Assembly (NCBI RefSeq): GCF_001856685.1 | Contig: NZ_CP017812.1 | Location: forward strand, 1,612,001-1,676,000 | Direction: 5' to 3' | Length of the DNA stretch: 64,000 nucleotides | Origin: Boudabousia tangfeifanii | GTDB lineage: Bacteria; Actinomycetota; Actinomycetes; Actinomycetales; Actinomycetaceae | In this document: in pieces, positions 1-64,000 of the stretch | Numbering within the stretch: the first letter of the stretch is position 1 | Layout of the letters: every line of letters starts with the position of its first letter | Made by a program: the position numbers and the translations under genes | The notes under the pieces: model-generated | Database searches by the model: none | Told to the model about the DNA's origin: nothing | What the model saw: only the letters and a program-made list of their open reading frames with translations

Positions 1-899
1 CCATCGGTGCTTTGGCCGCTGGTTTGCTCGGTGGTATCTCGGAGCCTTCGCTTTACGGTATCCACCTACGTTACAAGCGCGTTTACCCACCAATGTTGGT
101 CGGCTGTTTCCTCGGTGGTTTGACCATGGGCATCTTTGGTGGTGTGAAGGCTTCTGCCTTCGTCTTCACCTCGTTGTTCACTATCCCAGTATTCTCCCCC
201 ACCGTGCTTTACATGGTTGGTATCCTAGTAGCCTTCTTCGGCGCTTTGGTTGCCACTTTGTGGCGCGGTTACGAAGAGCCAGTTAAGGCCGAGGTCGCTG
301 CGGACGCTAAGGAAGCTGCTTCTAAGGCTGAAGCACCTGCGGCTGCTGCAGCCGCTGCTACCTCTGCTGGCACCGCCACTGCCGTAGCCACTAAACCAGC
401 GAAGACCGCTTTGCTACCTGATGCGGTTACCGAAGTAACTGCCCCACTACAGGGCAAGGCTATGGAACTAAGTGAAATCCCAGATCCAGTCTTTGCCGGC
501 GGCAAGATGGGCAAGGGCGTTGGGGTTGACCCCACCGGTAATACCGTGGTCTCGCCGGGAGACGGCACTATCGTAGTTGCCGCTCAAACCGGCCACGCAT
601 TCGGAATTCGCTTGGATAATGGCATCGAGCTTTTGATCCACGTCGGTATCGATACTGTCACCATGAATGGTGAAGGTTTTGAAGTACTAGTGGCTAAGGG
701 CGATCGCGTCAGCGCTGGTACCGAGCTGGTTCGTTTCGACCGCGCGAAGATCGAAGCTGCTGGCTTCTCACCGATTACTGCAGTCTTGGTAACCAACTCC
801 AAGAAGTTTGCAGAAGTTACCGGCCCACTAGCCGATAGCGCCGTTTTGGGTGCTCCGCTATTGCAGACCACTGCAAAGCCACCGAAAACTGAAGCCTGA
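1..899 (+). CDS. PTS sugar transporter EIIBCA, C-terminal part (partial)
   Basis: The reading frame is open from the left edge, so the EIIB domain and most of EIIC lie outside the window. The visible protein starts in the last part of EIIC, with the family signature GISEPSLYGI and two or three membrane segments. An Ala/Lys-rich linker of about 60 residues follows, then a complete glucose-type (Crr) EIIA domain near the C-terminus. EIIA carries the phospho-accepting histidine in IHVGIDTV, with the partner histidine in GHAFGI. It would accept phosphate from HPr and pass it to EIIB to phosphorylate an incoming sugar at the membrane. Fused EIIBCA proteins of this family move sucrose, trehalose or beta-glucosides; the substrate cannot be told from this fragment. 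A strong terminator follows directly. Confidence 0.9.
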   Translation, partial: IGALAAGLLGGISEPSLYGIHLRYKRVYPPMLVGCFLGGLTMGIFGGVKASAFVFTSLFTIPVFSPTVLYMVGILVAFFGALVATLWRGYEEPVKAEVAADAKEAASKAEAPAAAAAAATSAGTATAVATKPAKTALLPDAVTEVTAPLQGKAMELSEIPDPVFAGGKMGKGVGVDPTGNTVVSPGDGTIVVAAQTGHAFGIRLDNGIELLIHVGIDTVTMNGEGFEVLVAKGDRVSAGTELVRFDRAKIEAAGFSPITAVLVTNSKKFAEVTGPLADSAVLGAPLLQTTAKPPKTEA

Positions 900-914
900 T
901 TTTCTGGTTAAATA

Positions 915-948
915 AGTTTGGGCCTCCCGCTTTTGGGAGGCCCAAACT
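915..948 (+). terminator. Intrinsic terminator after the PTS gene
   Basis: A perfect 14-bp inverted repeat (915-928 with 935-948) encloses a 6-nt loop, 15 bp past the PTS stop codon. The stem is GC-rich at its closing end and AT-rich at its base. There is no long T run, so termination efficiency is inferred from the stem. Confidence 0.8.
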
Positions 949-986
949 ATTAGCGGGCAATTCGTCTAAACGACTTCAGAGAATTA

Positions 987-1023
987 TTTTGGGGCAACTA
1001 CTGGTTAAGTAGTTGCCCCAAAA
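987..1023 (-). terminator. Intrinsic terminator after xthA
   Basis: A perfect 14-bp inverted repeat (987-1000 with 1010-1023) has a 9-nt loop. It lies 8 bp past the xthA stop on the minus strand and its base is an A4/T4 pair. It faces the PTS terminator, so the two convergent genes each have their own hairpin. Confidence 0.75.
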
Positions 1024-1031
1024 GCTTTTGT

Positions 1032-1826
1032 TTAGTCTTGATAGACGACCGTCAGTGGTGCATGGTCAGTCCAACGCGTGTCGTAGGAAGAGGCCCGACC
1101 AATCTCAAAACTGGTAGCTTTCCCAGCGAAATCGGGAGTAGCCATTTGGTAGTCGATCCGCCAGCCAGCATCATTATCGAAAGCTTTTCCTCGCTGTGAC
1201 CACCAGGTGTATGGCCCTTGGGCTTCAGCTCCGGCTAGTTGACGTTGGACATCAACCCAACCATCGCCAAACCATTTATCTAGAAAAGCAATTTCTTCGT
1301 CCAAAACTCCGGCGGTCTTATTATGATTAGACTTCCAGTTTTTGATGTCTTTTTCGGTGTGAACGATATTGAAATCACCACAGACTACCGCGCTTTGCTT
1401 CTTCAAGTCCTGCAAGCGCTGGCTAACTAGAGCCAAGTGGGCATATTTCTGGTCCATTTTTTCAGTGCCGACCTGACCTGAATGCAAATAAGCGCTTACT
1501 ACCCGCAGCTTCCCCATAGGAGTATCTACGGTAGCTTCAAGCCAGCGCCCGGTATCAACCGGAGGTTCTTCTTCTTGGACTCCGAAAGTTACCTCAGAAA
1601 GCGGAGTTCGTGAGGCAATCGCAACCCCAGCGCGACCTTTTATCTTGCAGGCCGAGGAGACTAGGTGCCAGTCTTCAGGTATTAGTTTCCTGAGAATGTC
1701 ATCAGGGGCGCGAACCTCCTGCAACAAAACCACGTCGGCGCTGGTTTGTGCCCACCAGCTTTCCATCCCCTTGCGCATGGCAGCGCGAATCCCGTTGACG
1801 TTACAGGTAGTGATGGTAAAAGTCAT
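1032..1826 (-). CDS. xth: Exodeoxyribonuclease III (AP endonuclease)
   Basis: The 264-residue product is a full-length member of the exonuclease III / AP endonuclease family (endonuclease-exonuclease-phosphatase fold). Visible family motifs are the N-terminal TCNVNGIRAA, the metal-binding LLQEVRAP, GDFNIVHTEKD, WRIDYQ and the C-terminal TDHAPL with the catalytic histidine. It cuts DNA 5' to abasic sites during base excision repair and removes 3'-blocking groups. The ATG at 1826 has a GAGG ribosome site about 6 nt upstream, which supports this start. It lies 9 bp after the first YbjN gene on the same strand and may be the last gene of that transcript. It has its own terminator. Confidence 0.93.
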   Translation of the reverse strand: MTFTITTCNVNGIRAAMRKGMESWWAQTSADVVLLQEVRAPDDILRKLIPEDWHLVSSACKIKGRAGVAIASRTPLSEVTFGVQEEEPPVDTGRWLEATVDTPMGKLRVVSAYLHSGQVGTEKMDQKYAHLALVSQRLQDLKKQSAVVCGDFNIVHTEKDIKNWKSNHNKTAGVLDEEIAFLDKWFGDGWVDVQRQLAGAEAQGPYTWWSQRGKAFDNDAGWRIDYQMATPDFAGKATSFEIGRASSYDTRWTDHAPLTVVYQD

Positions 1827-1835
1827 TAGTTCCTC

Positions 1836-2252
1836 TCAGCGTTGACTAAAGCGACGAGTAGCGTGGGTCAGACGAGCAACGACCGATTCCAGTGCAGTTT
1901 CGACCATTAGTTTTAACTGCTCATCGTTCATCCCGCTCATAATTGGCTGGTAAACCTCGGCAAAAAAGTCTAGCCCGCCCTCGGTATTATCAACGAATGA
2001 TTTGGGGAAGTATTCTGCCTGGTGCTGACCTTCGATCCACAGCAAAATGTCATCTTTGGACGAGGGCGGCAACGGCTCGGGTAGCCATCCACGCACTAGT
2101 AAGAAGGGGGCAGCCATTTCTTTGCGGATAATCACCGGGAACTCATTGAAAGTGGCGAAAAGAGTTTCTTGCTGTTCACCCACTTCATAACCTAGTTCTT
2201 TCAAAGCGGCTTTCATCCGCTCCAAGGTGACATGAGTGATCTCGTTGCTCAT
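1836..2252 (-). CDS. YbjN domain protein (second of a pair)
   Basis: The 138-residue cytosolic protein has the YbjN / type III secretion chaperone-like fold signature: an N-terminal helix (LERMKAALKELGYEV), a beta region around TLFATFNEFPVIIRKE, and a C-terminal helix ending in basic residues. It has no signal peptide or membrane segment. Its ATG overlaps the stop of the upstream YbjN gene by 4 bp, so the two are translationally coupled and probably interact. YbjN proteins are common in Actinobacteria but their molecular role is not settled; stress and secretion-chaperone functions have been suggested. The family assignment is from overall pattern, not from a catalytic motif. Confidence 0.75.
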   Translation of the reverse strand: MSNEITHVTLERMKAALKELGYEVGEQQETLFATFNEFPVIIRKEMAAPFLLVRGWLPEPLPPSSKDDILLWIEGQHQAEYFPKSFVDNTEGGLDFFAEVYQPIMSGMNDEQLKLMVETALESVVARLTHATRRFSQR

Positions 2253-2692
2253 TCGGTTTCCTCCGCCTCAAAGTAGTTCGGGAACCGTGCAATGAGTTCC
2301 TCTTCCAGTTGTTGTGCCATTGCGAGTGAAACATTGACGAACATACTGACCTGATCGTCGCTCCAGGTACGTAGCACGATCGGGTACTCAGCCACAATCT
2401 GTAGCTGATCGTCCGATTCGCTATCAAGCGGTAGCAAAAATACCTTGGGGCCGAACTTAGTTGAGTTCCATTCATTGGTAAACTCGCGTAGCTTGGGGGC
2501 TTCTTCCGGAGGGAAGGCAGCATTGAACAGCACGCGTTCATAGCTGACACCACCGTCATCTAGCCCGAAGATAACTACTGCTTGCCCGTATCCAAGCCCA
2601 AGTTGGTCTGGGCCTGCGGGCGCATAATTTAGCTGTTGGCGGTCTAGTTCCGCTTCTAGTCGGCTTAAAGTTAAGGCTTGTAGTTCTGCCAT
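2249..2692 (-). CDS. YbjN domain protein (first of a pair)
   Basis: The 147-residue acidic cytosolic protein appears to be a paralogue of the gene that overlaps its 3' end. It shares the layout of an N-terminal helix (LEAELDRQQLNYAP), a central beta sheet and a C-terminal helix (MAQQLEEELIARFP). The start codon at 2692 has an AAGAGG ribosome site about 7 nt upstream. Tandem, overlapping YbjN genes suggest a heteromeric product. No catalytic residues are evident and function is not known from sequence. Confidence 0.75.
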   Translation of the reverse strand: MAELQALTLSRLEAELDRQQLNYAPAGPDQLGLGYGQAVVIFGLDDGGVSYERVLFNAAFPPEEAPKLREFTNEWNSTKFGPKVFLLPLDSESDDQLQIVAEYPIVLRTWSDDQVSMFVNVSLAMAQQLEEELIARFPNYFEAEETE

Positions 2693-2752
2693 GGAAACCT
2701 CTTTTCTGTTGGTATCACCTTAGCAAAGTTGTTTCTAATCAGGGCAGCAAGA

Positions 2753-2783
2753 TGCCTATGAGAAATATTTTTTCCCATAGGCA
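2753..2783 (-). terminator. Intrinsic terminator after folD
   Basis: An 8-bp perfect outer stem (2753-2760 with 2776-2783) continues inward through GAAA/TTTC pairing after one mismatch. It lies 19 bp past the folD stop on the minus strand. Confidence 0.6.
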
Positions 2784-2802
2784 GAATGCAAAGTGGTTTT
2801 TG

Positions 2803-3702
2803 CTACTGGGCGTTTCTCTCAGCAGCTTCTACCACGTTGGTTAGTAGCAGGGCGCGAGTCATCGGCCCGACTCCGTTTGGGTTTGGTGACAAGTAGGAGG
2901 CAACTTGGTCGACCCCATCGGCCACATCTCCACTTAAACGAGCAGGTTTACCTTCACCTTGCGAGACTCGGCTAACACCGACATCGAGGACGATGGCCCC
3001 CGGCTGCACCATTTCTGGAGTAATAATGCCTGGTTGTCCCGAGGCCGCGATGATAACTTCAGCGGCCAAAGTGTGGCTGGTCAGATCTTTGGTACCAGTG
3101 TGGCAGGTGGTGACAGTGGCGTTTACCGCTTTGCGACCAGCAAGCAGCCCGAAGGTGCGCCCAACGGTCACTCCCCTGCCAACCACACAAATATTTTTGC
3201 CACCGAGTTCGATGCCGTATCGGGTCATTAATTCCAAACAGGCTCTAGGGGTGCAAGGCAATGGTGAGTCGATCTCTTCATTGACGCCAAGGACGAGCTT
3301 CCCAAGATTTAATGGATGAAGTCCATCAGCGTCTTTAGCCGGGTCAATCGCCAAAAGCACTCGATTAGTATCAACCTGCTTGGGCAACGGTAGCTGCACA
3401 ATGTAGGCCGTAACAGTAGGGTCCTCGTTTAGCTCTTGTACCTTGGCCAGAACGTCCTCGGTACTAACGTCGCCAGGTAGTTCCACCTGAGTGGATTTGA
3501 TTCCGATTTCTGCACAGTCGCGGTGTTTACCGGCCACATAAGCCTTCGAGCCCGGATCATCGCCCACTAGAATTGTGCCTAGATTTGGTTCAATCCCCCG
3601 GGCCTGTAGTGCTTTAGCTCGAGCGGCAAGTTCTGACTTAATTTGGGCGGCAGTTGCTTTCCCGTCGAGAACTTTCGCCGGGCCATTCCAAGGTGCTCTC
3701 AT
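2803..3702 (-). CDS. folD: Methylenetetrahydrofolate dehydrogenase / cyclohydrolase
   Basis: The 299-residue protein has the bifunctional FolD layout. The N-terminal catalytic domain has [14 protein letters not shown] with the active-site lysine, and [10 protein letters not shown]. The NAD(P)-binding domain has [10 protein letters not shown] and ends with the family signature [14 protein letters not shown]. It interconverts 5,10-methylene-THF and 10-formyl-THF and so supplies formyl groups for purine synthesis (PurH) and initiator tRNA. It follows glyA by 15 bp on the same strand; GlyA produces its substrate, so the pair forms a one-carbon operon. The ribosome site before ATG 3702 is weak and distant, consistent with coupling to glyA. 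Confidence 0.95.
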
Positions 3703-3717
3703 TTAACGATTTTCCTA

Positions 3718-5004
3718 TCAGACTAGGTTGCCGATTTGCGGGTAAAGGGGGAAGTCTTCGGTTAGCTTCTTGACTCGGTTTTGTAGCTGGCCGAGGTCGG
3801 CGCCCTGACCGTTGATCAATGCCTGAGCAATAATATCGGCAACCTCAGTGAATTCTTGGGCGCCAAAGCCACGGGTGGCCAAGGCGGGAGTGCCGATGCG
3901 CAAGCCGGAGGTGACTCGTGGCGGCCTAGGATCAAATGGCACGGCATTGCGGTTGACGGTAATGCCGACCTCGTGCAAGAGGTCTTCAGCCATCTGCCCG
4001 TCGAGCTTACTATCACGCAAATCTACGAGAACTAGGTGCACGTCAGTTCCACCGGTGAGCACCTTGACCCCCGCTGCGGCCACATCTGCTTGGTTGAGGC
4101 GATCGGCAATAATCTTGGCGCCTTCCAAGGTGCGTTCTTGCCGCTGTTTAAATTCTTCGGTAGCCGCCATCTTCATGGCGACGGCCTTGGCCGCGATGAC
4201 ATGCATCAAGGGGCCACCTTGCTGGCCTGGGAAGACAGCGGAGTTGAGTGCTTTCGCGTGTTCGGTGCTACCCGAGAGAATCATGCCTGAACGCGGACCA
4301 CCCAAAGTCTTGTGAACAGTGGTAGAAACTACGTCTGCAAAAGGAATCGGGCTGGGGTGCAGATCGGCGGCAACTAGACCAGCAAAGTGAGCCATATCGA
4401 CCCAAAGTACTGCCCCGATTTCATCAGCAATAGCTCTAAAAGCGGCGAAGTCAATGTGACGCGGGTAGGCTGACCAGCCAGCAATCAATACAGTCGGACG
4501 GTGTTCGAGGGCGGTTTCGCGGACCCGATCCATGTCCAGCAGGCTGGTTTCTTTTTCTACCCCATAGGCAGTTGCGTGGTAGTTTTTGCCGGAAAAGTTT
4601 AGATGCATACCGTGGGTCAGGTGACCACCGTGGGCTAGCGACAATCCGAGGAGGGTATCCCCTGGCTTAGCGAGGGCGTGAAGTACTGCCGCATTCGCCT
4701 GGGCGCCAGAATGTGGCTGCACATTGACATATTCGGCTTTAAATACTGACTTGGCCCGGCTAATGGCTAGTTCTTCAACGACATCTACGTGTTCGCAACC
4801 ACCATAGTAGCGACGACCCGGATAACCTTCAGCATATTTGTTGGTTAGTACCGAGCCCTGCGCGGTAAGTACCGAGGGCGGTACGAAGTTTTCCGAAGCG
4901 ATCATTTCGAGCGTATCGCGCTGGCGGCCGAGCTCGGCGTCAAGGCATTTGGCGATCTCGGGATCGAAAGTGGCTAGGTCTTGTTGCATCACACTATTTT
5001 CCAT
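3718..5004 (-). CDS. glyA: Serine hydroxymethyltransferase
   Basis: The 428-residue PLP enzyme converts serine plus THF to glycine plus 5,10-methylene-THF. Visible motifs are [10 protein letters not shown] and [16 protein letters not shown] near the N-terminus, [13 protein letters not shown], the [10 protein letters not shown] stretch, and the PLP lysine in [13 protein letters not shown]. Length is normal for the family. The start is ambiguous between 5004 and an ATG at 4989. The first is favoured because a TAGACT box ends 6 nt before it, as for other apparently leaderless genes in this window, and neither start has a good ribosome site. It is the first gene of the glyA-folD unit. Confidence 0.95.
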
Positions 5005-5010
5005 GCCGTT

Positions 5011-5016
5011 AGTCTA
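5011..5016 (-). promoter_or_regulatory. Predicted -10 box, leaderless glyA mRNA
   Basis: TAGACT on the minus strand is separated by exactly 6 nt from the ATG at 5004. Transcription would then start on the start codon itself. No Shine-Dalgarno sequence is present and no clear -35 box is seen. Confidence 0.45.
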
Positions 5017-5071
5017 ACTGGTTTCGCTATTTTTCGTCTTGCTAACTTTTATTGTTTTCCAGTTTTTGGGG

Positions 5072-5116
5072 CAAAGTTTTGGGGCCGAGGATTACTCCCC
5101 GACCCCGAAAACTTTG
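5072..5116 (-). terminator. Hairpin after the sugar permease genes
   Basis: An imperfect long inverted repeat has outer arms CAAAGTTTT (5072-5080) and AAAACTTTG (5108-5116) and an inner GGGG/CCCC pairing. It lies just past the last permease stop on the minus strand. Confidence 0.6.
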
Positions 5117-5123
5117 GGTGTTT

Positions 5124-5966
5124 TTAGCCCTTAACTGAGCCGGACATGAGACCACCGACAAAGTACTTGCCGAGGGCGATGTAGACCAGCAAGGTTGGGA
5201 TCGACGCAATCAATGCGCCGGCCATGGAAGCACCGTAGTCGGCCATGATCGAACCGTGTGCGAGGTTGTTCAGGGCGACGGTGACGACTGGATCCTTCGA
5301 ACCACCGAAGAAGAGGGCGAAGAGGAAGTCGTTCCATGCCGAGGTGAACTGCCAAATCAAGACCACCACGAAGGATGGAATGGAAATAGGAAGTACTACT
5401 GAGAAGTAGGTGCGGAGCATGCCGGCGCCATCGACGCGGGCAGCTTCAATCAATTCACCGGGAATGGTTTCGTAGTAGTTACGGAAAATCAGGGTGGTAA
5501 TCGGAATACCGAAAACCACGTGCATCATGATTAGGGTGGGAATCCCAAAACCGATGCCAGCATTGGTCACCAAGTTCATCAACGGAATCATTACGGCCTG
5601 GTAGGGCAAGAACATCCCGAAGAGAATCAAGGTGAAGACAATGTTTGCACCGGGGAAACGCCATTTTGAAAGGACGAAACCGTTCATCGAACCCAACATG
5701 GCGGAGATGATGGAAGAAGGGATCACCAAGGAGAGGGAGTTAATCAAGCTGGGGTACAAAGTATCCCATGCTCGTCCCCAGTTGGTGGCATCCCAAAGTT
5801 GGGGCAGCATCCAAGTGCGCGAAGGGTCCGCATCGGCTGAAGTCTTGAAGGAGGTTACGAACAAAACGTAAACCGGAATCAAAACGAGCGTGAGGGAAGC
5901 TAACAACAGGATGTAGCGGACGAGTGTTCCCCACGGGAAAACGTTTTTCTTAGCTGTCTCGTTCAT
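5124..5966 (-). CDS. Sugar ABC transporter permease, MalG type
   Basis: The 280-residue inner-membrane protein has six predicted membrane segments and the ABC permease cytoplasmic loop EAARVDGAGMLRTYF (the EAA motif that contacts the ATPase). It belongs to the CUT1 carbohydrate permease family, MalG/GanQ-like subgroup. It pairs with the permease encoded just upstream, and the two genes overlap by 4 bp (ATGA), implying coupled translation and a heterodimer. No nucleotide-binding subunit is encoded here, so a shared MsiK-like ATPase elsewhere probably powers it (inference from CUT1 systems of other Actinobacteria). The substrate is a sugar or oligosaccharide of unknown identity. Confidence 0.9.
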   Translation of the reverse strand: MNETAKKNVFPWGTLVRYILLLASLTLVLIPVYVLFVTSFKTSADADPSRTWMLPQLWDATNWGRAWDTLYPSLINSLSLVIPSSIISAMLGSMNGFVLSKWRFPGANIVFTLILFGMFLPYQAVMIPLMNLVTNAGIGFGIPTLIMMHVVFGIPITTLIFRNYYETIPGELIEAARVDGAGMLRTYFSVVLPISIPSFVVVLIWQFTSAWNDFLFALFFGGSKDPVVTVALNNLAHGSIMADYGASMAGALIASIPTLLVYIALGKYFVGGLMSGSVKG

Positions 5967-6895
5967 CGCTTAGCACTCTCCTTAGAATCGTGGATCAAGT
6001 AGGGCACCACGAAGATCGCCACGATGACTAGCAAAATCGTACCGATGGCGGCAGCATTCGAGTAGTCATTGTCAGTCATGGCGTTGAACATATCGATCGC
6101 TGGCACCTTGGTTGAGTAGGTACGCTGATCGGTAATCGACATAATCAAGTCGAATGACTTGAGGGACATGTGGCCAATGATGATCACAGCCGAAAGGGCG
6201 ATCGGAGCAAGCTGGGGGAAGATGATTTGCTTGTAGAGCTGCCATTCGGTAGCCCCGTCAACCCGGGCAGCTTCACGTAGTTCGTCGGGAATCCCGCGGA
6301 AGCCAGCTAGGAACAGAGCCATCACATAACCAGAAAGCTGCCAAATAGCAGGAAGCGCAATGGCCACTACACCAAAGGTGATGTTTTGTGTCCAGCTGTT
6401 TTGCAGGAAGCCAAGTCCTACTTGCTGGAAGAGTCGGTTCAAACCGGAAGCGGTTTCGCCTTTTGCTGGGTTCAATAGCCAGCGCCAAACTACACCGGAG
6501 GCCACGAAGGAAATCGCCATCGGGAACATGAAGATTGACCGGAAGATTCCTTCGCCTTTGATAGGACGGTCAAGCAACCAAGCCCAGAGGAACCCGATCA
6601 ACAAAGTACCGACTAGGAAGACCACAGTGAACAGCAACAGGTTGATCAAAGAGTGCTGGAAGTCGGGGTCAGCAAAAAGCTTACCGAAGTTGCTAAATCC
6701 CACAAAGTCGCTGGGCTTACGTCCAGATACTTGCGCGGCAGTGTGGGTGTCTTTCATGGAGGTGATGATATTGGCACCAATCATGCCGTAGACAAATACG
6801 CCTACCAAAATGATTGATGGAGAGATTAGCAGTAGTCCCGGCCCCCATGAAGAGATTTTCGACTTGGACGATACTGCTTTGGTCTTTTTGGCCAT
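5963..6895 (-). CDS. Sugar ABC transporter permease, MalF type
   Basis: The 310-residue protein has a short basic N-terminus (KKTKAVSSKSK), six predicted membrane segments and the EAA loop (ELREAARVDGATEWQLYK). It is a CUT1 family MalF/UgpA-like permease. It is the middle gene of a binding protein - MalF - MalG set. A large hairpin separates it from the binding-protein gene upstream, which may set its lower expression. A GAGGAG ribosome site precedes the ATG at 6895 at slightly long spacing. Confidence 0.9.
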   Translation of the reverse strand: MAKKTKAVSSKSKISSWGPGLLLISPSIILVGVFVYGMIGANIITSMKDTHTAAQVSGRKPSDFVGFSNFGKLFADPDFQHSLINLLLFTVVFLVGTLLIGFLWAWLLDRPIKGEGIFRSIFMFPMAISFVASGVVWRWLLNPAKGETASGLNRLFQQVGLGFLQNSWTQNITFGVVAIALPAIWQLSGYVMALFLAGFRGIPDELREAARVDGATEWQLYKQIIFPQLAPIALSAVIIIGHMSLKSFDLIMSITDQRTYSTKVPAIDMFNAMTDNDYSNAAAIGTILLVIVAIFVVPYLIHDSKESAKR

Positions 6896-6964
6896 AAGTT
6901 GCTTGCTCCTCTCACTGAATTCCCCAGCGCCTTTGCGGGGTTAGCTATCAGTTCGATTAATTTC

Positions 6965-7011
6965 ATTAATCCGAGGGCGCTGGCGCATGTGCCAAACGCC
7001 CTCGGATTAAT
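6965..7011 (-). terminator. Intercistronic hairpin between binding protein and permeases
   Basis: A perfect 15-bp inverted repeat (6965-6979 with 6997-7011) encloses a loop that holds a further 4-bp stem (TGGC/GCCA). It starts 9 bp past the binding-protein stop. By analogy with the malE-malF spacer it is probably a partial terminator or 3'-end stabiliser that lets the binding protein outnumber the permeases. Both arms contain the octamer CGAGGGCG that recurs across the window. Confidence 0.65.
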
Positions 7012-7020
7012 AAATATTGC

Positions 7021-8316
7021 TTACTTTGAGGCGGTTGCCTTGACTAGGTCAGCCTGGAGCTGAGCGCCATCAGAAGCACCCTGGATGAACTTGCCCAAGG
7101 CATCGTTGATCGAGTTGGACACTGGGGCAGGAAGCGCAGCGCCGTGAGCGATCGAGGAAACGATGGTGTCCTTAGCGAAGTCCTTCATGGCGGACTGCTG
7201 GTACTCGGAGAACTTGGCGAGGTCGTCTGCGCTCAAGTCAGAACGTGCTGGAATGGAACCCTTGATGGTGTTGAATGCCACCTGGCCTTCCTTGGAGGAG
7301 CAGGTCTGCAACCAATCCTTAGCGTTGTCTGGGTGTGGTGCCCCAACTGGTAGGGTGAACGAGTCAGCTAGGAAGTTGAAGGTGCCAGCGGTACCCGGGG
7401 TTGGGAAGTAGACGTAGTCTTCTGGCGACTTCTTGTTAGCTGCGTTGAAGGCGGCAAGAGCCCAGTCACCCATGACGTTGTAGGCTGCCTGACCTTCAAT
7501 GACTGGCTTCATAGCTGGTTCCCAGTCCTCGTTTGCCAAGGACTTGTCAGCTAGGTCAAGGATCTTGCCATAGTGTTCAATGGCCTTCTTGACACCGTCG
7601 CCGCCCCAGTCAGTCTTGCCGTCGAAGAGGCCGGAGTAGCCTTCGGCGCCTAGGTCAGCCAATAGAATGTTTTCGAATAGGTTTAGCTGAGTCCAAGCCA
7701 TACCCACGGTAATTGGGGTCTTGCCGGCCGCCTTTACCTTTTCCATGTCAGCAATCCAGCCGTCTAGGTCAGCGGCGGGCTTAGCTGGGTCGAGACCAGC
7801 AGCCTTCAAAACTTCAGTGTTGGCCCAAACCACGTTGGAGCGGTGAATGTTGGTAGGAATCGAGTAGATCTTGCCATCAACAGTCAAGCGATCTAGCAGA
7901 GTCTTGGGGAAAGCATCACGAAGCTTGAACTCATCGTAGAGGCTGGAAACATCTTCGAGGTATCCAGCGTCAATAGCTTCCTGAAGTTCTGCACCAGCGT
8001 GTGCCTGGTAGGTGTCTGGTGGATTCTTGGCTGCGAGGTCGGTAGCAAGCTTTTGCTTAGCCTGGGAGCCACCGCCACCGGCGATTGCCTTGTTTACGAA
8101 TTCAACTTTCGGGAACTGTTCGTTGAAGACCTTAACGAGGGCGTCGAGGCCTTCCTTTTCACTACCTGCGGACCACCAAGTGACGACGTCTACTACCTGC
8201 TTGCCGTCACCGGAGCCGGAGTTACCCGAATCGGCGTTTTCTGAGCTGCCGCCACAAGCGGTCAGCGACAGGGACATAGCGGCTACCAATCCAATAGCCA
8301 GAGCGTTACGACGCAT
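7021..8316 (-). CDS. Sugar ABC transporter substrate-binding lipoprotein
   Basis: The 431-residue protein starts with a lipoprotein signal peptide (MRRNALAIGLVAAMSLSLTAC), with the lipobox cysteine at about residue 21 and a GGSSENADSG spacer. The rest is a family 1 extracellular solute-binding protein, opening with VVTWWSAGSEKEG. It would be anchored outside the membrane and deliver sugar to the two permeases encoded downstream. A strong GGAGG ribosome site is 8 nt before the ATG. Exact ligand unknown. The sequence pattern resembles glucose/mannose or oligosaccharide binders. Confidence 0.9.
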   Translation of the reverse strand: MRRNALAIGLVAAMSLSLTACGGSSENADSGNSGSGDGKQVVDVVTWWSAGSEKEGLDALVKVFNEQFPKVEFVNKAIAGGGGSQAKQKLATDLAAKNPPDTYQAHAGAELQEAIDAGYLEDVSSLYDEFKLRDAFPKTLLDRLTVDGKIYSIPTNIHRSNVVWANTEVLKAAGLDPAKPAADLDGWIADMEKVKAAGKTPITVGMAWTQLNLFENILLADLGAEGYSGLFDGKTDWGGDGVKKAIEHYGKILDLADKSLANEDWEPAMKPVIEGQAAYNVMGDWALAAFNAANKKSPEDYVYFPTPGTAGTFNFLADSFTLPVGAPHPDNAKDWLQTCSSKEGQVAFNTIKGSIPARSDLSADDLAKFSEYQQSAMKDFAKDTIVSSIAHGAALPAPVSNSINDALGKFIQGASDGAQLQADLVKATASK

Positions 8317-8453
8317 TTCCTACCTCCGTAGTATGGGCAGCTGCTTTGCTGCCGATAGGTTGCCCCCAGCGGTTGCTAGGTTGCTTTAGTTTTCGTCCAT
8401 CCACGTCTGTGTGGTTGGGACTTAAGTTTTAGTGTAACACCCAAAGAGTGGTC

Positions 8454-8482
8454 TAGATAACTGAAAAGCGAAAATTGCTCAA
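8454..8482 (-). promoter_or_regulatory. Candidate promoter of the sugar ABC operon
   Basis: On the minus strand TTGAGC (8477-8482) and TATCTA (8454-8459) are separated by exactly 17 nt. It lies about 140 bp upstream of the binding-protein start. The long leader contains the palindrome GTGTAACAC, a plausible operator; no regulator gene is adjacent. Confidence 0.4.
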
Positions 8483-8556
8483 ACTGTTATTAACAAATGA
8501 AAATTCCTTAACAAATTTTCCCTTGTTTTTACGAATATTACTGCTTCTTTTAGGCA

Positions 8557-8605
8557 CTAACGGGGGTGGGGTAAACCGTTTTTAGGTTTACCCCACCCCC
8601 GTTAG
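8557..8605 (-). terminator. Intrinsic terminator after mdh
   Basis: A perfect 21-bp inverted repeat (8557-8577 with 8585-8605) has a 7-nt loop and a GC-rich stem. It lies 44 bp past the mdh stop. Its core GGGGTAAACC recurs in the terminator at 32026-32066. Confidence 0.85.
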
Positions 8606-8649
8606 AAGTGGTCTAGAAAGTTTTAAGTTTTCGCTTAAAACTAGCTATT

Positions 8650-9648
<999 letters not shown>

Positions 9649-9804
9649 TTAATAGACAGTCTGCGCGGCTTCCCGCGCCTTCTTTGGGTAATCGTTTGAT
9701 TCACCCATACCCGCAGTTCGGGCACTGCTTCCAGTTTAGCCTCCCTATGGCAAAGATGACACTGGGGCACCACTTTTCTTTTCTCTTGGGTTTCGTTCTC
9801 CCAA

Positions 9805-9826
9805 TGGCCGAGGACGTCCTCGGCCA
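9805..9826. repeat. 22-bp perfect palindrome between mdh and ppk2
   Basis: TGGCCGAGGAC and its exact reverse complement abut, with centre ACGT at 9814-9817. It lies in the divergent mdh-ppk2 promoter region, about 170 bp from mdh and 110 bp from ppk2. It equals two head-to-head copies of CGAGGACG. The first 18 nt recur at 26801-26818. It could be an operator for a dimeric regulator or an instance of the genome-wide octamer. Confidence 0.7.
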
Positions 9827-9935
9827 GCATGAGTGACTAAGGGCCCGAAAATAGCTCACAGGAATGTGATGGTGCGCATACCAAATTATTTCCGTAAGAT
9901 TAGAGAGGTAATCTCCGACTAGAAGGAAGTATGAG

Positions 9936-11423
9936 ATGGGCAAGGGAAAAGATAAAAAAGTTGAGTTCTGGGAAGCGGATCCGCGTCTAGCTCTCCTAGT
10001 AGATGACCACTTTGATTTGGCGGCATTTGACCGGGAGGCAACCCCAGGTTGGGCTGGAAGCGAGAAAGACTACAAAGACTATCTTGCCCTTCGAGCTAAG
10101 GAACTAGATGACCTCCAAGAAAGGCTCTTCGCCCATGGTCGGACCGGCCACAATGAACGAATTCTTTTAGTGACCCAAGGTCTAGACACCGCTGGGAAAG
10201 GTGGTTTAGCCCGTCATGTCATGGGCTTGGTCGACCCACAAGGTGTCAAGCTAACAGCCTTTAAGAAACCTACCGAGGCCGAACAGAAGGAACATTTCCT
10301 TGAGCGGATTAAGCGCGCGCTTCCTGGCCCTGGCATGATTGGCTTCTTCGATCGTTCGCATTATGAAGATATTTTGGTGCCAGCCGTGAACGGGGCACCG
10401 GCCGAAATGCTCAATGAGCGAGCCGCGGAGATTGCTCAGTTTGAACAAGACCTGATTGCCGACGGTTGCCGGATTATCAAGGTTTGCCTCATGGTTTCAT
10501 ATCGTGAACAGGGCCGTCGTCTCCAAGCTCGTCTGGATCGTCCAGATAAGTATTGGAAGATGTCTCCCTACGACTTGGTGGTTCGTTCCCAGTGGTATCA
10601 CTACCAGTCGGTCTATCAAGCCATGTTGCGTTCAACTTCGACCGATGCTGCCCCGTGGATGGCCATCCCGGCTGACAATAAGTGGTACGCTCGTGCGGCG
10701 GTAACCGAGGCTCTGACTCGTACCCTCGAAGAAATGGATCTGGGTTGGCCAGAAGCCAATTTTGACATTGCGGAACAACGTCGCATTCTTAACTTGACGA
10801 TGCCACCGGAAGATATTTCAAAGGAAAGCAAACGCGCCACCCAAGCTGCCGAAAAGGCTGCTAAGGACGAAGAAAAAGCAGCTAAGAAGGCGAAAAAGGC
10901 AGAAGAAAAAGCCAAAAAGGAAGCCCTAAAGGCTAAAGCCAAAGAAGCTGAGGAAGCGAAAAAAGCAGAAGCTACAAACGCCGCAGCCAAAGAAGAACAG
11001 ACCGAGGCGAATGACGACCCAAAAGTAGTTAAGGCCGAGGCCACAAAGACGGCTGAGGTCAAGACAGACGATAAGTCGAACGAATCAGCCAAGGCCAAAA
11101 CAAATGCCAAGTCTGAGACTACAGCCAAGGCCAATGCCGCTAAGAAGTCTGGTGGAACAAAGCGCACCACGCGCAAAAGCACCGCGAAATCCAAGACTAC
11201 AAAAACTGGTTCAACGCGGGCAAGTAGCAGCAAACGAGCAACTACCGCCAAGCGGAGCACTAGCACTAAACGGACTAGCGGAACGAAACAAGCCAACGGT
11301 ACCAAGCGGGCCACTTCCTCCAAGCGGAGCAGTTCGACCAAGCGCAGTGCTGCAGCTAAGCGTTCTACAGCGACCAAACGGGCCACTGGAACGAAACGCA
11401 CGACCAAGGCCAAGTCGAAGTAG
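9936..11423 (+). CDS. ppk2: PPK2 polyphosphate kinase with histone-like basic tail
   Basis: The 495-residue protein has two parts. Residues 1 to about 290 form a complete PPK2 domain: Walker A GLDTAGKGG near residue 82, Walker B GFFDRSHYEDI near 136, and lid-region arginines in SYREQGRRLQARL. PPK2 enzymes transfer phosphate between polyphosphate and nucleotides. Residues about 296-495 form a low-complexity tail, first Ala/Lys/Glu-rich and probably coiled coil, then Lys/Thr/Ser-rich with repeated TKR and SKR units, like histone H1. PPK2 proteins normally end near residue 300. The ATG at 9936 has an AGAAGGAAG ribosome site. The tail could bind polyphosphate, DNA or RNA (inference). Confidence 0.9.
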   Translation: MGKGKDKKVEFWEADPRLALLVDDHFDLAAFDREATPGWAGSEKDYKDYLALRAKELDDLQERLFAHGRTGHNERILLVTQGLDTAGKGGLARHVMGLVDPQGVKLTAFKKPTEAEQKEHFLERIKRALPGPGMIGFFDRSHYEDILVPAVNGAPAEMLNERAAEIAQFEQDLIADGCRIIKVCLMVSYREQGRRLQARLDRPDKYWKMSPYDLVVRSQWYHYQSVYQAMLRSTSTDAAPWMAIPADNKWYARAAVTEALTRTLEEMDLGWPEANFDIAEQRRILNLTMPPEDISKESKRATQAAEKAAKDEEKAAKKAKKAEEKAKKEALKAKAKEAEEAKKAEATNAAAKEEQTEANDDPKVVKAEATKTAEVKTDDKSNESAKAKTNAKSETTAKANAAKKSGGTKRTTRKSTAKSKTTKTGSTRASSSKRATTAKRSTSTKRTSGTKQANGTKRATSSKRSSSTKRSAAAKRSTATKRATGTKRTTKAKSK

Positions 11424-11439
11424 CCGGTTTTAACTTCAC

Positions 11440-11485
11440 AATTAGTTTTCCCCCAACCAAAACTTTGGTTGGGGGAAAACTAATT
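11440..11485. terminator. Bidirectional terminator between ppk2 and pgi
   Basis: An inverted repeat of about 21 bp (11440-11461 with 11464-11485) has a very short loop. It lies between the convergent ppk2 and pgi stops, 17 and 9 bp away. The A/T-rich ends on both sides let it serve both directions. Confidence 0.8.
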
Positions 11486-11493
11486 CAGCTTTT

Positions 11494-13161
11494 TCAGCCG
11501 CGGTTTTCGCGGTAGTAGCGGATGAGTTCCTGAGTGGAATCGTCCTGTGCCTCTAGTGCAGCTTCATCACCAGCAACTGCTGGGTAGATCTGCAACGCAA
11601 GCTGCTTACCAAGTTCTACGCCCCACTGGTCGTAGGAGTTTACGCCCCAAACGGCACCTTGTACGAAGGTGATGTGTTCGTAGAGGGCAATCAACTGACC
11701 AAGCACGGATGGGGTCAAAGCCGGAGCCATAATCGAAGTGGATGGCTTGTTGCCGGTAAAGACACGAGCCGGAACGATTTCTTCAGCGGTTCCTTCAGCG
11801 CGAACCTCTTCCTCGGTCTTACCGAAGGCGAGAGCCTTGGTTTGAGCGAAGAAGTTGGACAAGAACAGCTCGTGCACGTTCTTTTCCCCATCAGCAAGTG
11901 GGTAGGCACTACGAGCAAAAGCAATGAAATCAGCAGGAATGAGCTGAGTGCCCTGGTGGATTAGCTGGTAGAAAGCGTGCTGACCATTGGTGCCAGGTTC
12001 GCCCCAGAAGATCTCGCCGGTGGCGTAGTCAATCTGAGCTCCATCCCAACGGACCGACTTTCCGTTCGATTCCATGGTGAGCTGCTGTAGGTAGGCTGGG
12101 AAACGGTGAAGCTGCTGGGCGTATGGCAATACGGCGTGCGAAGCTGCTCCGAGGAAGTTCACGTTCCACACGTTGAGCAAGCCCATGAGCAATGGCACGT
12201 TCTTCTCAGGTTCAGCCTGCTGGAAGTGGACATCCATGGCGTTGAAGCCGGCAAGGAAGTCAGCGAAGTTATCTGGGCCGAGGGCGATTGCTAGGACAGT
12301 GCCGATAGCGCTATCAACCGAGTAACGGCCGCCAACCCAATCCCAGAAACCGAAAGCGTTAGCCGGGTCGATCCCGAATTCAGCCACCTTATCGAGGGCG
12401 GTGGAAACGGCGACGAAGTGCTTGGCAACAGCTTCGGAGGTGTCATCGCCCTGCAAGGCGCCCTGCGCCCGCAAAGTGTCTAGCAGCCAAGTGCGAGCCA
12501 AGCGTGCATTGGTCAAAGTTTCTAGGGTGGTGAAGGTCTTTGAAGCCACAATGAACAAAGTGGTTTCTGGATCCAAATCAGCAGTCTTCTGGGCCACGTC
12601 AGTAGGATCGATGTTTGAAATGAAGCGGCATTCGAGGCCTTCCTTGACGTAAGGCTTGAGGGCTTCGTACACCATGACTGGGCCGAGGTCGGAACCACCG
12701 ATGCCGATGTTCACCACGTGAGTGATGGACTTACCGGTAATGCCCTTCCACTGGCCTTCACGCACCTTGTTGGCAAAGTCGTAGACACGGTTGAGCACTG
12801 AGTGCACATCGGTAACTACTTCTTGACCATCAACCATTAGCTTGTCGGTTGCTGGACGACGCAGCGCGGTGTGGAGTACTGCGCGGTCTTCCGTGTTGTT
12901 GATGTGGTCGCCTGCAAACATCTGATCGCGACGGCCAAGCACATCAGTTTCATCGGCTAGGTCTAGGAGGTTCTTGAGGACATCGTCAGTCAACAAGTTC
13001 TTCGACAGATCAACATGTAGGTCAGCTGCATCAAAAGTAAACTTTTCGACTCGCTGACGGTCAGAGTCAAACCAGCCACGTAGATCTGGTTCGAGTTCCG
13101 ACTTTAGCTGGGCAAGACGAGTCCATGCTTCAGTGATAGTGGGGTTGATCGGGTCTTTCAT
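11494..13161 (-). CDS. pgi: Glucose-6-phosphate isomerase
   Basis: The 555-residue enzyme interconverts glucose-6-phosphate and fructose-6-phosphate in glycolysis. Motifs include [13 protein letters not shown], the sugar-phosphate site [24 protein letters not shown] and [13 protein letters not shown]. Length and order match the long bacterial/eukaryotic-type GPI. The frame is open to 13188, but the start is placed at ATG 13161 because AAGGAG lies 6 nt before it and the protein then opens [13 protein letters not shown], as in relatives. The next gene upstream on the same strand (DUF3017) ends 38 bp away and may be co-transcribed. Confidence 0.95.
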
Positions 13162-13199
13162 GAGGCTCCTTAAAATTGTTTGAACCAAGGTTTCGGGTG

Positions 13200-13475
13200 T
13201 TAGCTACCAACCGCAACAAGAGCATAGGGCGAAAGCAGAAGCAGACCGATTCCCACTAATAAGAAGAAGAGGGCATCTATCCACCATTGCTTTGCCGCAA
13301 ACCAAGCATCGTCACCCCGCCAAAGAACGCGGGATAAACCTGCCAAGATGCTAGCTGCAGCGAGTATCCGAATAGCAAGGATTAGCTGTCCGGCAAATGC
13401 TAAGCCGGTGATGGCAATGAGTAAAGCTACCGAGATGATCGAGGCAGCCCACACCCAGAACCGATTTTTATTCAC
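13200..13475 (-). CDS. DUF3017 membrane protein
   Basis: The 91-residue protein has three predicted membrane helices, around residues 8-28, 30-48 and 66-86, with the conserved loop [14 protein letters not shown]. That loop and the position just downstream of purH match the actinobacterial DUF3017 family. Function is unknown. The GTG at 13475 is the only reasonable start and lies 16 bp after the purH stop, so it is read with purH. Confidence 0.75.
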
Positions 13476-13491
13476 CCTAAGATTGTACCTG

Positions 13492-15156
13492 TTAGTGGAA
13501 GAAGTGACGAGCTCCAGTTAGGTACATGGTGATTCCAGCAGCATTTGCGGCATCGATTACTTCTTGGTCACGGATCGATCCACCAGGCTGCACAACAGCT
13601 TTGACTCCTGCATCGATTAGGATCTGCAAGCCATCAGCAAAGGGGAAGAAGGCATCCGAGGCCGCCACGGCTCCGCGGGCCCGCTCGGGGGCAGATTTAG
13701 CTTGTGCACCTCGCGCTCCCCCAGGCGTGTCAATCTCTGCAGCAGCATCGCCAGTGGAACGGGCCCCTAGAGTGTTGGCACGTTCGACCGCGAGTTTGCA
13801 AGAATCAACGCGGTTTACTTGTCCCATGCCAACGCCCACCGAGGCGCCCTCGGATACTAGCAAAATCGCGTTCGATTTCACGGCTCGCACAGTGCGCCAA
13901 GCAAACTCAAGGTCAGCCAAGGTGGCTTCATCGGCCGGGGTACCAGCAGCTAGAGTCCAATTAGCGGCACTATCAAAATCGCCGTCCACATCGTCAGTAC
14001 GCTGATAGAGAGCACCTCCCGAAACTGGACGAACTTCATAGCCGCCGCGCTTCGGTGGCTTCACTTCAAGGAGGCGCAAGTTCTTTTTGCTCTGCAAAAC
14101 TTCCAAAGCCTCTGGGGTAAACTCGGGAGCCAAAACCACCTCGGTGAAAATCGGCTTGATCTGCTCGGCCAGCTCCAAAGTCACCGGACGGTTTGCGCAA
14201 ATCACGCCACCGAAAGCTGAAACGGGATCGCAAGCGTGAGCGCGACGATGCGCCGTAGCAATATCGTCAGCAATCGCAATCCCACAAGGATTAGCATGCT
14301 TGATTACAGCCACGCAAGGTTGTGGGTGATCGTAGGCGGCACGCAAGGCCGCGTCAGCATCAACATAGTTGTTGTAGCTCATTTCCTTGCCGTGGAGCTG
14401 GCGGGCATTCGCAATGCCGGCTTCTCCCCCATCGGTGTAAAGCGCAGCAGCTTGATGTGGGTTTTCGCCATAGCGCAAAGTGGCTTTCTGTTCCCAAGTG
14501 CGAGCGAGCTGGGTTGGTAGCGTTCCCTCGTCCTCATTGAGTTGTTGTGCCATCCAAGTTGATACTGCCACATCATAAGCAGCAGTATGGGCAAAGGCAG
14601 CAGCTGCCAACTGGCGACGGTCGGCTAGGTCGAAACCTTCTCCCTTAGCTGCCGCAACCACGGCCTCGTACTTCTGGGGATCAACTACCACTGCCACCGA
14701 AGGGTGGTTTTTAGCGGCCGCACGAACCATGGAAGGTCCGCCAATATCGATCTGTTCCACGCACTCGTCAAAGTTTGCACCACTCGCAACCGTTTGAGTG
14801 AAGGGGTAAAGATTGCAAACCACTAGATCGAATGGGGCAACCTCAAGTTCTTCCAGCTGTGCGACATGGTCAGACTTACGACGATCCGCCAGAATGCCAG
14901 CATGGACCTTTGGATGCAAAGTCTTGACGCGCCCTTCAAGGCACTCAGGGAAACCGGTAACGCTTTCGACCCCAGTAACTGGTAGTCCGGCCTCGGCAAT
15001 CTTGGCGGCAGTCGAACCCGTAGATACGATTTCTACCCCGGCGTCAACCAAGCCCTTCGCAAGTTCTAGAAGCCCAGTTTTGTCGTAAACCGAAATGAGT
15101 GCACGTCGAATCGGCACAAAGTTCAAGGTAATTTCAGGTGAGGTGAAAGCGCTCAT
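13492..15156 (-). CDS. purH: AICAR transformylase / IMP cyclohydrolase
   Basis: The 554-residue bifunctional enzyme makes the last two steps of IMP synthesis. An N-terminal MGS-like IMP cyclohydrolase domain opens [15 protein letters not shown] and includes STGSTAAKI. The AICAR transformylase domain holds the active-site KHANPCG and ends in the usual [10 protein letters not shown]. It uses 10-formyl-THF, made by FolD/GlyA encoded 9 kb away. Start 15156 is preferred because GGGGG lies just upstream; ATG 15168 in the same frame is the alternative. A ZTP riboswitch precedes it. No purN gene is found on its usual upstream side. Confidence 0.95.
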
Positions 15157-15199
15157 TAAAGCCCCCATATGCTCGGTGTAAGTACAGTTTCCTACACCC

Positions 15200-15283
15200 C
15201 CAACGCCCAGGCGTGCGACGCATCAAGGGGGACCAGATCGCTTCCCAGTGGTAACCACTTTTTCGCGCCAGTTACGATCCGTG
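15200..15283 (-). promoter_or_regulatory. ZTP (pfl) riboswitch upstream of purH
   Basis: Read on the minus strand, GATCGTAACTGGCG is followed by a GTGG/CCAC hairpin, CTGGGAAGCGATC closing the first stem, a linker, and CGCCTGGGCG. These are the conserved segments of the pfl/ZTP aptamer, including the pseudoknot-forming CGCCTGGGC element. ZTP builds up when 10-formyl-THF is short, and these RNAs then switch on purine and one-carbon genes. The element ends about 40 nt before the purH start. A GGTGTA/TACACC hairpin (15175-15198) lies between and has no U run, so control is probably at translation. Identified by eye from consensus memory. Confidence 0.8.
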
Positions 15284-15322
15284 CCCAGTCTAGCAGGTTT
15301 GTTTTAACTTGCCACGTCTGTT

Positions 15323-16648
15323 TCAGGCAGGTTCATTCGTTTCCGAAACAGGGGCGGTTGCAGGCTCATCCCCTACGGGCACTGCTCGCAAGCGAGTGCT
15401 TAGTTTGATCCGCTTATCGCGCGCCCAAGAAACGACCGTAGTGCTAAAAATGAGCCTGGTTAGCGCATACGTTCCCCATGTTTCCAGCCAAATGATGGGG
15501 AAAGCAACTAGGAACCGAGGACCGACCTGCTGCCAATAGCCATCCCCCAAGGAACCGCTACTGGTCCAAAGCCAAAGGGCTAGAACGAGGGCGAAAAATA
15601 CCCCGGATACTAACAGCACGCGCCAGAGTTGCGCTAAGGTACGCCGTGAACGCCAAGCGCCATAGATCCCAAAGGCGAAAAAGACCGGCCAAAGAAATGG
15701 CCAAAACCCTGGGGTTTGCGAAGGAAAGACCGCTAATACTGGAATCGCTGGAACCGTTACTAGATTTGCGGTAGCAGTGCTTTGCCAGGCTCCCACTCCC
15801 AAGTAAACCCCAGCTCCGCTAGTCCAGGCTGCAGCCCAAGCAAGTAGCACTGGGAAGAACATTAGTTGCAACAAAATTAGCAAGATGTTCTCGGTGCCAG
15901 AACCGCCCAACATTTGAGTCACCAAGGTTAGTCGCGGCCATGAAACGGCTAAGACAACAACTGCAAAAACGAGAGTAAAAGCCACCAATGCCAGCAATAG
16001 TTGATAGCCCATTTCTAGCCCACGGAAAATGTCCCGAGGAAGGTTGCAAATCCAGTTAAGCACCGGGTCTTTCCGTCGTTCGTCTCCGACCATGCCAAGA
16101 GTACGATCTTGTTCTCGGCGGTAGGCACGGATTTGGCTCAACGCTCGCCAAACTATAGCTACGAAGGATACTAGGCCAGCACCTAAACAAACTTGAAGAA
16201 GGCTGGGGACGCCAGCCGTAGCTCCAATAACCAAAGTTGAGAGCACGAAACCTAGAGGAAAGAAAATAAGTGCGCCCATTTGGCACTGCTTGCGCAATTT
16301 CAAAGCCAATTGTGATTGCAATAAAATCAGCAAAGTAGCTCCGCTAGGTAGCAACGTCATTACGCCACTGGGCAGATTAAGTCCCCCGAACAAGGCGGCT
16401 GACCACATTTGGGTGGCATATCCCAGCACAGTTGTCCAAGCGACGTTAGAGAGCCAACGGTTATCTGCTTGTAAAGCGTAGGTGCCCGAAACCAGCATCA
16501 GGACGATCGCCCAAGAGGAGAAAGCTACTTCTACTCCTGCCAAAAAAAGACGTGACCAGCCATGTGGCATCGTCAATTTTGGTTGGGCGCTACCCGAAAC
16601 CGTGGTGACTTTACTAGGAGTGGAAAGAGTGGTTTCCTCTGCACTCAC
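15323..16648 (-). CDS. DUF6350 polytopic membrane protein (PerM-like)
   Basis: The 441-residue protein has about ten predicted membrane helices, a short N-terminal cytosolic segment ([17 protein letters not shown]) and a charged C-terminal tail. Position between sucD and purH and its hydrophobic pattern match the actinobacterial DUF6350 / cell-division protein PerM family. PerM affects division and persistence in mycobacteria; the role here is not known. The GTG start overlaps the sucD stop by 4 bp (GTGA), so it is the third gene of a sucC-sucD-DUF6350 operon. Confidence 0.75.
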
Positions 16649-17562
16649 GACAAAGCAGCCCGTGCTAGCTCAGCAGTTTGAGTTGGAGTTTTACCAACCT
16701 TTACTCCCACAGCTTCTAGCGCTTCAGCTTTAGCTGCGGCAGTCCCCGCAGAACCGGAGACGATAGCACCAGCGTGTCCCATCGTCTTACCCTCAGGGGC
16801 GGTAAAGCCCGCAATATAAGCCACTACTGGTTTGGTGACATTTTCCTTGATATAGGCGGCAGCGCGTTCTTCCGCATCGCCCCCGATTTCACCAATCATG
16901 ACGATTAGTTTCGTTTCCGGATCAGCTTCAAAGGCCTTAATCGCATCAATGTGGGTGGTACCAACAACCGGATCGCCACCAATACCGATACAGGTGGAGA
17001 AGCCAAGATCACGCAGTTCGTACATCAACTGATAAGTCAAAGTACCGGACTTGGATACCAGTCCAACGGGACCAGTGCCGGTGATATCGGCAGGGGTAAT
17101 ACCGACATTTGATTCCCCTGGGGTAATAATGCCAGGGCAGTTAGGGCCAATCAGGTTAACGCCATGATCGGCTGCGTATTGCCGGAAAGCGACCGCATCA
17201 GCGACCGGCACGCCCTCGGTAATCACTACAACTAGATCCAACTTGGCATCGACTGCTTCAAAAACAGCATCTTTAGTGAATGCGGGTGGCACAAAGATGA
17301 CCGAAACATTAGCCCCAGTAGCTTCCTTCGCAGCTTGTACCGTTCCATACACCTGTACTTCATGCGTACCGTTGGCAACTTCTGCTGCTTTCGGACCGTA
17401 ACCAGTTACTTCAAAAGAAACGGTCTGGCCGTCCTTACGAGGATTCACCCCACCCACAATATTGGTGCCCGCATTGAGCATACGGTTGGTGTGTTTCATC
17501 CCTTCAGCACCAGTCATCCCTTGGACTAGTACTCGAGCATTTCCATCTAAGAAAATCGACAT
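16645..17562 (-). CDS. sucD: Succinyl-CoA ligase, alpha subunit
   Basis: The 305-residue subunit has the N-terminal CoA-binding Rossmann region ([17 protein letters not shown]), [13 protein letters not shown], and the phospho-histidine loop near [18 protein letters not shown]. Together with SucC it interconverts succinyl-CoA and succinate with NTP formation in the TCA cycle. AAAGGA lies 8 nt before the ATG. It starts 11 bp after the sucC stop. Confidence 0.96.
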
Positions 17563-17573
17563 GTTTAGTCCTT

Positions 17574-18752
17574 TCAGGCTTGTGGGCGCGCAGCGGCGGC
17601 TAGTTTGGCGGCAGTGGCAGCAGCCCCGTCCATGGTGTCACAGGTGGTCACGAGAGGATGGTTGGCTTTGGCTAAGATTTCTCGACCGGCCTCGACTCGG
17701 TTGCCATCAAGGCGAACCACGATTGGCTTAGTCGCTTTATCACCCAGAATATCGAGGGCTTGAACAATCCCATTCGCGACTTGATCGCATGCGGTAATAC
17801 CACCGAAGACATTGACGAGGACGGAGCGAACTTGTTCGTCTTCCAAAATTAGTTTCAAACCTGAAGCCATCACTTCAGCGTTTGCGCCACCACCAATATC
17901 GAGGAAGTTAGCAGGTTTAACTCCGTCAGCTTCACCGGCGTAAGCCACCACATCCAAGGTGGACATAACTAGACCGGCACCATTACCGATCACGCCAACT
18001 TCACCGGCTAAACGCACATAGTGAAGACCGAGTTCTTTAGCTAGCTGTTCGCGAGGATCCGCGGCACTTTCATCCACCAAGGAAGCGTGTGCCTGGTGAC
18101 GGAAAGAAGCATTGTCATCAAGTGACACCTTCGCATCAATCGCGAGGCATTCTCCTCTTGGGGTCATAACTAAGGGGTTAACTTCCACCAAGGTGGCGTC
18201 CTCGCCCTGGTAAACCTCCCAGAGTTTAACTAGCACCGGAGCGACTTTTTCATGATTCTCAGCTGGAATCTTAGCTGCCTCACAGATTTCTAGTGCCTTT
18301 GCATGATCAATCCCGACCTGCGGATCTAGCCCAATCTTGGCCAAGTCGTCTGGATGTTCCTTTGCCAAGGTTTCAATGTCCATCCCGCCTTGGGCGGAGC
18401 ACATGCACAAATGACGGCGATTAGTTCGGTCCAAAATGATTGAGAAGTAATATTCCGAAGCAATATCACAAGCCTCAGAAACCATTACCTGCCGTACTTT
18501 ATGCCCCTTAATATCGAGGCCGAGGATTCGGTCGGCTTTTTCTTGAGCCTCAGCAGCAGTCTTTGCTAATTTCACGCCACCGGCTTTTCCGCGACCACCA
18601 GTTTTCACCTGCGCTTTAATCACTAGCAGAGGCACATTCAGTTCTTTTGCCGCGCTTTCAGCATCCTGGGCGGTGGTCACTACCCGATCGGGTAACACCG
18701 GCACATCATAGTGTCGGAAGAGCTCTCGAGCCTGGTATTCGTAGAGGTCCAA
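17574..18752 (-). CDS. sucC: Succinyl-CoA ligase, beta subunit
   Basis: The 392-residue ATP-grasp subunit opens [20 protein letters not shown], includes [18 protein letters not shown] and the nucleotide-site EVNPLV, and ends with [17 protein letters not shown]. The start is placed at TTG 18752, where AAAGGA lies 6-7 nt upstream and the protein begins as in relatives (DLYEYQ). An in-frame TTG at 18776 has no ribosome site. It is the first gene of the sucC-sucD-DUF6350 operon. Confidence 0.94.
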
Positions 18753-18944
18753 TGTGGTTCCTTTCGGGCCGATCAAGGTAGTTTCGGCAGAGCTAGCAAC
18801 TAGTTACAGCTCTACGTTAAACGTCATTATCTATTGTGCCACTTTCTGCCCAGTGCGCACGTCACAAACCCGCAAGTTTCTAAGCTAGTTTTTATTCGGG
18901 CAGTAGCATGTCCAGTCACCTATTTAGTGAGCAGAAGAAGCGTT

Positions 18945-20444
18945 TTATGATTCTGGGCTAGCCGGCGTCGATTCTATGGTTGTAGGTGCTTCTACCGTCG
19001 GCACTTTCGCGTCCTCGGGAGTTACGGTTGGTACTTTTTCACCACGATTCGGTAGGACTATTCCTTCATTTGGATTATCCAAAACCACCACCGCGTGCGG
19101 TGCGGGGGACGTGGGCGACAAAATATTCGCCGGCAGAGCAGCTAGCGCCCAAACAAATAAACAGAAAGCTGCCGCAATCCCCGCAGCGATCGGACGGCGC
19201 CACTTTGCTTCCAAGGAATGGAGCCATGTGCCTACGTCGTAACCGCCTCGCAGTTGCCAGTCTTTCAAAATGAGCCACCAGCAAAGCGCCGCTGCGACAA
19301 GCGCCGTTACCACCGTTACCAACAAACGAATAGCCGCGCCCCGCACGTCGCTGACTGGCCCAAACCAGTGTTCTTGCACCAAGTAGATGGGGGCGATGGC
19401 CAAGAAAGTGCTGAGCCACCATCCGCGCCCTCGGCCCACGAAAATCTGGGCAAGGGCAGAGAGCAAGTTTGTCGGCAAAGTCAACAAACCGATTAGCAAC
19501 GCCAGCAAAAGCAGCTGCATGACGATGATCAGAGTGACTTGGAGGTTAAGCGTGGCGGCCCGAGGAATGAAATATCCGAGGGCGCCCACCCCACCTAACG
19601 CCAATACCAAAATGGCATACGACCAAAAACCTTGGAACTCATTTTCCGTGGCTCCATCTCGCCTAGTCAACGCAAATAGTCCGGCAGCAAGGGCAGCTCC
19701 AAGTAGAAGAGGGTAGCCCGCACCCCAAGTAAACCAACGCGAAGGCAGATCGACTTGATGTTCCGGTTTAGCCAGCCACAAGGAGAGCATAATCATCACG
19801 CCAAGAATTAGGGCAACTACGCTACTCAAAGCAAAATGCCGGGTATTACTTGGACGTTTACGTTCTAACGGAGCACTCACCCAGCCGAGGGCGGCCATCA
19901 CCCACGGCCAAAGCAATACAAAAATGGCGTAAGCACTGAGATACCAAGTGGCTTGTAGCCATGGCCAGTTACCGCCTACCGCCGCGATTGCCTCGCTATT
20001 TTTCGAGGATTGTGCCCCCGTAAATGTGAGTTCCCAGGGCAGGTTCGCGTAAAAGAAGGTGCGCAGAATCTCGGGTCGTCGTCCCGCACCAGCTCCACTA
20101 AAAGCGGCAAGAGGCACCACCCAAAGAAGGAAAAATAGCAATGCTGGATAGGTGTTTCGCAGCTGTAGATTCCACTCTTGCCAGAGATTAAAACGACCAG
20201 TTTGTACTGCTTGTTGGCAAAGTCGCCAAGTGTACGCGAAGCCGAGGACGAGGCCGCTTAATCCCGCGGCTGCCGGACGCAACCACCACCAGGTGGGCCA
20301 GGCAAAGCTGGCCGCATAAGCTACCAGCGCCAGCCAAAATGACAGCCGAAGCACTGGGGCATACTGGGTAGGGAAAAATTCTGGTGCAGGCACCCGAGTA
20401 GTTTGGGCGGTAGTGCTTTCTACCGTTTCTGTACTAGTACTCAT
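18945..20444 (-). CDS. Degenerate acyltransferase-3 (OatA-like) membrane protein
   Basis: The 499-residue protein has about ten predicted membrane helices and a roughly 70-residue Pro/Thr/Glu-rich external tail. Several segments align with the acyltransferase-3 pattern of actinobacterial OatA-like O-acetyltransferases: QTGRFNLWQEWNLQLRNTYP at the position of the usual TGRxxLxxFWxRRxRRLxPA segment, then FFYANLPWELTF, then WLQATWYLSAYAIFVLLWPW in place of HTWSLAVEEQFYLLWP. The N-terminal RxxxH catalytic segment is not preserved (LRLSFWLALVAYAA). The SGNH domain that normally follows the tail is absent. Its ATG overlaps the pcrA stop (TAATG), so it is co-translated with the helicase. Possibly a pseudoenzyme; assignment is by eye. 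Confidence 0.55.
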   Translation of the reverse strand: MSTSTETVESTTAQTTRVPAPEFFPTQYAPVLRLSFWLALVAYAASFAWPTWWWLRPAAAGLSGLVLGFAYTWRLCQQAVQTGRFNLWQEWNLQLRNTYPALLFFLLWVVPLAAFSGAGAGRRPEILRTFFYANLPWELTFTGAQSSKNSEAIAAVGGNWPWLQATWYLSAYAIFVLLWPWVMAALGWVSAPLERKRPSNTRHFALSSVVALILGVMIMLSLWLAKPEHQVDLPSRWFTWGAGYPLLLGAALAAGLFALTRRDGATENEFQGFWSYAILVLALGGVGALGYFIPRAATLNLQVTLIIVMQLLLLALLIGLLTLPTNLLSALAQIFVGRGRGWWLSTFLAIAPIYLVQEHWFGPVSDVRGAAIRLLVTVVTALVAAALCWWLILKDWQLRGGYDVGTWLHSLEAKWRRPIAAGIAAAFCLFVWALAALPANILSPTSPAPHAVVVLDNPNEGIVLPNRGEKVPTVTPEDAKVPTVEAPTTIESTPASPES

Positions 20445-23167
20445 TAAATTGCCGTCACCTTCTTAAATCTGGCCATAATACGCTTACTGGTGCCGTTGTC
20501 GAAGTCGATGTGATAGACCAAGGAAGCACCTTGTCCGCTGGTTTCTCGCACGGTGCCATCACCGTAGGCACTGTGTGTAACTCGGGTTCCGGCCGGATAG
20601 TTGGGCCAATCACCGCTGGCCCCGGCCGAGGCTCCACTTTGTTGCTGGCGTTTGGCCACGCGGGCCGCAGCGGTGGGACTAACCGGGCGTTCACTACCTG
20701 TGAGAGTGCTTCTTAGACCCTGGCCCGAACCAATCGCAGGGGCAAAATCGTCATCCTCACTGCGAGGAGCGCGCACGTGTCGGTAACCGCCTACTCCTCC
20801 CCCATAGTTTTCCCGTCCGGAACGAGGGTAGCTACTACCATAACTTCCTCCCCAGCCGGTGGAGACGAAGGGGTGGCTGGGCACTAGGGTGCGATCGGTT
20901 TCAAGCACAATCTCAGCTGGCAATTCATCAAGGAAACGTGAGGCAACTTTCTCAATACTCTTGCCCCAAGCGGTTCGCATGTGAGCGCGGGTGAGGTACA
21001 AGCGCTTTCGTGCGCGAGTGATCGCCACATAGGCTAGGCGGCGTTCTTCTTCTAGCTCGCTTTGGCTGTACATGGCTCGCTCATGCGGGAAAGTTCCGTC
21101 TTCCATCCCGGTCACGAAAACCACGGGGAACTCTAGACCCTTGGCGGTGTGCACGGTCATCAGGGTGACTTCGCCCTGGTCATCTTGGTTAGGTAGCTGG
21201 TCAGTATCCGAAACTAGCGCCACTTTTTCGAGGAAGTCTGCTAGGTGATCGCCTCGCTCAACGTCTGGTGGTAGTTCTTTTTCCAGCATGTTTTGCAATT
21301 GTTCAAACTCGCTGGCCACAGAGTGGAGTTCTGCCAGGTTTTCGATCCTAGAGACGTCTTGGAGATCAGTCGAGGCTCGTAGGGCAGCAAGGTAACCGGA
21401 AACATCTAGGAGGTGATCGAGGAGGACGGCCACGCCCTCGGCAATTTTCAGGCGCGATTGGAAGATCATGGCTGCGAACTCGGCGAGGGATTTTTCGGCG
21501 CGAGTGGACAGTCCAGTAACCGGCGGAAGTTTGCCGATTTGAGGCCACAGTTCGTCGATTTCAGCTTGCACGGCTTCACTGGCATTGCCTTGCGACAGGA
21601 CTAGACGAGCCATGGCCGCCCCGGTGCTCTGCTGGTAGGTGTTGGCCCACTCGTTGACCATGGCGATGGCTTTGGCACCAATCCCCCGTCGGGGGGTGTT
21701 GACGATGCGGTTAAAAGCCACCACATCATCTGGGTTGTGGGTCAACTGGAGGTAAGCGATAGCGTCCTTGATTTCGGCGCGATCGTAGAACTTGGTGCCG
21801 CCAACCACGCGGTAAGGAATTCCGTTGCGGGTTAGCGCTTCTTCAATCGCTCGCGATTGGGCGTTTGTTCGGTAGAAAACAGCAAAGTCACCGTATTGGT
21901 ATTGCCCGGCCAATTCGTCAATTTCTTTAATGATGAAGTTGGCTTCTTCGCGGTCCGAGGGCGCGGCATCGATGACGATTTTGTCGCCTTGACCGAGGTC
22001 GGACCATAGTTCCTTGACTCGACGGTTTTGGTTTTGGCTGATGATGGCGTTGGCGCCCGAAAGAATGTTCTGGGTGGAACGGTAGTTCTGGTTCAGGGTG
22101 ATAACCCGAGCATTCGGGTAGTCCTTTTCGAACTCTTCGATATTGCGGATGGTGGCGCCGCGGAAAGCGTAAATGGACTGGTCGGAGTCACCCACCACGG
22201 TGAGTTCTGCCGGTGGCACCCCGTCGCTGCCGTCGCCGGTGAGTAGTGCGGCCAGCATGTACTGGGCGTGGTTGGTGTCTTGGTATTCGTCGATGAGGAT
22301 GTGGCGGAAGCGTCGGTGGTACATTTCTGCCACGGCTGGCTGGGTTTGCAGTAGCTGTACCGTGAGCATTATCAGGTCGTCAAAGTCGACCGCGTTGGCT
22401 TCCTTGAGGCGTTCTTGGTAGCGCTGATAGACGGTCACTAGGTGCTGCCCGAAGGGATCTGCCGGAGCAGATTCGCCGTAGGCATGCGGGTCAACGAGTT
22501 CATTTTTTAGGTCGCTGACGCGTCGGGAAAAGTTCTTTGGTGGGAACTGTTTCGGGTCTAGGTTTAGGTCTTTACAGACCATCGTCATTAGTCGTTGCGC
22601 GTCGGTTTGGTCGTAAATGGTAAAGGTTGATTTCAGGCCGAGGGCGTCCGCGTGCTTGCGCAGAATCCGCACGCAAGCCGAGTGGAAGGTGGATACCCAC
22701 ATGCCCCTCGCTTGGTTGCCAATCAGGGCAACGGTGCGTTCACTCATTTCTGCCGCAGCTTTATTGGTGAAGGTGATAGCTAGGATTTCAAAGGGGCGCG
22801 CTCTACCGGTGGCAATCAAGTGTGCGATGCGGTGAGTCAGCACTCGAGTTTTGCCTGAGCCGGCACCGGCCACCACCAGCAGGGCGGAACCGCCATGAGT
22901 TACTGCCGCACTTTGCTCTGGGTTTAGCCCAGTCAATAGTTTAGTGATTTGAGCGTTGCGTTCAGCTTCTAGTTCTGCCGGGTCAAGGTATTCCCCTGCC
23001 GGGCCGAGGGCGGGATCATAGCCGGCTCCGACCTCGGTTGGCACCATCTGCGCGGCGGTGTTTGCAGCCATTTGCGCCCACAAATCAGCCCCTTGACTGG
23101 CGCCCATGTCGCCTAGGTTTAGTCCGGGGAGTACTGCTGGTGAAGGCTTTGAAAACTGCTGATCCAT
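20444..23167 (-). CDS. pcrA: ATP-dependent DNA helicase PcrA/UvrD
   Basis: The 907-residue superfamily 1A helicase translocates 3' to 5' in repair and replication restart. A roughly 75-residue N-terminal extension precedes the Q motif (LNPEQSAAV). Then come Walker A VVAGAGSGKTRVL, motif II DEYQDTNHAQY, motif III GDSDQSIYAFRGA, motif IV LNQNYRST, motif V VHTAKGLEFPVVF and motif VI VAITRARKRLYL. A Gly/Tyr-rich linker leads to a C-terminal Tudor-like domain (VTHSAYGDGTV to KRIMARFKKV), which binds RNA polymerase in PcrA. An AGAGGC sequence precedes the ATG; TAATCT ends 9 nt before it. Confidence 0.95.
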   Translation of the reverse strand: MDQQFSKPSPAVLPGLNLGDMGASQGADLWAQMAANTAAQMVPTEVGAGYDPALGPAGEYLDPAELEAERNAQITKLLTGLNPEQSAAVTHGGSALLVVAGAGSGKTRVLTHRIAHLIATGRARPFEILAITFTNKAAAEMSERTVALIGNQARGMWVSTFHSACVRILRKHADALGLKSTFTIYDQTDAQRLMTMVCKDLNLDPKQFPPKNFSRRVSDLKNELVDPHAYGESAPADPFGQHLVTVYQRYQERLKEANAVDFDDLIMLTVQLLQTQPAVAEMYHRRFRHILIDEYQDTNHAQYMLAALLTGDGSDGVPPAELTVVGDSDQSIYAFRGATIRNIEEFEKDYPNARVITLNQNYRSTQNILSGANAIISQNQNRRVKELWSDLGQGDKIVIDAAPSDREEANFIIKEIDELAGQYQYGDFAVFYRTNAQSRAIEEALTRNGIPYRVVGGTKFYDRAEIKDAIAYLQLTHNPDDVVAFNRIVNTPRRGIGAKAIAMVNEWANTYQQSTGAAMARLVLSQGNASEAVQAEIDELWPQIGKLPPVTGLSTRAEKSLAEFAAMIFQSRLKIAEGVAVLLDHLLDVSGYLAALRASTDLQDVSRIENLAELHSVASEFEQLQNMLEKELPPDVERGDHLADFLEKVALVSDTDQLPNQDDQGEVTLMTVHTAKGLEFPVVFVTGMEDGTFPHERAMYSQSELEEERRLAYVAITRARKRLYLTRAHMRTAWGKSIEKVASRFLDELPAEIVLETDRTLVPSHPFVSTGWGGSYGSSYPRSGRENYGGGVGGYRHVRAPRSEDDDFAPAIGSGQGLRSTLTGSERPVSPTAAARVAKRQQQSGASAGASGDWPNYPAGTRVTHSAYGDGTVRETSGQGASLVYHIDFDNGTSKRIMARFKKVTAI

Positions 23168-23268
23168 AGTGCCTCTAGATTAGCTTGTGGCCTTTAAGGG
23201 AGCAGGGAGCAACACGGACGAAAAAGGCGACTTGAAAGAAATCGCTAGCTAGACCACATTTTCAGTAC

Positions 23269-23297
23269 TTGTCTGTGACCAGCGCAATGTGTAAAAA
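23269..23297 (+). promoter_or_regulatory. Candidate promoter of the thiamine-transport operon
   Basis: TTGTCT (23269-23274) and TAAAAA (23292-23297) are 17 nt apart. Transcription would start near 23304, right at the 5' end of the TPP aptamer, which supports the assignment. Confidence 0.55.
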
Positions 23298-23302
23298 TAG
23301 GG

Positions 23303-23400
23303 GCGAACACGGGAGCCCGGAAGGATCGGGCTGAGAGGAAAGCTTTTCGCTTTCGACCGTTTGGACCTGATCCGGGTAATGCCGGCGCAGGAAGGTTTCC
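23303..23400 (+). promoter_or_regulatory. TPP riboswitch (THI element)
   Basis: The conserved aptamer segments are present in order: CGGGAGCCCG, GGGCTGAGAGGA, then GGACCTGATCCGGGTAATGCC and GGCGCAGGAAGG. It binds thiamine pyrophosphate and shuts off downstream genes when TPP is plentiful. The CTGAGA and CCTGAT...TAATGCC elements form the pyrimidine- and pyrophosphate-binding helices. No T-rich terminator follows; a short CCTC/GAGG hairpin near 23414-23430 and the AAAAGGAG ribosome site at 23457-23464 suggest translational control. Confidence 0.93.
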
Positions 23401-23470
23401 TCAAATTTTCCGTGCCCCTCTCGCGAGGATAAAAGTTATTCTCGTTCGCATTTTGCAAAAGGAGCACATG

Positions 23471-24070
23471 ATGGCTAACTCTGCCTCCTCATGGCGCGTA
23501 ATCGACATTGTTACTGCCGCAGTTCTAGGCGTTGCCTGCGGTCTCATTTTCTTTGTTTGGAACTCCGTCGGGGGTAACTTGTGGGGAATGTTTGATTCTC
23601 TCACCCCTGGTTTGGGCGGTCTGGCCGTGGGTATTTGGCTACTCGGTGGCGTTTTGGGTGGCCTGATTATTCGCAAGCCTGGCGCCGCCTTGTTTGTGGA
23701 AGTTTTGGCCGCAACCGTTTCCATGGCGATTGGTAGCCAGTGGGGCATCTCAACCATTTACTCCGGTATCGCTCAGGGTCTTGGTGCGGGCATTGTTTTC
23801 GCTCTCTTTGGTTACAAGCGTTTCGATTTGCCGGTCGCTATGTTGGCCGGTGCGGGCGCTGGCATTGGTGCTTGGACCTTGGAAATGTTCGTAGGTGACA
23901 CCCCGAACTACATGATGGGCTTTAGCTACAACGCAATTTATTTGGTGAGTTTGATTATCACCGGTCTTTTCTTGGCCGGTCTGGTAGCTTGGCTACTAAC
24001 TCGCGCTTTGGCTTCTACTGGCGTGCTTGATCGCTTTGCCGCCGGGGCTAATGCGCGCGTGGTTGACTGA
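23471..24070 (+). CDS. ykoE: ECF transporter S component for thiamine precursor (YkoE)
   Basis: The 199-residue membrane protein has about six hydrophobic segments and typical YkoE motifs: VWNSVGGNLWGMFDSL, LGGVLGGLIIRKPGAALFVE and SQWGISTIYSGIAQGLGAGIVF. YkoE is the substrate-binding S component of an ECF transporter for thiamine or its hydroxymethylpyrimidine precursor. Placement behind a TPP riboswitch and before ATPase and T-component genes makes the role firm. ATG 23471 is chosen over the neighbouring ATG 23468 because AAAAGGAG then sits at proper spacing. Confidence 0.92.
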   Translation: MANSASSWRVIDIVTAAVLGVACGLIFFVWNSVGGNLWGMFDSLTPGLGGLAVGIWLLGGVLGGLIIRKPGAALFVEVLAATVSMAIGSQWGISTIYSGIAQGLGAGIVFALFGYKRFDLPVAMLAGAGAGIGAWTLEMFVGDTPNYMMGFSYNAIYLVSLIITGLFLAGLVAWLLTRALASTGVLDRFAAGANARVVD

Positions 24071-24148
24071 TAATGATCCTAAGAAAAGATAACTAGTCGT
24101 GGTAGCCAAAGTAGTGCGGGACTGAGGCTACCCAGAGTCGAGGGCGAG

Positions 24149-25702
24149 ATGACCGGTGCCAGCGTAGTTGCGAACCAGTGGGGTTGGCGGCACGCTTCGC
24201 GACGCCATTTCGCCCTCGATAATCTTTCTTTGGAGATTTCTCCCGGGGAAAAGGTGCTCCTTTTGGGGCCTTCTGGGGCGGGGAAATCAACTTTGCTTCA
24301 TGCCTTGGCGGGGGTGCTTGAACCCGATCAGGGTGAAAGCCATGGCGAGCTACTTTTGGATGGCCAGCCGGCCCAATTGGGCCAAACGCAGGTGGGGCTC
24401 GTGCTCCAAGATCCTGCCAGTCAGGTGATTGTGGGCAAGGTCGGCGATGATGTGGCCTTCGGCCCTGAATCTCAGTGCGTGCCCCGACCAGAAATTTGGC
24501 AACGAGTCCAGGCTTCTTTGGCCGCAGTCGGCTTAGAAGTGGGTTTTAATCGACCGACCAACGCTCTGTCTGGCGGGCAGAAACAACGTATGGCTTTGGC
24601 GGGGTCTTTGGCGATGGGGCCACAGTTGCTGCTACTGGACGAACCCACTGCGAACCTTGATCCAGAAGGCATTTTGGAAGTGCGCGATGCCATTTTGGCG
24701 GTCCAAGCAGCGACCGGTGCGACTTTAGTGGTGGTTGAGCACCGCGTACCGATCTGGGCAAAGCAAGTGGATCGCATCATTGTCTTAGAGCGTGGCGGTG
24801 GGGTTCGCGCTAGTGGCCGACCAGATGAAATTTTGGCGGATCTAGGTCAAGAACTTTCCGAGCAAGGCGTTTGGATTGAGGATTTCCAGCGCCCTACTCC
24901 CCTACCTAAGTGGTCTGCGAAGAAGCCGGCTGACGCCGGCACCCCAATTCTTTCAGCTCGCGATTTGACCATTGGTTACCAGGCAGATCATCCCGTCCAA
25001 GAGAAATTGAACTGCGATATTTTGGCTGGGATCTCCACTTGTATTACGGGAGTCAATGGTGCCGGTAAATCTACTTTGGCTTTAACTATGGCTGGGCTTT
25101 TGCCCGCTCTTTCCGGCCAAGTTTTGGCTGCACCTACGCTTCGTCGTCCGCACCCAAATGATCCTCGGCCCAGAAAAGCCCTTTGGGGTAAGCGCCGCAA
25201 ATTTAACAAAGTGTTGGCCGATACTGGTTTGCTGCCACCTGATCCGCATGATTGGGAATCGAAGCATTTATTGCCGCGCATAGGTACGGTTTTCCAGGCT
25301 CCCGAGCACCAGTTTCTAACAAGCACGGTTAGGCAAGAATTGTTAGTCGGTCCCCTCGCCCTGGGCGTAAATCAGGCCGAGGCGGAAGCGAAGGCGGATG
25401 AGGTCTTGGCCCGTTTGGGACTGCTGAAATTAGCGAAAGCCAATCCTTTTACGCTTTCGGGTGGGGAAAAGCGTCGCCTGTCGGTGGCCACGGTTTTGGT
25501 CAGCTCACCCCAAGTGATTTTTCTTGATGAACCAACCTTTGGTCAGGATTTGAAAACTTGGCGAGAGTTGGTGGCATTACTCAAAGACTTGGTCAATCAA
25601 GGGGTTACCTTGGTTTCAGTCACCCACGATGAGGCCTACTTGGACGCCCTCGGACAACAGATTCTGCACGTTGATGAATCGGGGGTGAAAGTAATTGGCT
25701 GA
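24149..25702 (+). CDS. ykoD: ECF transporter ATPase, two domains in one chain (YkoD)
   Basis: The 517-residue protein contains two complete ABC ATPase domains. The first has Walker A GPSGAGKST, signature LSGGQKQRMALAG and Walker B LLLLDEPTANLD. The second has GVNGAGKST, LSGGEKRRLSVA and VIFLDEPTFGQD. It corresponds to the A and A' energising subunits of an ECF transporter fused in tandem, as in YkoD. A 78-bp spacer after ykoE contains a GGTAGCC/GGCTACC inverted repeat (24101-24132) that may tune expression. The GAGGGCGAG before the ATG serves as ribosome site. It overlaps ykoC by 8 bp. Confidence 0.93.
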   Translation: MTGASVVANQWGWRHASRRHFALDNLSLEISPGEKVLLLGPSGAGKSTLLHALAGVLEPDQGESHGELLLDGQPAQLGQTQVGLVLQDPASQVIVGKVGDDVAFGPESQCVPRPEIWQRVQASLAAVGLEVGFNRPTNALSGGQKQRMALAGSLAMGPQLLLLDEPTANLDPEGILEVRDAILAVQAATGATLVVVEHRVPIWAKQVDRIIVLERGGGVRASGRPDEILADLGQELSEQGVWIEDFQRPTPLPKWSAKKPADAGTPILSARDLTIGYQADHPVQEKLNCDILAGISTCITGVNGAGKSTLALTMAGLLPALSGQVLAAPTLRRPHPNDPRPRKALWGKRRKFNKVLADTGLLPPDPHDWESKHLLPRIGTVFQAPEHQFLTSTVRQELLVGPLALGVNQAEAEAKADEVLARLGLLKLAKANPFTLSGGEKRRLSVATVLVSSPQVIFLDEPTFGQDLKTWRELVALLKDLVNQGVTLVSVTHDEAYLDALGQQILHVDESGVKVIG

Positions 25703-26546
25703 GCAAGGTGAAGCAACTTTTTATGTCCAACCCGATCCTAGTTTGCCAGCGGTTGATTTGGGGCCATACGGCGCTCCAACGCTGACTAAGCCTGAGACTT
25801 TTTTGGCTAGCGTTAATCCCTTAGCGCGTCTGCTAGCTTTGGCCCTACTTTCAACCCCCTTAATGGCCAGTGTGGACTGGGTCAGCGCATTGGTCGCACT
25901 AGTATTGGAACTACTAGTTCTGTGGGCTGCAGGCGTCAACCTTTGGTACTTACTGAAGCGCACTTGGTTCCTGTTTTTGCTGGCACCGTTTACTGCAGTG
26001 ACGATTTTGTTTTATGCCCATCCGGCAGGTCAAACCTATTGGCATTGGGGTTTGATTCATATTTCTGAAAACTCGGTTCAGCTGGCTTTGGCTAGTTTGT
26101 TGCGTGTAGTGACTTTAGCTTTGCCAGCAGTGGCTTTGTTCTTGCATACGGATCCCACTCGGGTAGCTGACGCGATGGCGCAAAATGGCGGTCTGCCTAC
26201 GCGCTTTGTGTTGGCGTCCTTGGCGGCGGTACGCATGACTGGGCAGCTAATGAATGAGTGGCGAGTGATGGAACTGGCGCGTCGTGCGCGCGGTTTGGCA
26301 GACGGTAATCGCTTTAAGCGTTTTGGGCAGATGACTTTTGCCATGTTGGTGATTGCTTTGCGTCGTGGTGCTGATCTTTCCACGGCCATGATTGCTCGCG
26401 GTTTTGGGACGGGGGAACGTAGTTGGGCTCGTCCTTCGTTATGGCGTGCTCGCGACTGGGTGGCAGTTTTTGTTGGTCTGGCGATTTCCCTGTTGGCCCT
26501 GTCAGCTGCTGTTTGGGCGGGCACTTTCCGCTGGTTTGGAGGCTAA
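25695..26546 (+). CDS. ykoC: ECF transporter T component (YkoC)
   Basis: The 283-residue protein has about six membrane helices and the EcfT coupling motifs: NEWRVMELARRARGL, with its ARRARG segment, and MIARGFGTGE. It links the YkoE S component to the YkoD ATPase. TTG 25695, 8 bp inside ykoD, is the likely start, with GGGGGTG upstream. It is followed at once by a P-loop kinase gene on the same transcript. Confidence 0.88.
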   Translation: MAEQGEATFYVQPDPSLPAVDLGPYGAPTLTKPETFLASVNPLARLLALALLSTPLMASVDWVSALVALVLELLVLWAAGVNLWYLLKRTWFLFLLAPFTAVTILFYAHPAGQTYWHWGLIHISENSVQLALASLLRVVTLALPAVALFLHTDPTRVADAMAQNGGLPTRFVLASLAAVRMTGQLMNEWRVMELARRARGLADGNRFKRFGQMTFAMLVIALRRGADLSTAMIARGFGTGERSWARPSLWRARDWVAVFVGLAISLLALSAAVWAGTFRWFGG

Positions 26547-26547
26547 A

Positions 26548-27150
26548 ATGCCTCCCACTAAATTGCCTGATGTGTTGTCAGATTCTGCTTGGCAGCAACT
26601 TTTGGCCGAGCTGGCCCAGCTTGAGAGCACGCGACCAGTCCTTTTAGTGGATGGTCCTTCTGGTAGTGGGAAAACCACCTTGGCCACTTTTTTAGCGAAA
26701 CAGCTTCCTTTGGCCCTCCCCCAGTGGGCTGACCTGCAGTTGGTTTCGCTGGATAGTTTTTACCCTGGTTGGCAGGGCTTGGCTGCCGCGTCTACCATGC
26801 TGGCCGAGGACGTCCTCGCCACGCAAAACCCCGGTTTCACTAGTTGGGACTGGGAAGCAAACCGGCCTGGCACCTGGGTGTCGATTTCTCCTACCCGACC
26901 ACTACTAGTTGAAGGGTGTGGGGCTTTGACCCGACAAAGTCGGCCGTTAGCAGATTATGCCCTTTGGGTGGAATTGCCTGAGACAATCCGCAAGGAGCGT
27001 GCTTTAACCCGCGATGGGGACACTTTTGCCCCGCACTGGCAGGAATGGTTAGCTCAGGAACAAGCCCATTGGCAGCAAAACCGCCCTTGGGAGCTGGCTG
27101 ATTTATCTTTACCGCTAAACGATGTGTCGTCTGGCTGCCCAGCGCGTTAG
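26548..27150 (+). CDS. P-loop kinase, uridine kinase-like, in the thiamine operon
   Basis: The 200-residue cytosolic protein has Walker A VDGPSGSGKTTLATFLA, an aspartate-bearing strand after it (LVSLDSFYPGW) and a helical C-terminal part with REXW-like charged residues (EWLAQEQAHWQQNRPWELAD). It resembles the uridine kinase / phosphoribulokinase P-loop group as found in small actinobacterial kinases of unknown substrate. The frame is open further upstream, but ATG 26548, one base after the ykoC stop, gives the proper family N-terminus. Operon position suggests it could phosphorylate the imported pyrimidine or thiamine, but no classical ThiD/ThiN signature is seen. Its 3' end overlaps the convergent response regulator gene by 36 bp. 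Confidence 0.7.
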   Translation: MPPTKLPDVLSDSAWQQLLAELAQLESTRPVLLVDGPSGSGKTTLATFLAKQLPLALPQWADLQLVSLDSFYPGWQGLAAASTMLAEDVLATQNPGFTSWDWEANRPGTWVSISPTRPLLVEGCGALTRQSRPLADYALWVELPETIRKERALTRDGDTFAPHWQEWLAQEQAHWQQNRPWELADLSLPLNDVSSGCPAR

Positions 27151-27873
27151 TTCGTTGCGGTTGGATAATTGTAGTTTTCTGAGCACGCTGGACATGTGCG
27201 TTTCGATGGTTTTTACCGAAATGAAAAGTTCGGCGGCCGCTTCTTTGTAGGTGTAACCGCGGGCAATGTAGCGCATGACTTCCCGTTCGCGAGCCGAAAG
27301 GCTATCTAGTTCTTCTTCCCCAGTGTCAACCTTGGCGGTACCAAAAGCATCGAGGACGAAACCGGCTAGCCGAGGCGAGAAGGCGGCATCGCCTTGCGAA
27401 ACACGTTTTATCGCGTCAACTAGTTCGTCTGCCGGAATACTCTTGGTGACATAGCCGCGGGCGCCCGCTCGGATTACCCCAACCACGTCCTCGGCCGCAT
27501 CCGAAACTGACAGGGCTAGAATCCGACAGTCTTGGTTTGCGCAGGCGCGAGCGACCTCGATCCCGCCTCCCCCATTGCCACCTGGCAGGTGCACGTCAAG
27601 GAGAACGACCTCGGGCTTTAAGTCGCGGATAGTGCTAATGGCCGAGTCGACATCTACCGCGGTCCCCACGACTTCTAGTTCTGGGTAATTGGCTAAAGCC
27701 CCGCAAACGCCGCTGAGGAACATGGGATGGTCATCAACTACCACTAACCGGAGGGTTTGGTTTGCTGCGCCTGCCTGCGGCTGGGCAGACTCGGTTTGCG
27801 CCCCGACCACGTCTTCGGGCTTTTGGTCCAAGCCGGCCGATTCGTTGGGTAGTTCAGCTTTGGACGGCGTCAT
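27115..27873 (-). CDS. LuxR-family response regulator
   Basis: The 252-residue protein has a roughly 40-residue disordered N-terminus, a receiver domain (VVVDDHPMFLSG, phospho-acceptor aspartate in VVLLDVHLPGG, lysine in GYVTKSIP) and a LuxR/NarL helix-turn-helix (LSAREREVMRYIARGYTYKEAA, SVKTIETHMSSVLRKL). It is the partner of the histidine kinase gene, whose stop overlaps its ATG by 4 bp. It would bind DNA as a phosphorylated dimer, probably at the TCAGGG repeats in the divergent promoter (inference). Confidence 0.93.
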   Translation of the reverse strand: MTPSKAELPNESAGLDQKPEDVVGAQTESAQPQAGAANQTLRLVVVDDHPMFLSGVCGALANYPELEVVGTAVDVDSAISTIRDLKPEVVLLDVHLPGGNGGGGIEVARACANQDCRILALSVSDAAEDVVGVIRAGARGYVTKSIPADELVDAIKRVSQGDAAFSPRLAGFVLDAFGTAKVDTGEEELDSLSAREREVMRYIARGYTYKEAAAELFISVKTIETHMSSVLRKLQLSNRNELTRWAARRHIV

Positions 27874-29153
27874 GATGTTTCCTCAGTTTCTTGGCTCGTT
27901 TCCATCGATGGTAGACAAATTTGCACTTCGGTGCCTTGGGCTAGTCGCTTGTATTTGACCTGACCGCCATGATTTTGGGCGCGCTGCAGGAGTGAGTCGC
28001 GGATCCCGTGCCGGTCTGCCGGTACCTGTTGGAGCTGGGTTAGATCGAAGCCTTTCCCATGGTCGCGCACGAAAATTTGTAGCTCAGGGGTAGTTTCGAC
28101 ATACACACTATAGGGTGGGCTGGCGTGTTTGGCCGCGTTTGTCAGGGCTTCTTTCAGCAAGGAGGTAGCCACCGGCGCGATCTCTCCCACTGGCCGGTCT
28201 TGCGTAGTGACTACTTCAATCCGGCAGTTCCATTCGTCCTCGATTTGGGCGGCCACTTGTTCACAAAGTTCCCCAATATTTTGGGTTCGGGGGTCCTTAC
28301 TTTCTTGCTGGCCGAGGGCGGTTTCCTGCCTCAAACCGACCTCAGAAGCAAAATTGTTTGGACGATTTTGGGGCATTTCGCTGCGGTCTTTGCCTTCATA
28401 GAGCCAGGCACGTAGCTGTCGTTCTTCTCGGCGAGCAAGCGTGCGAACTTTTTGTTCATCACCTGCATTGCTTTGGATTAGGGCCAGAGTTTGAAGTACC
28501 GAGTCGTGTAGGTGCGCGGCAATATCAGCGCGTTGCCGATCGGCCACGGCTTTGGTTTCTACTTTTGAGATTTGGGTGCGGATTGTTTTCCATAGTGGAG
28601 CCCCGATCAGCACTATGGTGAAAAGAATGACCAAAAGAGTGAAAGCGATTTGAGCAAGTTCCCCAGGCTGATTGTTAGGCGCTAGCCAAACGATTAAGGC
28701 AACAACTACCAGGGTAATGCCAGTGCCAATCTGGGCCCAGTTGATGGTTTCTTTTCCTAGGTTTTGCCAAGCTAGCCAGATCCCAATAAAAATGACCAAA
28801 ATACTGGCCAAAGGTACTATCCCTTTGCTGGCAGGAGAAGGAACTACAGTACTCGCGATAATTGCCAGTGCACTGATTAAGGCCACCCCAGCTAGGGCTA
28901 GAAAGATTTGTCTGGTGACTTTCGTGGCTGGGGACTTTACGTGTGGCTCCTTCACGAGTGGTGCCGCCACCGTAATCCGCGACGCCTCTACCCGATTATC
29001 AGCGTTCGCACCTACCCAAGCTCCAGTATTGGCACCTTGTGGAGACCTCGACCATGAATCTGGAGGTATCTGACCGTATTTTCCGCGTGGAGGATTCCAC
29101 CCAGGAACCATGGCCCCAGGGTTTCCTGGCGGTAAATACGTTTGCTTTTTCAC
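27870..29153 (-). CDS. Sensor histidine kinase, HisKA_3 type
   Basis: The 427-residue protein has a Pro/Gly/Asn-rich cytosolic N-terminus of about 75 residues, four predicted membrane helices (about residues 83-195) with little outside, a dimerisation/phospho-acceptor helix (RADIAAHLHDSVLQTLALI, His in HLHDS) and a HATPase_c domain (LLKEALTNAAKHA, FVRDHGKGFDL). The near absence of an external sensor domain is typical of LiaS-like kinases that sense envelope stress inside the membrane. GTG 29153 is assumed as start; its ribosome site is unclear. Divergent from the PspC gene. Confidence 0.9.
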   Translation of the reverse strand: MKKQTYLPPGNPGAMVPGWNPPRGKYGQIPPDSWSRSPQGANTGAWVGANADNRVEASRITVAAPLVKEPHVKSPATKVTRQIFLALAGVALISALAIIASTVVPSPASKGIVPLASILVIFIGIWLAWQNLGKETINWAQIGTGITLVVVALIVWLAPNNQPGELAQIAFTLLVILFTIVLIGAPLWKTIRTQISKVETKAVADRQRADIAAHLHDSVLQTLALIQSNAGDEQKVRTLARREERQLRAWLYEGKDRSEMPQNRPNNFASEVGLRQETALGQQESKDPRTQNIGELCEQVAAQIEDEWNCRIEVVTTQDRPVGEIAPVATSLLKEALTNAAKHASPPYSVYVETTPELQIFVRDHGKGFDLTQLQQVPADRHGIRDSLLQRAQNHGGQVKYKRLAQGTEVQICLPSMETSQETEETS

Positions 29154-29190
29154 CCTTACAGTCTGCCATGCTTTGGCTTTTTTCTCGATT

Positions 29191-29241
29191 CCCTGAAGCT
29201 TTTACGGGGGCGAATCAGGGGTTTTTCAGGGGTGTCCCTGA
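29191..29241. promoter_or_regulatory. Candidate operator cluster in the PspC/kinase promoter
   Basis: The hexamer TCAGGG or its complement CCCTGA occurs four times in 51 bp (29191, 29215, 29226, 29236). The last two form the palindrome TCAGGG-GTGT-CCCTGA. The cluster lies in the 124-bp region between the divergent kinase and PspC genes and is the natural binding site for the LuxR-type regulator. Confidence 0.45.
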
Positions 29242-29277
29242 TACCGCTGGGGCCAACTTCCACGGGAGAATAGTTAC

Positions 29278-31035
29278 ATGACAAACAACGGCTATTACTC
29301 ACAGTCCCCGAAAGGGTTTTTTGATTCAATCCGCGCTAGCGGCTATTACCGAGCTTATCCTCGCGTGCTTGGTGGGGTCTGCTCGGGTCTTAGCCACCGC
29401 ATGGGCTGGGATTTGACGCTTTTGCGAATACTTTTTGTCTTAAGTTTGATTCCTGGTTTCGCTGGAGCCCTCGTCTATTTGGTGGCTTGGCTTTTGCTTC
29501 CCGAGGGCGCTACCGGCCGGATTCCAGCCGAGGACTTGTACTTTAAGATCAAGCACGATTCCAACACTTGGATCCCAGTGGGGATTGGCATTCTAGTGGT
29601 GCTCTTCTTCGCTGGCTTGGTCAGCTTGAATTTGCTACCGGTTATCTTCCTGATCGGATTATTTGTGCTGGTTCTTTGGTTGTGGCAAAAGTCCAATCAA
29701 GGCCAGTCCCCTTGGCCCCCATTCCAGGCTGGACCAAGCAATCCGAACCAAGGCCCACAGGGACCAAACGGATACCCGAACCAAGGTCCACAAGGGCCCG
29801 GCGGCAACCCAAACCAAGGCCCACAAGGCCCAGGTGGATACCCCTATCAGGCACCATACACACCAGGCCCAGCCCAGAGCTTCGATCCCGAAGGGGCTGG
29901 CACCACTTCCGAAACGTCGAATCCGTACCGGCCAGGATACGTGCCGACGCCAGCAAGCCCAGATCCCTCGATTCCAGATTCTGCCACCGGTTCTTCTGAC
30001 GCCGAGCCTTCCACGGCAGAAGAGCCGCAAGCAGAAAAACCTCAAACAACTGAGTCGACGATTAACCACGAAAGCGATTCAGCCACTGACCAAGATTCAG
30101 CCTCTCAGTTTCACCAGACGAAGGAGAACCCCATGTCGCAGCAACCTCCCTACCCAAATTCGTCGGAGGGTTTTGCCTACCGGCAGTCAGCACCTCAAGC
30201 TCCGCAAACCCCTTGGCAGAGCCGGCAAACACCCTCGGCCCGCTTCAATATGTTATTGCTGGCAGTGCTCTCTTTGTTCTACGCGATCTGCATTTGGTTC
30301 GGTAGTGGCAACCAAGCCGAGCCTGATAAGTGGCTCTTAATTGCTCTGTGCGGCACGATTGCGATTGTTGGCTTTGCTCTCATCACCATTGGAATTCGCG
30401 GTCAACGCGCTGGCGTCCTCGGGATTGTCGCCTGGATTGTCATGCCAATCTTTGTGATTACCGCCGGTTTAACGGGGATGGCAGTCAACTTCGAAACCCG
30501 CGATCTGGCCAAAACTGCGATGGAACAGTTAGCTCCAACCGATTCTGACACCACGATTTTTGGGGAACGAAAAATTTATGTGCCCAAGGATCGCAAGGTA
30601 ACTTACAAAGTAGAATTAAATGCCGGCGATATTGATTGGGATGAGGTTCCTGGGCAACTCGTCCTCGTCAATTACACTGGCACGGCCACCCAAAATGACG
30701 ACGACCAGCTAAGCGGAGTGAACTTGAAAGCAACCTTCACCAATGGTGATATTGCCGAGGCCGACACCTACCCCACTAGCACCATCACGGTTCGTGCCGG
30801 AAAGATTACTTTCTTGCCAGGTAATGACTCGACAGCCCCTACCCCAAAGCAACCGAAGGAGGGAAGCATGACTAGTCCCACCCCAGAACAGCCTAAGGAC
30901 AAGGTCAATCGACCAAGCGAAACCACCGAGTTGCCGCTGCCAACCCCAGGGCCGAAACCGGTTCCTCGTCCCGAACCGGTGAAGCCGACCCCATCGGTCG
31001 ACAGCCAACCAACTCCTAGCCAGAAAGTGAGCTGA
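29278..31035 (+). CDS. PspC-domain membrane protein with collagen-like linker
   Basis: The 585-residue protein begins with a PspC domain (RVLGGVCSGLSHRMGWDLTLLRILF then a membrane helix and WLLLPEG). Two more membrane helices follow near residues 95-135. A Pro/Gly/Gln region repeats the unit PNQGPQGPGG about three times, then comes an acidic linker to about residue 284. A second module has three hydrophobic helices near residues 325-405, a folded outer domain and a Pro-rich tail. ATG 30133 inside the frame has AAGGAG 7 nt upstream, so the second module may also be made separately. Likely the anti-activator or output of the adjacent two-component system. Confidence 0.85.
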   Translation: MTNNGYYSQSPKGFFDSIRASGYYRAYPRVLGGVCSGLSHRMGWDLTLLRILFVLSLIPGFAGALVYLVAWLLLPEGATGRIPAEDLYFKIKHDSNTWIPVGIGILVVLFFAGLVSLNLLPVIFLIGLFVLVLWLWQKSNQGQSPWPPFQAGPSNPNQGPQGPNGYPNQGPQGPGGNPNQGPQGPGGYPYQAPYTPGPAQSFDPEGAGTTSETSNPYRPGYVPTPASPDPSIPDSATGSSDAEPSTAEEPQAEKPQTTESTINHESDSATDQDSASQFHQTKENPMSQQPPYPNSSEGFAYRQSAPQAPQTPWQSRQTPSARFNMLLLAVLSLFYAICIWFGSGNQAEPDKWLLIALCGTIAIVGFALITIGIRGQRAGVLGIVAWIVMPIFVITAGLTGMAVNFETRDLAKTAMEQLAPTDSDTTIFGERKIYVPKDRKVTYKVELNAGDIDWDEVPGQLVLVNYTGTATQNDDDQLSGVNLKATFTNGDIAEADTYPTSTITVRAGKITFLPGNDSTAPTPKQPKEGSMTSPTPEQPKDKVNRPSETTELPLPTPGPKPVPRPEPVKPTPSVDSQPTPSQKVS

Positions 31036-31037
31036 TC

Positions 31038-31262
31038 ATGACTTCCCAGAATATGGAAACCGCTCAGGTACCAGTAGAGCAGGAAGATCGTAGTCTCAAC
31101 CCGTGGCCCATTTTGGGCGGGGTGGTGCTCTTGTTCTTCGCGATTGTGCCACTGTTGACCTTATTTGAACTGGCCGTTAACTGGACCTATATTTTCGCAG
31201 CGATCCCATTGACGATGGCGGTAATTTTCGTTTACCTCGCCTTCCAGTTCAAAAAAGAGTAG
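31038..31262 (+). CDS. Small two-helix membrane protein
   Basis: The 74-residue protein has an acidic N-terminus, two predicted membrane helices (about 24-44 and 48-68) and a basic end (FQFKKE). It starts 2 bp after the PspC gene stop and ends before a terminator, so it is the last gene of the PspC transcript. No family is recognised. Co-transcription suggests a role with the PspC protein at the membrane. Confidence 0.65.
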   Translation: MTSQNMETAQVPVEQEDRSLNPWPILGGVVLLFFAIVPLLTLFELAVNWTYIFAAIPLTMAVIFVYLAFQFKKE

Positions 31263-31272
31263 CTGCAACTAT

Positions 31273-31324
31273 AAACTAGGGTTCAGCCCGCCACCTTTGG
31301 CTCGGGTTGGGCCCTAGTTTTCTT
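31273..31324 (+). terminator. Intrinsic terminator after the PspC operon
   Basis: A 9-bp perfect outer stem (31273-31281 with 31312-31320) plus an inner CCCG/CGGG pairing is followed by TTTTCTTTG. It overlaps the leader of the next gene. Confidence 0.75.
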
Positions 31325-31338
31325 TGAAGGGAGTTGCG

Positions 31339-31989
31339 ATGAGTGAGCAGGTACGACCTCGGCTGGTGCTTTTCGATATGGATGACACTTTGGTAGTTAC
31401 TCGTGCCGTCAAATGGCAGCAGCATCAGTTCGTGGCCAAGGAAGAGTACGGTTTGGACTTGAGCGAAGAAACGTTGGCCCAGCATTGGGGTCAGCCTTTT
31501 GGCCCAATGCTTTCCGCGCTCTATCAGCAGGCGGCTCCCGAGGCAGAGTTGATTGCCAACTATCGCAAATACCATGATCTTTATCCGAAGTTGGAACAGC
31601 CCGGAGCTGTTGCTGGGGTGAAAGCGTTGCTCGCCGCTGGCTATCAGGTGGGGGTGTTAACTTCCATGATTAACGAGGTCGCCGCCGCCGATTTGGCCCG
31701 CATGGGGTTCCCGATTGATGATTTCGCCATGCTATTAGGTGCGGATAATACCGAGTTCCACAAGCCTGACCCTCGGGTATTTGCTCCAATTGCCGACTAT
31801 GCCAGCCAGCAAGGTTGGGATCTTTCCGAGGTCGTTTATGTTGGCGATGCCTTAATCGACGAGGTGGCCGCCAGTGGCGCCGGGCTAGGCTTTATCGGTG
31901 TCACCACAGGAATGGCTCAGGCGGAAGATTTTCCGGCCGGTACTCCGGTGTTTCCGGGAGTGGCTGCAGCTATCAACAGCCTGCTCTAG
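31339..31989 (+). CDS. HAD-superfamily phosphatase (PpaX/Gph-like)
   Basis: The 216-residue haloacid dehalogenase hydrolase of subfamily IA has motif I VLFDMDDTLV, motif II VLTSMIN, the lysine in EFHKPDPRVF and motif IV YVGDALIDEVAA. An alpha-helical cap lies between motifs I and II. Such enzymes dephosphorylate small phosphometabolites such as phosphoglycolate or pyrophosphate; the substrate cannot be named. ATG 31339 is chosen because GAAGGGAG lies about 6 nt upstream. Monocistronic. Confidence 0.88.
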   Translation: MSEQVRPRLVLFDMDDTLVVTRAVKWQQHQFVAKEEYGLDLSEETLAQHWGQPFGPMLSALYQQAAPEAELIANYRKYHDLYPKLEQPGAVAGVKALLAAGYQVGVLTSMINEVAAADLARMGFPIDDFAMLLGADNTEFHKPDPRVFAPIADYASQQGWDLSEVVYVGDALIDEVAASGAGLGFIGVTTGMAQAEDFPAGTPVFPGVAAAINSLL

Positions 31990-32025
31990 GAGGGCCGCAG
32001 GCAATACCAGCTTATTGAAAACATG

Positions 32026-32066
32026 AAGGTGGTGGGGTAAACCGATTTGGTTTACCCCACCACCTT
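32026..32066. terminator. Bidirectional terminator between HAD gene and poxB
   Basis: A perfect 18-bp inverted repeat (32026-32043 with 32049-32066) has a 5-nt loop. It separates two convergent genes and shares the core GGGGTAAACC with the mdh terminator. Confidence 0.85.
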
Positions 32067-32090
32067 TAGGTTTGCTCCTCGTCTAGCTAA

Positions 32091-33830
32091 TCAGAAACGG
32101 CGAGGGATATTGCGGAGGTTGGAGCGAGCCATAGACATGACTTCCCCGAAGCCACCGTTGAGGATTTGCTTGGACATGGCGAAAGCAAAGCCCTTGGCTT
32201 GTCCTAGTTCAATCTTTGGTGGGATGGAAAGGGCATTCGGGTCAGTGACGATGTCGATCAGACCCGGACCTGGCTTGCTGAGTTCTTCCGCCAGAACTTG
32301 TTCCAGCTTCTGCGGGTCAGTGACGCGCACTGCTGGAATGTCCATTGCCTCAGCAATGGCGGCAAAGTTCATTTCGTCGTTGGTGGTTCCGAAGTCGACT
32401 AGACCATCAACAATCATTTCGAGCTTAACCATGCACAGTGCCGAGTTATTGAAGACCACGGCCTTCACGTTGAGGTTTTGTGCCTTAATGGTCTGCAAAT
32501 CGCCCAGCAGCATGGAAAGACCACCATCACCACACATGGCAATTACTTGCCGCCCTGGGTCGGCTACTGCCGCACCGATTGCTTGTGGTAGCGCGTTTGC
32601 CATTGAACCGTGTAGGAAGGAGCCAATCACGCGGCGCTTGCCGTTAGGAGTAATGTAGCGGGCTCCCCACACATTACACATACCAGTGTCGATGGTGAAG
32701 ACGGCATCATCCGAGGCCGCCTCATCCAGCTTGACGGCAGCAAACTCTGGGTGGATCGGAACCAGCTTGGAACCGTCCTCGGTGTAGGCACCAACGACCT
32801 TATCCATCAGATAAGCCTGCGACTTGAGCTTCTTATCGAGCCAAGTACGGGAGGTCTTCTGCTCTACAAGCGGCAAGAGTGCATCGAGGGTTTCCTTCAC
32901 ATCAGCTTGCACCGAGATATCACAGCGGGTGCGGCGACCCAAGTGGAGCGGGTTGATATCGATTTGGGCGGTGCGAACCTTTTCTGGCAGGAAGGTGTTG
33001 TACGGGAAGTCGGTGCCCACCAAGAGCAGCAGGTCGGCTTCCTCCATGGATTCTTGCGCCGCCCCATAGCCGAGCAAACCGGACATGCCCACGTCGTATG
33101 GGTTATCCCATTGGATCCATTCTTTGCCGCGGAGCGAGTGCCCCACTGGGGAATGCAGTTTCTCAGCCAAGGCAATAACTTCGTCGTGAGCACCACGAGT
33201 ACCCGCGCCACAGAAGAGCATCACCTTATCGGCCTCGTTAATTGCCTGCGCGAGGTCCTTCAGGTCTTCTTCGTTCGGCAGCACGCGTGGTTTGCGAGGA
33301 TGTGCCATTGATAGGGCCTGACCCGAGGGCGCTTCTTCTTGGGTGACCGTCGACGGGATGGTTAGCACGGATACACCAGGGGCACTGAGTGCCGATTCGA
33401 TGGCAATGCGCGCAACGCGTGGCATCTGGTTCGGATCCGAAATCATTTCGGAGAATACCGAGCACTCGTTGAAAATACGATCGGGGTGGGTTTCTTGGAA
33501 GAACTGGGTACCGATCTGGGTAGCGGGAATGTGGGAGGCGATGGCCAAAACTGGAACACGGTTGCGCTGGCAATCGTAAAGTCCATTAATCAAGTGCAGG
33601 TTACCTGGGCCGCAAGATCCGGCACAAACTGCGAGTTTGCCGGTGATTTCGGCATCGGCTCCAGCAGCAAATGCAGCCACTTCTTCGTGGCGAACGTGAA
33701 TCCAACGAATTTTCTTGGAGCGTCGAATCGCATCAACAATGGGGTTTAGGCTGTCACCCACAATGCCGTAAACTCGCTCAACTCCTGCTTCTTCTAGCTG
33801 TTCAACTAGCATTTCTGCAACTGTGGCCAT
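32091..33830 (-). CDS. poxB: Pyruvate dehydrogenase (quinone) / pyruvate oxidase
   Basis: The 579-residue thiamine-diphosphate flavoenzyme oxidatively decarboxylates pyruvate to acetate and passes electrons to quinone (PoxB type), or makes acetyl phosphate (oxidase type). Family features are the N-terminal catalytic-glutamate segment IHVRHEEVAAFAAGADAE, the CAGSCGPGNLHLINGLYD loop, a central FAD domain and the TPP motif CGDGGLSMLLGDLQT. A C-terminal membrane-binding tail is short here. AAAGGAG lies before the ATG. Depends on TPP, whose precursor importer is encoded in the window. Confidence 0.9.
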   Translation of the reverse strand: MATVAEMLVEQLEEAGVERVYGIVGDSLNPIVDAIRRSKKIRWIHVRHEEVAAFAAGADAEITGKLAVCAGSCGPGNLHLINGLYDCQRNRVPVLAIASHIPATQIGTQFFQETHPDRIFNECSVFSEMISDPNQMPRVARIAIESALSAPGVSVLTIPSTVTQEEAPSGQALSMAHPRKPRVLPNEEDLKDLAQAINEADKVMLFCGAGTRGAHDEVIALAEKLHSPVGHSLRGKEWIQWDNPYDVGMSGLLGYGAAQESMEEADLLLLVGTDFPYNTFLPEKVRTAQIDINPLHLGRRTRCDISVQADVKETLDALLPLVEQKTSRTWLDKKLKSQAYLMDKVVGAYTEDGSKLVPIHPEFAAVKLDEAASDDAVFTIDTGMCNVWGARYITPNGKRRVIGSFLHGSMANALPQAIGAAVADPGRQVIAMCGDGGLSMLLGDLQTIKAQNLNVKAVVFNNSALCMVKLEMIVDGLVDFGTTNDEMNFAAIAEAMDIPAVRVTDPQKLEQVLAEELSKPGPGLIDIVTDPNALSIPPKIELGQAKGFAFAMSKQILNGGFGEVMSMARSNLRNIPRRF

Positions 33831-33905
33831 GGATGACTCCTTTGGTTAGTAACAATACTTACTTACCAAGTTACGCCCATCCATGGCCACTTGCAGGTCG
33901 AATTT

Positions 33906-35711
33906 TTACTTGCCGTAACGTTCTAATTCTTCGGCAATAATCGCATCGTCGAGCTTAACGAAGACTGGCTTTGGCTTCGAGATTGGAGTTCCAACCTTGA
34001 CTTCGCGCGGTCCCCAAGTTGGTACCTGGGTGTAGTCGCCAGTAATGATTGGATAATCGAGGTCGGAGCCGTCCTCGCGCTTGATGTCGAGGTCGATTAC
34101 TTCTTCGATGCGCGGCATAGGAGCCACGTTCCCTTCCCCACCAAGCACTTGGTCAATGGCATTGGCTGCGAATGGGAGGAATGGGCTGAGCATCAAGTTG
34201 AGGTCGTTAACTACGCTGGCCAAGGTGTGCAGGATGGTGGCGAGGCGTTCGCGCTGGCTTTCATCCTTGAGCTTGAATGGTTCGGTTTCGGTGACGTAGC
34301 GGTTTGCTTCGCCGACCAAACGCATGGCAGCGCCCAAAGCAGCCTTCTGGCGGTGCTTTTCGATCAGGCCACCGACCTCGGCGAATCCTGCCTTAACTTG
34401 GTCGAGGAGCTTCTGATCGATTTCTTCGAGGGCTCCAGGCTGCGGGATTTCACCAAAGTTCTTGGCGATCATGGCGGCGGTACGGTTGACGAGGTTGCCC
34501 CACCCGGCCACGAGTTCGGAGTTGGTGCGACGAACGAATTCGGCCCAAGTGAAGTCAGCGTCCGAGTTTTCGGGGCCGGCAGCACAGATGAAGTAGCGGA
34601 GGGCATCGGCCTGATAGCGGGCGAGCATGTCACGCACGTAAATGACGATGCCGCGCGAGGAAGCAAACTTCTTGCCTTCCATGGTGAGGAATTCGGAAGA
34701 GACTACCTCAGTTGGTAGGTTGAGTTTGCCGAGGTCGCCCGGTTCGCCACCCTTATCACCTTCACCGTTGTAGCCGAGCAGTTCGGCCGGCCAGATTTGG
34801 CTGTGGAAGACAATGTTGTCCTTGCCCATGAAGTAGTAGGACAGAGCTTCTGGGTCATTCCACCACTTGCGCCATGCTTCTGGGTCACCAGTTCGGCGGG
34901 CCCATTCGATCGAGGCCGACAAGTAGCCGACTACCGCGTCGAACCAAACGTAGAGGCGCTTACCGGGCTGGTCTTCCCAACCTGGTACTGGGATGCCCCA
35001 GTCGATGTCACGGCTCATCGCACGAGGGCGAATGTCTTGGAGGAAGTTCTGGCTGAACTTGATGACGTTTGGACGCCAAGTGCCGGACTTTTCACGATCA
35101 TCGAGCCAGGCAGAAAGCGCTCCAGCTAGGGCTGGAAGGTCAAGGAAGTAGTGATCAGTTTCGATAAACTTAGGGGTTTCGCCATCGATCTTTGACTTTG
35201 GGTTGATTAGGTCGGTGGGATCGAGCTGGTTACCACAGGCATCACACTGGTCACCACGGGCGCCCTCGGCCCCACAAAGCGGGCAGGTGCCTTCAATGTA
35301 ACGGTCTGGGAGGGTACGGCCAGTAGCTGGCGAGATGGCACCACGAGTGGTCTTAACGAGCATGTAGCCGTTATCGCGGACAGTTTCGAACATGGCAGCT
35401 ACCACCTGGTAGTGGTTGCCGGTGGTGGTGCGGGTAAATAGGTCGTAGGAAAGACCGAGGGCGACTAGGTCCTCGACGATTAGTCGGTTGTTTTTATCTG
35501 CAAGTGCTCGGGCGGTAATTCCTGCCTGGTCGGCGGCGACTAGGATCGGGGTACCGTGTTCGTCGGTACCGGACACCATGAGGACGTCGTGGCCAGCCAT
35601 ACGCATGTATCGGCTGAAAACATCCGATGGGACGCCGAAACCGGCGACGTGTCCAATATGACGTGGGCCGTTTGCGTACGGCCATGCTACTGCAGAAAGA
35701 ATTCGACTCAT
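33906..35711 (-). CDS. metG: Methionyl-tRNA synthetase
   Basis: The 601-residue class I synthetase has the HIGH motif as [10 protein letters not shown], a zinc knuckle [18 protein letters not shown] near residue 145, and a KMSKS-type loop written KKFASSRG, as is common in actinobacterial MetRS. The anticodon-binding helical domain follows; the C-terminal tRNA-binding (EMAP) extension is absent. No Shine-Dalgarno site is seen before ATG 35711. A TAGACT box ends 7 nt before it, so the mRNA is probably leaderless. Confidence 0.95.
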
Positions 35712-35718
35712 GGGGTAC

Positions 35719-35724
35719 AGTCTA
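35719..35724 (-). promoter_or_regulatory. Predicted -10 box, leaderless metG mRNA
   Basis: TAGACT on the minus strand lies 7 nt before the metG ATG. A second TAGACT on the plus strand (35736-35741) lies back to back and could serve pncA. Together they form the inverted repeat CAGTCTA/TAGACTG (35718-35742). Confidence 0.4.
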
Positions 35725-35789
35725 GCGCGCTAAGGTAGACTGCTTCCAATGGTCGACTAAATGTCACAAGTTTCTGTGAAAGGTAAAAC

Positions 35790-36368
35790 ATGAAACGAGC
35801 ATTAATTGTAGTTGATGTGCAACCAACTTTTTGTGAGGGTGGCGCGTTGGCGGTAGCAGGCGGAAATGATGTGGCTGCTAAGATTCGCGATTTCGTGAAC
35901 GAGTATGCCTCACAATGGGACGTTTTGGTTTCTACGCAGGATTGGCATATTGATCCGGGCGACCATTTTAGCGATAACCCCGATTTTGTCGATACGTGGC
36001 CACCTCATGGGGTGGCGGGCACTCCTGAAGCGGAACTTCACGAGGCAATCGCTCCCCTCCCTTTTGATTTACAGGTTAAGAAAGGCGAGTATACTGCCGC
36101 CTATTCTGGCTTTGAAGGCAAGGACGAAAATGGCGTGTTGCTTGCAGATTTGTTGCGTGAGCATGGGGTCGAAGCTGTTGATGTGGTTGGGATTGCCTTT
36201 AGCCATTGTGTTTTTGAGACTGCTAAATCAGCATTTGAAGCAGGCTTTGCAACTAGAATTCTGCGGGATCTGACCGTTGGGGTTACGCCCGAGCTGGAGG
36301 CGCAAACTGAAGCAAAGCTAGCTGAACTTCAGATTCCTTATGTGCCGGCCCAAATGGCACTCAACTAG
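35790..36368 (+). CDS. pncA: Nicotinamidase
   Basis: The 192-residue isochorismatase-fold hydrolase converts nicotinamide to nicotinate for NAD salvage. The catalytic triad is visible: aspartate in ALIVVDVQPTF, lysine in LQVKKGEYTAAY, and nucleophilic cysteine in GIAFSHCVFETA. The metal-binding segment STQDWHIDPGDHF is intact. GAAAGG lies 7 nt before the ATG. Divergent from metG, with a strong terminator downstream. Confidence 0.93.
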   Translation: MKRALIVVDVQPTFCEGGALAVAGGNDVAAKIRDFVNEYASQWDVLVSTQDWHIDPGDHFSDNPDFVDTWPPHGVAGTPEAELHEAIAPLPFDLQVKKGEYTAAYSGFEGKDENGVLLADLLREHGVEAVDVVGIAFSHCVFETAKSAFEAGFATRILRDLTVGVTPELEAQTEAKLAELQIPYVPAQMALN

Positions 36369-36416
36369 CATCTGGGATTTTTCCGAGGGAACTGGAACGA
36401 AGTTGCTCGTAAATTT

Positions 36417-36475
36417 CTTAAACAAATAGCGCTACTAGCGACCTATGAAGGTGTTAGTAGCGCTATTTGTTTAAG
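36417..36475 (+). terminator. Intrinsic terminator after pncA
   Basis: A perfect 21-bp inverted repeat (36417-36437 with 36455-36475) has a 17-nt loop. It lies between pncA and the convergent rsmI gene and could act on both. Confidence 0.8.
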
Positions 36476-36580
36476 CTTCGTATGCAGCAAGATCTGTTTA
36501 GTTCGCAGGCAGGTTGACAGGCGAGAAAAGCAAATAGCCTGTCAGAGACCGTCCGGTGGAAGCTATCGGACTCTTGTGTC

Positions 36581-37447
36581 TTAGCCGTTTGCTTCAGAGT
36601 GTAGAACTGCCTCGTATAGTTCGTTTTTCGAGACCCCAGCTGCTGCGGCTACTTGTTTCACGGCAGCTTTGGTCTTAAGGCCGTCTTCTCTAAGTTCTTC
36701 AACTTGAGCAACCAGTTTTTCGATAGAAACTTCGGCCTCGGGGGCACCGGCTACGACTAGACTAATTTCACCTAGTACTTCGCCTTTGGTGGCGGCCACG
36801 AGTTCAGCAAGAGTCCCGCGTTTCACCTCTTCATAGGTCTTGGTAAGTTCGCGGCACAGAGCGGCTTTACGTTCGGCCCCAAAATGGTTAACCATTACTT
36901 CGAGTGTGCCGTGGACGCGCTTAGGGGATTCGAAAAACACCATAGTGCGTTCTTCTTTAGCTAGGGATGCGATCTGACGTTCGCGTGCGCTGTCTTTACG
37001 CGACAGGAAGCCTTCAAAGGTGAATCGATCTGTTGGGAGACCGGAAAGGGCTAGCGAGGTGAGAACTGCCGAGGGGCCGGGAATGACCGACATGGGAATG
37101 TTACGTTCCAACGCAATCTGGGTTAGGTTATAGCCTGGGTCGGAAACAGTGGGCATACCGGCATCAGAAATAACGAGGACGCGGGAGCCGTTCTGTGCGG
37201 CTTCAACTAGTTGTGCTGCTTTCTCTCGTTCGTTGTGCTCATGCAGGGAGATTAACCGACCGTTGATTCGTAGCTCGAGCCGATTCGCAAGGTTGAGTGC
37301 TCTACGGGTGTCCTCTGCCGCGACTAGATCCGCTTGGCTGAGGGCTTGCCTGAGACGACTAGAAGCGTCCAAGGTATTGCCAATAGGGGTACAAGCAAGC
37401 CAGATAGAACCGGCGGGTTGTACGGGAAGACTTCGCTGTGTATCCAT
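36581..37447 (-). CDS. rsmI: 16S rRNA 2'-O-ribose C1402 methyltransferase
   Basis: The 288-residue tetrapyrrole-methylase-fold enzyme methylates the ribose of C1402 in 16S rRNA using SAM. Motifs are LACTPIGNTLD at the N-terminus, VAAEDTRRALNL, HEHNEREKA, VISDAGMPTVSDPG and VIPGPSAVLTSLALSGLP. The C-terminal helical domain (KAAVKQVAAAAGVSKNELYEAV) is complete. It lies directly downstream of the rRNA operon on the same strand but is separated from it by hairpins. Confidence 0.94.
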   Translation of the reverse strand: MDTQRSLPVQPAGSIWLACTPIGNTLDASSRLRQALSQADLVAAEDTRRALNLANRLELRINGRLISLHEHNEREKAAQLVEAAQNGSRVLVISDAGMPTVSDPGYNLTQIALERNIPMSVIPGPSAVLTSLALSGLPTDRFTFEGFLSRKDSARERQIASLAKEERTMVFFESPKRVHGTLEVMVNHFGAERKAALCRELTKTYEEVKRGTLAELVAATKGEVLGEISLVVAGAPEAEVSIEKLVAQVEELREDGLKTKAAVKQVAAAAGVSKNELYEAVLHSEANG

Positions 37448-37545
37448 ATCTCTCTAACCTTAAAAATAAAACCGTGCCAATTCTAACAGGATAAATGAAT
37501 CTTAGTTTGGTTTTAAAAGTGGTGGACTTAGGGGATCAGGAATTA

Positions 37546-37580
37546 AGAGAACCCCAGAGCAACTGGCTTTGGGGTTCTCT
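37546..37580 (-). terminator. Distal terminator of the rRNA operon
   Basis: An 11-bp perfect outer stem (37546-37556 with 37570-37580) has a partly paired loop. It lies about 80 bp past the 5S gene on the minus strand and acts as a second hairpin after the one at 37613-37645. Confidence 0.6.
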
Positions 37581-37612
37581 GGGGTGGTGTGTTGTTTTTG
37601 GGTGTGTTTTTG

Positions 37613-37645
37613 GGGCCCCCCAGCACGTGTTGTGTTGGGGGGCCC
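37613..37645 (-). terminator. Proximal hairpin after 5S rRNA
   Basis: A 10-bp GC-only-rich stem (37613-37622 with 37636-37645) lies 15 bp past the 5S 3' end. No U run follows on the minus strand, so it may be a processing or 3'-protective hairpin as much as a terminator. Confidence 0.55.
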
Positions 37646-37659
37646 TGTTGTGGTTTGGT

Positions 37660-37774
37660 GTGGCGGTGTCCTACTCTCCCACAACCTGGCGGTTGCAGTA
37701 CCATTGGCGCTGGCGGGCTTAGCTTCCGGGTTCGGAATGGTTGCCGGGCGTTTCCCCGCCGCTATGACCACCAC
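37660..37774 (-). rRNA. rrf: 5S ribosomal RNA
   Basis: About 115 nt. On the minus strand it opens GTGGTGGTCATAGCG and closes GGACACCGCCAC, which pair to form helix I. The internal CCGAACCCGGAAGCTAAG is the conserved 5S core. Ends are set from the terminal helix and may be off by a few bases. Confidence 0.93.
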
Positions 37775-37864
37775 AAGTCTTTTATTCTTTTTTGTGGTTT
37801 GGTGTGGTTGGTTGTTAGCCGTATAGTGGACGCGTTTTTTGTTTTGTGTTGGTGTTTTGTTGTT

Positions 37865-42897
<5,033 letters not shown>

Positions 42898-43598
42898 AAA
42901 CTTTATCCAGAAAGAAAAAACCACCAAAAAACGGTGGCAATCCCAACCAAAAAACAAAAAAACTGCGTAAACAAAAAACAAAACAAAAACACTATCGAGT
43001 TATCAAACAACAAACCCACAACCAACAAAACCAAGCAAAACACTCGGCCCCATCAGAAAGAATCAGGCTTTATCGCCGAGTCACAATCTTAGTCCAACAA
43101 AACAAACAATGTCAAACCAAAAACCAGCGACCCTCATCACATCCAACCAAACAGGCCTTCAATGACAACCACACTTCACAAACGCTCCGTGTCGGCAACG
43201 AGGAGATACTCTACCACCAAACACCCCAGGGTGCGCAAACTGAAAAAACACCCCTTCTTTTCAATCCCCAAAATGGCGGTATTTTTTCTCTTTTTTCGTC
43301 TACTACGTCAACTCCTAGTTCTGCTTTTCTTCGCTCTAAATTCCAGTTTTTTACCCCTGTTCACTGGCTCACTTTTCCATAGTTGCTCATTTCCTTAGAC
43401 CTAGCTTTCCGCTATTTTCCGCGCTTTTCACCAACTTTATTCGCATTGAGTTAGCTGGCACACGTCTGATTTGCACTCTCCCCTAGCCGCCGATTGCCCG
43501 TTACTACCAATCGAAATTGCAGATACAAAAGAGCTGGTAACTACCAGCACGGTAGTTACCAGCTCAAAAGCTAACCAGAATAAGTAGGTGATTAATGC
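42898..43598 (-). other. rRNA operon leader and promoter region, no gene
   Basis: About 700 bp between tsaD and 16S. The 250 bp next to 16S are extremely A/C-rich on the plus strand and look like the transcribed leader. A weak promoter candidate on the minus strand is TTGCGC (43233-43238), a 19-nt spacer, then TAGAGT (43208-43213). Further out an AT-rich block (43260-43400) may be an UP-like or Fis-like activating region. Short open frames here have no ribosome sites and unusual composition. Confidence 0.45.
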
Positions 43599-44669
43599 TC
43601 AGCTACGGTTTCCTGGAATATAGGTTTCAGTTAATGGCATGGATGAGTCCGGAGCAAAATCCCAGTCCGAAGGTGCCAGCCCAGCCGCTACTAGATTTGA
43701 TCCTAAGGCGGCAATCTGTGCTCCATTGTCAGTGCAGTACTTAAGCGGAGGCATCCGCACTTCAATGCCGGCGGCACTAGCCCGTTCGTCTAGCAAGGAA
43801 CGCAAGCGGGAGTTTGCCGAGAAACCACCACCGATAACAATGGTTTTGACATCATGGGCTTGGCAAGCCGCGATCGCCTTGCTAGTCAGCGAGTCATTTA
43901 CAGCTTCGCTAAAGGCAGCGCAGATATCTTCGACGGGTAGCTCCTCACCCTGCTTCTGCAAGGTTTCAATGTAACGTGCTACTGCCGTCTTGAGTCCTGA
44001 GAAAGAGAAGTCGTAAGGATGCTCTTTCAAATCTTTAGGACGGGAAAGCCCACGCGGGAACTTAATAGCTTCGGGATTTCCCTGCTGAGAAAGACGATCC
44101 ACGTGGGGACCGCCAGGGTATGGCAAACCGAGAAGACGACCAACCTTATCGAAGGCTTCCCCGGCAGCGTCATCCAAGGTGCCGCCAAGTTCCACGATAT
44201 CGGTAGCGATGTCGTTGACCAGCAGCAAATTCGAGTGTCCCCCCGAAACCACAAGTCCGACAAAACGCTCAGGGAATTCTCCATGCACTAGTTGGTCAAC
44301 CGCTAGATGACCAACTACGTGGTTTAAACCGTAAAGAGGTTTTCCCAATGCCGAAGCCAATGATTTCGCAGCACAGTTACCAACCGTTAGGGAACCAATC
44401 AAGCCAGGGCCAGCAGAACAAGCGATAGCGTCAACTTCGGAAAGTTCCACCCCAGCTTTTTCTAGTGCTGACTCTAAGGTAGGCAAAAAAGATTCTAAGT
44501 GAGCTCGTGAAGCGATTTCGGGAATGATTCCCCCGTATCGGGCGTGCTGGTCCATCGAAGAGGCAGTCACGTCAACTAGCAGTTCATGGCCACGAACCAG
44601 AGCAACACCAGTTTCATCACAAGTGGACTCTACCCCTAAAACTAGTGGCAGATTTTCCTTGGTGCTCAT
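43599..44669 (-). CDS. tsaD: tRNA N6-threonylcarbamoyladenosine transferase TsaD
   Basis: The 356-residue ASKHA-fold protein transfers threonylcarbamoyl to A37 of ANN-decoding tRNAs together with TsaB and TsaE. Motifs are LGVESTCDETGVALV, GGIIPEIASRAH, ACSAGPGLIGSL, the metal histidines in LNHVVGHLAV, VSGGHSNLLLV and GGTLDDAAGEAFDKVGR. ATG 44669 is chosen because AAGGA lies 5-7 nt upstream; the frame is open further but without a start signal. tsaB, tsaE and rimI, its frequent neighbours, are not in this window. Confidence 0.94.
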   Translation of the reverse strand: MSTKENLPLVLGVESTCDETGVALVRGHELLVDVTASSMDQHARYGGIIPEIASRAHLESFLPTLESALEKAGVELSEVDAIACSAGPGLIGSLTVGNCAAKSLASALGKPLYGLNHVVGHLAVDQLVHGEFPERFVGLVVSGGHSNLLLVNDIATDIVELGGTLDDAAGEAFDKVGRLLGLPYPGGPHVDRLSQQGNPEAIKFPRGLSRPKDLKEHPYDFSFSGLKTAVARYIETLQKQGEELPVEDICAAFSEAVNDSLTSKAIAACQAHDVKTIVIGGGFSANSRLRSLLDERASAAGIEVRMPPLKYCTDNGAQIAALGSNLVAAGLAPSDWDFAPDSSMPLTETYIPGNRS

Positions 44670-44723
44670 CTTTTCCTTCTTTCTAACCAAAGATTCCAAA
44701 TAAAAAGTGCTCCCGTTTCAGTG

Positions 44724-44763
44724 AGGTGGCGTCCTCGGCAAGAAAGTATCGAGGACGCCACCT
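44724..44763 (-). terminator. Intrinsic terminator after lysS
   Basis: A perfect 14-bp inverted repeat (44724-44737 with 44750-44763) lies 18 bp past the lysS stop. Each arm contains the recurring octamer, as CGTCCTCG or CGAGGACG. Confidence 0.7.
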
Positions 44764-44781
44764 GACTAAACAAGAGCTAAA

Positions 44782-46353
44782 TCAGATGCGCTTAACCAGC
44801 GGGAAGGTGATGGTTTCGCGAATACCCTGACCGGTAATAGCCATGAGAAGACGATCAATGCCCATACCCATACCACCTGCTGGTGGCATGCCCTGTTCCA
44901 TGGCCTGCAAGAACTCTTCGTCGACCTCCATTGCTTCTGGGTCGCCGTTTGCTGCATCCAAGGACTGCTGTTCAAAGCGCTCGCGCTGAACAACTGGGTC
45001 GTTGAGTTCGGAGTAGCCGGTCGCAAGTTCGAATCCGCGGACGATCAAGTCCCACTTTTCCACCTTGCCTGGCTGGCTGCGGTGCCCCTTAACTAGCGGG
45101 GAGGTGTCGACTGGGAAGTCACGAACGAAAGTTGGCTCCCAGAGTTTGTCACCCACGAGTTCTTCCCAGAGAACTTCCACGATCTTGCCGTCAACGTAGT
45201 AGTCTTCGACCTCGACCTCGTGCTTGTCAGCTAGTTCAAGGAGGTGAGCGCGTTCAGTCTGTGGAGTAACTTCCTCGCCAAGAGCCTCGGAAAGGGATTC
45301 GTACAAACCGATCTGGGCCCACTCGCCGCCGAGGTCGTACTCGGTGCCGTCAGGCAAAGTCACCAAGGTGGAACCAGTAGCTGCCAGTGCCGCATTCTGG
45401 ATAATGTCCTGGGTGAGCTGGGCGATGGTGTCGTAAGTGCCGTATGCCTGGTAGGCCTCCAGCATGGTGAACTCTGGGCTGTGCGAGGAGTCTGCGCCCT
45501 CGTTGCGGAAGTTACGGTTGATTTCGAAAACGTTTTCGATGCCACCGATCAAGCAGCGCTTGAGGAACAATTCCGGAGCGATACGCAAGTAGAGATCAGT
45601 ATCGTAAGCGTTCATGTGGGTCTGGAATGGACGAGCCGCAGCACCACCGTGAATGTTCTGAAGCATCGGGGTTTCGACCTCGATGAAGTCATGCTGGTCG
45701 AACCACTGGCGCAAGCTCTTGACCACGGTCGAGCGGGTACGAACCATGTCACGGGCGCTTTGACGCATGATCATGTCAAGTTCACGGCGACGCACGCGCT
45801 GTTCCTCAGACAAGGAAACTTCAGTGCCGTCCTCGGCAGTGTAAGTCTTAGGAAGCGGACGAACCGACTTGGCAGCTAGAGCCCAGGCGGGAGCGGTTTC
45901 AAAAGTACCTGCGCCAGAACCTGCTTCGCCATTGGTGGCCATAATAGAAAGTTCGCCACGACGGGAAGCGATGACGCGACCGTAAACAAATAGGTGGTCG
46001 CCGAGGTCGACATCAGTCTTAAACGCAGAAAGAGAATCGACACCAACTTCCGCGGCCGAAAGCATGGCCTGAAGACGCTGGCCAGCACCATCGGCGATGG
46101 TGACGAAGCAAAGCTTGCCGCTGTTACGGATAAAGACCACACGACCAGCTACCCCAACTAGGGTGTCGGTTTCTTCGCCGGCGCTAAGGTGCGAGAACTG
46201 TTCGCGAACCTGAGCAATGGTGGTAGTTACAGGAAGTTGTACCGGGTAGGGATTAACCCCTGCGGCCAACATACGATCACGTTTTTCAACTCGGACACGA
46301 ATCTGTTCCGGAGTATCGTCAGTTGCTTGAGTAGAGTTCTTTTCTGCATTCAC
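44782..46353 (-). CDS. lysS: Lysyl-tRNA synthetase, class II
   Basis: The 523-residue class IIb synthetase has an N-terminal OB-fold anticodon domain (VGVAGRVVFIRNSGKLCFV), motif 1 near FIEVETPMLQNIHGGAAARP, motif 2 NRNFRNEGADSSHSPEFTML and motif 3 GMGMGIDRLLMAI. Length is normal. It starts with GTG 46353. No Shine-Dalgarno is seen and TAAACT ends 6 nt before the GTG, suggesting a leaderless transcript. Confidence 0.95.
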   Translation of the reverse strand: MNAEKNSTQATDDTPEQIRVRVEKRDRMLAAGVNPYPVQLPVTTTIAQVREQFSHLSAGEETDTLVGVAGRVVFIRNSGKLCFVTIADGAGQRLQAMLSAAEVGVDSLSAFKTDVDLGDHLFVYGRVIASRRGELSIMATNGEAGSGAGTFETAPAWALAAKSVRPLPKTYTAEDGTEVSLSEEQRVRRRELDMIMRQSARDMVRTRSTVVKSLRQWFDQHDFIEVETPMLQNIHGGAAARPFQTHMNAYDTDLYLRIAPELFLKRCLIGGIENVFEINRNFRNEGADSSHSPEFTMLEAYQAYGTYDTIAQLTQDIIQNAALAATGSTLVTLPDGTEYDLGGEWAQIGLYESLSEALGEEVTPQTERAHLLELADKHEVEVEDYYVDGKIVEVLWEELVGDKLWEPTFVRDFPVDTSPLVKGHRSQPGKVEKWDLIVRGFELATGYSELNDPVVQRERFEQQSLDAANGDPEAMEVDEEFLQAMEQGMPPAGGMGMGIDRLLMAITGQGIRETITFPLVKRI

Positions 46354-46421
46354 GCGAACAGTTTAACGCACCAATTAAAGTGCTGGCACATTCAGCACGC
46401 AAAAACTTGCGCAACGGCACA

Positions 46422-46892
46422 CTATTGAGGGCGGGGAATGCCACTGGAGCGTAGCGGAGCGCTTTCGCTCGCTCCCCCAGTTTGCGTTGCCCCAACCGGA
46501 TCAACCTGACCGGGCTGGGCGCTTTGAGAAATAATCTGATTCTGCTTATCAACCAACACAACGTGCGGAGTAAAGTCTGCCAAATCCTGATCCCAGACAT
46601 ACGCGTAAGCAATGATGATGACGATATCGCCAGGATTAATCAGGTGGGCAGCAGCACCATTAATTTTGATTTCACCTTTGCCTGGTTCCCCCGCAATGGT
46701 GTAAGTCGAAAGTCGAGCACCATTAGTAACATCGACAATGTCGACTTTCTGCCCGACCGCAATATTGGCTGCTTCGAGCAGGTTGCGGTCAATGGTTACC
46801 GAACCAACGTAATCAAGGTCAGCTTCCGTGACGGTTGCGCGATGAATTTTGCCGCAGAAAACCTCACGTTGGAAGTTAAGTGCAGGTGTCAT
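46422..46892 (-). CDS. panD: Aspartate 1-decarboxylase
   Basis: The 156-residue pyruvoyl enzyme makes beta-alanine for pantothenate. The self-cleavage site is Gly-Ser in DYVGSVTID (Ser near residue 31). Catalytic-site segments KIHRATVTEADL and INGAAAHLINPGD are intact. An extra C-terminal tail of roughly 35 residues (Gln/Ser/Pro-rich) goes beyond the usual length. Its ATG overlaps the panC stop by one base (TAATG), giving a panC-panD operon. Confidence 0.94.
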   Translation of the reverse strand: MTPALNFQREVFCGKIHRATVTEADLDYVGSVTIDRNLLEAANIAVGQKVDIVDVTNGARLSTYTIAGEPGKGEIKINGAAAHLINPGDIVIIIAYAYVWDQDLADFTPHVVLVDKQNQIISQSAQPGQVDPVGATQTGGASESAPLRSSGIPRPQ

Positions 46893-47758
46893 TAACCCAA
46901 AACCACCAAAGTATTATCAATCAAACGAGTTGTGCCTACCCAAGCTGCCAAAATCAAAACGGCAGTGGTGGCTTTGCCATCAGTTACTGGAACGAAAGTA
47001 AGGGGATCAACTAGATCGACGTAATCGACCTTAACGCCTTGCGCCTGGTCCATTACCGCATTAGCAGCTTCGAGTACCTTGGTGGCAGATCCAGTCTGAG
47101 CAGCGGCTGCTCGTCCCTGATCGAGCGCCTGGGAAAGAGCCAGGGCAGACTGGCGTTCTTCTGGTGAGAGGTACTGGTTGCGGCTCGACATGGCGAGGCC
47201 GTCGGCCTCACGACGAACTGGTACCGACACGATTTCGACCGGCATATCGAGGTCGCGAACCATCGCCTTAATTACCGCCAACTGCTGCGCATCCTTCTGA
47301 CCGAAGATGGCGTAATCGGGCTGAACGAGGTTAATCACCTTGTTAACAATCTGGAGCACTCCCGCGAAGTGAGTGGGACGGGTGGCGCCCTCGTATACCG
47401 AGCCCAAAGGACCGGCGGACAAGGTAACCTGCGGGTCGCCTTGAGGGAAGACAGTCTCTGGAGAAGGAGCGAAAACTAGATCGACCCCGAGAGTGGCAAG
47501 CTTCTCCACGTCAGCGGAAAGAGTACGCGGGTAAGCCGCAAAATCTTCCCCGGGAGCAAACTGCAGTGGGTTCACAAAAATGGAAACCACCACCACATCT
47601 GCCAGTTGCTTGGCTCGACGAACCAGATCGAGGTGGCCTTCATGTAAAGCACCCATCGTCATTACGAGGGCGGTGCGCTGACCAGCTCGACGATGGCCCA
47701 GCTCGGCCAAAAGTTCATAACGAGTGTGGATTACCAGAGGCTTTTTAGTTTCGTTCAC
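46892..47758 (-). CDS. panC: Pantoate-beta-alanine ligase
   Basis: The 288-residue synthetase joins pantoate and beta-alanine with ATP to form pantothenate. Motifs are TMGALHEGHLDLVRRA (HIGH-like), NPLQFAPGEDF, FGQKDAQQLAVI and MSSRNQYLSPEER. GTG 47758 is preferred over an in-frame TTG at 47791: TAGGAT ends 7 nt before the GTG, the leaderless pattern seen at other genes here, and the family N-terminus fits. Its product pathway partner PanD follows; panB is not nearby. Confidence 0.93.
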   Translation of the reverse strand: MNETKKPLVIHTRYELLAELGHRRAGQRTALVMTMGALHEGHLDLVRRAKQLADVVVVSIFVNPLQFAPGEDFAAYPRTLSADVEKLATLGVDLVFAPSPETVFPQGDPQVTLSAGPLGSVYEGATRPTHFAGVLQIVNKVINLVQPDYAIFGQKDAQQLAVIKAMVRDLDMPVEIVSVPVRREADGLAMSSRNQYLSPEERQSALALSQALDQGRAAAAQTGSATKVLEAANAVMDQAQGVKVDYVDLVDPLTFVPVTDGKATTAVLILAAWVGTTRLIDNTLVVLG

Positions 47759-47846
47759 GCGCTCAATCCTACTAGGTTTGTCACCCAGCAAGAAATTTGA
47801 CGACCGATTTCACACAAGGAAAATTCTCCCTGCGAACCAAACCATT

Positions 47847-49499
47847 TTATTGGACGTCAGTTTCTTCGGTAATAGCCTCTAACTCTGGCGCCACTTCTTT
47901 AGCCCGACGCAGCCAAACCCCTGGGGTTTCCTTTTCACGTCGCTGTTGCGAAGCCTGCGCCAAATACTCCCACTGACTTAAGCAGTAATCGGCATCAACG
48001 TGATTGAGCCCAAAGCCTTCCCCACCGGGAACCAAGTGAAGTTGCAAATCGGCAAGTCCCCTTTTGCGTTCCCAAGGTCCTTGGCTTAAACCCACCGACT
48101 GAATATGCTCATAAAACACCAAATTGGCTGCGTGAGTGGTCCAACCGTGACGAGTGACTACTCCCATGGGAGTCAAACTCATGGCATTACGGCGGAAAGA
48201 GAACCAGTCAAAGATTCGCGAACGCGGTGGATTCGCAGTAAAAGACACAGTTTTTTCCCGAGTGCCGTGAAGCGCTTCCGCCCAAAAATCCTCAGGGTTC
48301 TCCACTTCCATATCACTGGTTAGGATCTCCAAGACACCGCGGACGGTTTTCTCATCAGCCACCGGCAAAAGCACATTGGATTGAGTTTTTTCTTTCGCAT
48401 CTTCCCCACCGGAATACCCCGGGGTAACGATCTCGACTCGCCACCAATTCGGCTTGCGCCAAAGCAACTGCTGCGAAAGCTTAATCGCGTGGATCCGCCC
48501 TGGAGGAATGGTTTGAGCCCGAGTTTCGGTTAAACCACGATGCAAACGGATGCCATCGGGAGAAAACGCCAGTCGGAAACCGAACTCCTTATTCAAGCGT
48601 TGCCAGAGGAAACCAACCGCACTAGAAATGATCACAAAAATCACGACCACATTAGCGCTCAGAGCCTCAAGGAACTGTCCCAAATCGAGCCAGAAGGCGC
48701 CCACCACAATCGCAATAATTAGCACCACCAGCAGGACAATATTGACTACGAATCCCATTGACCGGAACGTAGAACGGAATAACAAGTCGTTTGGCAGTCG
48801 GAACAATTCCGTTTCAGGAGCTACCGGAGCCGAGAAACTGCTCGTCCGAACCGTCAGCTCAGATTCTTTAGCCGCTTCCTTTTGGGCCTGGCGACGAGCC
48901 ACTCGCGAAAGAGGTTGCTCCACTACCTCGGAAGTGGTGGGCAAAGCGTCCTCGCCCTCGGAAAGCTGAGAAGAAGCGGGAACATTCGCGTCCGTCGGAG
49001 CGGCACCCACCCGCAAACCCGCGGCCCGAGCCAAAAGCTCAGCTCGCAGACCCTCCAAATCAGATTGGGGCAATAACCCCAGAAGAATATGAGAGTTGTC
49101 CCCGCCGGCAGCCTCGATTCGTAAATATCCCAAACCAAAAATGCGTCCCAAAAGTGGCAAGGTGATATCAACTGCGGCCAAACGCGAGAGTTTAATTTGG
49201 CGTTCATTGCGCATGAGCACGCCCCACTTATAGTGGACCGCTTCGTCTGTGATGGCATAGCCCATCATCCGCCACGCAATAAACGAATAAATCGCAATTA
49301 CAAGGAGCAAACCAGCAAAAACCAGCATGCCGTAAAAGAACAGGTTGCTCCAGTTAGTGCCGGCAGCTTTTACCGCTCGGCTAATATCACGAAGGGTCTG
49401 GTAGGTGAAAAATGCTAAAAGTGCCGCAATCGTTTTCCATGCTGACGTCAGCGGAGTCAGCCAATGGAGGCGACGCCAGTTAAGTTGCTGCTGCGCCAT
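47847..49499 (-). CDS. Bacterial PH-domain membrane protein (YdbT-like)
   Basis: The 550-residue protein has two N-terminal membrane helices (about 18-36 and 50-70), a first bPH2 module (YAITDEAVHYKWGVLMRNER, LSRLAAVDITLPLLGRIFGL), a charged linker, another helix pair near 250-300, and two more bPH2 modules (FGFRLAFSPDGIRLHRGLTE and VVTRHGWTTHAANLVFYEH). The arrangement matches B. subtilis YdbT. Its start immediately follows the stop of the smaller PH protein gene, the YdbS-YdbT pairing. That pair contributes to resistance against some antimicrobial peptides and amylocyclicin in Bacillus; the role here is inferred only. Confidence 0.82.
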   Translation of the reverse strand: MAQQQLNWRRLHWLTPLTSAWKTIAALLAFFTYQTLRDISRAVKAAGTNWSNLFFYGMLVFAGLLLVIAIYSFIAWRMMGYAITDEAVHYKWGVLMRNERQIKLSRLAAVDITLPLLGRIFGLGYLRIEAAGGDNSHILLGLLPQSDLEGLRAELLARAAGLRVGAAPTDANVPASSQLSEGEDALPTTSEVVEQPLSRVARRQAQKEAAKESELTVRTSSFSAPVAPETELFRLPNDLLFRSTFRSMGFVVNIVLLVVLIIAIVVGAFWLDLGQFLEALSANVVVIFVIISSAVGFLWQRLNKEFGFRLAFSPDGIRLHRGLTETRAQTIPPGRIHAIKLSQQLLWRKPNWWRVEIVTPGYSGGEDAKEKTQSNVLLPVADEKTVRGVLEILTSDMEVENPEDFWAEALHGTREKTVSFTANPPRSRIFDWFSFRRNAMSLTPMGVVTRHGWTTHAANLVFYEHIQSVGLSQGPWERKRGLADLQLHLVPGGEGFGLNHVDADYCLSQWEYLAQASQQRREKETPGVWLRRAKEVAPELEAITEETDVQ

Positions 49500-50003
49500 T
49501 TAGATCCCTGCCATCAAAGACTCGCCGCGGGCAGAAAGAGTTTCGCGCAAACGATCCGCTTCACTCTGCGGCAATCCGGGGATGGAAGCATCCGAACTAG
49601 CCGAGGCCGTATGCAATTCAACGGTAGCTAAGCCAAACCAACGCTGGAAAGGACCTTGTTCCATATCTACATATTGCATGCGGCCGTATGGAACAACCGT
49701 CATGTTACGGAACATGATGCCGGTGCGGATATAAAGCTCTTTCTCGCCCTCGTAATAGCCCATGGCCCGGACTTGGCGCGGAATTAGCCAAAGGCGCCAA
49801 ACGTAAATCACTAGGCTCAAAATGGCCAATCCCAGCATGAAAAACTGCCAGAAAGTCCATGGCCCCCAAATAAAGAACCAGATGACGCCAATAATCACCA
49901 AAGTTACTAGCAATGAGATTGTCTCACTGAGCATTCGTAACGACGTTAGCTTCGGAGAAACCGGTCGATATTCGACACCTTCAGGGTTAAACAACTCTGC
50001 CAT
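49500..50003 (-). CDS. Bacterial PH-domain membrane protein (YdbS-like)
   Basis: The 167-residue protein has two membrane helices (about 28-64) followed by one bPH2 domain (RAMGYYEGEKELYIRTGIMFRN, VPYGRMQYVDMEQGPFQRWFGLATVELHTA). This is the YdbS layout. AAAGGAG lies before the ATG at 50003. It abuts the larger YdbT-like gene with no gap, so the two are made together and likely form one membrane complex. Confidence 0.85.
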   Translation of the reverse strand: MAELFNPEGVEYRPVSPKLTSLRMLSETISLLVTLVIIGVIWFFIWGPWTFWQFFMLGLAILSLVIYVWRLWLIPRQVRAMGYYEGEKELYIRTGIMFRNMTVVPYGRMQYVDMEQGPFQRWFGLATVELHTASASSDASIPGLPQSEADRLRETLSARGESLMAGI

Positions 50004-50180
50004 TACTACTCCTTTGGAATTAGCGCGGAATTCTTAGAGTACATAAAAAATAAATGTGTTTCAAGTTACGCAACTATATGCCAAAGTCGCTGAATTTTTA
50101 ACCCACTTCACCCCGAATTGGCTTTAGCATAAAAACACGCTTAACATAGCGTGTAATACTCTCAACGAAAGGTGTCACCT

Positions 50181-51809
50181 ATGGGCGTCAGCGACGCTCC
50201 ACAGTGGTTAATTTCGGCCTATGTCCGTAGTGCCCAAGCAGTCGGGGCCACCAGCGACAAAGAAGCCTTAACTAAGTTCTGTCAGACCCTATTAGAACGT
50301 TGGTCCAGTGAGGGTCGAGTTTTCCATAATCTCCGCCACCTGATTAATACTTTGGCTGCACTTGATGAAATCTCTGGGGTCTCACATGATCCCGACATTC
50401 TCCGTATGGCCGCTTGGTACCATGGAGCCGTTTTTTCCACCGAGGAAACTCACACGCAGGCGCGTGACGCTGGCGAAGTGATGGCGCCCTCGGCAGACTA
50501 TGCCCGCCAAGACCTTGAAGCGATGGGCGTCCCCACTGAAAACGTGGAACGCATCTGCCAACTTATCTTGGTTTTAGGCAAACACACTGCCCCAGCAGAC
50601 GACATCGATGCACACGTGCTAATCGACGCTGAATTGTCCATGCTGGCCGCTACTCCACAGGAATACCGCGACTATTGCCAGGCAATTGCGGAAGAATATT
50701 CCCATATTCCAACGCTTCGATTCTTGTGTGCGCGTCGAGCAGTAGTTTCTCATTTGCTCGCTAGGCGCCCACTGTTCACCTCTCCCCTAGGCAACCAGTG
50801 GGAAGCGGGAGCAAAACAAAATCTAGAAGCTGAGCTAGCAAAGCTAAACGCGAAGCTGGAAGCCTTTGCCAAGGAAGAAGTGGCTGCTGCCCAGGCTGCA
50901 GAAGATTCCACCTTGGGTGCCAAGCAGGCCGAGGCCGAAGAAGCTAATAAGCTCGTCTGTCCGGTGGAAGATCTGCCAGCGACCTCGACCATTATGATTA
51001 AGGCGATCAAAGCCGCCAGCCCTGAAGCTGACGATTTGTCTTACTCGCCTGTTGGAATCGCTGACCCTAGCGAAACCCCAGAAGACATGGCTCCGAGCAA
51101 CTCGGTACTGGGATTGCCACCAGAAAAGGACATCCCTGCTTTAGCTCGGATGAGTCTGGCGCAACGTCAAGCTGAACTAGCACAAAAAGCTAAGGATTCT
51201 GCAAGGGAACAACAGACTGAGTCTGCCACAACTGATTCCAAGACCGACTTGGACACAAGATTCGTGGTCGATTCAGAAATCTCGAAGATCACCAGCACCC
51301 TTGAGGAGCTGCCGGATGATGAGCCACGCGATCTCGTTGAGATAGAATCACCCAGCAATGAATCCTCAGAGGACAAATCAGAGACGGAAAACCTCGAAAA
51401 TTCGGGGGCAATTCGCCAGTCTATTTTTGCCGCAGTTAAAAGCGTAAACGAATCTGAAGCTAAGCCCGCTGATTTGGCACCTGCTGCCGACTCGGAAGCT
51501 GATCTTGCCCCAGTAGAACCTGTCGCTCAGTCTATCGAGGACGCCCCTTTGGCCCAAACCAACGAGGACGCTCACGCCGAGCCTGAACTCGACCCGGTAG
51601 TCACAACCGGCATCCATAGCACGAAAGAACAGGCACCAACCGAGCTTTCCTTGGAAGAAGAGGAAGACGATCTTGCCTCCGAAGGTGGTTCCAGTCTGGA
51701 ATCTGCAGTTGACTGCCTAGATATCGCTGATAAGAAGCGTGTAAAAAATGGGGGACGTCGTCCTGGTGAAGCAGTGCCAACTATGACTCCACCAGCAGAC
51801 GAAAAGTAA
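50181..51809 (+). CDS. HD-superfamily-like protein with long acidic tail
   Basis: The 542-residue protein has an N-terminal domain of about 220 residues resembling the predicted metal-dependent HD hydrolases of COG4339 (RVFHNLRHLINTLAAL, AAWYHGAVFSTEETHTQA, LIDAELSMLAATPQEY). The second metal-site pair reads HG where HD is usual. From about residue 225 the protein is low-complexity and strongly acidic (Glu/Asp/Ser/Ala-rich) to the end, probably disordered. Start ATG 50181 has AAAGGTG upstream; TAATAC at 50151-50156 could be its -10 box. No signal peptide. Function unknown. Confidence 0.7.
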   Translation: MGVSDAPQWLISAYVRSAQAVGATSDKEALTKFCQTLLERWSSEGRVFHNLRHLINTLAALDEISGVSHDPDILRMAAWYHGAVFSTEETHTQARDAGEVMAPSADYARQDLEAMGVPTENVERICQLILVLGKHTAPADDIDAHVLIDAELSMLAATPQEYRDYCQAIAEEYSHIPTLRFLCARRAVVSHLLARRPLFTSPLGNQWEAGAKQNLEAELAKLNAKLEAFAKEEVAAAQAAEDSTLGAKQAEAEEANKLVCPVEDLPATSTIMIKAIKAASPEADDLSYSPVGIADPSETPEDMAPSNSVLGLPPEKDIPALARMSLAQRQAELAQKAKDSAREQQTESATTDSKTDLDTRFVVDSEISKITSTLEELPDDEPRDLVEIESPSNESSEDKSETENLENSGAIRQSIFAAVKSVNESEAKPADLAPAADSEADLAPVEPVAQSIEDAPLAQTNEDAHAEPELDPVVTTGIHSTKEQAPTELSLEEEEDDLASEGGSSLESAVDCLDIADKKRVKNGGRRPGEAVPTMTPPADEK

Positions 51810-51846
51810 CTACCCGTTCGCTTTAAACAACTAGCATTCATTTTTA

Positions 51847-51915
51847 ACGAATAGCGTCTAGTTATCCACATCTGGCTTTGGCCACAACGATGCGGAAACG
51901 CTGGACGCTATTCGT
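51847..51915. repeat. 12-bp inverted repeat with a consensus DnaA box inside
   Basis: ACGAATAGCGTC (51847-51858) and GACGCTATTCGT (51904-51915) are exact reverse complements 45 bp apart, between the HD-like and WXG100 genes. TTATCCACA at 51862-51870 matches the DnaA-box consensus exactly. A lone box is not an origin; it could be a DnaA-titrating or regulatory site. Confidence 0.5.
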
Positions 51916-51966
51916 CATTTTAGGCACAAACTTTAAGGGTCCGAAAAACTTAGCGAAAGGATCCTG

Positions 51967-52257
51967 ATGACAACTTTTCAAGTAGATGCCAGCCAAATTA
52001 GTGCTGCTGGGGCAAACGCAGCAGCCACTGGGAATCGGATTAGAAGTGAAGTTGCTGGTATGCTGGCGCAACTTCACGCCTTAGAAGGTAACTGGCAAGG
52101 CGCCGCACAAATCTCTTTCAATCAGTGCGTAAATGAATGGCAAGCAGTTCAAGCTCAAGTAGATACTGCGTTGGAATCGCTAAGCCAGCGGCTATTGTTC
52201 GCTTCGCAAACCTATCAGCAAGCTGAAACGCAAGCACAAGCACTATTTGCTCACTAG
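51967..52257 (+). CDS. WXG100 family protein (EsxA-like)
   Basis: The 96-residue helical protein has the central WXG turn (NWQGAAQ, Trp43-Gly45) and a C-terminal YxxxE signal (YQQAE, residues 83-87) used by type VII secretion. Length is exactly that of the ESAT-6 family, which forms helical-hairpin dimers exported by EccC/YukB-type machinery. GAAAGGA lies 6-7 nt before the ATG. No partner Esx gene or secretion ATPase lies in the window, so it is an orphan gene whose exporter must be elsewhere. Confidence 0.9.
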   Translation: MTTFQVDASQISAAGANAAATGNRIRSEVAGMLAQLHALEGNWQGAAQISFNQCVNEWQAVQAQVDTALESLSQRLLFASQTYQQAETQAQALFAH

Positions 52258-52588
52258 CAGGGCCTGTATGCCCAAGTAAAAGAGTTGCGCTAGCGAGTAA
52301 GTCTTTTTAACGCTAACTCTTAGGGACTTGCCTACCGGTAAAAGAGATATTCGCTCTAGGTACGGCACTACCCAAAGCAATAGCTGATACCCACAAACTA
52401 AGCTCAAGTTGAAAAAATAAAGTAGACGAGGGTAGCTTCAGCTTTTGGGCATCATGATTTATTCGCTTTCGCGCACACTTCGCAAACAATCTGCATCTTA
52501 AAATACGACCTGAGGGACAAAAAGGGTGGGGCTAAGGATTTCTCCTTAGCCCCACCCTTTTAGGTTTAGCTAGCTACTAAGCTCAGGC
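52258..52588. other. Gene-free stretch after the WXG100 gene
   Basis: This 331-bp gap between convergent genes holds AAGAGTT/AACTCTT with an inner AGCG/CGCT pairing (52277-52321), a weak candidate terminator for the WXG100 gene, and the strong groEL terminator. The rest shows no open frame with a ribosome site. Confidence 0.5.
52520..52561 (-). terminator. Intrinsic terminator after groEL
   Basis: A perfect 19-bp inverted repeat (52520-52538 with 52543-52561) has a 4-nt loop. On the minus strand the stem ends in TTTT followed by TGTCCC. It lies 28 bp past the groEL stop. Confidence 0.88.
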
Positions 52589-54241
<1,653 letters not shown>

Positions 54242-54330
54242 TCAGTGGTTCCGCCATGCCCGCGACGGACGGTAGCTAGTGGAGCGTTCATTTCCCACTC
54301 CGCTAAATACCTCATATTGGAACCGATTGG

Positions 54331-54357
54331 TTATCACTCATAGGCTTTGAGTGCTAA
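54331..54357 (-). promoter_or_regulatory. CIRCE operator 1 (HrcA site)
   Basis: TTATCACTC and GAGTGCTAA are separated by 9 nt, matching the CIRCE consensus TTAGCACTC-N9-GAGTGCTAA with one changed base. It lies about 117 bp upstream of groEL. Confidence 0.88.
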
Positions 54358-54365
54358 CGTCAAGT

Positions 54366-54392
54366 TTGGCACTCTCCACCTAAGAGTGCAAA
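54366..54392 (-). promoter_or_regulatory. CIRCE operator 2 (HrcA site)
   Basis: TTGGCACTC and GAGTGCAAA are separated by 9 nt; the outer bases of each arm deviate from the consensus but remain paired. Only 8 bp separate it from operator 1. A TTGACG (54358-54363, minus) between the two is a possible -35 box, so repressor bound at either site would cover the promoter. Confidence 0.85.
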
Positions 54393-54434
54393 TCACTGCG
54401 GGACACCTCACCTGATGGCGAACAGGGAATAAAA

Positions 54435-55058
54435 CTACTCTTGGTAATCCTTACGCAAGAGGACGACAACGGTCTGCTTATCCTGCGCGGTGTTATCGAA
54501 CTTAACGTCCTTGATTCCCAAGGTTTCTGCCACCTTTTCAGCGGCAGGCTTGAGAGCCTCATCCGGGTAATAAACAACTGAAGTCTGCGATGCCCAACCA
54601 TTAGCATTGGTAGCTTCTGGAGCTTTGTAACCGGCTTCTTCCAGCTTCTTAGCGGTACGGCCAGCCAAACCGGCAACCTTCGCACCATTTAGCACCTGAA
54701 TCTTGACATCAGCCTTGTTAGGCTCTGGGCTCTTCTGCCCCTCTTCACCTTCAGGCGTGCCGAGGTTTTCACCTGGCTCGTTAGTGTCTGGTGGTGCTGG
54801 CGCTTCTTCAGTTTCCCCTTCGCCCTCGGCGGTAGAAACTTCGGTAGTGGTAGCTGCCGGTGGTTTTGAAGCAGATTCGTCAGAAGATCCGCCCGCGGTC
54901 ATTAGATACATGGCACCCCAAGCTAAGACTGGGACCGCTACGATCACAATCAAAAATGGGACTAGCCAACGCCACCAAGGCTCAGGGGCCCGGTGAACTC
55001 CACGTGGTGCAGAATCAATTACCTTGTCAAACTCATCTGGTTCATATTGCGTACTCAC
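54435..55058 (-). CDS. LytR_C domain membrane-anchored protein
   Basis: The 207-residue protein has a short cytosolic N-terminus, one membrane helix (about residues 31-53), a Pro/Glu/Thr-rich linker of about 60 residues, and a C-terminal LytR_C domain (VKIQVLNGAKVAGLAGRTAKKLEEAGY, TSVVYYPDE, VVVLLRKDY). This domain usually ends LytR-CpsA-Psr cell-wall ligases but here stands alone, as in mycobacterial CEI-type proteins. It probably acts at the cell wall. The GTG start has TAGTCT ending 6 nt before it and no ribosome site, so a leaderless mRNA is likely. Confidence 0.85.
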   Translation of the reverse strand: MSTQYEPDEFDKVIDSAPRGVHRAPEPWWRWLVPFLIVIVAVPVLAWGAMYLMTAGGSSDESASKPPAATTTEVSTAEGEGETEEAPAPPDTNEPGENLGTPEGEEGQKSPEPNKADVKIQVLNGAKVAGLAGRTAKKLEEAGYKAPEATNANGWASQTSVVYYPDEALKPAAEKVAETLGIKDVKFDNTAQDKQTVVVLLRKDYQE

Positions 55059-55140
55059 GTCACCAGACTAGAGGAAAACTTTGCTATTGGCGCTTTAAGC
55101 CCTAGGTGTGTCTAAGTTAGAAAGGCATTAAACTAACCTC

Positions 55141-55815
55141 ATGGCTGATTTTCCTCCCTTAACTTTGGACCAAATGGCACCCGATTGGGCACAAGCAATG
55201 GCTCCGCAAGCTCCCTTGCTTGCCCGGATTAATCAAGAGCTTGCCCAGCTTCCTCAGCCTTTCCTGCCCACCCCAGAGAATGTTTTTAATGCCTTTTGCT
55301 ACCCGATGAGTGAAGTGAAAGTCTTGATCTTGGGACAAGATCCCTATCCCACACCTGGAGATGCCATGGGGCTGTCTTTCTCAGTCTCTCCAACTTCTGC
55401 CCTGCCTCGTTCCTTGCGAAACATTTATCGTGAGCTCGAGGACGACCTGGGGATTCCGCCCGCGACTAATGGCGATCTAAGGCCTTGGTGTCAACAAGGC
55501 GTTATGCTCCTCAACCGAGTTCTAACCGTTACCCCGGGAGAGCCAGCCTCACACCAAAAGCTTGGCTGGGAAGAGTTCACTGCCGCTGCGATTAGCGCAC
55601 TAGTTGCGCGACAAAAACCGCTAGTAGCCATCCTTTGGGGCAAAGCTGCCCAGAGTGCTACCCCGCTACTTGGCCAAACACCAATTATTGCCAGTGCACA
55701 CCCTTCTCCCCTTTCTGCCTCTCGCGGTTTCTTTGGCTCAAAGCCTTTTAGCCGCGCTAATGCTGCCTTGGTAGCACAAGGACAAACCGAAATCGATTGG
55801 AGACTACCGGCATGA
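55141..55815 (+). CDS. ung: Uracil-DNA glycosylase
   Basis: The 224-residue family 1 UDG removes uracil from DNA. Motifs are [20 protein letters not shown] with the catalytic aspartate, the asparagine site in [11 protein letters not shown] and the leucine-intercalation loop [25 protein letters not shown] (55129-55134) ends 6 nt before the ATG and there is no Shine-Dalgarno site, so the transcript is probably leaderless. It overlaps the downstream fusion gene by 4 bp. Confidence 0.95.
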
Positions 55816-57323
55816 CTCCCCGCAATCAAAAACCTCTTGATTTAAGTCAAATTGGCACTTATGTAGCCATTGGCGACTCCTTTTCCGAAGGGATGTGCGA
55901 TCCCTACCCCAACGGGGAATATCGGGGCTGGACTGATCGCCTTGCCGGGAAACTGAGCTACTTGCGGGTAGAAGCTGGCCTTTGCAAACTCAAGTACGCC
56001 AACTTGGCGATTCGTGGTCGGCTAATCAAACCGATTTTGGCTGAACAATTTGGCGCCGCCCTCGAAATGAAACCCGACTTACTATCACTAGTTGGGGGCG
56101 GGAATGATCTACTTCGTCCTGGCTCTGACCCAGATACCGTTGCCGATGGACTGGAGAAGGCGGTGCGGATTGCTACCCAGCGCGGCATTAAGGTGCTACT
56201 TGCGACCTCTTCAAACTCGCGCGATGGCGGTCTAATTGCCAAAACTCGCGGCCCTAATGGCATTCTCAATAGCTACATTTGGTCGATTGCTTCCCGCTAT
56301 GGCTGTGCCGTTTTGGACCTGTGGGGTATGCAGGCTTTGCGGACATGGCCAGCTTGGGCCCCAGATCGCATCCATTTGACTCCCGCTGGCCACGAGCTGG
56401 TTGCGCGGGCCGCCCTCGACGCCCTCGGTCTGCCGATTGTAACCGTGGGCGACCGAGAAAACTGGGGCGGGGTGGATTTGCCGACCGAGGGCGCTCCGTG
56501 GGAAATCGTGCCCGCTGGCTGGCAGGAAGTAAACAAGAGTTTGTCGGACAATGTGGAATGGGCTCGCAATGACTTCTGGCCTTGGATTGTACGACATGCC
56601 AAAGGTCGTTCCTCGGGCGATGGACGTACCCCGAAATGGCCGAGCCTAACCAGTGTTCCCGCGGAAGGTTTGAGCGAACCGCTACAAACTTCTTGGGCTG
56701 AAAGTAGCCATGATTTCAATGAGCTGGCCAAAGTTTGGGACCAAGCGGATCATCGTCAGCGTCGCGCTGAACAAGTCGCTCAAGCTATGAAGGATTCACT
56801 ACCAGCAGGTGGTTCCATCTGGGAATTTGGGGCCGGCACTGGACTGCTCGGTTTCAACCTGCTCCCCCACGGCAATGAACTGGTGTTGACCGATGCCGCA
56901 GCTGGCATGTGTGAACAGGCTAAAGCAAAGGCCGAACAGCACCCTCAGGGTTCGAAGGTTCGCGTAGAGCAGCTTTCGTTGGGCACCGAGGCAGACGATG
57001 CCGGCGTAGCCAAGTTCGCCGGACAGGCTGATCGAGTAGTTAGCTTGTTGGCCATGCACCATCTTGATTCTATCCCCACTCTATTGCGTCAGGTTAATAC
57101 TTTGTTGGCGCCTGGTGGTTACTTGGCTCTTTCCGACCTCGATGAGGAAGATGGCAGCTACCATGCCCCTAAGCAAGTGCCGCATAATGGCTTCAATCGG
57201 GACCAGTTGACCGAGGATTTACAAGCTGCTGGCTTTGGCGAGATCAAGTTCCAGACAGTGTATGAGCATGAAAAGCGCGGTCGCCTCTACACCATGTTTT
57301 TGGTGACAGCCAAGAAGCTCTGA
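55812..57323 (+). CDS. SGNH hydrolase - SAM methyltransferase fusion
   Basis: The 503-residue cytosolic protein has two domains. Residues about 13-205 are an SGNH/GDSL hydrolase: block [10 protein letters not shown] (Ser23), block [11 protein letters not shown] (Asn98) and block [13 protein letters not shown] (Asp185, His188). Residues about 215-275 are the usual C-terminal part of actinobacterial intracellular SGNH proteins, ending [14 protein letters not shown] ([14 protein letters not shown]). Residues about 300-503 are a class I methyltransferase with motif [14 protein letters not shown], acidic strand-2 end [10 protein letters not shown], and [18 protein letters not shown]. The ATG overlaps the ung stop (ATGA). 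The substrate of either domain is unknown. No frameshift separates the halves. Confidence 0.85.
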
Positions 57324-57329
57324 AGCCCG

Positions 57330-58943
57330 CTAGGACCAAACCACTGCTAGTTTGGCCTTTTGCGGGTCATCTCCCAACAGACCAAGCAGGGCATCGGGCT
57401 CTCCGCGGCGATACACCTTGCCCTGCTTGAGTACTACCATCCAGTGGGCTAGTTCTAAAACGTCTTGGGAGTGGTGGGTTACCAGGACGGTCGTGGCTTT
57501 AAGGGCAGCCAAAACTTCCTTCAATAGCTGGCGAGCTTGCTTGGCTGCATCCTCATCCAAAGCTGACAGAGGTTCATCCAACAGCACGATTTCGGGGGCA
57601 CCAGCTGCTAGCCTCGCGATGGCAACTCGTTGCTTTTCGCCCCCAGATAGTTGGCTGGGGTATCGCTTTGCCAAATGGGAAGTGCCCACGGCGGCCAACG
57701 CTTGAGCCGCGCGTTCCGCACGTGCTGCTCGGTTCAGGTTCGGGTGGCTAAAGCGAAGTGCGAACTCGATGTTGGTTTGGTTGGTAAAGTGTGGGAAAAG
57801 CACAGGTTTCTGCTCTAGAATACCCACTTTTTTCAAGCCGAGGTCGACTTGCCCATCATAGCCAAGGGTGCCAGATAGAACCGAGAGCAGGGTGGACTTA
57901 CCTGAGCCATTTGGGCCGACTAGCGCGGTTGTTTGCCCCGCAGGGAAGGTGGTATCGATTGTTACCTTGCGTTCTGGCACTTGAGCTTGCACCCTGATTT
58001 GGGGGCCGGTCTTGCTATCGGCTAGTTTTTCCGCTAACTGCCGGACAGCTTCGGTTTGGGCAGCGAGCTTGACAGTATCGGATTCAGGGTTAGCAGGTCG
58101 TTTATCTCGATGCTCTTCGGTTTGCCATTTCGCGGACTTGCCGATGAACTGCGCGAAAACGGCCAAAGCAATCGCCAGAATGATTAGCACCAAGGAAAGA
58201 GCTAAGGCTTGCCCGGTATCGTCCTCGCGAAGTAAATAAATATCGAGCGGAATCGTGCGAGTGACCCCTTGTAAGGAGCCGGCGAAAGTTAGGGTCGCTC
58301 CGAACTCACCGAGGGCGCGAGCAAAAGCCAAGGCAGCCGCGGAAGCTAGGGCGGGGCGCACCAACGGCATCGTAATTTGCCAAAAAATGGTGTTGGAAGG
58401 CGCCCCTAGGATGCGTGCTTGCCGTTCGTATTTGTGCCCGCTAGCACGCAGAGCCGATTCGAAAGAGGCAAAGAAAAATGGCAGAGAAATGAAAGTTTGC
58501 GCAATCACTACCGCGACCGAGGTGAAAGCGATACGCCAACCAAACAGATCGAGATATTGGCCAAGGAGCCCGTAACGACCCCAAGTTTGCAGTAGGACGA
58601 GGCCGGCCACCACGGGCGGCAACACCATCGGCAGGCGCAATACCCCGCGAGTGAGACGGGCCAGCTTTGCCTGCCAGGGACCGTACTGGTCTTCTCTAGA
58701 GCACCACAGGGAGAGCGGAGCTCCAAAAATCACACAAAGTAGGGTGGCAACTGAACAGGTCCAGACTGAAAGCCAAAGCGCGTCGATCGAGGCGGGAGCC
58801 GTAATTAGCTCCCCGATTTCGAGCCAAGGTAGACGCCATAGCAGCGCCCAGATTGGGATTACTAGAAAGAGAACGGCGATGGCTGCGAATGGATACATCC
58901 AGTTCGGAATCGCCCGGTGAGTTTTCGGTTCGTGCCTAGTCAC
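57330..58943 (-). CDS. modBC: Fused molybdate ABC permease-ATPase (ModBC)
   Basis: The 537-residue protein joins a ModB-type permease (six helices, EAA-like loop SALRASGHKYERQARILGA, residues 1 to about 270) to an ABC ATPase (Walker A GPNGSGKST, signature LSGGEKQRVAIARLAAGAPE, Walker B IVLLDEPLSALD). The C-terminal molybdate-binding TOBE domain of classical ModC is missing. It takes up molybdate delivered by ModA, whose gene lies 48 bp upstream on the same strand. GTG 58943 has AAGGAG upstream. Confidence 0.9.
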   Translation of the reverse strand: MTRHEPKTHRAIPNWMYPFAAIAVLFLVIPIWALLWRLPWLEIGELITAPASIDALWLSVWTCSVATLLCVIFGAPLSLWCSREDQYGPWQAKLARLTRGVLRLPMVLPPVVAGLVLLQTWGRYGLLGQYLDLFGWRIAFTSVAVVIAQTFISLPFFFASFESALRASGHKYERQARILGAPSNTIFWQITMPLVRPALASAAALAFARALGEFGATLTFAGSLQGVTRTIPLDIYLLREDDTGQALALSLVLIILAIALAVFAQFIGKSAKWQTEEHRDKRPANPESDTVKLAAQTEAVRQLAEKLADSKTGPQIRVQAQVPERKVTIDTTFPAGQTTALVGPNGSGKSTLLSVLSGTLGYDGQVDLGLKKVGILEQKPVLFPHFTNQTNIEFALRFSHPNLNRAARAERAAQALAAVGTSHLAKRYPSQLSGGEKQRVAIARLAAGAPEIVLLDEPLSALDEDAAKQARQLLKEVLAALKATTVLVTHHSQDVLELAHWMVVLKQGKVYRRGEPDALLGLLGDDPQKAKLAVVWS

Positions 58944-58991
58944 TCGTTTCTCCTTGCCAGTTTTGGCTTTCAGTCTGACCTATTGGTTAGC

Positions 58992-59777
58992 TCAGGGCTT
59001 CATGAAGCCGGCTTTTTCCAAGAGGGCTTGGCCAGCTTCGGACTGAACTGCCGCGAGGAAGTCAGCGGCCAACTTGGCCTGCTTCGAATCCTTCACGACT
59101 GCGATTGGGTACTTGTTGACGATCTTGTCCGCTGCCGGAACGTCAATAACCTCTACGTTCTTGGCGGAAGCAGCATCGGTCTTGTAGACCAAGCCGGCGT
59201 CAGCGTCACCGGATTCAACCTTGGCGCGGACGTCAGTAACCTTATTTTCTTCCGAGGCCGGGTGCAGGGTGACACCGGCAGCTTCTTCTAGCTTCTTGGT
59301 GGCCGAACCGCAAGGAACGCGTTCTTGGCAAACGACCAAGCGAGCCTTATCGAGGGAGGCATCCAAACCGGTGACCTTTGCTGGGTTGCCCTTCGGCACA
59401 ATCAAAGTCAGGGTGTTAGCAGTGAAGTCTTCCGGAGTATCGACGAGTTCGGACTCGATGGCCTTCTTCATTACCTTCTGGTTAGCGGTGGCCAAAACGT
59501 CTGCAGGTGCCCCCGCCTTCAACTGGTCGAACAAAGTCGAAGAACCTTCGAAAGCGAACTTTACTTCTACGTTTGGATGGTCCTTGGCAAAAACTTCATC
59601 ATTGATTTGCTGGAAGACCTGGTGCAAGGAGGCAGCCGCAAACACAGTTAGCGTAGCTTTCTCGCCCTCGGGACTGGTAGCAGTGGAGTTAGCTGAAGTA
59701 CCACTGGAACCACAAGCTGATAGTGGAGCAGCTAGGGCCACGATGCTGGCCGCAGCCAGACCTTTACGCAAGTTCAT
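58992..59777 (-). CDS. modA: Molybdate-binding lipoprotein
   Basis: The 261-residue protein has a lipoprotein signal (basic LRKG, hydrophobic core, lipobox LSAC) and a ModA domain: TVFAAASLHQVF, FAFEGSSTLFDQLKAGAPADVLATA, ARLVVCQERVPCG and DADAGLVYKTDA. It captures molybdate outside the membrane for ModBC. GGAAGGAA precedes the ATG. The nearby nar operon needs molybdenum cofactor, which explains the location. Its first 14 bp overlap the end of the regulator gene. Confidence 0.92.
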   Translation of the reverse strand: MNLRKGLAAASIVALAAPLSACGSSGTSANSTATSPEGEKATLTVFAAASLHQVFQQINDEVFAKDHPNVEVKFAFEGSSTLFDQLKAGAPADVLATANQKVMKKAIESELVDTPEDFTANTLTLIVPKGNPAKVTGLDASLDKARLVVCQERVPCGSATKKLEEAAGVTLHPASEENKVTDVRAKVESGDADAGLVYKTDAASAKNVEVIDVPAADKIVNKYPIAVVKDSKQAKLAADFLAAVQSEAGQALLEKAGFMKP

Positions 59778-60543
59778 TTACAAGTTCCTTCCTAGGTAAT
59801 CCCGGCATGGTTAAAGCCGAGGCCGTAGTCGTGTTGTCATGCAACTGCAGTATACAGTTATGTTGTTGCGGATTTGCAATTAAAGTGGCCCTAATCCTAC
59901 CATGTGAGACGACTTTCAAAATCTCGTCGATCAAACCCCAGTGTAGATTCAACTGGTAAAGATCGACTTCTTCTCCCTGATCCCAAACTGGACAGGTAAG
60001 CAAGACCATTTCGCGCGGTTTACTGGTGCTGCGCGCGGTAAAACCAAGTGATGAAAGGAAGACTCGCACTTTGGTTAAATGCAGTTCTAGCTGCATCCGA
60101 GGCGAGTCGGGATCAAATTGTGCGTGAGTAGGAAGAGTGTGCGCGGCAAAGAGCTCTTGGGCCCACTCGCGACCAAAATCTTCAGCCAATTCTTGAATTT
60201 CGATACCGCGGCGCACCAGCACCTTCCGGACAGCGGAAGAGCGGAAACGTGCCAAGTTATCGAGAGATTCGAAAGAGGCTGGGATTGAGGGTTCGTATAA
60301 CCAGGTGGGACGTCCTCGTCCCCCCGTTTTTTCGGCAGTACGTTTTACTTGACCATTTTCGACTAAGACTTCTAGGTGGTCACGTAAAGAGTTGGGGTGA
60401 ATATCAGTTAGCTCGGAAAGCTTACTAATGGTAATCGGACGCAGTTCTGATGAAAGTACATTAAGCACTTGATACTGCGTGGGTGTTAATGAAGCCAATT
60501 GCCGCATTGCCGAGGCTGCGGAATTGATTACCGTTTCAGTCAT
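59764..60543 (-). CDS. Winged-helix regulator between nar and mod genes
   Basis: The 259-residue protein has an N-terminal ArsR/MarR-like winged helix (TISKLSELTDIHPNSLRDHLEVLVENGQV) with a GGRGRPTWLYEP wing. The C-terminal domain follows the COG2345/SufR-like pattern with potential metal or Fe-S ligands: Cys184 in LLTCPVWD, His201 in LNLHWGL and Cys230 in QQHNCILQL. One usual cysteine before the histidine is absent. Its stop lies inside modA and it follows narI on the same strand, so it may be part of a narGHJI-regulator-mod transcript. It plausibly couples oxygen, Fe-S or molybdenum status to nitrate respiration. AAGGAACAGGA precedes the ATG. Confidence 0.75.
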   Translation of the reverse strand: MTETVINSAASAMRQLASLTPTQYQVLNVLSSELRPITISKLSELTDIHPNSLRDHLEVLVENGQVKRTAEKTGGRGRPTWLYEPSIPASFESLDNLARFRSSAVRKVLVRRGIEIQELAEDFGREWAQELFAAHTLPTHAQFDPDSPRMQLELHLTKVRVFLSSLGFTARSTSKPREMVLLTCPVWDQGEEVDLYQLNLHWGLIDEILKVVSHGRIRATLIANPQQHNCILQLHDNTTTASALTMPGLPRKELVNELA

Positions 60544-60596
60544 TCCTGTTCCTTAAACCAAAAGGCTTATTGCTGATATTCACCCCAACTTTGGGA

Positions 60597-61376
60597 TCAC
60601 GCCCCAGAAGGACGAGCTCCCCCAGTGTAATAGTCATCGCTAGAGTGGTCTACTTTCTTCCAACCGCGTGCAGGCTTAGCAGCACCAGTGGCTGCTTCGC
60701 GCGAACGGTACACCACGTATGGACGGGTGGGGTAACCGATCGGAGCGGAAAGCACGTGTACGAGGCGAGTGAAAGGCCAAACCGCGAAGAGCAGTAGGCC
60801 GGCAATGACGTGCAACTTGAAAGTCAATGGCACGTTTGCCATGAGCGCAGGATCTGGCTGGAAGTAAAAGATCGAGCGGAACCATGGGCCAATGGTTTCA
60901 CGATAGTCGTAGCCGCCAGCTTCCCCAAATACCTGGTTAACCAAGGTAGCGGTGGTGCCCAAGCAGATGGCAATGAGCAACATGATGTACATGAAAACGT
61001 CGTTGCGGCTGGTGGATAGACGTACCGACTTGATAACGAAGCGACGGTAGAGCAAGCCGATTAGACCGAGGACGGTCATCAAAGCAGCCACCGAACCACC
61101 GATGGTAGCCACGAGGTGGTAGGAATGCTCGCTAATCCCGAGGGCGTTAGTCATTGCCTTGGGGAAAACCAAACCCATGACGTGTCCCAAACCGACAAAG
61201 ATAATGCCGAGGTGGAACAGCGGGGAGGATAGGCGTAGTAGCTTCGATTCGTAAATCTGGCTGGAGCGCGAAGTCCAACCGTACTGGTCAGTCTTCCAGC
61301 GCCAGATCATGCCCCCAATCAACAGGGCGAAGGAAATGTAGGGTAGGGCTACCCATAAGAAAAAGTCCATTTTCAT
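60597..61376 (-). CDS. narI: Respiratory nitrate reductase gamma subunit
   Basis: The 259-residue membrane cytochrome b subunit oxidises menaquinol and passes electrons to NarH. Five predicted helices carry heme-ligand histidines in SSPLFHLGIIFVGLGHVMG and in FKLHVIAGLLLF / TRLVHVLS. The frame is open further upstream, but ATG 61376 overlaps the narJ stop (ATGA) and gives the correct N-terminus (MDFFLWVALPYI). Last structural gene of the nar operon. Confidence 0.95.
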   Translation of the reverse strand: MKMDFFLWVALPYISFALLIGGMIWRWKTDQYGWTSRSSQIYESKLLRLSSPLFHLGIIFVGLGHVMGLVFPKAMTNALGISEHSYHLVATIGGSVAALMTVLGLIGLLYRRFVIKSVRLSTSRNDVFMYIMLLIAICLGTTATLVNQVFGEAGGYDYRETIGPWFRSIFYFQPDPALMANVPLTFKLHVIAGLLLFAVWPFTRLVHVLSAPIGYPTRPYVVYRSREAATGAAKPARGWKKVDHSSDDYYTGGARPSGA

Positions 61377-62050
61377 ACTCCAGGGATTGAGGTCGGGAAG
61401 GGAAGCTCGCCGGTCCCGACGAGTTCGGCTGGCGGTCCTTGACGAATGAGCTTTTGGTAGAGCTCCATGGTTTCGTCGGGGATGGGGCCAAGCACAGCAC
61501 ACACGTTTTCCACGAGGGCGGTCCACGGTGAAGAGAGCTGTCCGAGGGCGGCTCGCAACACTTCAAGACCTTCACGGTATGCCGGCAAAAGTGCCTGTAC
61601 TGCCGGATCGTCGGAGCGTGCGCTTAGTTCCAAAACAATGGGCAGATAGTCGGGTAGTTCAGAACCGGTTAGTTCGAAGCCCGCCGCTTTGAGCAACTCT
61701 TGGAAAGTGAGTAGAGCTGCCCCACGGGTACGGGTATCCCCTACCGCGTAGTAGGTCAAGTAGGGGGCGCAGCGTCGTTTTTGGTCGAAGGTTTCCACGT
61801 AGGCGGATTCGACCTCGGTGCGGGTTTGACCCTGCGCCCAGTCGCAGAAAGCGACGAAACGGTCGGCTAGTGCCAACGGCAATTCGTCAATGCTTTCGCG
61901 AACGGTGGCTAGCCGCTGCTCGAAATCCTCACCGGGATAGTCGAGCAGCAGGCTGGCCGCCATGTAAACAATGGTGCGCTGGCTATCCGTCACCTCTACG
62001 GGAGGTACCGGCTGAGCTGGTGCGCGACGTACAAAGTTAACCTGACTCAT
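61373..62050 (-). CDS. narJ: Nitrate reductase assembly chaperone
   Basis: The 225-residue all-helical protein of the NarJ/DmsD chaperone family helps insert molybdenum cofactor into NarG before membrane attachment. Recognisable parts are MAASLLLDYPGEDFEQRL, YVETFDQKRRCAPYLTYY and LPDYLPIVLELSA. It starts 2 bp after the narH stop. A poorly conserved C-terminal tail is normal for the family. Confidence 0.93.
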   Translation of the reverse strand: MSQVNFVRRAPAQPVPPVEVTDSQRTIVYMAASLLLDYPGEDFEQRLATVRESIDELPLALADRFVAFCDWAQGQTRTEVESAYVETFDQKRRCAPYLTYYAVGDTRTRGAALLTFQELLKAAGFELTGSELPDYLPIVLELSARSDDPAVQALLPAYREGLEVLRAALGQLSSPWTALVENVCAVLGPIPDETMELYQKLIRQGPPAELVGTGELPFPTSIPGV

Positions 62051-62052
62051 GG

Positions 62053-63657
62053 TTACTTCCTTGTACGCAAGGTGAGGAAGACCTTTTGGTTGCTACCTTC
62101 GCCGATGCCACAGCCGGCGCCACATTCGGCGGGGGCGCCGCGGCCTGGGCCGAGGTCGGCTAGGTTGGCAGCGTTCGGGAAGACGCCAGCATCCTTGAAT
62201 TCGGCGTATGGTTCGTAGTTTCCTTCGCCGCGTAGTTCCTTGATGCCGCGTGGCTCTTCTGGGTGCGAGGTCGGAATCACGTAACGGTCGTCGTACTTGG
62301 CAATGGCCAAGAGACGGTACATGGCTTCTACCTCTTCGCCGCTCATGCCGACAGCTGCCGCGATTTCTTCATCGCCTTGGCCTTCGACTCGAACGGAACG
62401 CATGTAAGAGCGCATGGCCGCAAGGCGTCGAAGCGACTTCTCCACAGGAGCGGTGTCACCAGCGGTGAACAGGCCTGCCAGGTATTCCATTGGGATACGC
62501 ATCTGGGAGATGGCCGTGAGCAAGACGCGGTGGTCTTCGCCATCGGATCCAGCCTGAGAAACGGCCTCGACCACTGGCGACAATGGCGGGATGTACCAAA
62601 CCATTGGCATTGTGCGGTACTCGGGGTGCAATGGGAGCGCCACCTTGTACTTGTGGATTAGGTCGTAAACCGGGGACTGCTGTGCGGCCTCGATGAAGGA
62701 GTTTGGCACGCCATCGGCTAGTGCCTGGGAAACTACCTCAGGATCGTATGGGTCTAGCAGCAAGTCACACTGTGCTGGGTAGAGATCCCACTCGTTTTCC
62801 ACGCTGGCAGCTTCTTGTACCTTGTCGGCATCGTAAAGTAGCACGCCGAGGTAGCGGAGGCGACCAACGCAGGTTTCGGAACAAATGGTGGGTTCGCCGG
62901 CCTCGATACGGGGGTAGCAGAAGGTACATTTTTCTGCCTTGCCCGAATCGTGGTTGAAGTAAACTTTCTTGTAAGGGCAACCGGAAACACACATGCGCCA
63001 ACCGCGGCAAGCATCCTGATCGACGAGGACGATGCCATCTTCGGTGCGCTTGTACATGGCGCCCGAAGGGCAGGAGGAAACACAAGTTGGGTTCAAGCAG
63101 TGCTCACAAATACGTGGCAAGTAGAACATGAAGGTTTCTTCGATCTGAGTCTTTACCTTCAGGTTCATCTGCGAAAGAACCGGGTCCTCGTGCATGGTTT
63201 CTGCCGAACCACCGAGGTCGTCATCCCAGTTTGGACCCCAGGAGATGGTGTCCATGTGTTCGCCAGTGAGCTGCGACTTAGCGCGAGCAACTGGTAGCGA
63301 CTTCGAGTCCTTCGGGGCCGAGAGTAGCTTTTCGTACTCGTAGGTCCAGGGCTCGTAGTAGTCGTCAATCTCTGGCAAGTTCGGGTTTGCGAAGATCTGA
63401 GTGAGCTTCTTGAGGCGACCGCCAGCCTTTGGCTTTAGCTTGCCGCTCGAGGTACGAACCCAGCCACCCTGCCATTTTTCTTGGTCTTCCCAACGTTGTG
63501 GGTAGCCCACACCTGGGCGGGTTTCAACGTTGTTGAACCACATGTACTCGGTGCCTTCACGGTTGGTCCAGGCTTGTTTACAAGTCACTGAACAGGTGTG
63601 GCACCCGATGCACTTGTCGAGGTTCATGACCATCGCGATTTGTGCCATGATTTTCAT
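62053..63657 (-). CDS. narH: Respiratory nitrate reductase beta subunit
   Basis: The 534-residue iron-sulfur subunit carries electrons from NarI heme to NarG. Four cysteine clusters are visible: CIGCHTCSVTCKQ, CEHCLNPTCVSSCPSG, CRGWRMCVSGCPYKK (tryptophan in place of one cysteine, giving the 3Fe-4S cluster) and KCTFCYPRIEAGEP / CSETCVGR. ATG 63657 overlaps the narG stop (TGATG). Confidence 0.96.
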   Translation of the reverse strand: MKIMAQIAMVMNLDKCIGCHTCSVTCKQAWTNREGTEYMWFNNVETRPGVGYPQRWEDQEKWQGGWVRTSSGKLKPKAGGRLKKLTQIFANPNLPEIDDYYEPWTYEYEKLLSAPKDSKSLPVARAKSQLTGEHMDTISWGPNWDDDLGGSAETMHEDPVLSQMNLKVKTQIEETFMFYLPRICEHCLNPTCVSSCPSGAMYKRTEDGIVLVDQDACRGWRMCVSGCPYKKVYFNHDSGKAEKCTFCYPRIEAGEPTICSETCVGRLRYLGVLLYDADKVQEAASVENEWDLYPAQCDLLLDPYDPEVVSQALADGVPNSFIEAAQQSPVYDLIHKYKVALPLHPEYRTMPMVWYIPPLSPVVEAVSQAGSDGEDHRVLLTAISQMRIPMEYLAGLFTAGDTAPVEKSLRRLAAMRSYMRSVRVEGQGDEEIAAAVGMSGEEVEAMYRLLAIAKYDDRYVIPTSHPEEPRGIKELRGEGNYEPYAEFKDAGVFPNAANLADLGPGRGAPAECGAGCGIGEGSNQKVFLTLRTRK

Positions 63658-64000
63658 CAGAATTGCACCTCCTGGCTACGGCGACGGATGACCGTAACTT
63701 CGTCTCGTTGGTTACCGGTGGGGCCAATGTAGTTGAACGCGTAGTTGAACTGGCCGTAGCCACCGATTAGGTGGGAAGGCTTAAGGAAAATACGGGTTAG
63801 CGAGTTGTGGGTACCACCGCGCTTACCGGTAGATTCGTTGAGTGGCGTGTTCATGGTTCGCTCTTGGGCGTGGTGCATGAACACGGTGCCTTCTGGCATA
63901 CGGTGCGAGACCACTGCACGAGCGGAAACTACACCGTTACGGTTAGCAACTTCGATCCATTCGTTGTCGCGGACGCCAATCTTTTCGGCGTCCTTGATGG
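63657..64000 (-). CDS. narG: Respiratory nitrate reductase alpha subunit, C-terminal fragment
   Basis: The frame is open to the right edge, so only the last ~114 residues of the roughly 1200-residue molybdopterin subunit are visible. The segment is the molybdopterin-dinucleotide-binding end: DNEWIEVANRNGVVSARAVV, MPEGTVFMHHAQERTMNTP, THNSLTRIFLKPSHLIGGYG and FNYAFNYIGPTGNQRDE. It reduces nitrate to nitrite at the cytoplasmic face. First gene of narGHJI as far as visible. Confidence 0.95.
   Translation of the reverse strand, partial: IKDAEKIGVRDNEWIEVANRNGVVSARAVVSHRMPEGTVFMHHAQERTMNTPLNESTGKRGGTHNSLTRIFLKPSHLIGGYGQFNYAFNYIGPTGNQRDEVTVIRRRSQEVQF

Follow-up and report, generated by a model that had tools for sequence, protein, structure and literature searches.

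Which process fills a stretch of actinobacterial DNA with one octamer, and is the excess a matter of codon use? The window (the whole stretch of 64,000 nt analysed here, from a Boudabousia genome of the family Actinomycetaceae, G000) had been described in an earlier note as carrying a massively over-represented octamer, about equally on both strands, with HIP1 of cyanobacteria, DNA uptake sequences and Chi sites offered as parallels and none of them chosen.

Abundance of the octamer in the window and the genome

Counting bore out the over-representation, with 130 copies of CGAGGNCG against ~11 expected from a third-order Markov model, and the near-equal use of strands held as well. The copies are distributed as follows:

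1..64000, both strands (73 forward, 57 reverse): the 130 copies of CGAGGNCG, by counting, ~2.0 per kb
39500..39507, minus strand: CGAGGCCG in the 23S rRNA, the sole copy in the rRNA operon, from the motif count and the rRNA borders

The forms CGAGGGCG, CGAGGACG, CGAGGTCG and CGAGGCCG occur 47, 30, 30 and 23 times on both strands of the window, against third-order Markov expectations of 2.7, 2.4, 3.1 and 3.1. Ranked by Markov score, three of these forms take places 1 to 3 among the window octamers and the remaining one place 5, with CCGAGGGC, which overlaps the motif, at place 4, while each of the 21 single-base variants checked has at most 32 copies. The octamer was present at all eight positions given earlier as examples, and the previous figure for the G/A forms, about 70 copies against 5, is close to our recount (77 against 5.1, third-order Markov); the claim that the rRNA is free of the motif was wrong, given the copy at position 39500.

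The enrichment is present in the rest of the genome, where CGAGGRCG has 2058 copies and the pattern read backwards 189. Codon use is not its cause, because codon-preserving shuffles fall far short and intergenic DNA is enriched too: 200 shuffles of 50 window genes gave a mean of 15.3 and a maximum of 25 (observed, 121), the sampled genes of the genome hold 629 sites against 110 to 113 in shuffles, and its intergenic DNA holds 107 against 9.7 expected. The enrichment of CGAGGNCG is thus confirmed as real and independent of codon use, as had been proposed, and its density is similar in genes and gaps and on both strands. Counts also drop at every single-base change (737 copies for the motif, 21 to 145 for the changed forms). 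General depletion of near-matches was not found over seven genomes, with recounts at 0.77 to 1.21 of expectation (G000 0.85, G029 0.98, G071 0.77, G034 1.06, G026 1.02, G039 0.88, G110 1.21) after masking of the overlap between the motif and its own reverse complement; an unmasked count inflated the neighbours in CGACG genomes, and their apparent enrichment was rejected as partly such overlap.

Spellings of the motif across Actinomycetaceae

New here is that relatives use one of the spellings CGAGGNCG, CGACGNCG or TGACGNCG. By codon shuffling of 58 family genomes (with G000 represented by six stretches, 120 kb, and the overlapping L180 and L218 left out), CGAGGNCG was significant in 11, CGACGNCG was the leading motif in 20, and TGACGNCG appeared in 1 (G110), where CGACGNCG still stands at twice its expectation (54 against 27). 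CGAGG and CGACG were both significant in none of the 58, and 25, most of them sampled by one 20 kb stretch, had no significant motif among these. The excess was at most 2 fold in genomes above 70% GC, and G003, in the closest and uneven set of Boudabousia relatives, had only 16 against 5. A de novo search against a codon-shuffle background, covering ungapped octamers and two gap places and with G000 entered as eight stretches, returned one of the three spellings as top motif in eight of nine genomes, the exception being G027. Within genes of four outgroup sets the motif reached 1.0 to 1.4 fold; the loci used were 8 from Brevibacterium, 5 from Oerskovia/Cellulomonas and 3 from Saccharomonospora, with one further locus each from Corynebacterium, Actinomadura and Mobilicoccus. 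Class-level ratios of motif to reversed pattern (197 genomes) were rejected as a measure of enrichment and replaced by codon shuffling because the reversed control is unreliable in high-GC genomes (e.g., 3794 copies of TGACGNCG in G005 against 344 reversed).

On a ComEC tree, G110 is nested in a seven-row CGACG/TGACG branch with support of 100/100, and clustering of CGAGG genomes was not clear, with 74 of 500 shuffles as low. This tree has 41 rows: ComEC was missed in 13 of the 58 genomes by single-sequence search and in 12 by profile (46 found), and fragments under 330 residues were excluded (G022, G036, G057, G080, and G088), so that it runs without, among others, the CGAGG genomes G057 and G080 and the CGACG genomes G004, G006, G011, G015, G031, G033, G058, and G065. 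G027 is labelled TGACG there because three motifs were on offer; the codon-shuffle test had put CGAATNCG first in this genome.

The pattern of spellings resembles the DNA uptake sequence (DUS) dialects of Neisseriaceae, which are likewise short motifs in very many copies with related dialects in one family (from part of PMC3630211); CGAGGNCG differs from them in sequence, in its free position, in its Gram-positive host and in the Tad/Flp-type loci of that host.

Inverted pairs, orientation and site turnover

Close intergenic pairs of the motif in the Boudabousia genome are mostly inverted (17 of 21, with 4 direct); by gap type, 6 are convergent, 7 tandem and 2 divergent, with the highest density between convergent genes, albeit on small numbers. 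Three intergenic hairpins had been said to contain the motif, and all three exist; these and further pairs of the window are listed here, with flanking genes named by the look of their translations:

6972..7004, no strand: CGAGGGCG ... CGCCCTCG, an inverted pair in a gap with a minus-strand gene on either side; stem-loop 6960-7016, -32.8 kcal/mol
9809..9822, no strand: CGAGGACGTCCTCG, two overlapping copies in inverted orientation between divergent genes; stem-loop 9798-9832, -18.5 kcal/mol
23005..23036, no strand: inverted pair within a coding region, from motif positions
26805..26818, no strand: overlapping inverted pair CGAGGACGTCCTCG within a coding region, from motif positions
43599-44699, minus strand: tsaD-like gene flanking the next pair
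44730..44757, no strand: inverted pair that faces outward, flanked by a minus-strand gene on each side; stem-loop 44720-44768, -34.1 kcal/mol
44782-46353, minus strand: lysS-like gene flanking the preceding pair

A reading of the motif as a terminator element only was rejected because the majority of copies (629 of 737) sit inside genes. Frequent inverted intergenic pairs were seen in G000 only, which was sampled by 59 kb of intergenic DNA and the other genomes by 5 to 19 kb apiece: none occurred in G071, G026, and G034, and 1, 3, 3, and 2 in G029, G039, G033, and G110. The DUS, like the motif in G000, has inverted pairs that can fold into stem-loops; they are associated with terminators and reported in all genomes with DUS dialects (PMC3630211, in part), unlike the frequent pairs here, which are confined to G000. 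The Haemophilus influenzae uptake signal sequence (USS) is similar in its about 1300 copies and in terminators that often hold two opposed copies (part of PMC5217627), and differs in consensus (AAGTGCGGT) and phylum.

Genome-wide, CGAGGRCG is oriented forward 1068 times and in reverse 990 times. With leading and lagging strands assigned from local GC skew, sites in the sampled stretches of G000 divide 290:246 (54%) against 55.8% for 80 permuted motifs; in these stretches the motif is no more polar with respect to replication than its composition predicts. The prophage part of L069, the one prophage considered, carries a single site over about 12.5 kb, in a stretch with a GC content of 0.518. 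Conservation of site positions between Boudabousia species was not found (5 of 39, 0 of 17, and 0 of 22 kept), which fits turnover and equally any process that keeps density only.

Possible roles of the motif

We think it rather probable that CGAGGNCG serves a Gram-positive family in the way that DNA uptake sequences serve Neisseria and Haemophilus; uptake itself, competence of the cells, a preference for the motif and the choice of reading protein are inferred. An extracellular pseudopilin or DNA-binding protein on a Tad/Flp-pilus and ComEA/ComEC route would favour motif-bearing DNA, so that DNA from kin would enter cells and recombine at a higher rate; copies would build up by point mutation where codons and intergenic DNA permit, single sites would turn over rapidly, and a shift in the reader's preference would let a lineage drift to a new spelling (CGAGGNCG, CGACGNCG, or TGACGNCG). 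We are evenly divided on the wider proposal that Actinomycetaceae possess a dialect-bearing code for the uptake of self-DNA, whose reader is a pseudopilin of the Tad/Flp pilus or a protein on the ComEA side, and that self-recognition then arose also in high-GC Gram-positives, with another pilus and no outer membrane.

The Boudabousia genome encodes ComEA, ComEC, and two Tad/Flp-type loci, as does Micrococcus luteus with two tad clusters and comEA/comEC, where transformation requires tad genes and comEC (PMC4322843, in part); M. luteus transforms, whereas competence in G000 is putative. All 121 family genomes that were searched have ComEC, whether or not they are rich in the motif, and all 121 have T2SSE ATPases, so that the presence of these genes does not discriminate and was useless as a contrast. 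Among seven Tad proteins, no clear receptor outlier emerged when G110 and G028 were compared with five CGACG genomes (TadE 0.295 vs 0.324; TadF 0.303 vs 0.321), in a permissive search (E of 0.1) in which several TadE matches were weak (about 20 bits).

Of the three parallels left side by side in the earlier note, the tests favour uptake, a choice that is partly supported: dialects, the lack of polarity, the inverted intergenic pairs of G000, one motif-poor prophage and the ComEA/ComEC and Tad-type loci speak for it, and Chi and HIP1 fare worse. A HIP1-like origin, in which a methyltransferase recognises the motif, copies arise and persist through selection or through repair linked to methylation, and dialects track changes of enzyme target, is unlikely. 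HIP1 is also a very frequent octamer, and in some cyanobacterial lineages it is replaced by alternate HIPs with a matching methyltransferase (part of PMC4390886), so the dialects alone do not exclude such an origin; in G000 itself, one match to a C5 methyltransferase and three to N6/N4 methyltransferases were obtained. HIP1 is, however, palindromic and has matching methyltransferases, while our motif is no palindrome (CGAGGNCG reads CGNCCTCG on the opposite strand), and among 20 family genomes (C5 matches in 14, N6/N4 in 15) three bear the motif and neither kind of match, namely G002 and G077 (CGAGGNCG) and G033 (CGACGNCG). This exclusion is partial, the search having covered the C5 and N6/N4 families.

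Quite unlikely is a Chi-like signal at which a helicase-nuclease of the AdnAB type would switch from degradation to recombination. Like Chi, the motif is a frequent octamer and rarer in acquired DNA, being nearly absent from the one prophage, and a pair of helicase-nuclease-like genes (L060:1438-8702), with no NCBIfam model over cut-off, is presumably AdnAB. Chi is polar, however, and our motif shows no polarity beyond composition; the recC model matched in 0 of 20 genomes, with an E. coli control over cut-off, and at 1.6 per kb the motif is about eight times as dense as E. coli Chi (one per 5 kb). The AdnAB of mycobacteria is not known to be under the control of Chi. We consider it very improbable that the motif is bound by a nucleoid or structural protein needing dense, unoriented copies; such a role would suit the similar density in genes and gaps and on both strands, but by itself predicts neither dialects, inverted intergenic pairs nor prophage poverty. 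That mutation pressure or codon-pair use alone makes the motif is scarcely credible. In its favour, codon shuffling leaves little excess in high-GC relatives (1.7 to 2 fold), and loci of Actinomadura and Mobilicoccus reach 1.7 to 1.9; the intergenic enrichment and the drop at every single-base change in G000 go against it.

Uptake sequences have been described for Pasteurellaceae and Neisseriaceae (from part of PMC7811141, a study that recovered and sequenced DNA taken in by Haemophilus), and 'uptake sequence' has 0 occurrences in the main text of the M. luteus paper (PMC4322843). We found no earlier description in the literature of a DNA self-recognition signal for exchange in this bacterial group. 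If the uptake role is true, CGAGGNCG would provide such a signal in a Gram-positive family, and a further dialect-bearing case with a different pilus would mean that the trait evolves repeatedly. Matching dialects to pilus genes would open the receptor problem to tests in a new system, and the motif would help predict partners of gene exchange within the family and how its members may be transformed.

Abundance and placement of the octamer in Boudabousia tangfeifanii

The window (bases 1612001-1676000 of a single 2,207,832-base contig) holds 130 copies of CGAGGNCG, the CGAGG spelling, against ~11 expected from a third-order Markov model, which bears out the over-representation claimed in the earlier note, and all eight octamer positions quoted there were correct. 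The enrichment continues beyond the window: the genome (G000) carries 2058 copies of CGAGGRCG (1068 forward, 990 reverse) vs 189 of the reversed pattern, and 464 kb of it, i.e., the window plus 20 stretches of 20 kb (L054-L073), 737 motif copies vs 84 expected, with 21 to 145 copies for each of 21 single-base variants. Codon use is not the cause of this excess, as the earlier note had argued for codon use alone: when synonymous codons were permuted inside each gene (200 repeats; G000 genes called with a simple codon-usage script, not a standard gene finder), 365 genes had 629 copies vs a shuffle mean of 111 (max 138), and the 50 window genes 121 vs 15.3 (max 25). Intergenic DNA without rRNA held 107 copies vs a Markov expectation of 9.7; density was 1.4 per kb there and 1.6 per kb in genes, where 292 copies were sense and 337 antisense.

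Among the 107 intergenic copies, the core C-G-A-G-G-N-C-G is directly preceded by C in 69% and, one base further out, by G in 57%; farther upstream the sequence is weakly T-rich. Of 21 close intergenic pairs (<=60 bases), 17 were inverted (two-sided binomial ~0.007), vs 36 of 73 coding ones, and the three hairpins reported earlier do fold, at -32.8, -18.5, and -34.1 kcal/mol. Intergenic gaps 20 to 600 bases long, covering slightly more sequence than the preceding count, contained 15 inverted pairs: 6 in 9.3 kb of convergent, 7 in 22.6 kb of tandem, and 2 in 11.8 kb of divergent gaps. Overall, motif copies bunched together more than random placement would give (coefficient of variation of the spacing 1.5).

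Motif copies were few in one stretch with acquired, prophage-like DNA, L069 (1.70-1.72 Mb, GC 0.518), with 4 vs ~32 at mean density: an S-layer-like gene in the flank accounts for three of them and a phage tail gene for the other, and the ~12.5 kb from 7.5 kb on contain 1 copy. The prophage-like part, whose extent is approximate, also holds two neighbouring large serine integrases and an ABC/FtsX transporter pair. This part and two further elements of the genome are:

L069:7559-20000 (G000 about 1.7076-1.72 Mb): prophage-like part with tail genes, holin, and endolysin
Window 23299-23411, + strand: TPP riboswitch
Window 15198-15285, - strand: ZMP/ZTP riboswitch

Separately, the 10-mers CCGACCCCGG, CCGGTTAAGC, and AAGCCTGAGC were over-represented in the same 464-kb sample, perhaps as parts of a dispersed repeat that has nothing to do with the octamer. 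A window protein, presumably lysyl-tRNA-synthetase-like by the look of its translation, shares 86 to 88% identity with its counterparts in Boudabousia liubingyangii, B. marimammalium, and Actinomycetaceae bacterium TAE3-ERU4, on which basis the genome was assigned to Boudabousia (family Actinomycetaceae).

Motif spellings across the family

A gapped-octamer search for each genome's leading motif returned CGAGGNCG in one family group, CGACGNCG (CGACG spelling) in another, and TGACGNCG (TGACG spelling) in G110, and no such leader in many other family genomes. Larger samples of these genomes bear out the dialects, both by codon shuffling (30 runs) and in intergenic DNA. Observed vs shuffled copies were 629 vs 113 (intergenic 71 vs 6.0) in G000, 125 vs 13.5 in G029, and 186 vs 50 in G071 for CGAGGNCG; 221 vs 37.5 in G034, 157 vs 39 (intergenic 14 vs 1.9) in G026, 242 vs 65 in G039, and 131 vs 60 (intergenic 49 vs 8.6) in G033 for CGACGNCG; and 171 vs 28.5 (intergenic 24 vs 3.8) in G110 for TGACGNCG. 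CGAGGNCG was neutral or low in CGACG and TGACG genomes, and conversely, while cross-excess between the latter two spellings was small (<=1.8 fold). Whole-genome counts against the reversed pattern, a control that misleads at high GC, pointed to the same division, with for example 6721 vs 634 (G028) and 340 vs 855 (G000) for CGACGNCG, and 3224 vs 666 (G110) for TGACGNCG.

Codon shuffling of 58 family genomes, most represented by one stretch of <=20 kb (seven motifs tried; p <1e-4 and >1.6 fold), found CGAGGNCG significant in 11, CGACGNCG leading in 20, and TGACGNCG in 1, with 25 lacking a significant motif, one (G027) lacking a clear assignment, and none flagged for both CGAGG and CGACG. Nine named records gave CGAGG in four (B. 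liubingyangii, Winkia neuii, and two Actinomycetaceae MAGs), CGACG in two (Peptidiphaga gingivicola and Trueperella bernardiae), and nothing significant in three. Motif enrichment varied within Boudabousia: G001 and G002 reached 2.2 to 2.5 fold, and G003, with 16 vs 5, fell below the threshold. Genomes of >70% GC showed a shuffled excess of at most 2 fold, which is weak evidence. As side observations, G027 (L116, L163-L167) has ~2 fold excess of CGAATNCG, CGATGNCG, and TGACGNCG and an excess of CGNTGACG, which may be a further spelling, and L135 (from G103) has CGAGGCG, lacking the free position, 14 vs 3.6 times in 20 kb.

On a one-gene ComEC tree (41 rows, some long branches), seven CGACGNCG/TGACGNCG genomes form one branch (support 100/100) with G110 nested inside. 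The CGACG label was clustered (7 changes vs 10.6 shuffled; 0/500 as low), and clustering of CGAGG was not clear (7 vs 8.3; 74/500). G110 retains a twofold excess of CGACGNCG (54 vs 27 expected), as would be expected if an older spelling had left a remnant. Motif places were not retained between G000 and three relatives (small numbers; the ortholog pairs compared, 27, 12, and 16, are 65 to 70% identical in nucleotide sequence), with only 5/39, 0/17, and 0/22 positions conserved, no higher than for permuted motifs (16%, 12%, 5%).

Outside the family, sets of Brevibacterium, Corynebacterium, Oerskovia/Cellulomonas, and Saccharomonospora had genic copies of the three spellings at 1.0 to 1.4 fold. 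The limit of the motif may therefore not be exactly Actinomycetaceae, given excesses in Actinomadura and Mobilicoccus (1.7 to 1.9 fold, single small loci; Mobilicoccus intergenic CGAGGNCG 3 vs 0.4) and in Corynebacterium intergenic DNA (CGACGNCG 10 vs 3.8; TGACGNCG 5 vs 1.3).

Uptake machinery

In G000, a ComEA gene (SLBB and helix-hairpin-helix) adjoins ComEC (579 residues), and two pilus-type loci were found:

About 187-191 kb: first Tad/Flp-type locus, with T2SSE ATPase, TadB/C-like, DUF4244 small pilin-like protein, weak TadE match, and a further small protein
About 670-675 kb: second Tad-type locus, with T2SSE ATPase, two membrane proteins, a short Flp-like protein, and three pseudopilin-like proteins

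Two of these three pseudopilin-like proteins match TadE or Tad with scores close to the cut-off; the other names at this locus follow from gene position and are putative. Just ahead of it, L060:1438-8702 holds two large helicase-nuclease-like genes with no model above cut-off, which we take to be AdnAB-like. At a permissive threshold, tadA turned up in all 19 genomes examined and flp together with tadE in 17, and the ComEA/ComEC/Tad machinery is not special to motif-rich genomes. Tad loci (L203-L222) vary by clade: TadB and TadC matches share a single open frame in 9/11 CGAGG genomes (exceptions: G014 with two frames, G008 with none found) and in G003, whereas each of the 7 CGACG or TGACG genomes examined has two frames and a strong ssd/cpaE match. 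ComEC-holding frames range from <500 to >1000 residues across the family; the four from Boudabousia are among the short ones (525 to 582), and their C-terminal part may be absent. According to passages of PMC4322843 and the review PMC6370729, Micrococcus luteus needs tad genes and comEC for transformation, with comEA present.

Readings of the motif

A HIP1-like motif would be compatible with the dialects alone, as HIPs are described as likewise swapped between lineages, but this reading is disfavoured because the motif is asymmetric and three motif-bearing genomes lack both methyltransferase families searched (C5 and N6/N4). A Chi-like motif is disfavoured because recC was found in 0/20 genomes and the motif lacks polarity along replichores: in sampled G000 stretches, assigned by local GC skew (<0.02 excluded), 290 copies were leading vs 246 lagging (54%), no polarity beyond that of 80 permuted motifs of equal composition (2054 vs 1630; 55.8%).

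In the literature searched, with most subscription journals outside its scope, neither CGAGGNCG (the one spelling of the three searched as a string) nor a paper joining "uptake sequence" with Actinomycetaceae was found. Titles and abstract starts among the matches listed for uptake sequences and competence in Actinomyces, Gram-positives, and Actinobacteria gave no such motif for the family, and PMC5217627, on spaced motifs, gave 0 matches for Actinomyces, CGACG, or CGAGG.

Neisseriaceae have DUS dialects and inverted DUS pairs, as described in parts of Frye et al. 2013 (PMC3630211). The pattern in Actinomycetaceae differs in that G000 is the only genome with frequent inverted pairs, but agrees in its main points, and by this analogy the motif would be DNA-uptake-sequence-like.
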